DNA of 64,000 bases, from assembly GCA_017506865.1 (NCBI GenBank), contig JAFCMP010000140.1:1-64000 (forward strand), in the 5' to 3' direction. The stretch's first letter is position 1; each line of letters starts with the position of its first letter. The translations under genes and the position numbers were made by a program. The stretch is from Tribonema minus (taxonomy: Eukaryota; Sar; Xanthophyceae; Tribonematales; Tribonemataceae). The notes below the pieces were generated by a model. The model saw nothing but the letters and a program-made list of their open reading frames with translations, did no database searches and was not told the origin of the DNA. Positions 1 to 64,000 of the stretch are shown in pieces.

Positions 1-230
1 GAACTCTGGCCGTGTCATGACACACATGGCAGAATCCAGGGGGGGGGGCACATGGAGGAGGACGTAGGGGAGGACCCCGAGATTGCCATTTTGGCGGCGG
101 CGGCGGCGTTTGAGTGGTTGTCGTTGCGACACTTTCAGACTGTCATACGACATGTAGATTCCTTACAGCTAGATGCCAATCATCTGGGCTTTTTCGCGCC
201 CTGAGCGAGCGAATGATTAATAAAAAGTAC
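1..230 (+). mobile_element. 3' end of an upstream copy of the R2-like retroelement
   Basis: The first 230 bases nearly repeat 5562-5781, the 3' end of the full element that follows. Shared parts are the end of the protein frame, a G-run, a GGC-triplet run, the hairpin block GGGCTTTTTCGCGCCC and the terminal TTAATAAAAAGTAC. The differences are small (a longer GGC run, GAGCGAGCGAATGATTAA for GAGCGAGAATTAA). The rest of this copy lies before the window. Two copies in the same orientation, the second starting at or shortly after the end of the first, suggest repeated insertion at one site or a tandem array. Confidence 0.85.
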
Positions 231-3200
231 ACTGGCGCATAAAAGTAACCGTAGTAGGCCTCCACGAGATGCGGATAGGTATGTAGCTGTAGCATGTAGC
301 CCATGGCGTAGCAGAGTTCATGAAAAGAATATCATGGCGGCGGCGGGAGGCCCGTATTGCCAACTCTGAATCAGCGCAGAAATGCAAGGAATCCGATCTA
401 GCGTGCGCACAAGCGCAGGATATTAGCACCAGTGCTGCAGATGGCAATGGCGCTTGTCAACAGGACGATGGCACGAGTGGCAGCAGCAGAGCAACTGGAG
501 ACGGACGCGCAGCGCACAAACGCAAGAGGTACAGAATGACGGTTGGTCAATTTCCGATCAAACAGGCGAAGGGGAGCACACGGGCGGGCAAAGTGCAGTC
601 AAGCGCTCTAGAACAGGTCATAACAGTCTGGAACAGCAACGTCTGATGCTAGACGACGAAGCTGGAGGTGGAGGCAGTGCGGACCCGGAGTACAAGTGCA
701 ACTTATGCGACCTCGTGGTGAAGAAGGGCATGTCGCTGCTCTCGTTACAGCAGAGGTTAACGCCCACATCGCGGCGAAGCACCAGCGCAAACACCACAGT
801 GGGACAGCAACAACGTTCCTGGAGCGCTCCGACCTCAGCACGTCGCACTTGCAAACCATCTACACGAGTGTGCCTTGTGCAAAAACCTGTTTCATGCCAA
901 CAAGACATTCAGAGTGGACAGCAGCGATGCCAGCGCGGGCAAGCACTGCCGCAAATGCAGGCCTATCACTTCACCCGCTGCAGTGGCGGCAACATTGTCA
1001 ACAACAGCATCAGCAGCACCGCTAGCACCTGATGCATCGACGGCAACAGCTACCACGTCGCTGCCACAGCAGCAACCGGCGTGCACACCCATCGGCAACC
1101 CCTACGCAAAGGGACCAGCGCACGCGCAGCAGGCACCTGCTGCTCAGGCTGGTGGCAGCAGCTCCTCCGGCAGCTCAAAGAGGCCGGAACGCGGGGGCAG
1201 CAGTGCTACACGAGGGGGTCGGGGTCGCAGTGGAGGGCGCGGACGTGGCAATGGAGGACGCGTTCGCAGCGGCAGCAATGATGCAGACATCAGCAGTAGC
1301 AGAGCGACTAGCGGCAGCAGAACCGGAGGCGGCAGCAGCAGCGGTGCCGGCGGCGGCAGTGCAGCCGGTACTAAGGACAGCGGCGCTGGCAACGGCCGCA
1401 GCAGTGATGCCAGCAGCCGCAGCGGCGGTGCTAGCAACAGCGGCAGTGGCGCGCGAACTCAAAACGGCCGCGGTGGTCGTGGCAGCGGTCGCAGCAGCGA
1501 CAGCGGCGGACGAGGCTGTGGTCGTGGCGGCCGCGGCGGCGGCGGAGGGGGCCCAGAGCGGCAGGTGCGGCGACAGCAGCGGCAGCGCCAGGCCCTGCAG
1601 GCGCAGCAGGTGGGGCAGGTGGGCTTTTCACGTGGACCATCTCAACCCCCGCAGTCGCAGCAGTGCTTGACAGCATCAGCCTCGATGAGCTGTGCAAGCT
1701 GCAGTTCGCGACAACTAGAAGCCTTGCTAGACCACGCAATCGTCGCTATGTGGGAGCTGCACTGGAGAACGCAGCAACACATCTGTTGGCACACACAATG
1801 ACGATGTTCGTCAATGCGGCGCGGGAGCCAGATTCTGCAGGGCGGGTGCAGCGACTGCAAAGATCCACGATTCTACACCACCTCATGCCATCACTCATCA
1901 CCTCCACCGATGGCGCACCTGGCATCACTCGCTCCGACAGAATCAGAATGTTGGCACGCGGTGAGCTTGACCGGTTGGTGCCAGCGCTCCTCGCACACGC
2001 GCGTGCGCACCGGCGCTGGCGCGCGCGCCAGCAAACGGAGGCAGCGATCAACGCCTACGTCCTACAGTGCATGGGCACACGGGGGGGGCTACAGCAGGCA
2101 GCGCGTTTCCTTCAGCCCAAAACGGTGGCGATACCTGATGATGACTGCTTTGCCGCCATGCAGTCCAAACACCCCCCGCTGCGCCAGGGGAACAACTCCA
2201 TGAGCTATCCGGCATGGTTGATCAGCTTGTGGCGAAAGCAGCCGACATGCCAGCAGAACTCAGCCTGTTACAGGGGGAGGGAATTGAGCCAGAGACGGTT
2301 GCCAAGCTCATCCAGCGAGCAAGCCCTTACAGTGGAGCAGGCCCATCGGGGCTGCGCTACAGCCACCTGCAGGATGCGCTACGCACAAGCTGGGGACGGC
2401 ATGAGTTTGCTGCTGTCCTCACACGGTGGCTTCAGACCGTTATGCGGGAGGCTGCGCGGCTGCCGGATGCCTTCTGGCAGTTGCATGGCGCGGGGCGCCT
2501 GACGCCACTTGCAGAACAACAGGAAGATGGTACAGCTAAGCAGCGGCCCATCGTTTGCGGCGAGGTGCTGCAGCGACTATGCACTTCGGTGTACGTGGCA
2601 GACCGCAAAGACTTCCTGGCGGAGCTCCTTGAGCCAGACGGGCAGTATGGGGTAGCCGTCTCAGCAGGAGCGGAGAAAGCGGCCATGGCCGGCAAACTCG
2701 CGTATGAGCTCGGTCACTGGCAGTTCATGCTGGACCTCAAGAATGCCTTCAACATGGTGTTCGTCCTGGCGGCAGCGGAATGGGTAGCAGCACAGCTGCC
2801 GGACTTCCTCGACTACTTCATCGGCACATACGTTCGCACTCGGCCACGCCTGCTGTTCCAGCACGTTGACGGCTCCACGCGCATCATCATGTCTCAGCGC
2901 GGGTTTAAGCAGGGGGACCCCGCGGCACCGATGCTCTTCTGCGGCGCCATTGCTCAGTGCTTGAAACGGTTCAATGAGGCGGCGGCTGCGCAGCGCGCGC
3001 GGAGGCGGATGGGCGCCTACATGGACGATGCCAACGTCCGAACAGGCGCTTGCACGCTGACTCAGGATGACATACAGGCGGTGGCGCAGCTCAAACAACA
3101 CTTTGCGGAGGTGGGGCTGGAGCTAAACCTCACCAAGTCACGCGCGCTGCCTGGCAGGGGGCATGTGGTGACAGACCACGAGCGGCAACTGCTGCAGCAG

Positions 3201-5781
3201 CTGGGCGTTCAGCTAGTGGGGGATACGGATGAAAATCAGAACCGTGGAGCTGTGCTGCTGGGGTGCCGGTGGGCCACAGCAGCTTTGTGGACGCATGGCT
3301 GCGCAGGGAAGCGGGTGCAGGCGGGGCAGGGGCTCGATTTGCAGAGCGATGCGCGCGCCTGACATCTCCGAGGGCTATGTTCAGGTTACTGCGCTACTGC
3401 GTGGTGCCTCGCATGACGTACTGCCTGCGCACCATTCCCACTACGCAGACAGCGCCAGCCGCCAAGGAGTGGGATCGGGTCACGCAGTGGGTGCTCGAGC
3501 ACTCAATGGGCCTGCAGCCACCAGGCCAGACCTGGCGCCAGTTTGAGCAAAGTGGGGCCCACTTCCATCTGGCAGCGCACGGCCCAGCCTTACAGCAAGC
3601 GCGACTCCCAACACGGCATGGCGGCCTTGGCATTACCAGCGCCTGCGACATCGCTGATGCTGCGTATGTGGCGGGCACGTTGCAAGCGCTGCAACCAGCA
3701 CTCTCTGGATGGGCGGGGGTGCTGCAGCAGGCGGCTCCTCAAGCGGCTGCAGACAACGCTGCTGAGGATGCGGCAACACAAGCGGCACCGGCAGCAGCGG
3801 CAGCAGCACCAGCACCAGCAGCATCAGCAGCGGCAACTGTTACAGCGGCAGCGGCGGTTGCCAGTGGAGGCGCGACCGCTCCGGCAGCGGCAACTGCATC
3901 AGCGGCTGGCCGCGCTTATGGCGCAGCCATTCCGGCAACATACGACGCAGCTGCCGCTGGATCAGGGGCCGCGGCGGCAGCACAGGCGGCACCAGCGGCA
4001 GCAGCAGCAGCGGCGGCGCACGGCGCAACTACTCCGGCGGCAGCAGCAGCGGCGGCAGCAGCAGCGGCGGCAGCAGCAGCTGCTCCAGCATCAGAGGCTG
4101 CTGCAGCAGCGGCAGCACATGTTGCACCTCAAGTGGCCTCGGCGGCATCACTAACTGCAGCATCAACAGCAGCGGCTGCGGGCATAGGCAATACAGCTGC
4201 TACAGGCCCTACTAGCCTAAGGGCTGCTGCAGCACCTGCAACAGGAGCAGCGTCGGCAGGCGGCGCCGCAACCGTGCCGGCTGCGACAGCGGCAATGGCG
4301 GTGGCAGCGGCCAATGCGGCAGGTGCTGCACCAACACCTGCGGCAGCAGCAACACCACTGGCAGCAGCAGCAACGGCAGGCGGCACAGCTGCAGCACCAG
4401 CGCACGCAGCAGCGGCAGCCGTCAATGCAGGCGCTGCGCGTTCCACACCAGCAATGCTACAAGGCGCAGCAGCGGCAGAGGTGGCGCGCCTGCCCCTCAT
4501 GCGGACGATCGCCACAGCTGCCACATCTCTACGTGCAGCAACAGGTGACAAGCTGGAACATATACTGCCACCAGCGCTAACGCCACTGCAGCAGCAACCA
4601 CCTACGCAGCAGCCGCCGCTGCGGCCGACAGCAGGTGGTGGCACTGGTGCGGATGCTGCTTGCGTACTTGACGCCAGTGCTCTGCAGTTGCAGTGTAGCC
4701 TGAAGCGCCCCAATCAGAGTGCGCTTGCAGATGCCGTCGCTACCGAGCTTGCAGATAAGGTGGAGGCGGACCTGCAACAGCTGCCGCAGGGCACGCAACG
4801 CACGCAAGCACTTGCTCGATTCCGGTCGCAGCGCCACATGCACTCGATCGGCATGGCATTCCTCAACGAGCCCATGTACTCCACAACGGCTTCGTTCGAT
4901 GGCCTATCCTGGCAGCTGGCCGTCAAACGCGCCATCGGAGTAGAGGAGCAGACGGCAGGCTGCAAGCTGTGCGGGAAGTCGCCGGGCGGCACCCTGCATG
5001 CACGGCTGTGTCAAGCGCCACGCGTCAAGGCGCACGACACCATTGTCCACAATAGCGTCAAGAGGGCCACGCAGCGCCTCCTGCGGCAATACCTCAAAAC
5101 GGGACTGGTGGACGAGGACTACACGCCGTTTCTGGGGTCCGCCGGGCCGCCGGGGAGTCGCAGGATGGACATCGTGCTGCCTGCCGACGCCTTCCCGGTG
5201 ACCGGCTACGACGACCCGACACGCCACCTACCGCTCATGGTGGACGTTACCTGCTTCGAGGCACAGGTGGCGTCGCGGGCGGCGAAGACTGCAGCAGACC
5301 CCGAGCGATGCTGCCGCGACCAAGAGGCCGCCAAGACTACCCACTATTCTGGTCATTATGATCAGAATTGCTACAAACTTGCCACATTGGCAATAGGGTC
5401 ATTTGGCAGCATCGGGGAGCAGGGGCGGAAGCTGCTGGAGGCTGTGGCGACGGAGTATGCCAGCAGGATGTCAGTGCCCGGAGGAGCGCGCCCTAAAGCT
5501 CTCAAGGGCATCGCCCTGGCGCGCTTACGCTCGGCACTGTCGGCAGCGCTCCACATGGCGTACTCTGGCCGTGTCATGACACACATGGCAGAATCCAGGG
5601 GGGGGGGGCACATGGAGGAGGACGTAGGGGAGGACCCCGAGATGCCATTTGGCGGCGGCGGCGTTTGAGTGGTTGTCGTTGCGACACTTTCAGACTGTCA
5701 TACGACATGTAGATTCCTTACAGCTAGATGCCAATCATCTGGGCTTTTTCGCGCCCTGAGCGAGAATTAATAAAAAGTACA
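231..5781 (+). mobile_element. R2-like non-LTR retrotransposon (RT + restriction-like endonuclease)
   Basis: The element is about 5.5 kb with no LTRs. In order it encodes an N-terminal CCHH zinc finger and a second Cys-rich motif (about 691-960), a Gly/Ser/Arg-rich linker, a reverse transcriptase (about 2214-3400), a very Ala-rich spacer (about 3720-4480), and a C-terminal zinc knuckle with a restriction-like nuclease fold (about 4960-5300). That order is the plan of early-branching, often site-specific non-LTR elements such as R2, NeSL and CRE. The 3' end carries a short hairpin and TTAATAAAAAGTAC, which recurs in the copies at 1-230 and 38498-39030. The 5' boundary is not visible; 231 is the base after the previous copy. 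No target-site duplication could be defined. Confidence 0.8.
454..5668 (+). pseudogene. Retroelement polyprotein, broken by frameshifts
   Basis: The coding sequence is spread over several frames, so this copy looks inactive unless the shifts are sequencing errors in G-runs. The first finger has Cys pairs at 691-708 and His residues at 765-767 and 780-782 in another frame. A second motif with CALC and HCRKC lies near 870-960. The frame starting near 1627 (TISTPAVAAVLDSI) passes near 2190 into the RT frame. RT motif A (LDLKNAFN) is at 2730-2753, motif B (RGFKQGDPAAP) follows near 2898, and the catalytic YMDD is at 3018-3029. Near 3258 the frame shifts again (VPVGHSSFVDAWL). The C-terminus has a C-x2-C-x8-H-x3-C knuckle at 4961-5011, then RRMDIV (5159-5176) and MVDVTC (5237-5254), matching the acidic core of a restriction-like endonuclease. 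Stop at 5666-5668. Confidence 0.75.
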
Positions 5782-5814
5782 ATGATGACATTGCTGATCT
5801 GCATGGTACAAAGC

Positions 5815-6800
5815 GCCACGTTGCCTGTGCTATTGGTCACCTGGGTTGACACTGTCAACAGGACTGTGCTTCAACCAGCAGCATGGTGTTGAGGAACAAA
5901 GAGTTGCTACATTCAAAAAAAGGTTTGCCAACATGCATTTCACCATCATCTGAGACTTGTGTGTCCCACATAATGTTCTACATCCCCCGATCAAAACAAA
6001 AAGAGTACAGCACGGAGGCTTCCCACGTGGACCCCCACCGTAGTACTAGCTCCGCTCAAGGGTGCTTAACTTCAGCGATCGGACGAGAGCTGGTGCTGTC
6101 ACCATGATATGGCCGTACCCGAACTCACGGGTGCTGTGGGGAATATAGGTGCTGGGTACGCAGCTACGTAGGGGGTACCCAGAAGGGGTGACTGTGTGAG
6201 AAAACTGTGGCGTAATGGACACGGTGGCCGGCAACACATTTGATGTATGCACGATGTCATGATCCAATCAATGTTCCAGCCATTGTAGCTCCAGCATGCC
6301 CAGTGATATTTGGCATAACCTGCCTGCCCCCTTGGGACTGCTGTTGCAACTGGCAGAATCTGATGAGTCCCGAAACATGTTACTGGAAGCCACAGACTCA
6401 TGTACTTGGATTCTTCACAAGGGTGCGAAAAAGCCCAGATGATCAATGAATAGGTTGCTACAGTACCGGAGTCTACCTATACCCTTGTGATAAGGAGTCT
6501 CAATGCTCATTGACGATCACTTTTTACAAATACATGCCCACATCCCCTTTATCAGGTGCTTCATGTAGTTTCATTACCGAGGGCATCAGCGCATCTGGAC
6601 TTGCACGCACAGCAGATGGCAATGGTAATGGCACGTTCACCGGCATGTCTTCCAGTATAGCACACTTTCACCAAGTGCTTAATGTAGGTAGTTTCATTAC
6701 CGAGGGCATCAGCGCATCTTGACTCTTGCATGCACCAGCAAGCGACAAGCGTGATGGCACCTTCATCAGCATGTCTTCCAGTGCACCGCTGCGCTGTGCG
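5815..6800 (-). repeat. Duplicated 5S-containing unit, copy 1 (inverted relative to copy 2)
   Basis: On the minus strand this segment matches 46830-47650 in the same order: a block read as TATCGTCAATGAGCATTGAG, the hairpin GGGCTTTTTCGCACCC (near 6420-6440), a shared spacer of about 275 bases, the 5S rRNA gene, then about 200 bases of shared 3' flank ending near 5815. The flanks have diverged while the 5S part is nearly identical. The upstream end contains its own tandem duplication (6548-6660 against 6680-6790). The unit lies between the retroelement 3' end and the 3' end of PAN2. Confidence 0.85.
6004..6119 (-). rRNA. 5S ribosomal RNA (copy 1)
   Basis: Read on the minus strand, the gene begins GTACGGCCATATCATGG and ends CCTCCGTGCTGTAC, so the two ends pair as helix I. 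The internal promoter boxes of eukaryotic 5S are present (GAAGTTAAGCACC as box A; GTGGGGG...CACGTGGGAAG as box C). A T-run (TTTTTG on the sense strand) follows directly and fits a Pol III terminator. Compared with copy 2 there is one difference in about 114 bases: forward position 6031 changes sense GGGACC to GGGTCC inside the box C region. That could make this copy a variant or a pseudogene. Confidence 0.88.
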
Positions 6801-7066
6801 GCAGAATCCACGCTGCGTCGCACGCCGGGGCAATTAGCAGCACAGCACGGCGCGCGCTGTGACATCGCTCATGCTCCGGCAGCAATACCACAACGCGCAC
6901 TGCACAGCGTGCAGCCTACTTCAATCTGAGACTGACAGGCAGGCAGCAGCAAAAGACACCACCACCGTGATGCAGCGCGAGGGCCGTGTCGGCGGTACAT
7001 TACGTGCAGCGCGGCACCGGTGCCCACGCAAGCTTCACAGCGGCCCACCGACTCGTCTCTCACGAC

Positions 7067-10000
7067 TCAAGTGTCGGCTGATCCTGGAGCGCTCACGCGA
7101 ACGTCCGCGGCCGGCCCCATGTCTCGAACCTTCCACTCTACCGAGTAGCCGTACTGGTACAAGTCGTCGAGGGCGCGCGCGAGCGCATCGCTGCCCTGCG
7201 CCTTGAGTTTCTGCGCGCAGGGCGAGTGGGAAGCGGGCGCGTGGAAGTGCATGAGAAGTCTTTGCGGAGAAGCAGCAGCGCAGCGCCATCGCTTGCAGTT
7301 GTTGCCATTGCTTGAAGTTGTTGAACGGCGCAGGCCAGCGACGCTAGGCGCAGCTGCAGCAGAGCCTTGGCTGCCAGGCAGATCACGGCAAGGGTTCTCT
7401 GCATGCAGGACGCGTGGGCGACAGGACGTGGCGGTTGCTCGACCGCGCGTTTGCGAGCGCAGCGTCTCGTCAGATTCAAACTGCCAGACAGTGAGCTTGC
7501 AACGCAGAAAATTGTGGAAAGGCCTCCTTTTGCCACTGACAGGGACAGCGCACCCGCCAACATGCCCTGCATGCTTACTACCATGAGACACAGGGCGAGT
7601 TGCAGGAGCTCATTGGCAATGATGCAAGGAGGTGGCGGCGCGCGAGAACAACGGGTTCAGCGCGGCTTTAAGCGCCACTGACGTCAGCAAGACCCCCACC
7701 CCCCCCCGTGCACATGTTCTGCGCAGTGCAGTTGAGCACGCTGAGAGCGCTCAGCAGTCAGTCAGCGACCGCCCTGACCGTCAGGCGCAGAAATGCACAG
7801 CGCTATGCAAAGAGATGAAGCACGTGTCGTTCACGACGAGTCTGTGCCTGTCAAGACTGACGTACTTGGGTCTTGCAAAGGAGGTGGCGACAACTGACCT
7901 CGTACTTCTGGCACAGCGCAAGCGCCATGCGGCTGTCTTCGACGGAGTCGTGCGTGCTCTCCTGTATGCGCTCCGACAGAAGGTAGTGGCTCAGGAAGCG
8001 CAGGCTTGCCTGTCGCACGCGAACGCGACAGGTGGCAGAAACAGCAGCGGGCAGCCGTGCAGTGACATTAGCGTAGGCCACGCAGCGCGACAGTGCTCGT
8101 GATTATGGACGTACAGACCGGCTTGCCGGCCAGCCGCTAAAGGACAGGACACAATATGCATAATACGCATGCAGCGCGCTGCGAACGTCATGCTGCAGCA
8201 GCCCGATGGCGGCACACCAGTGCACAAACAAGTCATTCATGGTTGGCCAGCGTGGCCGTCGCAAGATTACGTGGAAATGCACACGTGGCGATGCGCAGCT
8301 CGCTGTGGCAGCACACACACATGGTGAAAGGGCTGCCTCGCAACCACAGAGGATGCAGGCACGCATGACGACGCCGCCGTACTGAGCTGCTGCCTAAAGC
8401 GTCATACAGAAGCCACTGCAGTGCCACCAATGCCTGCCACACAGTAGCATTGTTCAGCAGATTGCTTGCCTTTCGTCGCCCCGGCAAGCTCCACATTTCC
8501 GCCGTGTCGAGCACCTGCGACGGCGGCACCACCAGGTTGATGACGCGGAGGTCCTGTCGTCGCAAGCAACAGTGCACACGCGCGCAGGCAACGATGCATG
8601 TGTCAGTTGCCGATGTCATGACGCAGTGCTACCGCTGCACGAGAGGCACTGCTAGGGCTGCACGAGGGCCAGCGCGCGCTGGGTCGTGCGCCGAACTGCA
8701 AGGCAAAGTGCAAAGCACTCTACGCAGATGAGGCATCGTGAAGGTGAGAATGATGCCGTTCGGCGTGTCGGTAACGGCGCAACAACATTGTTGCAGTTGC
8801 GAATGCGCGCCCCAGAGCGCGCGGACCAGCCTGTTGGGCTGTCTTCAACAAATGAGCACAGTCATGTAGGCTAGGGTTAGTTGGGGGTTTAGCTGACTGT
8901 AGCCCTAACCCTACTGCTAAGCCTAAGGGGGGCATGTTGTGTGGATTTAGGTGCAACACGAAATGTGAGGGATGCAAAAGGCTTTCACTGAAATCCCAAT
9001 GTCAGCTGGACTCTCATCACAAAAATGGGTTCCCCGTGCCTCGCACAACCATGCTTCTAGCCACAACAACCAGAGCCCCCGCCCCCCCCCCCCCCCCCCC
9101 CCCCGCCACTAAAAAAATCGATGTGGAGATCACGCAGGCAACTGCTCTATGCTCAAACGCTTCCAACATGCAGCAGGCGCTATCGTCACTGTCGCACGCG
9201 TATAAAAGCACAGGCGCAGTGCGCTCACATGCGCTGCACGTGACGCTGCGAGTCTGAAACACATGGCCTTTGGGGGCGCGGGGCGCTTGAGGGAGCATGA
9301 CATCTATACACCGCGCCTACCTGCATAATTCACACAGTCATCACTGCTGCGCAACACAGCCGTCGCCAACACGCGCCGTTGTGCACCTCTGCGCCACGCT
9401 CACCTCGAATAACGCCTTCCGTCTCTGCCACAAATGAATGCTAATGGAGCCGAGTCGTTCCAACTAGAACTCAGGACGCGTGTGAAACGGCGGCGTTTTT
9501 TTTTTGTGTGCTGTGAAAGATGTGCATGCCACTGAACTTTGCGCCGCTTGAAGTCATCAGACACGCTCAAACCCCAAGTCTTATAATAACTTGCACGCTT
9601 GTGAGTGAGCTTGCGGAAGCCACCGCCAGCAACGGGTTCACGCCTGCGCGCACCTCAGCGGCATGCGCGCCGCTCAACTTCAAGTGTGCGCTGCTTGAAG
9701 TTTTAAGCTCGGCAGCAGCAGCAGCGCTCACCTTGGCGAGGCCGTGTCCCTCAAACCCCTGCGTTATCTACTCGTACACTTGTGAGTGAGCTAGCAGAAA
9801 GTGACCGCCAGCAACGAGTTCACGCCTGCGCGCCCCTCGGCGGCGTACGCTCGCCGCTCGAACTTCAAGCACGCGCCGCTTGAAGTATCCAAGCTCAGCA
9901 GCAGCAGCAGCGCTCACCTTGGCGAGGCCGTGCCCGACCAGCACGCAGCCGCGGTCCACGAGGCAGCGCAGCTTGAGGTACGCGGCGCGCAGCGGCACGA

Positions 10001-11826
10001 GGCTCGGCCGCTGCGAGAGGAACGGATTGAGGTCCTCCGCGACGACGCCGCTGAAGCGCGTCAGGTGGTCGAGCACTGGCTCCGTCTGGATTATGTAGTC
10101 GTCGATGATGACCTGCGCGGCGCGGGCGCGCGCGCGGGGGGGAAGGGGGGGCGGGGGGGGGGGAGGGCGCACGGCCGTCAAGTACCTGTGGTCAGATTGT
10201 GTACCTGACGTGGTTATGAACTAGCATGGTAGCTTGATCGACAGTGCTCTGCACGGTAGCTGCATCGCGCTCTACGTGGAGGCGCGTGCACGATGATCGT
10301 GGTATGAACATGCTGGAACACCGACAGTAATCGTCCAAAGGCGGCGCGCGCACGTGTGCCATCGAGTACGCGCAGTCGGCTGCAGCGACGGCGCGCTGAG
10401 ACATGGCGGGACGAATCGCCGCCGTGTCACGCGCGCACGCGGGCGGGCAGAGCTGCTGCGGAAAAATCCTGGTTACCGTACATACCTGCCGATGTAAACG
10501 TGGTCAGCCGTGAGCAGCACCGAACCGCTCTTGTGTCGACCAGATCTGTGTCCAGCCCTCAGACCGCTCTTGATCGTGACCACTCCTATGTTGAGCGCTC
10601 TTATATCGTGACCCCCTGTAGCGCAGGTGCCTGTCAAATGAGGGCAAGTCATAAGTATCTGGCGCTTTCACATCGTGAACCCCCCCCCCCCCCCCCTGCA
10701 GTTGCCTACATACGTACCTGCCCCTCCGCGTCCACCACGGACACACGCGCGAGCCCCTGGCGCGCGGGCTTGGTGACGACGCGCGACCCGTCGCTGCGCA
10801 GCCGCACCTCCTCCATCTCCAGGCACACAAACTCGGCGTCCAGCGCGACCACCGCGCCCTCGCCGGGCAGCTTCTCGGGGGGTATCGCGGGCTTGCGGCC
10901 CCCTGGCGAGTTCTGCAGGGGGGGGAAGGGGGGGGGGGGGGGGGGGGAGGGGGGTCGTCATTGAGAGGGGGTGACGAGGGGGCGAGCCAGCTGCCTTGTG
11001 GGGGGCGGAGCGCCGTGAACCATGTGAAAAGGGGGCTATGTTGGGGGACACCAGGAGTAACGTTGGCGTGACCCCTCGGAGTGATATGCGGTCCCCGAAG
11101 TGTGCTTGTTGCGCGGCGCGCCGGCGGTAAACGCGCTGCGCGGACACCAGGAGTAACGTTGGCGTGACCCCTCGGAGTGATATGCGGTCCTCGAAGTGTG
11201 CTTGTTGCGCGGCGCGCCAGCGGTAAACGCGCTGCGTAACCACTGCGCTCCGCGACGACGCCGATCGTCCTGGCTGCCCGAGGCCCTGAACCGCGGCTGC
11301 GTCAGCTCGTGATTCGCGCGTGAGTCCAGCTTCAGCGCTATGTACATATTCATGAACATGTGCTCTGTATGTATTAGGCGTGCCAGTGGGCCCGCTGTCT
11401 CAACCTCATGAGCACCGCGCATGCTGGAAGTGGCGAGCGCATGCTGTGGCGCGGCCCGCAGCCAAGCAGGTCCTCCTCGCAAGCGCATTGTCCGTCATAA
11501 CCCAAATACGCCTTCGTCCAGTTGTGCCCTGCGCAGTGCGGCTCGCGCCCGAGCGTGCATTCGATCACTGACGCGCCTGCACGTGATGAACTTCATGTCG
11601 GCACAGCACCGGCGCTCCTCAACAGGTAAGAAAAAGCTCCAGCCCAATCCGCAGTGTACCCGTTTCTGCACGACAATGCGCGCATGGAAGCCGCGGCATT
11701 CGCGAGCGAGCGCTGGCGCTGAGCGCCCGTGCTGCGGCGCGGCAGCAGCGCGGCGCGCGCCACAGACGCAGTCGCCGGCGGAGGCGCAGCGCGCGCGCGC
11801 ACGCAAGAAACAGTCTCAAAAGTCCA

Positions 11827-11857
<31 letters not shown>

Positions 11858-14283
11858 CCTGCGCAAACGACGGTATGGAGAACACCGCCGGCGGCATGGC
11901 AAGCGCGGGCGGCGGCTGCTCGCAGAGTTTGGCCGGCAGGCGGCCCTCGCTCTCGTCGCGGTACAGCAGGATGCAGGGGTTCTGTGGTAGCGGCGGCGGC
12001 GCGGCGATGCTCAGGTAAGCTCAAGTGGCGACGCTCTCACACGAGTTGAACATTCAACGCGGTGAGGAGGTGTGCAGGCGCTTGGCGCAAGTGTCGTGGT
12101 ACGGGGGGAGGGGGGGGAGAGGGCCAGCGGCAGCGGCGGCGCGCAGGGCCGCGTTACGCAGGTAAGGCCAAGAGGTGAGCGCACTCACTGTTCAATGTCA
12201 TCACCTCTTCATCTGCTCAACTGCCGCCTCAGAGGCACTGCTGAGAGCGTGCGCAAATCGATGACATGACACACTCAACTGCGGCAGGCAACAGCAGGCA
12301 GAGTGGCGCAAAACCCAAGCGTGAACACGTGGCAAGACTGCGTCGCAAAAAACCACACACACATTGCTGAACTGCTGAACACCTCCGCCGCGCATGTGCG
12401 CACGCAGCAGCGCTCGACAACGCACCTTCCACGCCGGCCCAAACCCGCGCACGTCGTCCAGAAAGGTCCTCTGCGACAGCATGTCATTGAAGATGAGCCA
12501 GCCGCCATCGCCCGCGGCATCCGCCTGCATACGCCCACAGGCGCGTAACGCCAAAGAGCCATTGAAGAGTGCAGCTTGAAGTGTGCATGGCGGGGGGGGC
12601 GGGGGTTGCCGATGACGCTTTCATCGCTGCGGCATCATGACGACACCGTAGCGAGCAATGCAGCACAGCAGTAACCAGCCCATTTCCCATGCTCCCTTCG
12701 CCGCATACCTGGCTGCTACCCCCAGCGTCGTCGCCGCCACCAGCGGCAGCGGGGTCGCGCATGTGCAGCACCAGCATCTATACTTCACCAGCATCCGTAT
12801 ACTTCCAGTTGAGGTATTACTGATATATGCCATACTTACATACCTGGCTGCTACCCTCCGCGTCGCCGCCGCCATCGGCCGCGGGGTCGCGCACGTGCAG
12901 CACCAGCATCTATATACTTCACCAGCATCTACATACTTATAAAAGTATATATTTAAAGCTGAACTAGCATGTAAAGACTATGCCTACATACCTGGCTGCT
13001 ACCCTCCGCGTCGCCGCTGCCAGCGGCCGCGGGGTCGCGCACGTGCAGCACCAGGTGCCCCTGCTGCATGCCCTCCGTCTCCGCGGCGCATCATCCATAT
13101 ACCTAAGTTGAAGTAGTACTGATGACACCATGCCTGCATACCTGGCTACCCTTCGTGATGCCACAGCATCCACATACTTCAAGTGAAGTATATGTATATA
13201 TACCATGCCTACATACCTGGCTGCTACCCTCCGCGTCGCCGCTGCCAGCGGCCGCGGGGTCGCGCACGTGCAGCACCAGCATTCATCAGCATCAATATAC
13301 TTCAAGTTGAAGTAGTACTGATAATACGATGCCTACATACCTGGCTGCTACTCTCAGCGTCGTCGCCGCCACCAGCGGCCGTGGAGTCGCGCACGTGCAG
13401 CACCAGGTGCCCCTGCGGCGCGCCCTCCGCCTCCGCGGCGCCGCCGCGCGGCGGCGCCACGTGGCTGATGACGGCAAACAGCTTGTAGCGCGTCCCCGCC
13501 GCAGTGGCATCTGCTGCCACGGCTGTCGCGTCGTCTGCGCGCCAGCCAGTGAGAGAGAGCAAGTGACGCGTACTCAGCGCTGCGCACACGTGAACTGAGC
13601 AGCTGCTGCGGGTCACCGAAGGAGGAGGGCTGCGCTGCAAGCCACAGTCGCTGCAGACTGACCATAACCCTATCCCTGAGGGTTGTCGGGAGCTGCATGA
13701 ATGCGCGCGCCGCTTACTTACAGCTACTGTAGTCATCCTGGTAGCAGGGCTTCTGACAGAGGGCCACGAGATGAGACCACAGAGGGGTGCATTCACAACA
13801 GCGTTTGAAAGCTTGCGGCACTTGCTCCCGACTTTTGGCCAGTTAAGGTGGCAGATGTGGCTGCTTCCCCTTCCCCCCACACTCCCCTGTGTGCTGACCC
13901 GCTCTAGCGCACTCAAGCCACAACGGATGCAACGTGCTCAATCCACACAGCGCGCCTCCGCACTAAGGCAAAACAGCACATACTTCGACGTATATACATG
14001 CCACCACTCCACTTGCTGCCCCACCTCCCCGTTTCCCGCAATACCCTACTTTGAAGCATGTACGAAACACAGGCGGCGGCACCCCTCGACGACACGCACT
14101 CAAAGCATCACGATGACATAATGACTGTGCATGTGTAAACCTGGCGTGCACGCACGTGCGTCCACGTGGCACGCCATCCGCAGCAGTGCCCCGCGCACCT
14201 GTATACCGCCACTCGCTGCCGCCGCCCATCAACGGGTCCACGCGCTCTCCCACCACCACCTTCGCAGCCGGCGCCGCCGCTGC

Positions 14284-14337
<54 letters not shown>

Positions 14338-17300
14338 AGGCTCCGCTTGAGCGCCATTGGGCGGCTCATCGGCCCCTGCCTGAGGCCCGCTCGGCGCCTG
14401 CACCGCCGCCGCCGGAAGCCGTACTTCAACTTCCTCCGGCAGCCAGTGACCCCCCAGTTCGTTGACGCCGCGGAAGGGGGACGCGGCCTTCATGCCCGAC
14501 TTGACGCCGTCGGGGTAGAGCAGCGGCGTGCAGTGCAGCGCCAGCATGGCGGGCAGGGTGGTCGGCGTGCTGAGGCGTGATGCAAGGGGGAGAGGGGAAG
14601 GGGGGGGGGGGGGGGGGGGGGGATGACGACGCTGTGTGGTGGCGCCACATGGCACGCTTCCGCTGCGACACGCTTTCGCTGCATAATTGCATGGCAGCCG
14701 AGCAGCAGGAGGGAGGGAGCGAGGAGCGAAGTCGCACGTCGTCGCAGCGCAGCACGGCGCGCACGGCGCAGCGGCGGGGGGCGGCGGCGCCCCCGGACCA
14801 CAGGGCGGCGGCAGCACAGTGCAGCGCGGCGTGCGGCACGCACGCATCTCAGGCGCATGTCAGAGCGCACAGGCGCCTGCGCAGCGACTGCATACAGAGA
14901 AGCGCTGCTCAGAGGAACATGAAGCGCGCAGCTTGATGGCGTTGCGCCAACCGGCGCGACTTGCGGGTCAGGTTTGGGGGTACGGAGGGGGGGCACATGG
15001 GGGGTGCGCTGGCGTGGCGCCACTGACGGGCGCGCGACGCAAAGGCAGCAGCGCTCACCGGCTCTGCTGGAGGGGCGCGTATTTGTTGGCTTGGGGGTCC
15101 CACGCCTGCGCGCGCGTCTTGCGGCACAGGCTGCGCAGCAGCACCTCGCGGAATGCGCCGTTGCCGCCGCCGCTGCCGCCAGCGGTGTTGGTGCTGGCAG
15201 CGCCGGTGCCCTGCGCCGCAAGGCAGGTCGGGGATCAGCGTCAGAAGCGGTGGGATTCATCAAGGAGCACAATACAGCCTGATTGCACCCATTGCTGCTG
15301 TTTGCGCTGCTGCTGCTGCTGCTGCTGTTGCTGGCGCCGCTGCTGCTGGTGCTGACACCCTGTTCTACCGCGTGCGAAGCGAGCGCGTACTAGAGGTGGA
15401 CAAGATCCGCGGATACCTACCGCGTGCCACGCACACGCACACGCAGTTTGCGAGTCACTCAAGGGGCAGTCGTGATCAAGCGCACGCATGCGCCTGTTGG
15501 TGACGCGCATGTTCGGGGCTGGGGTCAGGGCTAGCAGCGAGGCGCAGCCACGCTGTACGCTTGTGGCAAATGGCTGGCTGTGCTGTTGTGGCATGCCGCG
15601 CTGTGGTGCAACATCTGCTGTCATGTACCACTCCTCCAAATGCCTTGATGAACAGGCACTATGTACTTCAAAATATCTGGCCGGAAATCCCACGGAGGGC
15701 AGGCAAGTGCGCGCAGGCGACAGCATTGCCGTTGCCGTTGCCGCCGCTGCTTACAGCAGTTATGGTAGGTATCCATGGCGCAGTACGCAATCATGAGTAG
15801 CCGCACCTGTGCCGCTGCCGCTGCCACCTCTAAGTCCGCCGGCAGCACGAGCTGCTCAATGAAGACTGCTACCTCAGCATCAAAGCAGCCTCTACGTGTG
15901 TGACTCAGGCAAACACGCATCAGTGACTCTGCGCGTGCGACTGCGCCGCCGCCGCCGTCTTTGCGTTCGACGGCGGCGGCGTGAGCTCCTGTTCGAAGGC
16001 TGCCTTGCCATACATGCTGCTCTGAGTACATGCTGAGGACCGAAGACAGAAGCATCTGCGAGTGGTGCTGAGCACCTGCAAGTGGTACTGAGGCGGGTGT
16101 GCGTCAGCAAGCGCACCTGTGCCGCCTCCGCGTCCGGCGGCAACGCGAGCTCCTCAATGAAGACGGCGTTGCCATGCACGTGCATGCTGCTCTGTGTACT
16201 TGGGAGGACAAAAGTAGCATCTGCATGCATGACTTGGGTAGGTATGCATCAGTAAGCGCGCACCTGTGCCGCCTCCGCGTCCGGCGGCGGCGCAAGCTCC
16301 TCTGTGAACACGGCGTTATCATACACGTACATGCTGCTCTGAGCACTTGGGACAAAAATAGAGTAGCATCTGCGTGTTTTACGTAGATGGGTATGCATCA
16401 GCCAGCGCGCACCTGTGCCGCCGCCGCTGCCGCCGCCGCCGTCTCTGCGGCGTGAGCTCCTCTCTATGAAGATGGCATTGCCATGCACGTGCATGCTGCT
16501 CTGTGTACTTGGGAGGACAAAGGCAGCATCTGCATGTGTTACACGAGGTAGGTATGAAGGAGCAAGCGCGCACCTGTGCCGCCGCCCACTCCGCGTCTGG
16601 CGGCGGCGCAAGCTCCTCTATGAAGACGGCATTGCCATGCACGTGCTGCTCCGTTTTTTTGTAAGAGGACGAAAGTGGCGTCTGCATGAGTTACGTAGGT
16701 AGGCATGCATCAACAAGCGCACCTGTGCCGCCGTTGTCTCTGCATCTGGCGGCGGCGCGAGCTCCTCTATGAAGACGCGGGTCACGCGGTCCTCGCCCAA
16801 ACCGCGCACCTCCGCGGCGCCCTGCAGCACAAAGAGAGAGAGAGACGCGAACGCGGGCAGCGGCGGAGCGGCGCGTGAGGAAGAAGCCTCGTACTTCTAC
16901 TAAGTAGGGACGTGCGCGCAGCGGCTGTTGCGGCCCGCCGTGCAGAGCGCTGCCCCCCAGCGCGGATGGCGCAGAGCGACGCGCAAGAGGGCGGCAGCGC
17001 GCGGCGGAGCGGCGCGTGAGGAAGGAGCCTCGTGCCAGCGACGCGCAGCGCGTTGCTGCTGCTGCGGGGGCTGCGCGCGCGCGCAGACCGTGGCCACCTG
17101 CTCACACGCGGCGCGGCGTCCGTGGCTATGCTGCGGCGAAGCGCCCTGATCGCCACACATCCCCAACAACGGCGAAGTCCAGTGTACAAAGGTTTTATGG
17201 ATATGAGGGACAGGTGCGCTTTGAGGGAACGCGTACACGAGGCGGCGCGCAGCGCTCAGCGCCGCATCAAGATGACGGCTGCGCTGCGGCGCGTGCTGCG

Positions 17301-20300
17301 CGCGGAACACCGACTGCGAGACGCGGTGCGGCGCGCGAGGCAGCGCAGCGCATCAGACCGCAGAGGCGCCGCACGACGGAGGCGCCGTCGTCGCCAGCGG
17401 CGAACTATGAGGCTGGCATTGAGCAGAGAGCGCGGCGCGGAGAAGGCACCGCTGCGTGTGACACGACACGTTCCAGGCGGTTTCATGTCGCGAGGCTGCC
17501 GCTGCCGCTGCCGCTGCACGCGCGCGGCGCCGCAAACGGCACGACCGCTTCACGCAGACCAGGCCAGCAATCAGACTGATGCTGACGCTTGCGCTAAAAG
17601 TGATCACCGCCCTGGCCGTACAAGCGGTCGGCGCGCAACGCAGTCACTGCGGCACTCGTGTGCGCCTCCGTTGCACTCAACGCCATCAGAAAAAAAGCAC
17701 ACTTGCCATGTTCGCAGGTCTCTATTTGCACTTCACGCATCAGTGATTGATCGGTGGCTCCTTCCTGGCAGTGATGGTACCTTCTGCTTGGCTTTGGTGG
17801 GTATGGGCGTGCTAATGGCGCGCACGTCGTGGCCGAAAAGAGCATCCACCACGCCCTCTCCGCGCCCGCTCGCCAGCTCCTTGTGCAAGCGGTAGAGGAG
17901 GAACCTGGCGCGACGGGAGAAAGAGGCGGGCGGTGCACAATGCACGGTGTTCAGCCCTGGCCCTAACTTTGTGACTTTAAGGCGTATTGATGCAGTGTCA
18001 GAACAGGCGCACCGCGCCACAGTGAGAGGGTGCGGCGGCCTTAAATGCGCTGCATGCCGTTTGCGCGCATTAGCGCAGGCGACACCTGTACACATGCAGC
18101 TAAAGTGACGGCGACAGCCACCTGTGAAGGCAACACCGGCTGTCAAACGCGGGCTCCGCGTCCGGCAAAGCCCAACTTCAAGTAAGGCATGAGCCGGTAA
18201 GGGGGGGGGGGGCATGATTGCGGTGACCTCGATCCCGGCAAAGAACGGCAACGGCGATCTGTATGTCATAGTTTAAAAAGTACCTCACATCAGAGGAGTA
18301 TACGCGCCGGCGTCGACCCGCCAGACCCGCTGCGGCCACAGTCAATATTGGGGGCGGGGGGGGGGTAGGGGGACAGCGCACGGCACTTCGCATCAGGGAC
18401 CACCATGCCACACTGCGGTAATGGCGGTGCCGGTTCCAGGAGATGCGCACGTACACGCAGTGCGCCCAACGCACCACATATTGCTATGGATACACTGTGT
18501 TGATGGCAGCGACGACTCCAGGGATTGCGCATGTTTTGTATTTTATATATTGGGCTTGATTGTTTAATTGAGCAAGTATTTTGCATCAGCAAATTTCAGT
18601 TTTAACTAGAACTTTGGAATATCGGAGCATTTACATTTTTCTGGAATTGTGAACAATTACATGTTCAAACACACCCACCTGGTGCCGCAAATACTTGATG
18701 AGCACTGATACACCTGAAAGAATGGCGGTATGTATGTATACGATACCGTAAACACACGCGCAGTGCGGGATGCGCGGAGCAGTCCGCGCGGCCGCTCTCA
18801 CCTGAGGAACGCCTCGACGCGCTGCGGCAGCGGCAGCAGCGACTGCTGCAGCGGCCCCTCCAGCAGCCCCAGCGACACGCCCTCCTGCACCAGCTTGAAG
18901 CTGCGGCGCGCGCGGCAGCGGGCAGCGGCGCGCGCGCGGGGTCGCGTCGCGTACGAGAGAGCGTCAGCGGCTGCTGCGGCGCGCATGCTGCGCGTGAACG
19001 GGCGTTGCAGTTACTGGCACATCTACACGTCCTCTCTGCAGTGCAGTGGCGCGTGCCTTCACCTAGCCCTAACCCTATGTGTGAGCAACTGCTGGGGCAG
19101 GCCGTTCACAAAGCGGAGCGCCGCTGTGAGTTGTGCAGAGGGACGCTTGCCGACAAGAACCAACAACGAGGGTGCAGTTCTGTCTTGTCTGTTTGTGTGA
19201 CATTTGCAGACCGCTGTCGTACAGAACAAGCTCAAAACGTCTGTCTCAAGCATAGGTGCATGGCAACGGGCGCGAGGGCATGAAAGGACCCTGGGTTAGG
19301 GTTAGGGGTAGGCTAGGGTTAGCCAAACTATATCTAAGCCTAACCCTGCACAGCACAGGTATGAAGCACCGTGACAGACACAATGTCCATCAACCATGTC
19401 TATCACAATAGACAAACTATGTCTATCACACTAGACACAATGTTTATAGCCCATGAATAAGCTTGATGTTGTGGCCACAAGCAGATGCAAGTCGCAGCTA
19501 TGGGTCGCAGCCTAACCCCAGTGGTCCTAACCCTGATCCTGACCCTAAATCTGACCCAACTCCTGGTCTAAGTGGATCACGCTGCGACACCAGTGCTCGC
19601 CAGCGAACACAAAGCTCAGGTCAGCACTGACAAGCCCGGGATGGACACGAAAGCAGCCTTCCACGACGTCACTGGCTGGAAGAGGCTTAGCCCTAACCCT
19701 AACCCAAAAGATGAGCGGATAGTGGATTCGACGACACCAGCACGGCCAACCAGCACTGCACGCCGACGGCACACGGAAGCGCGTGCTCCCACGATGCAGT
19801 CAGTCGCAGATCGCTGCTGCGCACTCCCCGATTGCACGATGAGGGGACCCACAACTTCAACTCCCCGCCACAGCGCTCCACACGTGTCCTGCGTACGCCC
19901 ACAGCGCATCGCCGCCGCACACCGCGCGGAGCAAGCGCCTGCTCTCCACCCGCGAGCCGCCGCTGCCCTGCTGCTTCACCTTCAACGGGTGACGCACCTG
20001 AGCAGGAAGTTGGTGCCCTGGCACACTTCAAGGTCAACGGGCGACGCACCTGAGCAGGAAGTTGGTGCTCTGGCACGACCGCGTCCGCGGCGGCAGGCTG
20101 CGCGCCGTCTGCAGGCGCGAAAAGAACAGGCCCAGCTCGCACGCGAGGCCGGGGCTCGTGAGCGCCGCGCTGCGCGACAGAGCACAACGTTTTCGCATCC
20201 AGCGAGAGAAGGCGGGAGGGGGTAGATCAGCGCGCTGGTTTTGCATGCGTGTGCAGCGAGGCTGGGGCTGGAATAGGGATTGGAATCTTCAGTGCTGTGA

Positions 20301-23300
20301 TTAGGAGCGGCGTGGGGTTGGTGTTGCGCGTCAGCAACGTGTGGGTTTGTCACCGTCGCGGCACCAGAAGCGCCTTCACAAGTGGCACACACGCGCAATG
20401 AACGCTGCACAACTTCATTGGACCAGTTCTTGACTGTGATCCACAACTTCAAGTCTACTGCTCCGACACTCGCTTCCGCCGCAACGGCGACGTGCTTCCA
20501 CGCAGACCTGACGACAGGCTGCACATCGCGTCGCAGGAGGGCGCGCCGCAGAGACAAGGACGCCACCGTACCATGCACTGTGCGCGATGCCAACACGACA
20601 CGCCCAGACCCCACTGCACGCTCCCTCTACTCAGCGATGCACACTCCCTCACGGCCGTCGAGCCGCGCTTTTAACATGCATGGCGCGGCGGCGGCGGCGG
20701 CGCTCCAACCAGCGTCATCTGCAGCCGCTGGCGCGGCGGCGGCGCTCCGATCGCCGTCATCTGCAGCCACTCCTGTGAGGCCGCAATGCGCTTCAAGAAT
20801 TGCCCTGAATGCAGCCTGTACACGGCGCAACACACACCCCCGAGGCCGCCATGCGCTTCAAAAATTGCCCTGAATGCAGCCTGTTAACGGCGGCAGCATC
20901 GCTCAAAGTGTCTTCAAACGGCAGCAGCGCTTGACCGCGTGCGCTCACCTCGAGTGCGCCGCGGGGTTGAACTGCTCCCACAGCGCCGCGGCGCAGATGG
21001 GCGCGAGGTGGTACAGCAGCTGCAGCACCGCGTTGGTGTAGGTGTTGGGCAAGTTGCCCTGCGCGTGCACGCGCGCGGGGGAGGGGCGGCGGGGAGCGGG
21101 GGGGCATGGTCGCTGAGCACTGAGGTGCCAGGGGATATGTCAACGAACGCGCGGCGTTTGCGCTGCGCGAGCGAAGTGCAGCGGCATGCGCACGACGCGC
21201 AGCGCGCTTGTGCGCACGAGGCGTGCACACACGTCTCAGCCAGCTCGAACTTCGCGGAGAGCGTGTTTGCACATGGCGGTTCAAGCGTGCGAGTTCGGGC
21301 TTCGCGGCTGCAGCGGAGCTCGAGCGAACATGGCATGCGAATGAATGTGCTTGCAGGCGAGCGCCATTTCTTCATGAATCGCCAATTTTTGCACACGATA
21401 ACAAGGTGTTTATAGAGGACACTTCTCTCTGCCGCAGTCGACGTGCTGTGGTAAGGGCGGCTTTGTAGGTCGTGTAGAAAAGCTGCTGCCACGCTCTCAC
21501 GCACCTCCAGGCCCGAGTACTCTGTGGCGTTGTACGCGCTGAGGTCCATGGTGTCAAAGCCAGCGCGGCTCAGCCTCATCTGCGTCAGCCTGCGAGGCAC
21601 GCGGCGGCCGCAGCAGTGATGCGCGAGGAGGAAACACCGCCGTTGTTGAGCACGAGAGCGCGCGAGCAAAGACTGGTCGACCGACGCGAGCACGGGCGCC
21701 GCACGCGTTGCGCCGGTCAAGCAAATGTGACGCGCGTGGTCCATATATAGCGCGCTGGCGCCATGGAGCACTCAATGCGCGGCGTGCGCACACTTCAAGA
21801 AGAGAAGTGACGCGCCGCACGAATTCGCGCCACTCGTCCGCTGCACCTGCACCACCGACATCACGCCGAGCGCGCCCCCCTGCCAGCCGTGGCGTCACGC
21901 CGAGGGCGCACCCGGCAGCGGTTGCGCGGCGCGCAGTGGCGGTTCACGGGTGCAGCGCGGTGCGCATCCGCAGAATTGGCACACTCTCCGCGTGTGGCTA
22001 ATCGCTGCCGTACGCGCTCCTGCATCGCAATGGCTGCTGTTTGCCCGCCAGTCCCGGCGCGGCGACGCTCCGCAGCTGCGAGCACTGCTGCACACCGGAA
22101 ACCTGAAAACCTGCGCCGCGGCCGCCCGCAGGCGCTCGGCACGATCTATCTCAGCGCGCGCCTTGTTGCACCCGACCTCAGGCATGAACAGTGGTAACAC
22201 TACTGACATCACAGTGGTAACACTACTGACATGCGGCATGGAGCTTGCAGCCCAGCCGCAGACCGCTGCGGCCGCGCGCACGAGCCCTCAGCGCAGACCT
22301 GAGCGCTGCTGCCGCAGATATTCACACCTGTAGCGGAACGGCACGCCGTCCACCTGCTGGTCACGCGCGGGCGCCGCGGCCTTCTGTGCGCTGCCGCCGC
22401 CGCCGCGCTTGCCGCCGCCGCGCGACGACGACGGCGTCCCGGTGGGCCTGCTGCGCGGGTCGCTCTCCTCGTACAGCGCGCGCCCCTTGCCATAGACGAG
22501 GCTATTGGGGGGGAAGCCGGGGTTGGGGATGACCCCCAGGAACCCTGACTGCGGTGGTGGTGAGAGTGGGGGCGCAGGCGCGGGGTGGGGGGGGGGGGGG
22601 AGGGGGCGGACGGACGCGGCTGAGTGCGTGTGCCAACCACACGAGACATCCGACAGGCAGAAAGGGCGGGTGGGTCGGGACCGACCCGCCAAATGGAGCA
22701 TAATCGCACGCGTGGACAAGAAACATAGCAAGTGCGTCCTTCCAGTCCGCGCACGTGTCCTCGTCGCAGATTTCCTGGCGGGGGGGCGAGGGGGCTTAGA
22801 TCACAATACGAAGTGCAGCAACTTTGGCGCGTGGCACGCTGCGACTGGCGCTTTGGTGGGAACAGCAAGATCCTAGTGATGCACTTGGCGGTCCCTGCTA
22901 TGTGCTGTAGTTGAGCCTGACCTGAGACGGTTGTTGTTGTGATGCACCACGCACACGCCTTCTCGAGTCAGCTCAAGTCTGCGATCAAGATCATGTCGTT
23001 ACAGCAGACCTGCACGCCACCCCCGCCCTGTGCAGCAAACCATCACCAGCGATCATACGCAGAGAATAGAATCATCGTTGCCACTTCCTGATTGCCATGG
23101 TGTGCACGCAACACAATCGTGCACGCAGACGCCATTGCCATCCAATCTCAACTTCAGACTTCAACAGTCAGCGCCATAGCGCGTGTGGCACGTCACCTCA
23201 GTCATGTCGGCGGCCAGGGGGGCATCGACGGCGCGCGCGGGCGTGTCGACCACCAAACTTCAACATCAAACCTCAACAGTAAGCGCGCGGCGTCACTTCC

Positions 23301-26300
23301 GTCATGTCGGCCAGCGGCGAGGCCTCGAGGGCGTGCGCCCGCGGTCGGCGCCTTGCCCACTAAACCTCTTATGATGTCACAATCGGTGTTGCTTTGCGTG
23401 TTGCGCCATGTGCGTCACGTCAACGAGCAGACAGGCCTTGATGGCGCGCGGCGGCGGCGGCAGCCGTGCATATGCCTTACCCAACAACGTCTAGATAATA
23501 TTAATAAGCGCTGCTTGCGTCACCTCCGTCTTGTCAGCAAGAACGCTTCGACCACCAAACCTCAACATTAACCTAAACATCAGCAAGCGAGCGCGCGGTG
23601 CGTCACCTCCGTCATGTCGGCGAGCAGCGACGCCTTGATGGCGCGCGGCGGCGGGCGCCGCGCGACGGCGTCCGCGAGCCATGGCGTGTGCGCGAACGAT
23701 GACGCCAGCGGCCCGCTCGCGTAGAAGTGGCTCGCGCGCGGCCGCACCACATACTTGCCTGTGCGCATGTAGGACGCAAGCGAGCGGTCGTGTGCGGAGA
23801 TGAGTGAGAGAGATACATGTGCACTGCCGGAAGGCGCGCCACACGCCTAAGCACGCTGTGATCCGGGGCTGCGAGCCGCGCAGGCGCGATCACGGCTTCA
23901 GACGCACGGCCGGGCGGGGCAGCACAAGGCGCGTGAGCGGTGTCGCGGGGCCGGAAGGCGACGACGCATGGCGTGCCGTGCATGACGATGCGTACAGCAT
24001 TCCGGGCTGTCAGCGGCGCAGGCGCGATTGCGGCTTCAGGCGGACGGCCGGGCGGCAGCGCGTGCGCGCGGTTTGCAGTGCATTACGGACAAGAGCGGCG
24101 TGCGCAGACGGAGTGTGGCGCGCTGTGCTGCTGCTGCTGCCCGGTTGCGATGCGGGCGCTCGGGGGGTCAGAGAGCGCGCCGTTGCCGTCAGTGACATGG
24201 CTGCGGGCGGCGCATGGGGAAAGCACGTGACGCGACGCGGCTGCGGCGGGGAGTGTGGAGGCAGGTAGGCATGTTTGCGGGTACGCGCCACAGCAGCGCT
24301 CTGCGTTGTCAATGGCGTCTGCCGCGACGACTGCGGGCGCGCAACGCGCTGCTGGGCATGCGCAGAAGGCAACTTTGGTCAGACAATGCAGGGGTCAAGG
24401 CAAACGCTGAGTGCCTGCCGTTCGCGTCATCGGGCGCAATCATCAGCCAAAGAGGGAAGGCGGAGCGCTGCGCGTGGTCACGCGCTGGCCTCCGAAGCGG
24501 CGGGATTTCACGCAGGTTACACGGGGGCTCCAGTCACCTGCCGCAGTGGAGCTGCGCGCGCTTGGTATGCGCATCAAACGGCGCTGACAACTATATGCAA
24601 ACATCAAGGCTGTGCTGCATGCGTGCCTGATGCGTGGTGCAGCGCACTGAATGCGTGTGCGGGCCCCGTGCACTGCTGCACGCCACTCTGTGCTGCCAGC
24701 ACCACCGCTCAACACGTCAACGGTGCTGGTTCGCCGAAAAGGCGAGCGGCCGCTGCTGCTCATTATCATCACCGCAACCATGCACCGGCCCTGCCCCCCC
24801 CCTCCCACGTCGTGCGCAGTAGCAAAGGGCTCCAAGCACGTACACAGACACCCCAACCCCAACCCTAGCAACTTGTGACCTCACGCATGCACCAAGCCTG
24901 TATGTGCCGCTGCTCTGAAGCGTCTGTCCCCACCGCCACACCAGCAGTGCTCAGCAACAACGCAGGCGCGGATGAGGCTCCCTCACCGGCAATGGGCCCC
25001 GGGTCCTGCGGGTGTATCGGCAGCGGCGGCGGCGGCGGCAGGAACGGCGGCACGTGTGTGGGCCGCGAGTTCTCGTTGACGCAGCACGCGCCCTCGTCCT
25101 GCGGCGGCGGCGGCGGCGGCAGCAGCGGCGCGCGGCGGAGGACGTGAGAGCGCTGGTGACGCGTGGCGCCGGTTCCGCGCGTGCGGACAGGAGGCGTGCA
25201 CGAGCTGTTCGCTGCGCGGGCAGAGCGGGCGTCGTTGCGCGCTGCTGCTGCAGTCACATGCCGCTGCGCGCGCTTAGGATTGGGGTTAGAAGGACTGTAC
25301 CTGGCAGCAGCGCCACGCTGCGCGACGCCGCCGCCGCCCTCCGCGCTGACACTAGACCTGTGTCCATCTGTTCAAGCTCCTGAGTACGCACCATTGTATT
25401 CATGTGCACTGCACACAGCTGATAGCACGCACGTCAGCGACGGCTGCAGCACCGCATCAGATGCGCCGCAAGTCGTCGCCGCGCACCACCGCTTCCGCAC
25501 GCTTCCTCCTCCCGTGCCCATTGACTCGCCCCGGTTTGCTCACGCCTGGAGAGAACATGCTGAAAATTTCAATACTTGAAGTGCTCCTGCTGTCACGCAC
25601 CTCAGGCAGAATCCGCGAAAGCTGCAGCACCGCGCCGGACGCGCCGCCGACGGCCAAGAGCGCGGCGCTGCACGACACCACACGCACTCCGCTGACACCA
25701 CGCACTCTCCCTGCACAACGACTTGCTTGCACCCCGGCGCACGCTCACGCTCGCAAGGAACACGCCGAATACTGCTACTGCCACGCACCTCAGGCAGCAT
25801 CCGCGACAGCTGCAGCACCGCGCCAGCTGCATATTTCGCTCACGCCTGGAGAGAAGACGCTGAATACTTCAATACTTCAAGTACTACTGCTGCCGCGCAC
25901 CTCAGGCAGCATCCGCGACAGCTGCAGCACCGCGCCGGACGCGCCGCCAACAGCCAGCAGCGCGCCGCTGGGCGATGACGCCACGGCCGTCGCTGCCTCC
26001 GGCACGACGCTCCTCTCGTCCGCCATCTGGTAGTGCTCGTGCCAGATGCCACCGCCGCCTGCGCAGCGCGGCGCGCAAAGCGCAGGAACATGATGGTTAA
26101 AGTCGGATGCCAGAATTCATGTCGTCATTTGACGTGCACATGACGGCAGCGATGGGCAGGGGCAAAGTCGGCGAAGCAAAGACGGGCGCCGGACGGCAGT
26201 GCCGGTGTGCTGCGCCCGCGCTCGCGCGACCGGCATGCTCGCGTATCGCGGCGAGCAGAGGGAGGCGAGAGCGCTACTGCTGTGACGCCGCGCTGTGGCA

Positions 26301-29300
26301 GTCGGGTATTTGGCAAATCAGTGCGTGTAATGGCGCCGCGCAGCGCAGCGACGCACGGCAGCGCTCAGCGCGACACCCCGCGGAAGTCGGGCAGAAGTGA
26401 ACCTGCAGGCTTGTGTCGCCGGTGCGCGCGGGGATACGTGGCAGTGCTCGGCAGACCTTGTAGAGGTGCCGCCGCTTGCGGCGGCGCTCTACCGACGCGT
26501 GCGTACTGCAGTGACGCGACGGCCACGCGGCCGCAAGCCAGAAGACACTCAGGCATACGCGCCGCGGAAGCAGTACACGCGAGGCGGCTCCATGCAGCGC
26601 TTCTCTGATCGGCGCGGCGCCACCCGGGCCTCGTGTGCAGCGCAGCGTAACCTTTTCGTGAACGCATGCGATCAGACGAGTACTTGCGCAAGTGCTTGCA
26701 TGGCGCGCCCGCGTGCGTCGACCGTGCACGCGCTGGCGTCGACAATGAGGGGCACAGCTCACACGAGGCCGCCGCCCGCGCCAGCTGGCGCCTTGCGCCA
26801 AGAACACGCGCTCACGCCCAGGATTTCATCCTCCTGTCACATCACTCAAATTGTGCGCCCGCTGAACTGCAGTGTCGGCCTTGCGCGATGGCCACCGACA
26901 CTCCATGCGTCCCGCCGCACTGGTCAGACAGCGGCAACGGTCGTACCGACGCAGCGGCCGCCAATCGCTGCGCGCACCACGGCACTCCCGTACCACTGTG
27001 CACCACGAGATCAGCAACGCCCCCCTGCCCTCCCCCCCTGGATGACAAGTCACCAACTTCAACTTAGTCGCTGCGGACGCCCCCCACCTGCGTCGCCAAA
27101 CGGGTCGTGCGCCACCAGCAGCTCCCCCGACATCATGGCGCACGCGAGCGCGTCGCCGCCGCCGCCGCCGAACCCGTCCTCCGCCGCCGCCGCGGCGCCG
27201 CCGCCCGGCACGAACGCCAGTGCCACCGGCATAGGCGTGGACGCCGCGTGCGCGCACTGGAGCGCGCGCGTGCGCCCGATCATTCTGGTGCGAACAACGC
27301 GGGCGGGCGGGCCGCGCGGCGATGTGAGAAGCGCATGGCGCACGGCGCGGGTGCAGAATCGCGAGGAGGGTGGCGGAGGCGGCGGCGGCGGCGGTGGTGG
27401 CGGCACGTGCATCCGACCGATCGGCTCGTGCTGCATGACATACATGTATGCTTGTTGTTGAGTGTTTCGGGTCCCTTGCGCTAGCATGGCCGGCAAGCGA
27501 GACAGTGACATAATTACACATCTTGTCGTGCAGATCAGTGCGGATGGCGGACGCGCACCACACTACTCCTGCAGCGCGCGCTCCGTACACCCACTCACCG
27601 CAGCGCACACGCAACGCCTCTCCACGAACCTCTTGGAATCTTTTTCTAGCATGCCACAGCACTCACCGTATGTCCATGACGCGGACGACGGAGTCCGGGC
27701 TCATGACGCTGGGCGCCTTCTTGTCGTACGGGTTGACGCTCACGGCGCGCTGCCCCACGGTCGCGAGGCGCAGGCCGCCGTCCGCGCAGGACGCCGCCAG
27801 CGCGACGACGGGCCCCGTGTGCGCCTCCACGCGGCCCTCGACGCGGCGGCTGCGCGTCGTGCCAATCAGGTTCAAAAGCGCTTCTTTTTAGACATGCACC
27901 CCTTTTTTTAGAGGTGTTTGAAGTTTTTTCAAGTATGATCTTTCAGGGGATGCGAAAGGCGCGACGGGCCCCGTGTGCGCCGCCACGCGCCCCTCGACGC
28001 GGCGGCTGCACGTCAGCGCACACACTTGGCGCGGCGGGAGGGCAGCGGCGCGCGTCATACGTGCGCCGAGGGCACGAGGCGTAGCGGTGCTTCGTTGCTC
28101 AGATGGTGTGTGCGCAGGCCGGCCGAGCGGCGCGGCGGCGGACAGCGCGGTGCGAAAGGCGCGACGCGCCCCGTGTGCGCCTCCACGCGCCCCTCCACGT
28201 GGCGGCTGCGCAGTGTGCCAATCAAGTGCAAGATCACTTCTTGGCATAGATGGGCTTTCAGAGGGTGCACATGGACAAGACTTGCGTCAACTTCCCAAAC
28301 TTCCAGTTGAAAGCAAGTATTGACAGTTTTCCTCGCCCTTTGAGGCATATTTGAGACGAGCTTGCACGAGGCGGAACGGCGCTTCGTCGCTCACGTGCTG
28401 CGTACGCAGGCCGGCTGGCCGCGCGGCGCGGCGGCGCACAGCGCGGTGCGAAAGGTGCGACGACGGGCTCCGTGTGCGCCTCCACGCGCCCCTCTACGCA
28501 GCAACTGCGCGTCGTTTATCACACGTGCGCGGGTGCAGCGGGACGGCAGCGATGACGTGCGTCAGCCTCGCAGCGCAGGCGCGCAGCACAGAGCTCCACC
28601 GAGCGTCGAGCTCAAGCAGCCATTCCACGCAGCCGCAGCTACTAGCCCTACCCCTAGAACGTCACGCACAGGAGCAAACTTCTACTTGAAGTACGAGAGC
28701 GGCGGCGTCCGACGCTACCGCGCGCACGCATGCCATGGGGCGCGACACGGTGTGGCTCAGATGGCATGTACACAGATGGGCCGGGCGGCGCGGCACCGGC
28801 AGAGAGCGCCGTACGAAAGGTGCTCAACTCAACGCTCAGCGCGCGCCTGCGTCGACCGCGCATCGTCTGCATCGAGCACACGCACGCATGCAGCCGTCCT
28901 CGCCGGCGACATCATACGTGAAGTTCACAGACACGGCCTGAAGTCCGCTTGAAGTACACATACGGTACGCATCGGCGTTCACATGTGTATGGTCGCAAAC
29001 AGCCATCCTTGCTGCCAAAGGTGCAACTGGAGTTCATGCACACAATCTGCAGTCCACTCACAGTACACGCACAGTACACTTTGAATTTCACCTGCTCATG
29101 ACCGCGTCGAACAGCCGGTCTCGCCGGCGAAGTTGCAATTGGAGTGCGCACACACGATCTGAAGTCCACTCACAGTACACACAGAGTACACATCAGCGTG
29201 CGCCTGCTTATGGCCGTATCAAACAGCCGCGCTCGTGCCGAAGTCGTATCTTGAGTTCATGCACACGATCTGAAGTCCACTCAGAGTACAAGAACAGTAC

Positions 29301-31255
29301 ACCCAGTGGTTCACCTGCGCATGGCCGCGTCGAACAGGCGCACGCAGCCGTCCTCGCAGCCCACCGCCAGCATCGCGCCGCACGCCATGGCCGTGCCGCC
29401 CTGCCCCGCCGGCAGCTCCAGGTGGCGGTTCAGCCGCAGCCCCGCGTAGATGTCAAGGTGGTACAGGCCTGTCGGCATCTGCAGCAAAGTGTGTGCAGCA
29501 TGTACAACATTGAGTGTGTGTCTGATGGCGGCACGCGGCCCCGGGAGGTGCATGCACGCGAAGTGGCGCTTGAACGATGCGCGCAAACGATGCGGGAAGC
29601 GTCAGCGCGGCGGCGTGAGGGTAGGGCGGTGGCGACTCTGTCTAAGCGCGCGCGCTGCGCGGCGACCATCGTGCGGAAAGCGCGGGCGACGGTGACCCCC
29701 GCGCAGGTGACCGGCGCGGCAGCAGCCGCTTCCGCCAGCGCAAATGCGTCCAGGGACAGGTGAGGCGTGCTTTTGCGTGCAGCATAAAGAGCTGGCTGGC
29801 TCAGACAGGTAAAAGATGATCCATGAATGTCAAATTCCCACTTGCAGGTTTCGGTGCCACCATGAGGCGTCTGCCGAGTTATGGCGCCCTGCGCTGCAGA
29901 CCAGGCGCTCTCCTCGCACCGTCACACTGCTCCGTGCATCGGTCCGCAGCGCGCCGCCCCCGCAGCGCGCGCCCGCCGCCGCCGCCGCCGCCGCCGCCGC
30001 GCATGCGCGCCTGGCGACACTCGCACAGACTCTCCGTCCGCAGCGCCAAGGGTACATACCTACCCATGACTTCGAAGTACGTACCTGCGGTCCCCCCAGG
30101 CTGGAGACGGTGACGTGCGACGTGGAATCAACGCCGGGGCCCAGCGCGAGCGCGGGCTTGTTGAGCGCGCAGCTCGTGAGCGCGGCGATCGCGAGCTCCG
30201 CGCCGGCGACGCCGTTCACGCCGGGCAGCGCCGCCTGCGCGCGCGCGCGCGGCAGCAGCCGAGAGGAGGCGGCGCCGCAGCGATTGGAGCGACGAGTTCT
30301 GGCGCGTGGCTGCTGCGGTGCTTCAGGTGTATTGAGTATATGTTGCCGGTCGCGCGAGTGAGTGCACGCGTCGCAGGGTGTGTCCCGCTGCTGCTGCCGC
30401 TGGCGCTGCAGCGGCGGCAGCAGCAGCGCTCAGCTCAGCAGCTGACAGCGCCGTGTGCTGCGGATGTGGTGCAAGATCTGCTGGCAGCGTGCGTGTAGGG
30501 GACCATGACCCACCAGGGGCGGTTTGACACAAGCACCAGAAGAAGAAGTTCGCATGAACTGCTGTGGCAGCAACTCGCAAGTGAGAGGTTCAGATTCGTT
30601 CGCGAGGTGCACGACAGTGGGGGTGAAGGTCATGGAGCGCCTGCAAACCGACGATGTCAATTAAGGCGCTCATTGCAACTATGCGCTTGCGTGAGGGTCA
30701 AGAGGACTACTTCGAAGTATCATGCAGCTAAATGTCGGAATCTCTGAGTTTGCATGAGATGGTGTAGCCTTATGATTGCGCTTGACACCGGCTGCAGCAT
30801 GCGGAGAGGAGCAGGGTCGGCAATCATGGCATTGGCATCAATGTGCACGCAATCCTACGCGCTACACGTATTGATGCTTTGTGCTGCTGGCGCTGGCAGC
30901 AGCGCCCCGGCCGCTGTGAGGCGTGACCTGTCTACAATGTTTCCACACTTGCAAGGGACGAACGGGTGCTCAGCACACAGATCGCACGACACCATCGGTG
31001 TGTGCCCAAACCCGCAACTCGTAGCCGCAACCGCTTTCACAGCATGACACATAGGTCATCGTGATTATGCATTTGGTGCACTTGCATTGAAGAGACGAGT
31101 TGACAACTTCAACTGCAACCTCACCTTCCCCTCTAGGCTTGCCCGCAGCAGGCCCCCCCGCGTGTGCATGCGCACAGCGCCCGCGCTCACTGAAATCACG
31201 CCGCCTCCAAAAACCTGCAGCGCTAACACAGCGGCGCTGCTGCCGCTCTCGCCCG

Positions 31256-31286
<31 letters not shown>

Positions 31287-31709
31287 CGCGCCCTTCCTGC
31301 CTTTGCCTCTCTTGCCTCCGCTCATGGCGGCAGCTGCAGCGGGCGTGGGGTTGACTGTGTCGTTGTCCTTGCCCCCTGGGTGCGCCAGGACGGAGGTGTA
31401 GCGGTGGAAATCCGGCTGCAGGTAGGACGACAGTCTGCCATCTGCGAAGCCTGCCCAGAGCAGCTCCTCCTGAGTGTCGAATGCCAGACAGGTGACTGGG
31501 TGGGTGTCCTCCTGGGCTCGCCTGGTCTCCCGCCAGGGCAGAATTGTTGGCGCTCCCATGTCCATCACCTGAGCACCATCCTGCTGATACATGAGCTCCT
31601 CGAGTCCCTCCTCACTTGGATCCAGCATATCCTCACCCTGATAGTCTATGCCTTGTGTGACTGCCTGCAGAAACGTGGGTGGCTTGAACTCTCCCGCATA
31701 TGGATTCAT
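7067..31709 (-). CDS. PAN2: PAN2, catalytic subunit of the PAN2-PAN3 poly(A)-specific ribonuclease
   Basis: A 25-exon gene; all junction phases agree and give 1400 residues. Exons (high to low): 31709-31125, 30234-30085, 29478-29315, 27849-27667, 27284-27088, 26058-25901, 25098-24987, 23758-23607, 22548-22328, 21589-21505, 21058-20949, 20169-20050, 18900-18802, 17904-17781, 16821-16723, 15210-15059, 14569-14199, 13510-13341, 12524-12426, 11981-11859, 10912-10718, 10112-9918, 8553-8470, 8009-7899, 7210-7067. Domains: N-terminal WD40 region (about 1-480), linker with SGFLGVIPNPG, pseudo-USP domain (about 640-1160; FDTMDLSAYN, NLPNTYTNAVLQLLYHL, no catalytic Cys), and a C-terminal DEDD exonuclease. 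The exonuclease residues are intact: D1183 and E1185 (DAEF), D1289 (first residue of exon 23), H1336 and D1341 (HDSVED). The enzyme shortens mRNA poly(A) tails in the cytoplasm with PAN3. The ATG at 31709 was chosen because the frame is closed by a stop further upstream. The acceptor of exon 18 could also be 3 bases earlier. Exons 1 and 17 encode long Ala runs. Exon 23 ends at a GC donor. Confidence 0.95.
8866..8922. repeat. Degenerate telomere-like motif (PAN2 intron 22)
   Basis: CTAGGGTTAG on one side and CCCTAACCCTA about 30 bases later form a short inverted arrangement of TTAGGG-type units. Similar blocks occur in other introns. None has more than a few units, so these are interstitial relics rather than a chromosome end. 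Confidence 0.6.
9535..9960 (-). repeat. Splice-donor array of PAN2 exon 22
   Basis: The end of exon 22 with its donor (sense CTCGCCAAG|GTGAGC, true site at 9918) and the intron start behind it (GCAGCAGC run, then TACTTCAAGCGGCG) is copied at about 9620-9760. A degenerate head of the unit remains near 9535-9560. The spacing is about 185 bases. The copies preserve the exon/intron border and the CTTGAAGT motif of the intron. Confidence 0.75.
11041..11234 (-). repeat. 117-base direct duplication in PAN2 intron 20
   Basis: The segment starting GACACCAGGAGTAACGTTGG near 11047 is repeated almost identically from about 11139. It shares GAGTGATATGCGGTCC, GTGTGCTTGTTGCGCG and GGTAAACGCGCTGCG. Unlike the junction arrays it does not include exon sequence that I can recognise. 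Confidence 0.8.
11820..11858. repeat. (ACGC)n microsatellite next to PAN2 exon 20 donor
   Basis: About nine ACGC units directly follow the donor of exon 20 on the sense strand (CAG|GTGCGTGCGTGCG...). The donor GT is therefore the first of a row of GTGC repeats, giving several closely spaced possible donor sites. Confidence 0.8.
12700..13415 (-). repeat. Splice-donor array of PAN2 exon 18 (about five extra copies)
   Basis: The last 60-70 bases of exon 18 and its donor (sense AGCAGCCAG|GTATGTAGGCAT, true site 13341) recur at about 13212-13282, 13136-13160 (short), 12988-13055, 12839-12907 and 12706-12772. Each copy keeps CTGGTGCTGCACGTGCGCGA and the GTATGTA-type donor. The spacers carry TACTTCAAGTTGAAGTA or variants. 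Period is about 75-150 bases. Confidence 0.88.
14281..14337 (-). repeat. Triplet expansion coding poly-Ala in PAN2 exon 17
   Basis: About 19 tandem GCC/CCG triplets code for an uninterrupted Ala run within the pseudo-USP domain of PAN2. The frame is kept. Such runs are common in GC-rich protist genes and are likely length-variable. Confidence 0.85.
15800..16765 (-). repeat. Splice-donor array of PAN2 exon 15 (five extra copies)
   Basis: The end of exon 15 (sense GTCTTCATAGAGGAGCTCGC ... GCGGCACAG|GTGCGC, true donor at 16723) is copied with its donor near 16572, 16412, 16263, 16116 and 15808. Period is about 150 bases. Copies keep the peptide pattern FIEELAPPPDAE with small changes and all keep CACAG|GTGCGC. 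Spacers share GTACACAGAGCAGCATGCAC and CATGCAGATGC. No good branch site and pyrimidine tract precede each copy, so they resemble repeated donors rather than complete cassette exons. Confidence 0.9.
16855..17040 (-). repeat. Partial duplication in PAN2 intron 14
   Basis: GGAGCGGCGCGTGAGGAAG followed by AGCCTCGT is present near 16866 and again near 17006, about 140 bases apart, next to the acceptor of exon 15. The repeat is short and includes no exon sequence. Confidence 0.6.
18500..18700. other. AT-rich island in PAN2 intron 13
   Basis: About 200 bases rich in A and T (for example TTTTATATATTGGGCTTGAT) stand out from the GC-rich surroundings. No ORF, tail or repeat unit is recognisable. It could be an old insertion. 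Confidence 0.5.
19063..19708. repeat. Cluster of interstitial telomere-like motifs (PAN2 intron 12)
   Basis: Short TTAGGG/CCCTAA blocks occur at about 19063-19076, 19291-19346, 19511-19553 and 19688-19708. They point in both orientations and are separated by ordinary sequence. The densest block reads GGGTTAGGGTTAGGGG. They look like relics of telomere repair or of mobile sequences carrying such motifs. Confidence 0.7.
19978..20085 (-). repeat. Two-copy splice-donor repeat of PAN2 exon 12
   Basis: The exon 12 end (sense CACCAACTTCCTGCTCAG|GTGCGTC, true donor 20050) is repeated once about 60 bases downstream in the intron. The second copy keeps CTCAGGTGCGTCACCCGTTG. This is the shortest of the junction arrays. 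Confidence 0.8.
20690..20905 (-). repeat. Two short tandem duplications in PAN2 intron 11
   Basis: A GGCGGCGGCGCTCC...CGTCATCTGCAGCC unit is doubled at about 20690-20770. A second unit with CGCTTCAAGAATTGCCCTG (or AAAAATTGCCCTG) and AATGCAGCCTGT is doubled at about 20785-20890. No exon sequence is included. Confidence 0.7.
23180..23650 (-). repeat. Splice-donor array of PAN2 exon 8
   Basis: The exon 8 end (sense GCCGACATGACGGAG|GTGACGCA, true donor 23607) recurs in decaying form near 23519-23545, 23413-23450, 23293-23330 and 23193-23230. Spacing is about 100 bases. The spacers share TGAGGTTTGGTGGTCGA-type sequence. Older copies have lost parts of the exon end. Confidence 0.75.
23855..24065 (-). 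repeat. Imperfect duplication in PAN2 intron 7
   Basis: A block with GCGCAGGCGCGAT, then CGGCTTCAG and ACGGCCGGGCGG occurs near 23878 and again near 24013, about 135 bases apart. It is not anchored on an exon. Confidence 0.65.
25430..26005 (-). repeat. Splice-donor array of PAN2 exon 6
   Basis: The exon 6 end (sense GTGCTGCAGCTGTCGCGGATG, CTGCCTGAG|GTGCG, true donor 25901) is repeated near 25788-25830, 25599-25665 and, degenerate, 25433-25475. The spacers share the CTTGAAGTATT motif and TCCAGGCGTGAGC. The middle copy carries about 60 bases of exon sequence (coding the WD-repeat peptide LLAVGGASGAVLQLSR). Confidence 0.85.
27820..28870 (-). repeat. Splice-acceptor array of PAN2 exon 4
   Basis: The acceptor and start of exon 4 (sense GCGCAG|CCGCCGCGTCGAGG and on through GTGGAGGCGCACACGG; true site 27849) are copied upstream near 27968-28030, 28160-28225 and 28460-28520, with a decayed copy near 28830-28870. 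Longer units also share GCGAAAGG...GCGC and a block with GCTCAGATGG. Copies keep the peptide pattern RRVEGRVEAHTG with changes. Confidence 0.85.
28870..29360 (-). repeat. Splice-donor array of PAN2 exon 3
   Basis: The exon 3 end (sense GGCTGCGTGCGCCTGTTCGA, GCCATGCGCAG|GTGAAC, true donor 29315) recurs about every 110 bases near 29205-29250, 29093-29130, 28980-29015 and 28880-28910. Copies drift with distance. The first copy has GC instead of GT at the donor. The spacers share TGTACTGTGAGTGGACTTCA-like sequence. Confidence 0.85.
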
Positions 31710-31884
31710 GCTAAGGAGGCGAATCTGGTCTTGTGGATCCCGGTGGCTCACAAACAGGAACTTCAACCACGTCGATCTGAGAGGAAGTTTGGTTTTGAAG
31801 TTCGCGTCGAAGAAGCCAATCCGGAGCTTGGCGTCGCTTGCTCATCGTCCTTCCTGCATCGCTGATCAAGGAACAGCGGACCAC
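31710..31884. promoter_or_regulatory. Shared intergenic region of the divergent PAN2 / glyoxalase II pair
   Basis: Only 175 bases separate the two start codons, so 5' UTRs and promoter elements of both genes must lie here or overlap. I see no TATA box. The segment is open in one minus-strand frame until a stop near 31840, which is why an upstream PAN2 start is unlikely. Confidence 0.6.
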
Positions 31885-33824
31885 ATGAGGGTCGTGCCCG
31901 TGCCCGTGTTAAGTGACAACTATGCCTACCTCCTGATCAACGATCAGAAGGAGGCGTGTGCGGTGGATCCAGCAGACGCAGCGAAGGTGTTGGAAGCTGC
32001 GCAACAGGAGGGAGTTACAATCACAAAGGTAAGCGCGATGGTATCTCAGCACGACGCGTCTACTGCAATCAGAACTTTGGCAGCACAGCACTTTGTCGTT
32101 GGCCATGCCCTGCTCACAAGGCATTACAAGGTCTGCAACGCCAAAGATTTCACTGAAAACATAGAAGAGCTCCACAGTCGTATCTAATGCACGTCATGCA
32201 CAGAGCAGCAGCTGATGCAGCTGCTGTGCCACTCCATTCTTCGACACCGCGTGCAAAACCAGCCAATGCTGATACTTCGAAGTATAATTTCCACTTTTAC
32301 AGCATCTAGATATGCTCGCAGACACCAAGCCACCTCACACCTCCGCCTGGCTGCAGAATGTGTTTGTATATGCACTACTGGCTATTTCGCGCCCTGATCG
32401 GGTCAGTGTGGTGTCGAGTGATTTCACGCCCTGACCAAGATTTAGCGGAAACTACATTATCCATAGCATGGGTGACACATGGGAATGCGCTCGAGGCACG
32501 GCGGTCACGCGCCGCCTTCGTCCGTCCGTGCGCGCGCGCAGGTGCTGACCACCCACAAGCACAGCGACCACGCCGGAGGCAACGACCAGATGGCGCAGCT
32601 CGTGCCGGGCGTCGAGATCGTCGGCGGCGCGCTCGACAGCGTCGCCGCGTGCACGGCGCCCGTCAACCACGGCGACACCGTCGCGTTCACAGGCATGACC
32701 ATAAAGTGCATACATACGCCGGGGCACACTGTCGGGCACATCTGCTACCACGTCACGGAGCGCGGCCAGGGGGTGCGTGCCGCCCGCCTCGACCTGAAAA
32801 GCCAGCTATGCATGAGTTCCGAGCATCAGCAGATGGCGAAAACGCACGCATCGGAACGGGCTCGTCGTAGCTAAGCACTGCGGTTGACGGTCAGAGGTGG
32901 TGTGGTCCTCTCAGTCTTGGCGGGAGGTCGCTGGTTGCGGGTGCTGGGTGGGGGAGGGGCGGGGACTCGCATGACCATGAGTACCTGGATGCAGAGCAAT
33001 CGGTGCTCTGCGCAGATTTAGGGTTAGGGTTAGGGTTAGACTGCGTCTTCGCCGGTTGCGTCCTCATCACATGCTGAGCACTGCTTCTTCCCCCCCCCCC
33101 CCGCCCCCCGCGCGCTCTCTCTTTGCAGGACGACGGCTGCGTCTTCACGGGCGACGTCCTCATCATCATATGCTGAGCACTGCTTCTAAACGCCATCCCC
33201 CCCCCCCCCCCCCCCCTCCTCCCCCCCTTTTTGCAGGACGACGGCCGCGTCTTCACGGGCGACGTCCTCTTCATCATATGCTGAGCACTTCTTCTAAACG
33301 CCCCCCCCCCCCCCCCCCCGCTTTTTGCAGGACGACGGCTGCGTCTTCACGGGCGACGTCCTCTTCATCATATGCTGAGCACTGCTTTTAAACGCCCCCC
33401 CCCCCCCCCCCCCTTTTTGCAGGACGAAGGCTGCGTCTTCACGGGCGACGTCCTCTTCGTCGGCGGCGCCGGCAAGTTCTTCGAGGGCACCAGCGCCGAC
33501 ATGGAGCTGTCGCTGTACATGCGCCTCGCGTGCCTCCCCCCGCGCACGCGCGTCTGGTGCGGCCACGAGTACACGCTCTCCAACTACGAGTTCGCGCTCG
33601 CGGTCGACGCCGGCAACGCGGAGCTCGCCGCCGCTGCCGCGGAGGCGCAGCGGCAGCGGCGCGACGGCGCGCCCACGGTGCCGTCGACCATCGGCCGCGA
33701 GCTCGCGACGAACCCGTTCATGCGCGCGCACACGGCGGCGGTGCGCGCCGCCGTCGGCGCGGGCCGCGGCGACGGCGTCGCGGCGACGCTGCAGCGCGTG
33801 CGCGACGCCAAGGACCGCTTCTGA
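31885..33824 (+). CDS. GLO2: Glyoxalase II (hydroxyacylglutathione hydrolase)
   Basis: Three exons, 31885-32028, 32542-32772 and 33423-33824, all joined in phase 0, give 258 residues, the usual length of the family. The enzyme hydrolyses S-lactoylglutathione to lactate and glutathione in methylglyoxal detoxification. The beta-lactamase-fold metal ligands are visible: THKHSDH at the start of exon 2 (the THxHxDH motif), HTPGHTVGH, FTGDVLF and WCGHEY. The C-terminal substrate-binding part has VPSTIG...NPFMR. There is no clear targeting peptide, so a cytosolic location is likely. Exon 2 starts with GTG directly after the acceptor AG. Intron 2 contains the acceptor array described separately. Intron 1 contains a relic of the retroelement tail (near 32385). 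Confidence 0.95.
33017..33040. repeat. Interstitial telomere repeat (glyoxalase II intron 2)
   Basis: Three perfect TTAGGG units are followed by TTAGA. This is the cleanest telomere-type block in the window and sits just upstream of the acceptor array. Confidence 0.75.
33039..33422 (+). repeat. Splice-acceptor array of glyoxalase II exon 3
   Basis: Pyrimidine tract + TTTGCAG + the first 36 bases of exon 3 (GACGACGGCTGCGTCTTCAC and on to GACGTCCTC) occur three extra times, with decoy exon starts at 33129, 33237 and 33331 and a decayed copy near 33042. The true exon starts at 33423. Spacing is 92-108 bases. Each decoy then reads ATCATATGCTGAGC, which puts a stop in frame, and runs into a C-run that serves as the pyrimidine tract of the next copy. 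Decoys have GACGACGGC where the real exon has GACGAAGGC. Confidence 0.92.
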
Positions 33825-35287
33825 CCGCTCAGTTGGCGGCGGCGGCAGCGGCGACGGAAGGGGCGCCCGAAGGGGCGTGCTGGCGCGTGTGCACGTTGCG
33901 GTGCGGGGGCGGCGCGGGGCGCGGGGGGGGGGGGAGGGCGTGACTGTGCATATGGGGGGGGGGGGGGGCGTATGGCAGGGCAGGGAGCCTGCGACTGTGT
34001 GGTGTTTGCTGAGCAGAAGCTGGCTGCACGGGATGGCATTAGCGAGCGCGTCGCGGGCACGCAGAACAGGAGCTGGCGAGCGCGCGAGCGACGAAGGCTT
34101 GGCGGCCGCGCCAGTGCTGAGCAATGCTGCATGGACCACGACGCTTGTGGCGAATTCATGGTCTCCGTAAGGGGTGATTTGACCTCATGACCATCGCTGT
34201 CGCTTCCACGCTAAGCGCAAGGTGCAGCCAAGCGCGGAAGTTCAGCATACATGTACTCACATGTAGAGGTGCGCAAGTTGGATGCTCGTGGCGGGGCACG
34301 GTTTAGCGACGTGTTTGCAAACGCGGGTTCACGCGCGGCAGGTGCTGCTGAGCGTGGTGCACATGCGTTTACGGGCGTGTGCTGGCATCCTGTGCAAGCG
34401 AAACTTGCAGCAGGACCTGCACATGCCGGCAGGTCACGGGGGGTCCTGCCCAAACATCACAGCACGGGGGGGGGAGGGGGGGGGGGGGGGGCACTAATTG
34501 ATGAGCGTCTCTGGCACAAAGCCGTGAACATGCTTTCTTGGAGCTCCACTCTCGGGGCACAACAAGTTTAGGCTGTCATCTGCATGCTCAGTCGCCGATG
34601 CTCTTGCGCATTGGGCTCGTCCTCATAACATGCAGCTGTATGTGCGCATGCATACATGAGCCTGGCTTTAATTCAAAACACATATGTGTGCACCGCGAGG
34701 CAGGGTGCACTTTCCATTCTTGCAAGACAGCTGCGCAAACAGGCTGCATCTCCCTTGTGTCGTTTACAATACGCCTCATGGGTTGATTTTGCACCCATGT
34801 GCGTCGTGGCAAGTGCGCACGTGCTTATGTGCTGCGTCTCTGAGATGGCGCATATGCGCAACCTCCATATTGTGGGCATGTCAAAAGTCAATGTGCCTGT
34901 TGTCTATCGCACGTGCTTGTCTGCAATGCACTGATGTCGTTGTGGAGATCACTGTGGCAAATGATCACAGTGGCAAAAGGCGGTTGTGATGAGGTGCTCA
35001 CATACCTTTGCAACTACAGATCGGAGTGTTGCGTTATGCCTGTGTGCCTGGATTCATCCATGCATCATCTCAAGCTGTGCCCGTGTCAAAACAAGGCATG
35101 ACTAGAGTTCATGTTCAGTTGTTCTTCAAGTTTGAGGTGCATCTGTGCGCCCAAGTGAGGACCAACAACATGAAGAGTACAAACCTCGATGTTCAACGAG
35201 AATGCTTTGTCTTCAACACGTTGCAAAGGTTGAGCAGCAGTCGTGATTGAAAGGCAAAGATAACAACGCGTGGCTTCCATGTGCTGT

Positions 35288-35580
35288 TGCATAGAGGAGG
35301 CATTTCTTGAATCCAAGAGAGGTATACAGACACACCGGCGGTGGTGCGCAAGCCAAAGCAGACAATCATGCACATGAGGTGAAGAAAAGACCAAACCAGA
35401 CACACATGAGTTGACAACAGAGGCATTTCTCAGATGCAAGGGTGGTGTATAGATACACCGGTCGGTGCACAAGCCAAAGCACACAAAAACATGCTAGCAT
35501 CAGTTGACAAAAGAGGCTTTTCTTGCAACCAAGGGTGTGTGTAAATACACCGGTGCAGGTGCAAAAACACACACCATGAG
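35288..35580. repeat. Three-unit tandem repeat
   Basis: Three diverged units of about 80-120 bases share GAGGCATTTCTT, a TATACAGACACACCGG-like core (TATAGATACACCGG, TAAATACACCGG) and GTGCACAAGCCAAAGCA. All three read in the same direction. No coding potential is evident. Confidence 0.75.
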
Positions 35581-37547
35581 TTTTGCCAACTGGTTTTCAT
35601 GCCAGCGACAAAAGGGCACAGATTGGAGAGCGAAGGCGCATCGCAAACACCGAAGACACATGGCAGAACACACAAAGTAGAGAGGACCCTAGCGACATGT
35701 TCATCATGTGGACAAGAGCTTTATGCAACCGAACATGTGCATGCACCAAGCACGAACCAGCATGATTTCTTGCCTGTTTTAATTCGATCAACGACTGCAT
35801 GCATGCATCACACGTCGCTGCTGGCTGCTGTGCACACGATAATGGTCTTGCTTGGTGACACCAATGTGCCATGCCTCTGCACCGCGGCAAGGTGAAGACC
35901 GAACGCAGAGGAAGCTACAGTTCCATCTACTATCATTACACAACTCTACACAGAGAGTTATTCTTCGCAAGCATGTGCGCAAAAGAGTGCTCTGCATCTG
36001 TGGTGCTACTTCAGCACATGTGTGTGTGCACAGCGCAGCTATGTAACTTCTCTCTTTGTAATGATGGTAAATGGAACCATAGCACTAAGTTAGGCCGCAC
36101 TGGACACGATGGTGGCAGGCTGGGGGGCAGGGGGGCGTAACCCACAACCCCGCACATACACAACCTAAACTTTATGCCTTTCTGCAAACGAAAGTCGCTA
36201 TCGGACATTTTCACCTGCCACCGCTAGTGCTGCTGCTACATTCTACTCTAAGCAGCACAGGCCCTGCTGCGATGCAGACACAAGCCTGCACCAAGAGGCC
36301 GAGCCCGAAGTGCCAGAGGGGACACTGACCTGACAGGACAGGGCCCCTCTCAACATCGCTGGCCGAATCGTGCCCAAATGCGGTTTAGTTAGTTCGCTGT
36401 ACCCGACTAGCGCGCAAGCCCAAGGGCAAGTGCACCATACTGTTCAGTTGAAGTACAGCTACGAACGCCAGAGCGCAATGAACCAGGGGGCAGCACGCCA
36501 GGCTCGCGAATTCCGCACTTGAGACAGGAACGGAAGTTGTGGTGCCATGGCAAAGGGAAGGGGGAGCGAGCGCCTGCCCTCGCAACCGACTACTTCAAAA
36601 TGAAGTACATCGGATGCCGCTGCCACAATGACCATACCGCCTGCAGCAAAGGGGCGGCAAGGTTGCAGATTACGGTGCTCACAGGATCTGCTACAGCACC
36701 TTAACCTGCCAGGTCCTTGCTAACTCGAGCTCCCGCCGAAGAGATGGTAGAGCATACGCAGTGTCGGTGGAGGACGCACGACGGCGCAGGAAGAGCGGTC
36801 TCTCGTAGAGCACACACATAACATGTGGCACATCACATGTGGCATGTGGCACATCACACGTGGCACATGCTGTGTGTACCCTACCGCAGTCGTAGATACA
36901 TTCGCACTGCCAGAGCCGTTGTCAGTGAGTCGGTTTTAACACGCGGTATCTAAATTCACAGCTCACAGGTGCTGCTATCGTGCGAGAGGGGGAGTACGGC
37001 GCCTCGCAAGTGACAAGATGTATCTTGAGATACGCCCTTCACCAAGTGACAAGATACGCCCTTCACCCCAACTCGCGCACCGGACCAGTCTATAACAGGC
37101 TTTTAGAAGCCTCTGGTCTGCACTTCGTGTACCGCGCGTCGTGCTTGCCTCCTTGTCCAAACTGGGCCAAGAGCCCGCCCCTGCAAGCGGGCGCCCGGTG
37201 ACCTCCAGTCAAGACCCTACGCTCGAGCTGTCGTGCCAGGATCGCGGCGTGATGCTTGTGCTTGCACTCAACCATGAGCTGAGCGCAAAAGCCTGCGACG
37301 CCGCGCCCACCATGTGATCCCACACGTACGCGGAAGGACACCGCGACGGGTAAGACACAAGATCCTGCTGTCGAGAGCTACAGCAAGCTCGCTGGTCTCG
37401 CCAATCCACCGAAGTGAGCGGCATGACCTCCTGGCACTCCTGCTCGAACACCACTGCATATGTAGCTCTCTCTTCAGCCACGGGTGCTGCACACACCCGC
37501 AACAGCACTCACCTTAAGAAGGGCGAGTTGCTGGAAGTATGCTTGGG

Positions 37548-37800
37548 GCAGTGCTGTTCTTGTCAACGACGGTAGCGCGGTGCGCTTGACGAGGGTGACG
37601 AAGCTGATGCAGGCGCCGTCTGACAGCAGCCGCAATCCTGATCCTCAAGGCCGCAGAGCTGGTGTTGCTTGGTGTGAAAATGTGCCCTCTCCGCTTGGTG
37701 GTGCTGTTCTTGACGACGACGGAGTAGCTGCGGGCGGGACGAAGGCGATGATAGCTGAAGAAGGCGTCCTCTGGCGCAGCCGCAGTCCTGATGAGGCCCA
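37548..37800 (-). repeat. Two-copy tandem duplication with a weak coding appearance on minus strand
   Basis: About 100 bases (GTGCTGTTCTTG...GACG, then GCAGCCGCAATCCTGAT or GCAGCCGCAGTCCTGAT) occur twice, about 145 bases apart. On the minus strand both copies encode a segment ending VVVKNSTTK or TVVDKNSTA. This could be a duplicated exon border of an unrecognised minus-strand gene. Confidence 0.5.
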
Positions 37801-38109
37801 ACTTGCTGCGCTGTGTGTGTGTGTGTGTCAGCGCTGTGTGTGTGTGTCGCGCGTGTGAGTGATTGATTCATTGCAATCTCGCGTGAAACAGTGCTCAGGT
37901 GTTCCGAGTTTTGGTGAGTGACTCTACTACTCGCTCCTTGGGACTTCTGCCAATACTGGCATACCATGTGTGTGGTCGGCAAGATAACCTTGCCAATGCT
38001 GTTCATTTACGCCGTATGATGAGAATGATGGTTTTTCTACCTACATCAGAGCAGTGAAGGAAATCAGGTGCTCAGTTTTTTTTAAAACACCTGAGTGAGT
38101 ACAAAATCT

Positions 38110-38497
38110 TCCTATACCTAGTACTTCTCGTTGAGGGCACGCAAAAGCCCAGACTTTGTGTCTCAGTGCGCATTAACGATCACTGCCGTTTAAAAACGAC
38201 ATTGCCAAGTGGCAACTTCCCCCATACTCTGTCCTCATCCATCTGCCCCCCTGCCTGGCACTTCGCCATGAGTTTCACAACACGCAGAGATCATGCCACG
38301 TGAAGCACTGCCTATGTGTAGAGCTGAGCGCATGCGCGTTAGTGCAATACCTATATGTAAAGCTAGATGACGGGCAGCCTCACCGGCTGCTCCAAGCACC
38401 AACCTCCTGCTTGCATACTCCACTGCCACAGCCTCCAGCAGTTTCCACCCCTGCGCCGCAATGCTGCCAAATGACCCGATTTCCAAAGCGGCGACTT
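38110..38497 (-). mobile_element. Old, diverged 3' fragment of the retroelement family
   Basis: On the minus strand it encodes SFGSIAAQGWKLLEAVAVEY, close to SFGSIGEQGRKLLEAVATEY in the full element, and ends with a decayed tail (GGGCTTTTGCGTGCCCTCAA and then GAGAAGTACTA). Just before the tail it carries TGATCGTTAATGCGCACTGAG, which resembles a block upstream of the 5S units. It lies directly downstream of a younger copy. Confidence 0.75.
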
Positions 38498-39030
38498 TGT
38501 ACTTTTTATTAATTCTCGCTCAGGGCGCGAAAAAGCCCAGATGATTGGCATCTAGCTGTAAGGAATCTACATGTCGTATGACAGTCTGAAAGTGTCGCAA
38601 CGACAACCACTCAAACGCCGCCGCCGCCAAATGGCATCTCGGGGTCCTCCCCTACGTCCTCCTCCATGTGCCCCCCCCCCCTGGATTCTGCCATGTGTGT
38701 CATGACACGGCCAGAGTACGCCATGTGGAGCGCTGCCGACAGTGCCGAGCGTAAGCGCGCCAGGGCGATGCCCTTGAGAGCTTTAGGGCGCGCTCCTCCG
38801 GGCACTGACATCCTGCTGGCATACTCCGTCGCCACAGCCTCCAGCAGCTTCCGCCCCTGCTCCCCGATGCTGCCAAATGACCCTATTGCCAATGTGGCAA
38901 GTTTGTAGCAATTCTGATCATAATGACCAGAAAAGTGCGACTTTGTACATAGCAATTGTGATTCATAGTGACCAAAATAGTAGGTCTGTTTGGCGGCCTC
39001 TTGGTCGCGGCAGCATCGCTCAGGGTCTGC
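38498..39030 (-). mobile_element. 5'-truncated copy of the R2-like retroelement
   Basis: The minus strand matches the last 480 or so bases of the element at 5301-5781, including the C-terminal 110 residues of the polyprotein frame and the tail TTAATAAAAAGTAC. A stretch near 38935-38985 is internally duplicated (two versions of GGTCA.TATGA.CA.AATTGCTA). The match ends near 39030, so the copy is truncated at its 5' side, as expected for target-primed reverse transcription. Confidence 0.88.
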
Positions 39031-39771
39031 TGCGACGTGTTCCTCCGCAGTGTGCAGCAGCTGCTGATGCCAGCAGCCGCACCATTATCAGCAACATGCA
39101 TGGATTTTGGTGGCGGTGCGCTTGGAGAAGTTTTGCCAGCCGAACACAGTGCAGTGCACACAATGGCGCGTCGCCTGTTGCAGAGATTCAGACTACGAGC
39201 ACGTGCGTACATATAGTATGCGTGTCAGTCGAGGTGTTGAAGTTCATGTGTAATACATCTGCCATTGACGGCATGCAAGAAATGAATGGTGGCGCCAATA
39301 AGCAAACGCGAGTTGACGATGCGACAGTGTTGTGGTGAGTAAGCAGTGGCAAAACGGAGAAGCACAGTACAGGTTGCGTGACGCGAAAGCGACGGTGACG
39401 GTGAACATTGCAGTCTGTATACCACCGGCTGCGCAGGCATCACAGGTTGCGCACTTCGCCCAATGCGCACCCACTGATCTACAGGGCTCAAGCAGCAGAT
39501 CGACTTGCACAACAGGGCAGGGTGGCGGCCTGATGGTGAGGTCCACTGGCCTCAACAGAGGATGCCTGCGGCACGCCTGCATGCCCAGTTTTGATGGAGT
39601 AGCCATCGGAGCACGCGGCAAGGTTCATAACCGTGGTGCGCATGCTGAACATGACTACAGAGAGTATAGCTCACACTGGCAGTCATGCAGCATGCGCCGC
39701 ATCGGCCACTTCTCTCCTCGATGCTGCCGCGCCGCGAGTGTTGCAGCAACGTGCCTGCGCGTGCACACGAC

Positions 39772-39810
<39 letters not shown>

Positions 39811-40100
39811 TGGAGTGGCAGCGCTCATCTCACCGGCTGGCCCTGATGGCGCAGAGAGGGGCTGCTCGCGCGGCTACGCGGCAACCAGCGCCCTTCGCAG
39901 CTGCTCACGTGAGCGCGTCTCGTCGTGTGCACGCCTCAGCAGCCCCCGTCGCGCCCCCGCCGCGTCGGCCATACGGCCAGCAGCACAGCAGACCAAAGCT
40001 CTCTCTCTCTCTCTCGCGCATGCGCGCGCTCGCTTTTCGTGGCGAGACGCTGCTGCAGGCGACACAGCGCTCTGAGCCACAGCGCTCAGTGCGCCAGTGC
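39031..40100. other. No recognisable gene; contains an AGC microsatellite
   Basis: Apart from a (CAG)n run at about 39775-39812 and a CT run near 40000-40015, no feature can be supported. Plus-strand ORFs here are low-complexity. Confidence 0.5.
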
Positions 40101-41303
40101 TCAGGACGCCTTGTCGCCGCCGTCCTTCAGCCGCTTGGCGTCGTCGCCCCTGTTCCGCGACACCAGGTACTTGCTGACCGCACCCGGTATCGCGGTGCCC
40201 AGGCCGTAGCAGAAGAGGCCGCCGAAGATGACCATGACGACGCGCCGCGACGCCGTGGCAGTGCTCCGCCGCAGAAAGTTTGGCCCCCACGCGGCCTGCT
40301 CCTTGGTCTTCTGCCACATGGCCTGCGGCGGAGGCAACCGAGGGGGGGCGCGGGCGTGAGCGCGGAGCAGAGAGAGTGCTTGGACGTTTGTGAAAACGCG
40401 TAGTGTAAGGCGCGTTCTGGGTGCAGCATTGCTCAGGTGCAGGCCAACGCGATGATGCCGTGCGCCACGTATTTGAAAAAGCTCCCAATGCCTTTGCATT
40501 GTCCGTGCGCACATACATGCACAGTCATGCCGTGCGTAGAGTACTGGCTGACGTCTCTGAAGGTCCTGCTACGGGTGGAATTCAGATGCCTTTGACAGTT
40601 ATGACCATGTTGAGCATGTCTCTGCAATGTCTTGCACTACGAAGCTGATCAACCTATACTAGAACGTCATCCACCTATAGGACCGTGCTCTCCTTGCCAG
40701 AAGCTCAGTGGAACTCATCACAGACTGAATTAGATGGTACCATGGAAGTGGATGTCTTGGGGTGATTTCATTCGACCCATGTGATACACGACAAGACGTG
40801 TCTACTTTCACGCTTCGTTGTCCCTTGCGCAACCCTGTCAAGCCACAGTATGCAACACAGCCACTTGCACCACTAGATTGTGCAGACTACACGAGCTTTG
40901 GACAAGCCATGCACGGCAATGAGATCAATGTGTTGCGCTTTGGCGCGCTAACCTGAGGCACTCCCAAGGCTCTGTCCTTCGCTGCCCCCAGCGAAGCAAC
41001 GCTCCTGGCCTTAGCAGCTTCGAAGGCTTCAGTACTTGACTTCGACCACGCGTCTTTGCTTGCTGTAGCTCTGGCCCTAGCGGCCTCAACTGCTTTTGCA
41101 GAGGCCGATCTGAGCCTGTCAAAAGGGCCTGGCGATGGCTTGCCTGGAACATTGCTCAATCCCTGTTGCTTCTGCTGGTTGCCACCATCGCTTTTGCCTG
41201 CGCTATCACTCGAACCGCCAGCGGGCAATCTGGACTTGAGGCTGGACCAACTGGACTCTAGCCGATCCTTCAGGTCTGAAGACGAAGGCAGCCATTTCGA
41301 CAT
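40101..41303 (-). CDS. Unknown small protein: amphipathic Ala/Ser/Lys region plus C-terminal membrane anchor
   Basis: I read two exons, 41303-40953 and 40322-40101, joined in phase 0 to 190 residues. Exon 1 starts MSKWLPSSSDLKDRL and ends with a long charged, Ala-rich helical stretch (EAARARATASKDAW, EAAKARSVASLGAA), like the amphipathic repeats of lipid-binding proteins. Exon 2 starts AMWQKTKEQAAWGPN and has one membrane helix (VVMVIFGGLFCYGLG) followed by a short Lys/Arg/Asp tail. I do not recognise the family. A further small exon between the two (peptide SFFKYVAHGIIALAC near 40445-40490) cannot be excluded, but no good donor follows it. Splice sites are CAG|GTTAGC and CCGCAG|GCC. Confidence 0.55.
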
Positions 41304-42624
41304 TGATCAAACGCACGCTGGTTCTCGATGTAAGGCGAGAATCGGGCCGCCGCACTGGAAAGATGCCCAGAGGAGCTGCCAGGTAACAGCAGGTCTACTG
41401 GTCGTCACGTGTTCACGATCGTGGCAGGCACCAACTTCACTTCAACTTCACCTCCCGGGCTCGTTGGTGCTGCTAAGAGAGCTAATACTTGAGGGCTGGA
41501 GCTGGCACTGGAGGAGCTGAGGAGCTGAATATTTGCGTGAGAGGGGCAAACGGGGGGAGTCCTGCCTCTGTTGGTGCTGTGGTGCATCGCCGGAGGATCG
41601 CAATACAAGCAGACAACGCGAGCTCGCTCAGCTTTAGGTGACGGGATACTCGAAAGGTATGCATGTCTGCGCCAAGCTTGCGTTTCTGGCTACTGACTAC
41701 AAATGTAGTCTGCTGTATATCTTGAGGCTTGCAGACTTCGTGTACTGGCTGGGTCAGCATTTGGCGGCTTTCGTCGTGCAGTGCTCTGGAGGTGTTGCGA
41801 TGTCGAGCGCAGCTGCACATCTTGTTTCTGAGCAATTCTCCTATGCTGCTGTTCCACCATATGTAGTCAAGTCTCAATGCTTTTGTATATGCTGTGTAGG
41901 CACTGTGGGTGATGCAGCCTGCTTCTCCCACAGCTGAGGATTCGCTGTCTGTGGGGGTGCTTGACAGGTTGTTTGTAATGCGCGACAGATGCGTCTTTGT
42001 TCTAATGCAAGGAGCCCCAATAAATTTATGCAGGCGTCTGCATGCCATGCGCTTCTTTCCGCAGAGTGAGTGACACTAGTGTAAACTATGGTTTGATTGC
42101 AAGCGCTGCTTTCAATGTAGCCAAATCACTTCCGTCACCACTGCTCAACAGTAGTTCACACTGATTGCATCTCATAGGCTGCATTAGCCGGTATAATGTT
42201 GCACGTGATGAGTGCGCATGCGCCACACATCGAAAACATGTTGCGCTCAGTGTCTCATTTCATGGATATCAACGCCTCTGCTGGTACTACGGCTATTGCT
42301 GTCTAATACCATGCGCTTCGCGCACCTGCAGGAAGCTTTGACGCACCTGACAGCCTGTCAAGACAGCTCCTACTCAAAACTGCCGCGCGTTGTCCCTGGC
42401 AAATTCCACTTTTGCAAGGAGACGGTTCATTCACTGGTCCTGCAATGCTCAACTCCTTTGACGCGTGACGGTGCCTCTGGTGGCTCAACCAGCGAAACCG
42501 CTGGTTACGCAGTGCTCGCTGCTACCGATGACTCAAAACCGATCTCAGCTCCCCACGCGCTGCGCCGCCGCCGCTGCCGCCCGCGCAGCCGCCGCCGCCG
42601 CCGCCGCCGCCGCGCACCCGCAGG
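41304..42624. other. No gene supported
   Basis: A 188-codon minus-strand ORF (42048-41482) has no family resemblance, few hydrophobic or domain features, and lies between genes. I treat it as chance. A short CCG-triplet run ends directly before the RRM gene. Confidence 0.4.
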
Positions 42625-43035
42625 ATGGAGGGCGGCAAGCCCCCGCGCTGCACGCTGTACGTCGGCGGCCTCGAGGAGAACGTGAACGAGGAGCTCCTGC
42701 ACGCGGCGTTCATCCCCTTCGGCGACCTCGTGGAGGTGCAGATACCGCGCGAGTGGAAGTCGGGGACGAACCGCGGCTTCGGCTTCGTGGAGTACGAGGC
42801 GGAGGAGGACGCGAGCGCGGCGATGGAGAACATGGACGGCGCGGAGCTCGCGGGGCGCGTGCTGCGCGTGAACCGCGCCAAGCCGCTCAAGCACAAGCTC
42901 GGCGCGGCGCGCGCGGTCTGGAGCGCGGACGAGTGGTTCAAGAACATGGCGGAGGGCGACGAGACGATCAACATGACGGCGGACGACATGCCGCAGCCGG
43001 ACGCGCTGGAGCCAGTCGCCGCCAGCGAACAGTGA
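42625..43035 (+). CDS. RRM protein resembling the RNA-binding half of cyclophilin E
   Basis: A single exon of 136 residues. RNP2 is LYVGGL (residues 10-15) and RNP1 is RGFGFVEY (about 49-56). Between them AAFIPFGDLVEVQIPREW is very close to the loop and helix of the PPIE RRM. After the RRM come RVNRAKPLKHK and a WSADEWFKNM segment, which PPIE-type proteins also have (WSDDDW). The peptidyl-prolyl isomerase domain of PPIE is absent, so this is the free-standing RRM form. It probably binds RNA in the spliceosome or in mRNA. The start fits the family; a CGCAG precedes the ATG by two bases, so a 5' UTR intron may end there. Confidence 0.88.
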   Translation: MEGGKPPRCTLYVGGLEENVNEELLHAAFIPFGDLVEVQIPREWKSGTNRGFGFVEYEAEEDASAAMENMDGAELAGRVLRVNRAKPLKHKLGAARAVWSADEWFKNMAEGDETINMTADDMPQPDALEPVAASEQ

Positions 43036-43375
43036 CACAGTGAATGCACACATGTATACTATGTACGTGTTTGCAGTCCATACGCTCGTGTTCTGTGGTC
43101 TGTAGTGATGTTCATGCGTACCGTGCGGGTTTCATTGTGTTGAGGCACAGCGTACGCGTTCTGTAAGCAGGCGTTGATTAGGATGACCCCTGATGCAGTT
43201 GCTCTGTTGGGTCCACCATGCTGTGCGATCCGCGCAGACACCCTCCCATTCATTTTGTGGGTGGGTACGAAAACCGTTCAACCTCAACTTCAACACAAAC
43301 CTCAACTTCAACTGTGATTCTGCGTTGTGTTGTGTGGAGTGGCCTTATATTGTACGGGCATTGCTGTGCCTGAAG

Positions 43376-46300
43376 ATGGGAGGCTGGGAAGCAGCCGATG
43401 GGTGTTGTTGCTGCAGAGCCACACAAGCTACCGGCGGCAGCAGCAGTAGAAGACGCACATCCAGGTCATTGACTGCAATAACTTTGACAGTGCTACTTGT
43501 GCATCAAGCTACGACCGCCAACGGGTTCCAATGTCATGCGGTCGTGCGAAGTAGTCTCAGCACTCGTTCAAGCAAGACCTTGCAGCCGTGGCTTTCAGTT
43601 CGCTGGCCAGCGACCGCTGCTAGCATCCAACTGCTTGCCACAACCGAAAGCGTGGGCCTTGACAGCCTGCCGCGAAAGGAACTGCAGGCCAGGTGCAAGG
43701 CACTGGGGCTTAAGGCTGTCGGCACCAACGAGGACCTTAGAGGCCGACTGCAAGAGGCGACAGCTGAAGCATCAGGAGCTGCAGATCCCGTCAGCTGCAA
43801 TGGAGATGCCGCGGTAGATGAGGAGCCTGCGGCTCACCTTGAGGCGCCTCCCCCAGCACCACCAGCAGCACCTTTGCCGCCATCAGCAGTGACAGCGCCG
43901 GCATCATCAGCGGCGGCAGAAGAGGGGGTGTCTACCGATGCTGCTGCTGCTAACGAGCCGATACTGGTGCCTGCAGCCATGCGAGCCCAGTATCCCGCCC
44001 TCACGGACGTGCAGTGGACACAGGTTAGTAGGAGTAGCTCGCCTCTTGCCGATTTCAGCACAAGCCGCGCACTCGCACTGTCCCCTGTCCTCGCGATCTG
44101 TGTCACCGCTGCGGCTCGCGGACCGCTGCGCCGAACGTACAGTTCCTGACTCAAAAACCTCCCGCCCCGGCGCCGCGCCGCGCCTGCGCGAAGGTGGAAC
44201 AGCTCGCGGCGCTGCTGCGGCGGTGGAACGCGCGCATCAACCTCGTCTCGCGCAAGGACGTGGACAACCTGCTCAGCAGGCACGTGGCGCCGGCGCTCGC
44301 GGTGGCGCGGCTGCTGGCGCTGCGCGACGGCGCGCGCGTGCTGGACGTGGGGACGGGGGGGGGGCTGCCGGGCCTGCCGCTGGCGATCTGCTTCCCGCGC
44401 GCGTCGTTCCTGCTGGTGAGCGGCGGCCGCGGTGTGCGTGAGTACGCTCAATATTCACGCTTAGCATTCAGCTCTTACGGTCGAGCCGCGGCGCATGAGT
44501 ATACGTATGTAGCGTCAGCCTCTGCAGTTGATGCTGCGTTGACTGTGCGGGAGGAGGCATGCGCTGGAATGTAGTGCGAGGTCTGAGGCCACCCTCCGGC
44601 GCTTGAATACACATATGTAGCGCCAGCCTTCGTGGTTGGTGCTGCGTCGAGTGTGTGAAAGGAGGCTCGCTCCAGACTGTAGAGCGAGCTCTGAGGCCGC
44701 CCTCCGCCTTCCGCTCGTGTTTCGTCCGCAAGAGAGATCTTGGTGAATATGTTGCCATTTCTAACGGCATTGACAGTGTGCTTCACGTGTGTCTGACCGA
44801 CGCACTGCACACGTGCCACTCGGCATGCGAGCTGCAGATGCTGGGCCGCCGCGTACCGAACTGCATTTGCTGCATGCGCACACTGACACCGGCTGTCTCG
44901 CACACACCGCCCGCTGGTGTGCCTCCATCGCTGATCAAGGGTGGGGTAGGTTGCTGTCAACTGGGCGACTGTGTGCCTACGTTGATGCTGTCGGCCCGCA
45001 ACAGCAACTGCCTGAACATGTTCTTCAGTGTCTACTTAGTGTGACTTCGACTCCATCGCGCATCATTCCTTTGTCAGCATGATAAAATCCGGCACACGTG
45101 CTCTTAGAAGTTGCCACTTGCACGTGTCCTTGCACCCAAAGGCGCTGCTCAGCGCGCGCGCCCGGCGCTGAGCCGGGCTGAGCCTGCCACGCCCGATTAG
45201 GATCACTGACCAGCACCACCTTCGCATCAGTGCTCATCTCAATGCAAGCGCTGATGCCGGCGCGCGCCGCTCGCCGGCGCAGCGCAAGACCCCTGCGCCA
45301 CCGGTGAATCAAGCTCGAAAAAGTAGTGTTCGTAGTAAGCCAGGTTTGGGCTGGCTGTGACACAGTCTGTTCAGGCAGCACTACGGCGCGCCTCCGTGTC
45401 TTCCACCGTGCAATCTGCGAGCCTGGTTGACATTTGACGATGCTACGGTTGCTGCTGCAGGTGGACGCTCGCGGCAAGAAGATACTGGCCGTGCAGGAGA
45501 TGATCAAGAGCCTGGGGCTGAAGAATGTGCGTGCGGAGCACTGCCGCGCTGAAGAGGTGACTCTCCTATTCCAATGCTCCAAAATCAGCATCAGTCTTGA
45601 TCACACAATTCTGCTGCCAATTGCCCAAGGTAATTGCACTCACTGAAACTGTTGCCGACAGTACGTGCCAAACAAGCAGGTATCTTGCTTGCTGTTCAAA
45701 GAGCACGTCATGGCAGCCGGAACCAAGGCGCCGGTTGTCCTTGTCGCCAGGTATCACACCTGCAGCATCACAGCTGCATGCCCCGGTCGCGCGCGCACCG
45801 CCAGTCAGTGGCGACGCAGCGCGATCAGCGTCACTGCTTTCGCAACACCTGCGCCGTGATCTCGATGACATCAGCAGACGCAACGGCCTCCAGCGTAGTA
45901 CATGAACATGTACATGAGCGCATCAGCACGGCGCCAGCGCCACCGGTACCGCGCGGATCGACTCGAGCTCCAGACGGCTTGCCGGCTGCCAGTCTCACAT
46001 GATGAGTCACATTGCCCGTAATGAGTCACATTGCCCGCATAGCACACGCGCTCCACCTCTCCGCGGCGCGCGCCGAGAACATTTCTCGACGCGAGGCACT
46101 CTCCTCACGCGCGGCCGCCGCGCCGCCGCGCGTCTCGCCCCCCGCGCCTGCATCCCGCCGCGCAGCGCAGCAGACCCCCTAGACTACCTACCGCCTCACG
46201 CCGCGCGCCGCACACGCGTGCCCTCCGCTCGCGCAGGTGACCGGCACGTTCGACTACGTCGTCGGACGCGCCGTCACCACGCTGCCGGAGTTCGTGGGCT

Positions 46301-48761
46301 GGGTAGAGGACAAGCTGCGGGGCAATGAGCCTGCTGCTGAGTCGGCAGGGGCGCTCGCCAGGGGGGTGCTCTACATGCGCGGGGAGCCGCAGGAGGGGGA
46401 GCTCGCGGCGCTGGGCGCGGAGCCGGCGGTGCTGGAGCTGGAGGAGCTGTGCGCGGACGGCGGCGGTGGCGACGAGCGCGGCTACCAGGTATGAGCGCTG
46501 CTGCGGGCGGCGTGGCATGGGCCTGAAGTTTTGCGTGCTGTGCGCGAGCCTTCAGCCACCTCCCTTTCGTTGCTGCCGGCAAAGCGCGCGCCGCGTTATC
46601 ATGCGTAGTTTGCGCTTTGAAGTTATCAGGCGTAGTTTGCGCTTTGAAGTAGAAGTATAAATTCTTCGTCCGTGCTGATGGCACCGGCGCGTGCTATCAC
46701 GGTCCGGGAGTGCGTTGCATGACTAGCCGAGAACGCGAGGCCAGGCGTGGTCGCGGCTGTTCCGCAGCGCACCGTGCGTGCTGCGACGCGGCGTTCATCC
46801 TCCGCATGGCGCCGCGTACTCGGAGACGTGTCAGTGAACGTGCCATCACTGTTGTCATTTGCTGTGCATGCAAGTCCAGATGCGCTGATGCCCTGGGTAA
46901 TGCAACTTCATGAAGCACTTGATAAAGGGGATGTGGGCATACATTTGTAAAAAGTTATCGTCAATGAGCATTGAGACTCCTTGTCAAGGGTACATGTAGA
47001 CTCTGGTACTGTAGCAAGCTTGTCGTTGATTATCTGGGCGTTTTCGCGCCCTTGCGGAGAATTTAAGTACCTTAGCCTGTGGCTTCCAGTACCACGTTTG
47101 GGACTCTTCAGTTCCTGCCAGTGCAACAGCAGTCCCGCGGGGGCAGGCAGGTTATGCCAAATATCACTGGGCATGCTGGAGCTACAATGGCTGGAACATT
47201 GATTGGATCATGACATCATGCATACATCAAATGTGTTGCCGGCCACCGTGTCCATTACGCCACAGTTTTCTCACACAGTCACCCCTTCTGGGTACCCCCT
47301 ACGTAGCTGCGTACCCAGCACCTACATCCCCCACATCACACATGCTTCGGGGTACGGCCATATCATGGTGACAGCACCAGCTCTCGTCCGATCGCTGAAG
47401 TTAAGCACCCTTGAGCGGAGCTAGTACTACGGTGGGGGACCACGTGGGAAGCCTCCGTGCTGTACTCTTTTTGCTTTGATTGGGGGATATAGAACATTGC
47501 ATGGTGACACACAAGTCTCAGACGATGGTAAAATGCATTCTGGTAAACCTTTCAAAGTAGCTTCTCTTTGTCCCTCAACACCATGCTGCTGGTTGAAGCC
47601 CAGTCTTCAATGGCAGTGTCAGCTCAGCTGACCAATGGCACAGCAGGCAAAGTGCATGCTTTGGTGGCCGCAGAGCTGCAAAAGCCGCAGAGCTGCAGCA
47701 TATGCAGCCAGTTGTCGGACACCAGGTACAGTTGTTTGCACTTCGCGCTGTGCATGCTCGCGCTTGCAGCGTCACTGCCACCCCTGCTTGGCAGCACGCT
47801 GTAGGCGCATTGTCTGTCCTTCTGTGGCATGATGCTTCGGTCAGCGGTGCATGCTACTTGATCCTGTGTGCGCTCCAGCCTCTCGAATTCGAAACAGCGA
47901 GGGTCAGCGGCCGCCGTTTCACCGCTCCTGCCGCCTGTCTGTCGCAAAAACGCGCGCGCTGCGCAGCGCGTCATGCACTTCACCACGGAGGCGCTGCGCG
48001 CGCGGCCGCACGACGCGGAGCCCTTCGCGCCCCGCGGCGCGCAGTCCGCCGGCGGCAGCCGCGGCAGCAGCCCGAGGCGCAGAGACGGCAGCGGCGGCGG
48101 CGGCCGCGGCGCGAGCAGCGGCGATCGGAGGGGCCCCCACGGCAGCAGCAGCAGCAGCAGAGGCGGCGGGGAGCGCGGGCAGCGGTACAGCCGCGAGCGC
48201 ACCGAGGGCCGCCGCAGTGATGGCAGCGCTGCTGCCGACAGCAGGGGGTCCGCTCGCAGTGGCGGCGGCTACCGCGGCGGCAGCGGCGGCGGTGCTGCGC
48301 GCAGCGGAAGCGCCGTGCGCAGCGGGCAGAGATACGACGGCGAGCGTGGCGAGGGCCGTCGTACCGATGAAAGCAGGGGAGATGACAGCAGGGGCCCCGC
48401 TCGCAGCGGCGGCGGGGGCTACCGCGGCGGCAGCGGCAGCGCCGCGCGCAGCGGAAGCTCTTCTCGCAGCAGCAGTGGTTACGGCGGCAGCGCAGCGGGG
48501 CGCAGCGGCAGCGGGTATCAGGGGCGCGGCGGCGGTGGCGGCGGTCAGTACGAGGGAGGACGCAGTGGCGGAGCCAGCACCGATGGTCGGCGGGGCGGCA
48601 GCGGCGGCAGCGGCAGTGGCAGCAGAAATGCGGGTCGGAGCAGGGGCAGCAGCAGCAGCAGCAACGGCGCTCGGCCGGGGGGGGGGAGGAAAGACGGGAA
48701 GCCGCAGCAGCCACGGAGGCAGCCGTCAGTTGTGTTGTTGGGCAGCATGACCGAGAAATGA
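43376..48761 (+). CDS. rsmG: RsmG/GidB-type 16S rRNA guanine-N7 methyltransferase, probably plastid-targeted, with SAP domain and Gly/Arg-rich tail
   Basis: Five exons, 43376-44023, 44194-44415, 45461-45556, 46237-46488 and 47967-48761, all in phase 0, give 670 residues. The core is RsmG: WNARINLVSRKD, VLDVGTGGGLPG (SAM motif I, about 265-276), GKKILAVQEMIKSLGLKN, and FDYVVGRAVTTLPEF. RsmG methylates G527 of bacterial-type 16S rRNA, so an organelle is its expected site. The N-terminus has a hydrophobic core (LTAITLTVLLVHQATTANGF) like the signal part of a bipartite plastid leader. A SAP motif follows at 94-127. Exons 2, 3 and 4 all start with GTG after the acceptor AG. Exon 5 starts RVMHFTTEALR, fitting the last RsmG strand, and continues into about 240 Gly/Arg/Ser-rich residues. 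If exon 5 is not used the protein would stop at 46494. Intron 4 holds a 5S rRNA unit. Confidence 0.85.
44480..44710 (+). repeat. Two-copy tandem repeat in RsmG intron 2
   Basis: About 125 bases containing CGTATGTAGCG or CATATGTAGCG, TTGATGCTGCG or TTGGTGCTGCG, and CTGAGGCCACCCTCCG or CTGAGGCCGCCCTCCG are present twice. The unit begins about 60 bases inside the intron and does not include exon sequence I can recognise. Confidence 0.7.
46830..47650 (+). repeat. Duplicated 5S-containing unit, copy 2 (inside RsmG intron 4)
   Basis: This is the counterpart of 5815-6800 on the other strand. It starts with sequence like the 3' flank of an old retroelement (TTATCGTCAATGAGCATTGAG, then the hairpin GGGCGTTTTCGCGCCC at about 47038-47053), followed by the 275-base spacer, the 5S gene and the shared 3' flank. 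Both copies carry the retroelement-like tail at the same distance from 5S, so the whole block was duplicated as one piece. Confidence 0.85.
47351..47466 (+). rRNA. 5S ribosomal RNA (copy 2)
   Basis: Starts GGTACGGCCATATCATGG and ends CCTCCGTGCTGTACT. The ends pair as helix I, box A (GAAGTTAAGCACC) and box C (GTGGGGGACCACGTGGG) are intact, and CTCTTTTTG follows as a Pol III terminator. It lies in the sense orientation inside intron 4 of the RsmG gene. Internal promoters make it independent of the host gene's promoter. Compared with copy 1 it has the expected GGGACC in box C and is the likelier functional copy. Confidence 0.92.
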
Positions 48762-48780
48762 AGTGCTTGCAGGTCGTTGA

Positions 48781-49035
48781 ATGTCTTCTTCGGTTTTGTT
48801 TTTAGCAATGATTTGTTTTGGCTTTCTCTTGATGCAGTGCTGCCTGGTACACAGACAGCTCTGCCGGGTGCGCGCCCCTGGCTGTCTCTGCTCAATTGCA
48901 TTGCGAAAGTTCAGCGCCGAGGAAGGACATGCCATGACAGAGGCGGCGTACAGAATCAGGAGGGATGTCGAGCTGCAAGTGGACAAGTCATTGACCCAAG
49001 TTTACTCGTCACTTGTGCGGAGCTTGCGGTCATAG
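48781..49035 (+). CDS. Possible small protein, unrecognised
   Basis: An 84-codon ORF begins 20 bases after the RsmG stop. It has an N-terminal hydrophobic stretch (SVLFLAMICFGFLLMQCC) and a charged helical C-terminus (MTEAAYRIRRDVELQVDKSL). A potential acceptor (TTGATGCAG) lies within it, so it could instead be the last exon of something. It is weakly supported and could be 3' UTR of RsmG. Confidence 0.25.
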   Translation: MSSSVLFLAMICFGFLLMQCCLVHRQLCRVRAPGCLCSIALRKFSAEEGHAMTEAAYRIRRDVELQVDKSLTQVYSSLVRSLRS

Positions 49036-49430
49036 GTTTCGCATGCATGTCTCAACAGGAAACCGCCATGAGCGGCACGCTTTTCAGCTGCTGGAGTTTG
49101 CGCGCACATTCAAAACATTACAACCTGATGCTTCGCGCATTGGTTTCAGCTTTGGCTGTGCATAGCAATCCTTTGTGGATCCCATGTTGAGCACTGATTG
49201 CGCGTGTTGGTATTCTTTTGTTGCAGACGTGAGTGCAGACGTGACTACGCATGCAACACGTGGCTCGGCTCGCACCACGCACGCGCACTGCCCCTGAGGA
49301 GGAAGGGATTCCAAGCTTTATCCGAAATAGCGCGATTATCGGGAGTGTAACTGAAAACTTATGCTGTGTGTTTCTGATGATGCATACTCGCGACACCTCG
49401 CCAGTAGCAACATCCGAGTTTCGATCCGCA

Positions 49431-52400
49431 ATGCCGCCATCACCTTCTTTCAGCCCACGCGGCTTTCGCACGCCATCGTGCCTCCTCATTTTCCTTCTGC
49501 TGACGCTGGGCTCCCTCGGTGCCCATGCTTTCCGTCTGGGCTGTCGCAGGGCGCCTGAGGCGACTGCTGCGCCTGCCCCAGTACCTGCTGCTCAGGTGCC
49601 GACAGTGACGAAATACTGCACAGGGTTCTACTGGAGCGTCTGTCGCCCTGTCACCGAAGCGAGGTGAGCAAAGAAGGGCCGCGTTGTGGGGTGTTCACAT
49701 TGCGCATGCACACAAACAGCGAGACAGTGGCCACTCACAAATGGCCTGGCAGCTGCTTGGAAGTCTCCAGATGAGCTTGTCGAGGGCTGTACGGACCGAT
49801 GCAGCCTAGTCTGCTCATTTGCGTGCGTTATCGTGGCACACCGCTTTGGCGCAAGTTGGTTGGCAACAGCAATACTTTGAAGTATGATCAAGCACCCCAC
49901 ATGGAGCTACTCACTCACCCTGGTCAGCGTGTTCGGCTTTGTTGCTTCTGCTGCAGCGCCACTGCGCCCAATGCTGCCAAAGCCACTTCGGCAGTGCGCA
50001 TCGCCGCGCGTGGCACCGCTCCCTTCACTCCTGCCTCCGCCTCCACTACCACCACCACTACCGCTTCTGCCACCGCTTCCGCCGATGCTTCGGCCAGCGG
50101 TTCCGCCAGCACTTCTGCCATCGGTGCCGCTGCCGCCAATGACAAGCCCTGCAAGCTCAAGCGCATGATTCGAGCCCACGCTTGGTTCATCTTCGCCATG
50201 TGCCTGTCAGCACTGGCCGCGCTCCTGCTGTTCATAGCAAAGGATGAGCTGGCAGAGAACCAGAGAAACCGCCCCGTACAGGTAGGTTGAGCATCAAAGC
50301 CAGAGTTAAACGACCATGTGCACGCGGTCACTGGGTGCATGCATGAATTCGTGCACTCGCAAGCCCCATTGCAGGTCGCTCTCTTGAAGAGAATAATGCA
50401 ATGTGCTGATGCAGCGACGTCATTGCTCATCATGCTGCTGCAAGCGTGCACAGCCCTTGTGCTTACGCCCTGTCGTTTCCTCAACTGCCAGGCCAATGTC
50501 AACGCTCCACAAGTGAAGCGCGCCACCTGGCACCGGCTGAGACAGCTGCCACGCGCAGCTTGCGCACGCATCCGAAGCACTTCCGCCAATCTGGCGCACC
50601 GTTTCAGAGCTGCCGAGCACTGTGACGAAGGAGAGCCCGCAAAAGGGCCAACAGAGCTTGAGCTAGCAGACTACATCGAGGTGCGTTGTGCGTTTCCATG
50701 TCGTGTTGTCATGTACTTGTATCTTGTGAAGCTTTGTTGCCAAGCTGATGGCAGTGCTCGCTGCATGCACGAAACCGCCGCTTCTGCAAGGGTCTTGCAG
50801 GCGCGCTTCATTTCTGCACGAGCAGTGCAGACTCCTGCGCTCACATGACACTGGGAGTAGACCCACGTGAGGTGCCACTGTCACCAGGCTCCTTGTAGAC
50901 ACCGCCGCCCCTGCTTGGTTGCAGCGTTGTGTCCTACCCTCTGCGACTGAATCTTGTGCCTGACAGCGCACACCAGATGCACTTCCACTAGAGTTGCAAC
51001 ACGGCCCATGCCGCTGCTGCGTTACGCATGCCCGCCGCCGCAGCAGCACGCTCCCGGCTCTTCTGAACCCCAGATCGTGCCGGAGCTCAACGCTGACGTC
51101 ACTGAACTTGCTCTGACTCTTCTAGACGTACCAACTGTGCCCGCCCCCCGAACTGACGCCCCCCCCTCCTCCTCACGCACGCCCTCTCACGCCGCGACGC
51201 GCGCGCTCAGATGCGCGTCGGCACGCCCGGCAGGAAAGCCGCGGCGGCGCTCCTCGCGCGCGCAGACGCCCACTGCCGCGGCGTCGAGCGCGCGCTGTGG
51301 CAGCGCGCGCACGCCGCGGAGCTCGCCAAGCGCCGCGCCAGCTTCGGCTACGTCATCTGGCGCGCGCTGATGCACAGCAACTGCTGCGACGCCGCGACCG
51401 AGGCGCTGGAGCGCGGCGCGCCGCGGTGGCCGCTGGTGGAGTACAGCCGCGCCGTGCGCAGGTGAGCGGCGGCGTTGCACTGTCACTGAAGTTGATGTTG
51501 AAGTAGAGTGTACTCTGTCAAGGTTATTGAAGTTTGTTGCGTGTGGTGAAGTGCGCCGCGGCGGCCGCTGGTGGCCTACGGTACAGCCGCGCCGTGCGCA
51601 GGTGAGGCGGCGGCAAATACCTTGGTTTAAGTTTCATGTTGAAGCTCGTATAAACATCGTGATGAAGGTAGTGAAGTGTGTTGCGTGGTGAAGTGTGATG
51701 CGGTGGCCGCAGGTGGCCTACACCCGCGCCGTGCGCAGGTGAGCGGCGGCGCACGTTACTGTGGTGGAAGTTCGTGTTGCATGAAGTGCGCTGTTGAGGT
51801 TAGTGAAGCACACAGTGAAGTGCGCCGCGGTGGCCGCTGGTGCCTACGGCCGCGCCGTGCGCAGGTGAGGCGGTGACGTTGCACTGTAGTTAGAGGTAAA
51901 CTTGCATTACTCTTTGGAAGTTATGACGCGTTGCGGTGCCTACACCCGCGCCGTGCGCAGGTACGGCGACGGCATTGCACTTTAATTGCAGTTGATGTTG
52001 CAGTAGAACGACGTGGTATATTAAAAAGTTAGTGAAGCGCGTGGTGTGGTAAAGTGCATCGCGATAGCCGCTGGTGACCCACCGCCGCATTGTGCACAAA
52101 TGACAAGATCGCGGCGTTGTTTGCGCTGACATTGATGTGGATGGGCGTGTTGTGTTCAAGTGTGCGTAGTAGGTCGCGCTTAGGATGCTGCTGCGGGGAT
52201 GCATTCTCGCTGGCATGAAGCTGAAATTACATTCAACTTGACTGCACAGCTGGTACTGTAGGACGTTGTCATATGACTGATGACAACTTGGCTTCAGAAG
52301 GGTCCATCAAGCTCCTATTCCCCCACGGCTGCGTAATCTCTCTGCACATTGCACAGAAAGATAACGGTCTGCAATTGCAGATTCCTGCACCGCCAATACA

Positions 52401-53360
52401 TGAAGCGACTCACTTGGCCTGCAGCTGTCTCTGTACACGCCCGCACTGCACGGGCCAACCTAACCCTGACACTAACCCTAACCCTAACGCTAGGCCAGAG
52501 GTGTGACCACTCCTACATATCGGCTACAGAGGCAACAAAGCTCTTGCGTCAACTACCTTCCATTGCTGCTGCTGCTGCTGCCCCTGGTGATGCTCAGGAA
52601 CGCCGCCGCGGCGCTGCGCGCTGCGTGGCTCGGCGCGCTCTCCGAGACCACTGCCGTCTACGCGACCACGTCCGTGCCCATCGGCGCCGCCGCCGCGGAG
52701 GCCCTCGGCGTATTCAACGCCAAGGTAGACGAGATCGTAGCGCTGCTGTGCAAACGTGACCGCGACGACGACGACAGCGCATACGCCGCCGCCGCCGCCG
52801 CGCTCTGGGACGCGGCGCGCCGCGCCGACGGCGGCGCGCGCGCGGACGTCTGCTCTGCATACGCGCAGCGCGGCGCGCGGCCGCTGCGCAGCGGGCGCCA
52901 CATCCGCGCGGCGGCGCTCGCGCACCCGCGCGCCGCCGCCGCCGCCGCAATCGACCCCGCGTACTGTTACGACGACGCCGGCGTCGGCGCGGCGCGCGCG
53001 CGCGACGCGCGCATGGCGTGGATAGACGCGCTCGCCGCCGCCGCCGTGCCGGCCGTCGTGGCGGCGGATGCCGCGCAGATCGCCGCCGCGGTGGCCTCGG
53101 TGGACGGCAACGTGGGCATCCGCTGCGACTTCGGCAGCGGCGGCGGCGGCAGCGCACGCGCGGGCAATGATGGCGGCGGTGGCGGCGGCGGCGGCGACGA
53201 CGGCGACGGCGGCGAAGACGGTGGCGACGACTTCTACTGCCCTATTGCTGCGGAGATTTGCGGTGAACTAGACGAAGCCGCCATCATAGTTTGTGACGTC
53301 GATCCTGCCGCCGCCGGCTGGGAGGGCGCCGCGAGCAGCGAGGTCTCCCCGATAGCATGA
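49431..53360 (+). CDS. Tandem membrane-protein family, paralogue A
   Basis: Five exons, 49431-49663, 49957-50281, 50492-50680, 51211-51461 and 52598-53360, give 586 residues in a continuous frame. Order: signal peptide (CLLIFLLLTLGSLGAHA, cleavage near 33), short extracellular part ending with the family motif YCTGFYWSVCRPV at the end of exon 1, Thr/Ser/Ala-rich stem, membrane helix (about 153-172, FIFAMCLSALAALLLF), a basic stretch, a helical segment with ADAHCRGVERALW, then a long Ala-rich helical C-terminus with ARMAWIDALAAAAV and an acidic Gly/Asp-rich tail. Paralogues B and C share the intron positions and phases (phase 2 after the Cys motif, phase 0 before the helical exon, phase 2 before the last exon). 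A has one extra intron. The family is unknown to me; a surface or endomembrane protein is inferred. Intron 4 carries a donor array. Confidence 0.62.
51426..52105 (+). repeat. Splice-donor array of paralogue A exon 4 (four clear extra copies)
   Basis: The exon end GCCGCTGGT...AGCCGCGCCGTGCGCAG|GTGAG (true donor 51461) recurs with its donor near 51601, 51739, 51865 and 51960, and in decayed form near 52060-52105. Spacing is about 95-140 bases. All four clear copies keep CGCGCCGTGCGCAG followed by GT. The spacers share the beginning of the intron (GCGGCGG, TTGCACTGT) and AAGTTGATGTTGAAGTAGA-like sequence. Confidence 0.9.
52457..52492. repeat. Interstitial telomere-like repeat (paralogue A intron 4)
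   Basis: Consecutive ACTAACCCTAACCCTAACG units, a degenerate CCCTAA run, lie about 100 bases before the acceptor of exon 5. Confidence 0.7.
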
Positions 53361-56012
53361 CTGGGGAGACAGGCGACCGTGACAAAATGTGCGCGGCAGC
53401 GGCGGAGGCGCCGGCAGCAGCGCCATCTGCGGCAGCCACCGCCAACCGCAGCGCTCTGCTGCTGCGCCGCCGCCACGAGCACAAGGCGCAGGTGCGGCGG
53501 TGTCAGTTTTGGCGTGCGCATGCCCGTCATCATTGCTCAGTTTAACACCACAAGGCATGCTAGTGTTGAGGGGGGGGCGTCTCAAGAGCGCACGGTGCTC
53601 TGATGACTCATGAGTCATCGCCTTCCCCCCAAACCTCCCTGCCAGTCCTACTAGCCGTAGTGCGGCTCAGTTGACACGGATTACGTCCTTCAGCCGTACT
53701 GCTGGGTTACATCATATCATACTACTCCAAGATGGATACACAACGGCGGACGGCGGCGGCAACAGCGGCGGCGGCGGTGGCAAAACGGCAGTTGCGCCGT
53801 TGTGGCACCACCGCGAATGCCATGCCCGCTTCTGTGGCTGCTTGCGCCGCTGCGACTTTGGGAGAGTGCCGCGTAGGGGTCGTCCCATCCGTTGAAGTAG
53901 TATTCCGCAACTATCACCAGACGCTTTCGTACGCCGTCAGTGAGGCTACTGAGGCTGCTTGTCGCGAACGCTAGCTTTGGACCTTGACCGATGCCCGAGT
54001 CCGCTGCTGCACCCTATTCAAGTCCGACAGAGAGGCAACCAGTCCCAATCACACAATTCCTACGGGGGGCCGGTTTGGTATCAGGCACACAAAAGAGGGG
54101 TGAGTTTGGGCACTGGTATTTGATGATACTGCGTGTGCACGCGATCTGTAGCCCCAATGGCGCCGCAGCAGACGCACATGTGCCGTCGCAGCCTTTGGAG
54201 TCTCCCGCCCCGTGTCACGAGTGCGCAATGAGTCCATGCATGCCATGGCGCGCTCATGAAGCAAAGTAGGTATGTAGTGGTACGTGTATCGCGGGCGCGC
54301 GCGGTGTGGACGCTGACTCACTACGAGTCGCTGCCGTTGTTGTCGCACACGTATATGTTACTTGTTGCTGGTCTGTGGGCGTATGTGCCCGCTTCTGTCG
54401 AGGTGCACAGGCATGCGCGCGTGCTACCGTCGCGATTTCTTGCACGGCACAAATGTGATGATAGTTGTTTGTGATACGCCGGACAGTGCTTGTCAGTTAT
54501 GCTCTGCCGTTTGCCTATTCGAATGACTGTCTGCCGTTCCGAGATTGTGGTATGCTCAGCAGTGCGCATTCTAGGTGTTCTGACTGGTTGCTATGCTTGC
54601 AACAAGCATATTCCTGGTACTGTACACACCATGCGTGGTCATGTACTGTCCAATTGTGGTGTTCCTGCGTGTCGTGACCTGCCACTTATCGTACTGCGAC
54701 GCACCATCTTCCTGGTTTGTTCGCACCGATACCATTCTGCAATCCCCTGCAGGATTCAATCAAAAATTTGTGTCACGGCAAGAGGGCTAGAATGAGGCGA
54801 GGGTTGGGTTGGTCAGGGTCAGTCGCCTGCACTTGAAGTTTTCAGTGTGCTGCTTCAACAACAGTCGCTCAACCTGAAAGTTTGTTCATGGCATGACTAC
54901 GACATCAACGCTGCAGTAACCGCTTGATGGCTCATTTATCAGCAACCTGAAGCTTTGCTGTACGCAGGTGCGGCAGCAGAGTCATGCGCCTACACTGCTC
55001 GTGTGTATACGCAGCCTGAATGCACGCCATACATGCCGGCAGATGGCTTAGGTCCTCTCAAGAGTGGTGATCATATCCATTTTCTGCAAGACGCGCTTCT
55101 GCAATGGCAGCATTTTCTTGTGCAGCAGACCATTTTTTTTGTGCAATTGGAACCTTGGTGTTGCCTAATTGCATGTCGAAAGCGGCCGTGCAATGGAATG
55201 CGGAAGTAACTAGAGAGAGGCCCAGGTGCACAAGGTGTGCTGCATATGCACTGTGCCAGCCAAGTGCCCACATCCTTGGAGCTCTGTGCTACTACCTCAA
55301 AGTAGAGAATGCCCAAGCTTCAGACTTTCCGGCGCTGATAGCACAGCGACGTATATGGTGACATTTGGTTGCAACAGCACAGACGTGTATGACGCATCAG
55401 CTCGCAATCTGTGTTGGTCGTGCATTGTGTGACGAGTGATGCACATGACCCCGGGGCCTTTGCAACATGAAACATAGGTAGAGTCGACCGTTGACCCTGT
55501 TGGATAGGGGGTCCAAGCCCCAGGTGCAGGCTTTTAACTTCAAGCCCCATGTGGAGTGTCACCGCTTCCGTAAACTCTTCAGTCTTCTCTGCCCCGCCAC
55601 AGCAAGCGCTGCTGTTGTGGCCCCCACCACCACTAATCAACCATGCCGCCTTTCCTGCTGCTCTGCTGTTCACCTGCGACCCCCAACCACGTCAACCCCT
55701 GGGCAAACTGCCACTACTACGTAAGTACCCCCAAGAAACAGTTTGGCTTGAGCACTGACGTGCACGAGATCAGCTGTTCTGCATTTTAGAGAGGGTCGCC
55801 ACCAACAACGCGATTCAGACGCGAGCATTCCAAGCCAGGATTAGAGCCAGGAAATGAAACCACCCAGTGATGTAACCAACACAAAATACCACACCAGGGA
55901 AAGGAACCCGTTTCAGTAGGTGTAACGTCGATCGATGAGCATCGCGGCACGATCTGTGCTCTTCACAACCTTCACAGATCGATCTCTCCGGCAACATCTT
56001 CAGCTGAAGACG
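53361..56012. other. Intergenic region between paralogues A and B
   Basis: Several ORFs of 60-100 codons occur, none with a recognised domain or a clear match to the neighbouring family. A reading frame starting at 53357 (overlapping the stop of A by four bases) ends in an Arg-rich segment (SALLLRRRHEHKAQ) that vaguely recalls the tail after the stop of B. I see no RNA gene. Confidence 0.45.
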
Positions 56013-58184
56013 ATGCCAACGCTGCGCCAGCTGGTGCGGCATATCGGGGCGCAGACGGTCGCCATTCTGACGGCGATCTGCTTGTTCTTGTGGTGTGGGA
56101 GGGCGCGCCGTAGCCAGATTTCTGGCTTCGCGGCAAGTGACATGGCCGACTCCAACACGGCGTTGGAGGCCGCTTTTACGGGCACCAGCGAGTCAGGTGC
56201 CTTCACGACTGAGGAAACAAGGGAGTGCACCGAGACACTCTACTGGGTCACCTGCCGGAAGGTGCTGAGGTGAGTTACACGTCGCTAACCGTTGTGGTGA
56301 ATGTCAAGAGCAGTTTTGGCCGTCGACACCCACGGCGTTTTGACCTGTTGTGCGACGGCTTGTGGATTGCCACGGAGTGTTTGTCTCCGCCCTCAAGCTT
56401 TCGATTCCACCGCAGCAGGTCATCCCGTCAAAGTAAACAGCAAATCAACTGAGGTCAATGCCCTTTCAGCGACATGCTTGACCTCTCTCTCCACTGAAGC
56501 CTCACACGCGCCAGTCACCTTCCGCCTCTCATTCCACTTGCATCCGCTGCTTTTCTCATGCTGGCTTTGCAGGCAGGTGCCCATCGCCGTCGAGGCTGGC
56601 CCGCTGCAGGAGAATGGCCAGGAGCCTGTCCGCAGCGTTATGGTCAAGTGGGCGGCATTGGCGATCGCTGTTGGTCTCTGCTGCTTGGGGGGATGGCTCG
56701 TTGTCCGCAGAGTCAGGCGCCTGAGAGCGATGGCGCGTGTCGCCCCTCCCAACCCCAGCCCAGTCGACAGCGAGAGGATGAAGGAGGACATCCTGGCGGA
56801 CTACTGCCAGGTAGCGTGCTGGCGCTCGTTCAGAATTGCGCGAAAGTGGCGAGGTCTGATTCTGGCAGCAAGTAAGGGCCCTACGTACCACGGCGTATTG
56901 TAGTTGCCTGGTACAGGCACACAGCCAAAACCGCCCCTTGTTGTTGTCTTTGCTTTGCTCTGATTTTTTTTTCAACTATGTGGTTGAGGGGGCTGTGAGC
57001 CCCAGAGGCACATGCGTCCCCTTGTCAGCTGGCCTGCATACTCACTTCAAGACAGTTCCACACGTCAGAGAGGCATTCGTGAAGCTCTGCAGCTCGGTGC
57101 TGCAGACGCACCTGCCGTGTGAACGCCCGCTGACATCCCTGCAGCTCAAACTGCAGCTCTGCGTTCGCAGCTGAGCTCTGCAGCGCTGCGCTTCAAGTGT
57201 CTCCGTCAACGTCAGTTGGTGACCCCCTACCCCGCAATTACGTTGTTTTCGACCCCATGCCGCAGGGTCCCGGCATGGAGGTTTTCGGCGCGCACTACGC
57301 GCGCGTCGTTTCTTCGCTGCTCGAGATCACAAACACGCACTTTGACCAAGTCAGCCGGTGCATTTTTGCCAAGGCGTGCGACGAGGAGCGCGGCAGGCGC
57401 AGGGACCTCGGCTACATGGCGCAGTGCCTGATGCAGCTGCGCACTGTAGAGGGCGTCGCGATTGTCGAGTGCAACGGCGTGCCCGGGGACATAGTGGGCC
57501 ACTTCTACCGCATGCTACACATGTGAGTTGCGGGCGCATATACATTTTCGAAGTGCTCATGATTCATACGGCGGGTGCGCTTGCGGAGCCGCGCTGTAGG
57601 TGCCTGTGCTGCGCGCATGCTGGCGCTCGCGTTGACGACAGATTTCCAATGTGGTCATTTGCTCGTGTGAGTATCGTCGCGTGCGCACGAGGCCAGGCCG
57701 ATTCCTAGAGCACTCTCATCTGACTTTAGTGTCCATGTCGTCCCCTGCAAGCTTGTGCGTCCCATCTCTGGTAACTTCAACTTCAACGCGCATCTCCTTG
57801 TTTTTCCGCAGCCGCGCCGCCGCGCTGATGCGCGACCTCTGGCTCGAGACCCTCCGCGAGGTCGCCGCGGCGCTGCCGAGCGCCGCCGCCGCCGCCACCA
57901 ACAGCGCCGCCGCGGAGGTGCTGCAGCTGCGCGCCAAGGTGCAGACCGGCATCATCCACCCGATGGACAGCAGCAGCTTCGACAGGGCGACCGCCGCGGC
58001 GGCGGCGCTGTGGGACGCGCGCAATAACGCGCCGCGCGCCGCCGCCGCCGCGCGCCACCGCCGCTGCGCCACGCCCGGCGTCGCCGCGCTCGCGGACGTT
58101 GCGGCGGCGGTGCTGCTGCGGCACCCGCGCGCCGGCGCCATCGACCACATGACGTGGGTGGAGGACGCTGCGGCGGGGCGGTGA
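56013..58184 (+). CDS. Tandem membrane-protein family, paralogue B (apparently truncated)
   Basis: Four exons, 56013-56269, 56573-56810, 57266-57522 and 57812-58184, give 374 residues. It has an N-terminal hydrophobic signal (TVAILTAICLFLWCG), the family motif ECTETLYWVTCRKV at the end of exon 1, a membrane helix (WAALAIAVGLCCLGGWLVV) with an Arg-rich flank, the helical exon (ITNTHFDQVSRCIFAKACDEERGRR), and an Ala-rich C-terminal exon. The exon 3 length (257) equals that of the matching exon in C, and all phases match. The frame stops at TGA 58182-58184, but the paralogues continue at this point. An upstream in-frame ATG at 55935 is possible; 56013 is preferred because it starts just before the hydrophobic segment. 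Confidence 0.58.
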
Positions 58185-58490
58185 CGCCTCGCCGATCTAT
58201 ACATGGTCTGGCTAGACGCGGTGGTCGAGCGTGCCATGCCGTCGCCCGCCGCCGCCGCCGCGCACGCTGCCGACGCGTGGCGGCGCGGGTGGCCCGAGAC
58301 GGCGGCGCTGAGCTGGCCTGCGGCGGCGCCGACGAGCAGCGGCGGCGGCGGCGGCAGCAGCGGCGGCGGCGGCAGCGGCGGCGGCAGCAGCGGCAGCGGC
58401 GGGAATGAGGCGACGGCGCCGAGGCGCGCGCAGCCGCTGCCGTCGCTGCGCCGCCGCAACCGCGTCGCGGAGCAGCGCCGCGGCGGTTGA
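58185..58490 (+). pseudogene. In-frame continuation of paralogue B after the stop
   Basis: Directly after the TGA the same frame stays open for 101 codons and contains MVWLDAVVERAMP, which aligns with ARMAWIDALAAAAVP in A and ARMAWLDALIARIALP in C, followed by a Gly/Ser-rich tail. The stop therefore looks like a single nonsense change (or a readthrough or sequence error) rather than the ancestral end of the gene. Confidence 0.65.
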
Positions 58491-60273
58491 GCTGTGCGGA
58501 AGCATTGCTTCATTTCTATGCTCAGCCATGTACCTTGAGACCCAGCTGTGTGCTGTAAGGTACATTCAGCCGCAGGCGGTAACTTTGGCATGCCCATGTA
58601 GGGGCGGCGTGCCTGAGCTGGTTTGCGCAGGGTCTCAGGGTGCACTTGCAGCCTCCCCTCCCCCTGTTCGAACAAATTGCCCCATGTAGGCAACTTCAGC
58701 ATAGTGGGCAAGTTGCTACGTGCACCCCACTCGATCCGTATCGCTCGTCTGCACCTTTTGGGTGCAGCGATCAGCCCTTATGATGGGCAACCTCGTGCGC
58801 TGCGTTGTTGAAGTACGCTTCAGTGCATTCCAGATGTTCAACTCTACTGTATGTAGTTTCTATGCAGGTGTGAGACTGGTGTGTACGGGTAGCAGGGCTT
58901 AACCTGCTCGTGGTCATAGTGCGTATTGGACCGTATCCTCGTTGAGTGCGCGCGTGGGCCGAAGAAATGTCTTTGATCTTCTTATGCAGTATTCTTCGCT
59001 GGAGCTTTGCAGGAGCATACTTCGAAGTATGAAATGGCAGCGTGTGGGCATACGTAGCTACGCTTGGGTTTAATACCACGTGACGTGTGTGTTGACCCAT
59101 GTCCTGCAGCGCCCGGGGAGTGTCAATGGTCTGACTCTTGCTTTGTGCCATTTGCTCATTTACTGCACTGCTGCTGGTGGCACTGCGAGTTTACTGGCAC
59201 TGTGAAGGTAGCGACAACCGCGTCATATTGCCAATAGTGAGACCTGCCCCTCCCTTACCATGCACGCGTGGTACAACCGCCCATCGCAGTGTGCGTCCCT
59301 CCGCAGCATCTAGCCCTCTCATTCCTGGCTCATGCTCTCGAGCTTGGAGCGGTGCGTTGGACGCTTGAGAGGCGATGCACTGCGTGGGCCCCGCGTGCAT
59401 GACGCTTCCGCCGGCTGCGCAGTTGCAATGCTGCTGAGCATGTCAATGCCTGCATGTCCATGCGAGAGAGGCGCTTGTCTTTGCCAAAAGATGAGAGCAA
59501 GTCTTGGAGTTTGGGGCCTGTGGCTGCGCGTGCAGCGCATGCGATGGCCCGCGCTCGGGTACACAGCAGCGCCGCACCAGCATCGTGCACTGCGCATGTC
59601 TATCTGATAGTTGCTGCGACGCAACTTAGCTTCTGCACACAGTCGCCGATGACTTTCTGGATTGCCATGTACTATGCAGAGCATGACATGCATCATACAT
59701 TCTGTCGGTCATGCGCTGCAGGTGGCCGTTGAGCGCTGCAACGTGCCTGCCAGTGCCTGAGGAGAGATCTCTACAGTCTTTTCTCAGCATCTTTCAAGCA
59801 TCTTTCACGGCTTCCTGCAGCATCACAACGGTCGGAGTGCACATACTCGTTCGACAGTCTGGGACAGGCCGTATGCGGCGGAGGCTCCCGTTTGAAGCCC
59901 TTTAAAATCATCAAGCATCATCAGGCATCATCAGGCATCAACATCACACCTCGCACTGAGCGCAGCTGCTGCATGTTGCCCAGAGTGTCAAGCTTGCCAT
60001 CTTGATGCTTTGAAACTTTGCCAAGTCTACATAGTCACACCCCTGTGCTTTGCGTCCTTCTCAGAGTGCTGCACAGCGTGCGTGCAGCGTGCGTTTTCCC
60101 AGCCGTTACGTCTGTAACTGTCGTGGCGTGCGTGCCAGGGTCCTACTGGCTGATCACACATGAGTTTCGCACAGGCTCTATGCACAAATTCAGATATCCA
60201 CACCTCAAAAAAGACGAAATTGACAGCTCAAGTACATCCACATAGGCACACTGTACGGTATCCAGCATCTGGC
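58491..60273. other. Intergenic region between paralogues B and C
   Basis: No gene can be supported. Contains one copy of the palindrome ACTTCGAAGT (about 59019-59028) and a short ATCATCAAGC / ATCATCAGGC tandem repeat at about 59906-59942. Confidence 0.45.
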
Positions 60274-62195
60274 ATGCGGCCATCTCGCATGAGCGGCCGT
60301 GCGCGACAACACCGGCGGCTGGCAAGTCTGTTGCTGTGCTGTATGGCGCTGGCTGATGGCGCTCACTGCACCAGCATGAGCAGCAGCGGTGTAGCTGACA
60401 GCACGGCGGAGGCTGCTGCAGTACAAGCCGCCATTGCTGTCGACGCGCTCGTGACAGAGTGCAGCGGGTACCACTGGACTACCTGCCGCAAGGTCATCAA
60501 GCGGAGGTGTGTGACCGTTACCGCATCGCGCTTGCCACCGGGGAGTGTGTGTGTCGTCACTGGCTGTTCTTTGCAGCAGAGCGTGACTGAGGCTAGTAAG
60601 GCTTGCTGTCCTTCAGGCAGCGGTCCATGCCGGTGCCGTGCCTCAATTGCAGCCTCATCAGTTTTCCGTTCGCAGGCCAACGAAGCACGCATGCTGTGGT
60701 CCTAATCGAGTGGGACACGAAAGTCTCACTCTTCTCTTGCCTGCTGCTTTCCGTGGCACCACAGCGAGCTACAGACTGCCCTCGCTGCCTTCGCCCCTGC
60801 CGTCGGCATCGATGCAGACGCTACGACTCGAAGTGCTCACGAGCTCGCTGACTGCCTAGCCTGGGGCTTCACAGCCATCACTCTCGCCTGCGCTCTGGCG
60901 GTCACTGTCAGTTATCTGTCTGGACGGCGCAAGCTCAAGCTGATGGCAGCTTCATCATCACCGGCTGTTGACGACATATCCGACACTCTCGCCGACGAGC
61001 GCCTGGAGGTACTACAGACGCCACTGCAGACAAGTCACACTGTCACAAATGCCATCAGAAGATGCGGTGCCTGTGCACACTACCGGTGTTGTCCGCTTGC
61101 ACAGCCTGGACCGCCTTTGTACCTGCCTCTCAGACACCAGGATTGCTTGGCGGAGCAATCAAATGCAGTCTGAGCATGCAGTTAACTTGTGCCGTGCCAT
61201 GCCCCCCCCGTGCACAACTGCGCAGGCCAACATCATCGCTCTCTGGAGCGGCGCCTTCAACTGGTGCATTCTGCTCCTGCGCGCCGCCGACAAGTACTGC
61301 CACCGCGTCGAGACCGAGGTGCGCCGCCGTGCGTGCGCGGAGGAGCGGCGCCAGCGCGCAGCCCTCCCGCTGTACCAGCTGCAGTGCGCAGTGAGCGGGG
61401 TGAGCGTTGAGGCAGCCGCCGAGCGACGCATGGAAAAGGCCATGCGCGCTCTCTCCGGTGCCTTCCGCAGAGCGCTGCTCAGGTGCGTTCGGAAAGCCCG
61501 CGTTCAAGACAAACATGATTCGCTCCAAATTTGTGAAAGCCCACAATTGCTGCCTGGCCTGCTGGAAATTACTGTGGCTCAGGCGACCCCCGCTGCTCTT
61601 CAAGTTGATCGCGCCACACGCGCCGCCTACGTTGCCATCATTGCGCATCCGCAGGCGCCTCGCCGGAGAGATGCGCGAGCGCTACCTGCGCGCCCTCGCC
61701 GTCGCCTCCATGGCGCACGCCACCGTGGCCGCCGCCGCCGCCACCGCCGCTGCCGCCGCCGCCGCCCTCGACGACGCCGTCCCTGCGCTCATTACGACGC
61801 TCAGCCTCCAGCCGCGCGACGCCGTGCGCGCGGCGGCGGGCGCGCTGTGGGCGTCGCACGCGGTCGCGTCGCGCGTCGCCGCCGCCGCGCACCACGCCAT
61901 CTCCGCCGACAGCCGTTACGCGTCGGTCTGGCGCTTCGCGGCGGAGGCGCTCAAGCACCCGCGCGAGGGGCGCGGCGTCGACGCCGCGCGCTGGTTCACG
62001 AGCCGCGGCCTCGCCGTGTCGCGCGCCGCCGACGCACGCATGGCGTGGCTCGACGCGCTGATCGCGAGGATCGCTCTGCCCCCCGCAAGCGCCGCTGGCG
62101 GCGGCGGCGGCGGCGTTGGCTGCGGTGCGGCGGCGGCGCTGGGGTGGACCGCTGTCGCTGGCGGCGTCGTGCGCCACGCGGCGCCGCTGGCCTGA
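60274..62195 (+). CDS. Tandem membrane-protein family, paralogue C
   Basis: Four exons, 60274-60506, 60765-61008, 61226-61482 and 61655-62195, give 424 residues in a continuous frame. Signal peptide (RRLASLLLCCMALADGAHC), extracellular segment ending in ECSGYHWTTCRKVIK at the end of exon 1 (233 bases, the same length as exon 1 of A), membrane helix (FTAITLACALAVTVSYL) followed by GRRKLKLM, helical exon with RAADKYCHRVETEVRRRACAEERR, and an Ala-rich C-terminal exon with DARMAWLDALIA. No catalytic motif is visible. The shared Cys-Trp-Cys motif suggests a small disulfide-stapled loop outside the membrane. Confidence 0.62.
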
Positions 62196-63576
62196 GTCGC
62201 GCGTCCGAAATACTGTTGTCTACGCGCCGCCTTGCCCTTCGCTGCACATCTCGCGACCAAAGGGCGCCCATGATGCTGAAACTGTAGGCTCCTCCTAGAC
62301 GTCTGAGTGGAGGCTTTCAAAACTAGCGTCCACACGCATGATGCATCCGGTTCCCGTCCGCACTGTATAGCGAGCGTCCATTTCCCCCGCAAGTGTCAGG
62401 TGCAAGCCCCGACCCATTTGAGCGACAACATTCCTCGGTGCTAACACAGCGGCATGTATGCCTGTGACTACAAGCGTCGTCGTACATCACGCCTGCTACC
62501 CCGAATATGCCACAAGTAGCAGGCCCTGCTTCTGGGTTGGTACCCTCGTGCGTCCATGCAGCTCCTGCAATGACTTCTGTATCACCGCTGAATCAGCAGC
62601 GTCGCAACTCCTGGGCCATGGCTATCCTGTATGGTGGAAGGCACAAGACATCGCGCAGTACCTTTTGTGTTGTTTCGTGGCCACGGAGATGCACGCGCCG
62701 TTGCAGTATACGTCCGCTCGTAATTACCACAACGTCTTGCTACAAGGTGCATGCATGTGCCGTCTGTGCGCTGCTGTGTGCCGCCTGTGTCTTCTTCGCC
62801 AAACACAAACCTGCACCACTGGAAGTGGACGATAAGATGGCATGCAATGTGTCCGCCGAGCTTGTGCATTTATGCAGCACCACCGTGATGTCAGTCATAT
62901 GCAAGAGCGTCACTTGTGCCATTCCTGTGCCGTTGCTGCCCTGCTGCCCCACGGCTCATCATACACGAACTAGCTCTGCCGGTATTCTTCTGGCCAAGTT
63001 TATGTCTCAGCAAGCAAATGCGCGCACAATAACGACACATGAGGTATTTTCATGAGGCCGGGGAGCAGGCCCATGTCGCCTCCGCACTGCAAGCTCCCTT
63101 CACACAAGTCTGTCGTGACAAACTGCAGCGTCAAGCGGCAGCTGCGCTGCAATCGCAGACGATGCTGCCCGCGGATCACCACCCCGCCGCTGCGGCGGTC
63201 GCCGCCCCTGGAGCTGAGCACTGCGCCGCTGCAGCGGCAGCTGCCCCACACAATTTAAAGCCAAAGCTCGCGCCCTGAGTCATGCAGCCGCAGGCTCCGG
63301 CGTGAATGAGCAAATGCACAGCGGCGCATGAATGCACATTGCGAGTACAGATCGAGACATGCAGAGCGCAGGAGAGCACTGAACAAGCGGCTGTGTATCT
63401 ACACGCGCGGCTCGTATTATGATACTTCTACCATGTGCACGCGCAACGAGCGCCACTTACAGACAAGAGATGCAGCTGAGGGACGCATCGCGGTGCCGGT
63501 GTCACGAAGCCCAGTCACAAACACAACGACCTGTGGCCATACGGTGCCACGCGCAGCACGCATCGCCGCTCCGCCA
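62196..63576. other. No gene supported downstream of paralogue C
   Basis: Short plus-strand ORFs include a hydrophobic segment (ACAVCALLCAACVFFAKHK near 62750-62810) that might be the membrane exon of a decayed further paralogue, but no Cys motif exon or helical exon could be joined to it. Confidence 0.35.
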
Positions 63577-64000
63577 TCACCCCGCCGCGCCGCCGCCGCC
63601 GCCGCCCGGCGGCCGCGCGCCGTGCCGCAGCAGCTGTATGCGCCGCGTCAGCTGCGCCATGACGGGGTGCTCCTCGTCATACCCGCCCGCAAGCTGCAGG
63701 TCCTCGCGCCACCCTACAAGTCTTTTCAGCTCCTCCGCATCGCTGCCGCCGCCGTCGCCGCTGCCGCCGCCGCTGTCTCCCCCTTGCCCATCGTCATAGC
63801 CCCCCGCAGCCGCACTCAGCTGCTCCCACGGCGGCGCCTCCGACGATGCCTCTGCCGCCCCCCCCGCCGCCGCGCGCTGCTGCTGCTGCTGCTGCTGCTG
63901 CGCCGCCTGCGCGAGCGCCTCGCCGGCCTCCTGGATTATGGAGACGTGGCGCAGCTCCTCGAGCTCGCGCTTGATGTCGCGCAGCTCGCCGCGGTCGCCG
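63577..64000 (-). CDS. 3' part of an unrecognised minus-strand gene (runs off the window)
   Basis: On the minus strand a frame is open from the window edge to TGA at 63577-63579, about 140 residues. It begins with a charged helix (GELRDIKRELEELRHVS), then a Gln run from seven CAG codons (63881-63901), a Gly/Ser/Asp-rich stretch, and a second helix (AEELKRLVGWREDLQLAG, HPVMAQLTRRIQLLRHG). The composition suggests a coiled-coil protein. No known domain was recognised, and splicing within it cannot be excluded. Confidence 0.5.
   Translation of the reverse strand, partial: GDRGELRDIKRELEELRHVSIIQEAGEALAQAAQQQQQQQQRAAAGGAAEASSEAPPWEQLSAAAGGYDDGQGGDSGGGSGDGGGSDAEELKRLVGWREDLQLAGGYDEEHPVMAQLTRRIQLLRHGARPPGGGGGGAAG

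Follow-up and report, generated by a model that had tools for sequence, protein, structure and literature searches.

Head-to-tail tandem arrays at exon borders, in excess at donor sites, across the genome of Tribonema minus

In the genome of Tribonema minus (158 Mb, 554 contigs), about one in four of the sampled exons is followed by an intron in which the exon end and the adjoining splice site recur as tandem copies. These border arrays are genome-wide and are not limited to the contig of the window, by which we mean the whole 64-kb stretch of contig C140 (JAFCMP010000140.1, positions 1 to 64,000) that was analysed. The anchoring of arrays at donors is a further excess, about five-fold in odds, beyond that produced by uniform duplication and selection in simulation. 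At acceptors, the arrays occupy a near-border zone, with no enrichment at the border relative to the adjacent intron.

Self-alignment (E up to 1e-6) of the window gave 18 tandem arrays. A splice border was found inside nine of them, at six PAN2 donors, one PAN2 acceptor, the acceptor of a glyoxalase II gene (GLX2) and the donor of paralogue A. Border arrays are thus present in all three of the genes for which the first-pass annotation had described them, and seven of the nine belong to PAN2, on the minus strand, where more borders are involved than that annotation had named. As for the other nine arrays, seven were interior, intergenic or unassigned, and two, a low-complexity coding region (48154-48500) and a retroelement fragment (38231-38907), touch predicted exon ends and were left out of the border count. 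The unit of a 5' array is composed of an exon end (mostly 20-100 nt), the donor and intron sequence, and its copies then run inside the intron. The unit of a 3' array is composed of the intron end, the AG and the exon start, and its copies sit before the exon.

The PAN2 5' array at donor 9917 (exon 10112-9918) extends over 9589..9935 and has two copies at a period of ~182-186. The array at donor 13340 (exon 13534-13341; 12704..13441) has intronic copies at +124, +349 and +497, and that at donor 16722 (15822..16777; period ~147) has them at +149, +310, +459 and +606, with weaker copies further out when judged by eye. Copies at +197, +310 and +410 follow donor 23606 (predicted exon 23758-23607; 23246..23661), those at +112 and +300 follow donor 25900 (exon 26058-25901; 25535..25970), and those at +111 and +223, together with weaker ones seen by eye, follow donor 29314 (exon 29468-29315; 28891..29341). 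The 3' array at the acceptor of the exon starting at 27849 (27802..28551) has upstream copies at about -156, -356 and -655, and the PAN2 intron 29314-27849 accordingly bears a 5' array at its donor and a 3' array at its acceptor.

On the plus strand, the GLX2 3' array (33041..33461; period ~94) precedes the exon starting at 33423, with copies at -92, -186 and -294 and a partial degenerate fourth. Each of the three copies upstream of acceptor 33423 contains a branch-like region, a C-tract, the AG and ~36 nt of exon. The 5' array of paralogue A (51418..52088, plus strand) follows donor 51462 (exon 51211-51461) with copies at approximately +140, +277, +403 and +499, and a weak further copy was seen by eye near 52096. 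The name PAN2 comes from a single match in the PDB (E 7e-5) and from a Pfam hit below threshold. When five other PAN2 ORFs were searched against Pfam, no match was obtained, and the remaining exons, named by motifs and by the gene finder, are presumably PAN2 as well. The name GLX2 was given by the earlier reader and is consistent with a Lactamase_B match.

The spread of the arrays was followed in a sample of approximately 1/500 of the genome, consisting of the window, 20 stretches of 10 kb placed arbitrarily (not random draws) and eight chaperonin loci. Except in the chaperonin, kinesin and synthetase genes, exons were predicted by a gene finder whose codon model was trained on homology-defined chaperonin exons, and which called 141 confident exons in the window and the 20 stretches. 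In the 200 kb of arbitrary stretches, 68 tandem arrays covered ~13% of the bases. A border copy was present at 34/134 donors and 18/128 acceptors of the window and stretches, compared to 5.8% and 5.5% of noncoding positions. After inner copies miscalled as exons had been removed and the eight chaperonin loci added, the set comprised 154 donors and 155 acceptors, and a downstream border copy was found at 37 of the 154 predicted-used donors, noncoding positions being covered likewise at ~5.7%. Coverage on the donor side was 26% at the donor, ~15% at +30 to +150 and 8% at +240, while that on the acceptor side was ~15% at the border and almost flat for ~190 nt into the intron. In total, 28 of 106 introns had a border copy at one or both ends.

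Partial exon copies were also recognised at the protein level in genome-wide Pfam searches read by eye, in chaperonin genes (C5, C51 twice, C135), kinesin genes (C511, C246) and a tRNA-synthetase gene (C445). The downstream copies carry the exon's end and the upstream ones the exon's start. The DNA of C511, C246 and C445 confirmed border arrays in all three, and the tRNA-synthetase gene has a 5' and a 3' array within one intron. Other overlapping Pfam rows were not classable (C4, C527) or resemble repeated domains (C1, C79). In the HSP70 exons, no protein-level border copies were seen by eye in 80 places. The genome also has light-harvesting genes, as befits a photosynthetic alga. The earlier suggestion that such arrays reach beyond a single contig is therefore borne out in arbitrary stretches and in chaperonin, kinesin and tRNA-synthetase genes.

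Anchoring at true splice borders, as had been claimed, was evident in nine chaperonin loci with exons set by homology, where 26 of the 44 arrays touch an exon border. Random placement gave 13.5 +/- 2.9, and none of 5000 placements reached 26. An array at a border has one end inside the exon, and wholly exon-internal arrays were absent (0/44) from these loci. Most of the border arrays (19 of 26) came from three loci, L029, L035 and L036, and L031 had none.

Uniform duplication with purifying selection was then simulated in 400 loci under the same detection, with duplication and indel rates chosen, not fitted. The simulated coverage was 14.5% at donors, 15% at acceptors and 11.8% in the interior, and uniform duplication lifted the borders merely 1.2- to 1.5-fold. 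In 108 real introns, including two that end in pseudo-exon calls and are excluded from the 106-intron set, the coverage fell from ~0.2 at donors to 0.13 between 60 and 150 nt, and the bins past 300 nt had values of 0-0.07, mostly 0.04-0.05. Array left edges in the 108 introns had a density per 80 nt of 0.231 over the terminal 80 nt of the exon and of 0.019 over the initial 80 nt of the intron, compared to 0.098 and 0.055 in the simulation. With the same counting applied to both, 26 donor left edges of the 106 introns fell within the final 160 nt of exon sequence and 7 within the 320 nt that open the intron; the simulated numbers were 69 and 93 (odds ratio 5.0, p 2e-4). When the count was restricted to the 26 introns of the chaperonin genes, these donor edges numbered 8 and 2, with an odds ratio of 5.4 (p 0.04), and another edge test limited to chaperonin introns did not reach significance (p 0.13). 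The acceptor border showed no excess in the 106 introns (edges 13 and 18, simulation 69 and 92, p 1.0) or in the 26 chaperonin introns alone (4 and 5, p 1.0). Therefore, donors are anchored, and acceptors have a near-border zone only. As to whether arrays are equally frequent away from splice sites, a point raised by the first-pass annotation, the answer is divided: donors are in excess, but the acceptor border is not enriched.

Among arrays of at least 85% identity, 19 were at borders and 5 in the interior, compared to 61 and 133 in the simulation, indicating that old copies kept recognisable by their exon side do not account for the excess. Moreover, arrays covered 14 of 565 strong donor-like sites that are not exon ends (2.5%) and 454 of the 22138 other GTs (2.1%). 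The two counts were made outside arrays touching predicted borders, so that they can be set side by side, but less readily compared to the 24% at used donors. Since these strong sites show no excess, the GT motif itself is no attractor of arrays.

Near self-matches were almost always in direct orientation (346 direct, 6 inverted), and a planted inverted repeat was detected. In 28 donors, the exon part had a median of 44 nt in a median period of 158 nt and made up no more than half of the unit in 22 (p 0.002). The median period was 157 for border arrays and 96 for interior ones (p 1e-4). Copying of a 'snippet' composed of the exon end and donor alone is not claimed, because several cases look like tandem copies with a diverged or insert-bearing intron part. 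Interstitial TTAGGG repeats were considered as a mark of break repair and were rejected, since array edges were not associated with them (8/28 within 100 nt, 23.5% expected).

The copies, once made, appear to be mostly neutral. A neutral copy of a constrained source is expected to differ from it by mu, mu and ~2mu at codon positions 1 to 3 and by 2mu in the intron. The source-copy mismatch was 0.094, 0.081 and 0.167 at the three codon positions and reached 0.195 in the intron part. A neutral donor-hotspot simulation, run with three settings, gave 0.089, 0.084 and 0.151 in the setting nearest to the data, with 0.138 in the intron part, and the observed intron value lay above the simulated 0.09-0.14 of the three settings. 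Of the 67 donor copies, 56 retained the GT, and of the 35 acceptor copies, 28 retained the AG, approximately as neutral decay predicts at ~9% change per base, and source-copy mismatches at the GT amounted to 8/88 bases. Splice dinucleotides are thus kept merely at the neutral rate, which gives no sign of decoy function and goes against the earlier proposal that the copies act as decoy or alternative splice sites.

Comparison of copies with each other gave a different picture. The copy-copy mismatch at the GT was lower (3/80 cells, many pairs coming from one array), and the exon-derived parts differed by 0.11 between copies, against 0.22 for the intron-derived ones, with the same sign in 17 of 19 arrays (one of the 19 being a pseudo-exon end). 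The three settings of the donor-hotspot simulation gave 0.12-0.185 for exon-derived and 0.14-0.18 for intron-derived parts, with signs about even. The exon-derived part of the copies therefore appears to be homogenised or conserved by something beyond the neutral model. Base composition was rejected as the reason for the slower divergence of the exon part, because every base class was lower. In some arrays, changes were common to the copies but absent from the source, suggesting copying between copies.

We favour, with slightly better than even confidence, a local head-to-tail duplication that prefers real donor exon ends, is tolerated through the outermost site, builds arrays and lengthens introns, and leaves copies that are then approximately neutral. 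Frequent local duplication, with units typically of ~100-200 bp, would start ~30-70 nt inside the exon, stop in the intron and place the copy beside its source. The outermost original border would stay in use, the mRNA would be unaltered and the copy would turn into intron; repeated events would make the arrays grow and the intron longer, and the copies would mutate at a nearly neutral rate under a true exon and splice site that remain constrained. Duplicates crossing a border may survive because the outer site still yields the correct mRNA by splicing, and judging from the sequence, this outermost site is probably the one used in RNA. The true site would then be outermost without any directional growth.

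The first-pass annotation had placed the true site at the exon-proximal end of each array. This position follows from selection, since a copy on the other side would enter the mRNA, and it is no evidence for a direction of growth. Furthermore, the decay of copies with distance that had been described was not recovered: the correlation between distance and divergence had a mean Spearman coefficient of -0.08 with mixed signs in 12 arrays of at least three copies (one of them the pseudo-exon end of PAN2 at 16.7 kb), as exemplified by GLX2 (+0.87), L012 (+1.0) and PAN2 13340 (-0.87). Divergence is not ordered by distance, in disagreement with copies being pushed inward in order. Intron lengthening by the arrays is supported, and the earlier interpretation as a whole is partly supported.

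The donor excess would be mutational rather than selective, and the molecular event may be the fill-in and end joining of DNA with staggered breaks or nicks at borders, by analogy with break-induced small duplications. Transcription, R-loops, splicing factors and exon chromatin are candidate marks of the border. Should the cause be mutational, some property of exon ends in the living cell, such as transcription, splicing or exon chromatin, makes the DNA duplicate there, and border duplication is a route to intron growth. We regard as possible, though tentative, a stronger form in which duplication coupled to transcription or splicing recognises exon ends and re-copies the end with its splice site, the copies serve as templates and introns grow from their borders.

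Duplication could also have a broader target. If whole exons were prone to duplication and exon-internal events were lethal, only the border-crossing, spliceable events would survive, and the border would be where the survivors show. Such a process, which we hold to be rather unlikely, accounts for arrays at both exon ends and fits both the absence of exon-internal arrays from the chaperonin loci and the lack of excess at donor-like sites that are not exon ends. However, it expects the copies to reach deep into the exon, whereas the exon part is short, and by itself it gives no reason for donors exceeding acceptors; selection against long exon copies could imitate the short exon part and softens the former objection. 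A uniform process, in which border arrays are merely tolerated and stay recognisable longer since the exon side of the source is static, agrees with the abundance of short tandem arrays in the arbitrary stretches, with the small simulated border bump and with the acceptor data. It is nevertheless improbable, and already disfavoured for donors, in view of the five-fold donor edges and of a border share that rises with identity, i.e., for young arrays.

We give little credence to the intronic copies being functional, as decoy, backup or dual-specific (AG/GT) splice sites that tune splicing. The greater likeness of exon-derived copy parts than neutral simulations predict would suit this reading, and many intronic splice-site matches are reported as usable in the available text of PMC10809524. 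Against it, GT and AG are kept at the neutral expectation, periods are multiples of three at the chance rate (11/35), and codon positions 1 and 2 are not spared by source-copy mismatches. It is very improbable that the arrays are remains of introns born from tandem duplication of AGGT-bearing exon segments, even though this mechanism is known and has a border-crossing example in potato (PMC4974935, in the part available). It predicts that the exon tail and intron head match the intron tail and next exon head, but no such sign of a new intron was found in 108 introns apart from 4 alignments in two of them, both artefacts of pseudo-exon calls. The branch-like region and C-tract in the GLX2 3' array also speak against it. 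The preferred reading therefore remains local duplication favoured at donor exon ends.

Introner elements are dispersed copies of one family that create whole introns. Like them, the present arrays reflect a lineage-specific process acting on introns genome-wide; unlike them, the arrays examined here are built from the exon end and the intron of the gene in which they lie, and this gene-specific content argues against an introner family for the units inspected. Among the matches listed in the open-licence PMC literature (titles and abstract starts), no report of genome-wide splice-border arrays was found. The dual-specific splice sites of polyubiquitin genes share with our arrays the occurrence of splice-site-like sequences in tandem repeats, but their use is reported in the available text (PMC10809524), whereas use of the copies here is unsupported by conservation.

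Small tandem duplications are described as arising at breaks with 3' overhangs that are filled in and joined, with CST-Pol alpha-primase (PMC8355091, available portion). They are direct, span tens of bp and need no pre-existing repeat, and the head-to-tail orientation expected of them is the one seen here. Those duplications followed induced breaks in mouse and human cells, however, and the available portion of PMC8355091 describes them with no tie to splice borders. In fission yeast, several duplicates of a 24-bp exon segment with AGGT are cited in the accessible part of PMC4974935, which also presents the potato RdRp gene, where a single duplication across the intron-exon boundary (intron tail and exon head) made a new intron. 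The potato duplicate is head-to-tail and crosses the intron-exon boundary as the 3' arrays of T. minus do. The border-crossing tandem duplications described previously were, like that one, single events able to create introns, whereas in T. minus multi-copy arrays affect approximately a quarter of the sampled donors.

The array load differed sharply among the chaperonin-family genes, with L029, L035, and L036 on one side and L031 on the other. In L036, all eight arrays were located at exon/intron borders, whereas no array was detected in the 6.4 kb of L031.

Arrays at both the donor and the acceptor end were observed in 6 of the 108 introns, compared with approximately 2.4 expected by chance from the 24 donor and 11 acceptor cases. 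When the two introns ending in inner border copies called as exons were removed, the count was 5 of 106. Introns with arrays at both ends were found in PAN2 (window 29314-27849, minus strand) and in L036 (1178-3484 and 6726-7792), and a further one was found in locus L041, which is not part of the 108-intron count.

Short words and telomere-type repeats were also surveyed. In the 264 kb comprising the window and the 20 arbitrarily placed stretches (L009-L028), ACTTGAAGT, counted together with its complement, occurred 50 times and CTTGAAG occurred 144 times, far more than the approximately 1 and 23 expected from a rough base-composition estimate made by hand. As judged by eye, ACTTGAAGT was frequently located in introns. 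Interstitial TTAGGG repeats were present at 28 places in the window, the arbitrary stretches, and the chaperonin loci (window 19301, 19696, 33026, and 52481, and L014 3482, among others), and the array edges showed no association with these 28 places.

A long reverse-transcriptase-like reading frame occupies window 1435-5668, and a fragment on the opposite strand (38611-39084) has the same C-terminal sequence; we take the former to be a non-LTR-like retroelement and the latter its truncated copy. Near the 3' end of PAN2, window 7222-7392 had 19 other matches in the genome (69-84% identity over approximately 55-170 bases); judged from these matches, it is a dispersed short repeat.

Three consecutive genes in the window (49400-53360, 56300-58500, and 60150-62170) looked related by eye, and the ORF at 57134-57526 within this row gave no Pfam match. 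In light-harvesting genes elsewhere in the genome, consecutive antenna-domain matches were found (C79:1260591-1261277 and C1:1236836-1237498). The best PDB matches of locus L038 were large LHCI chains of entry 9vfj (828-1048 aa).
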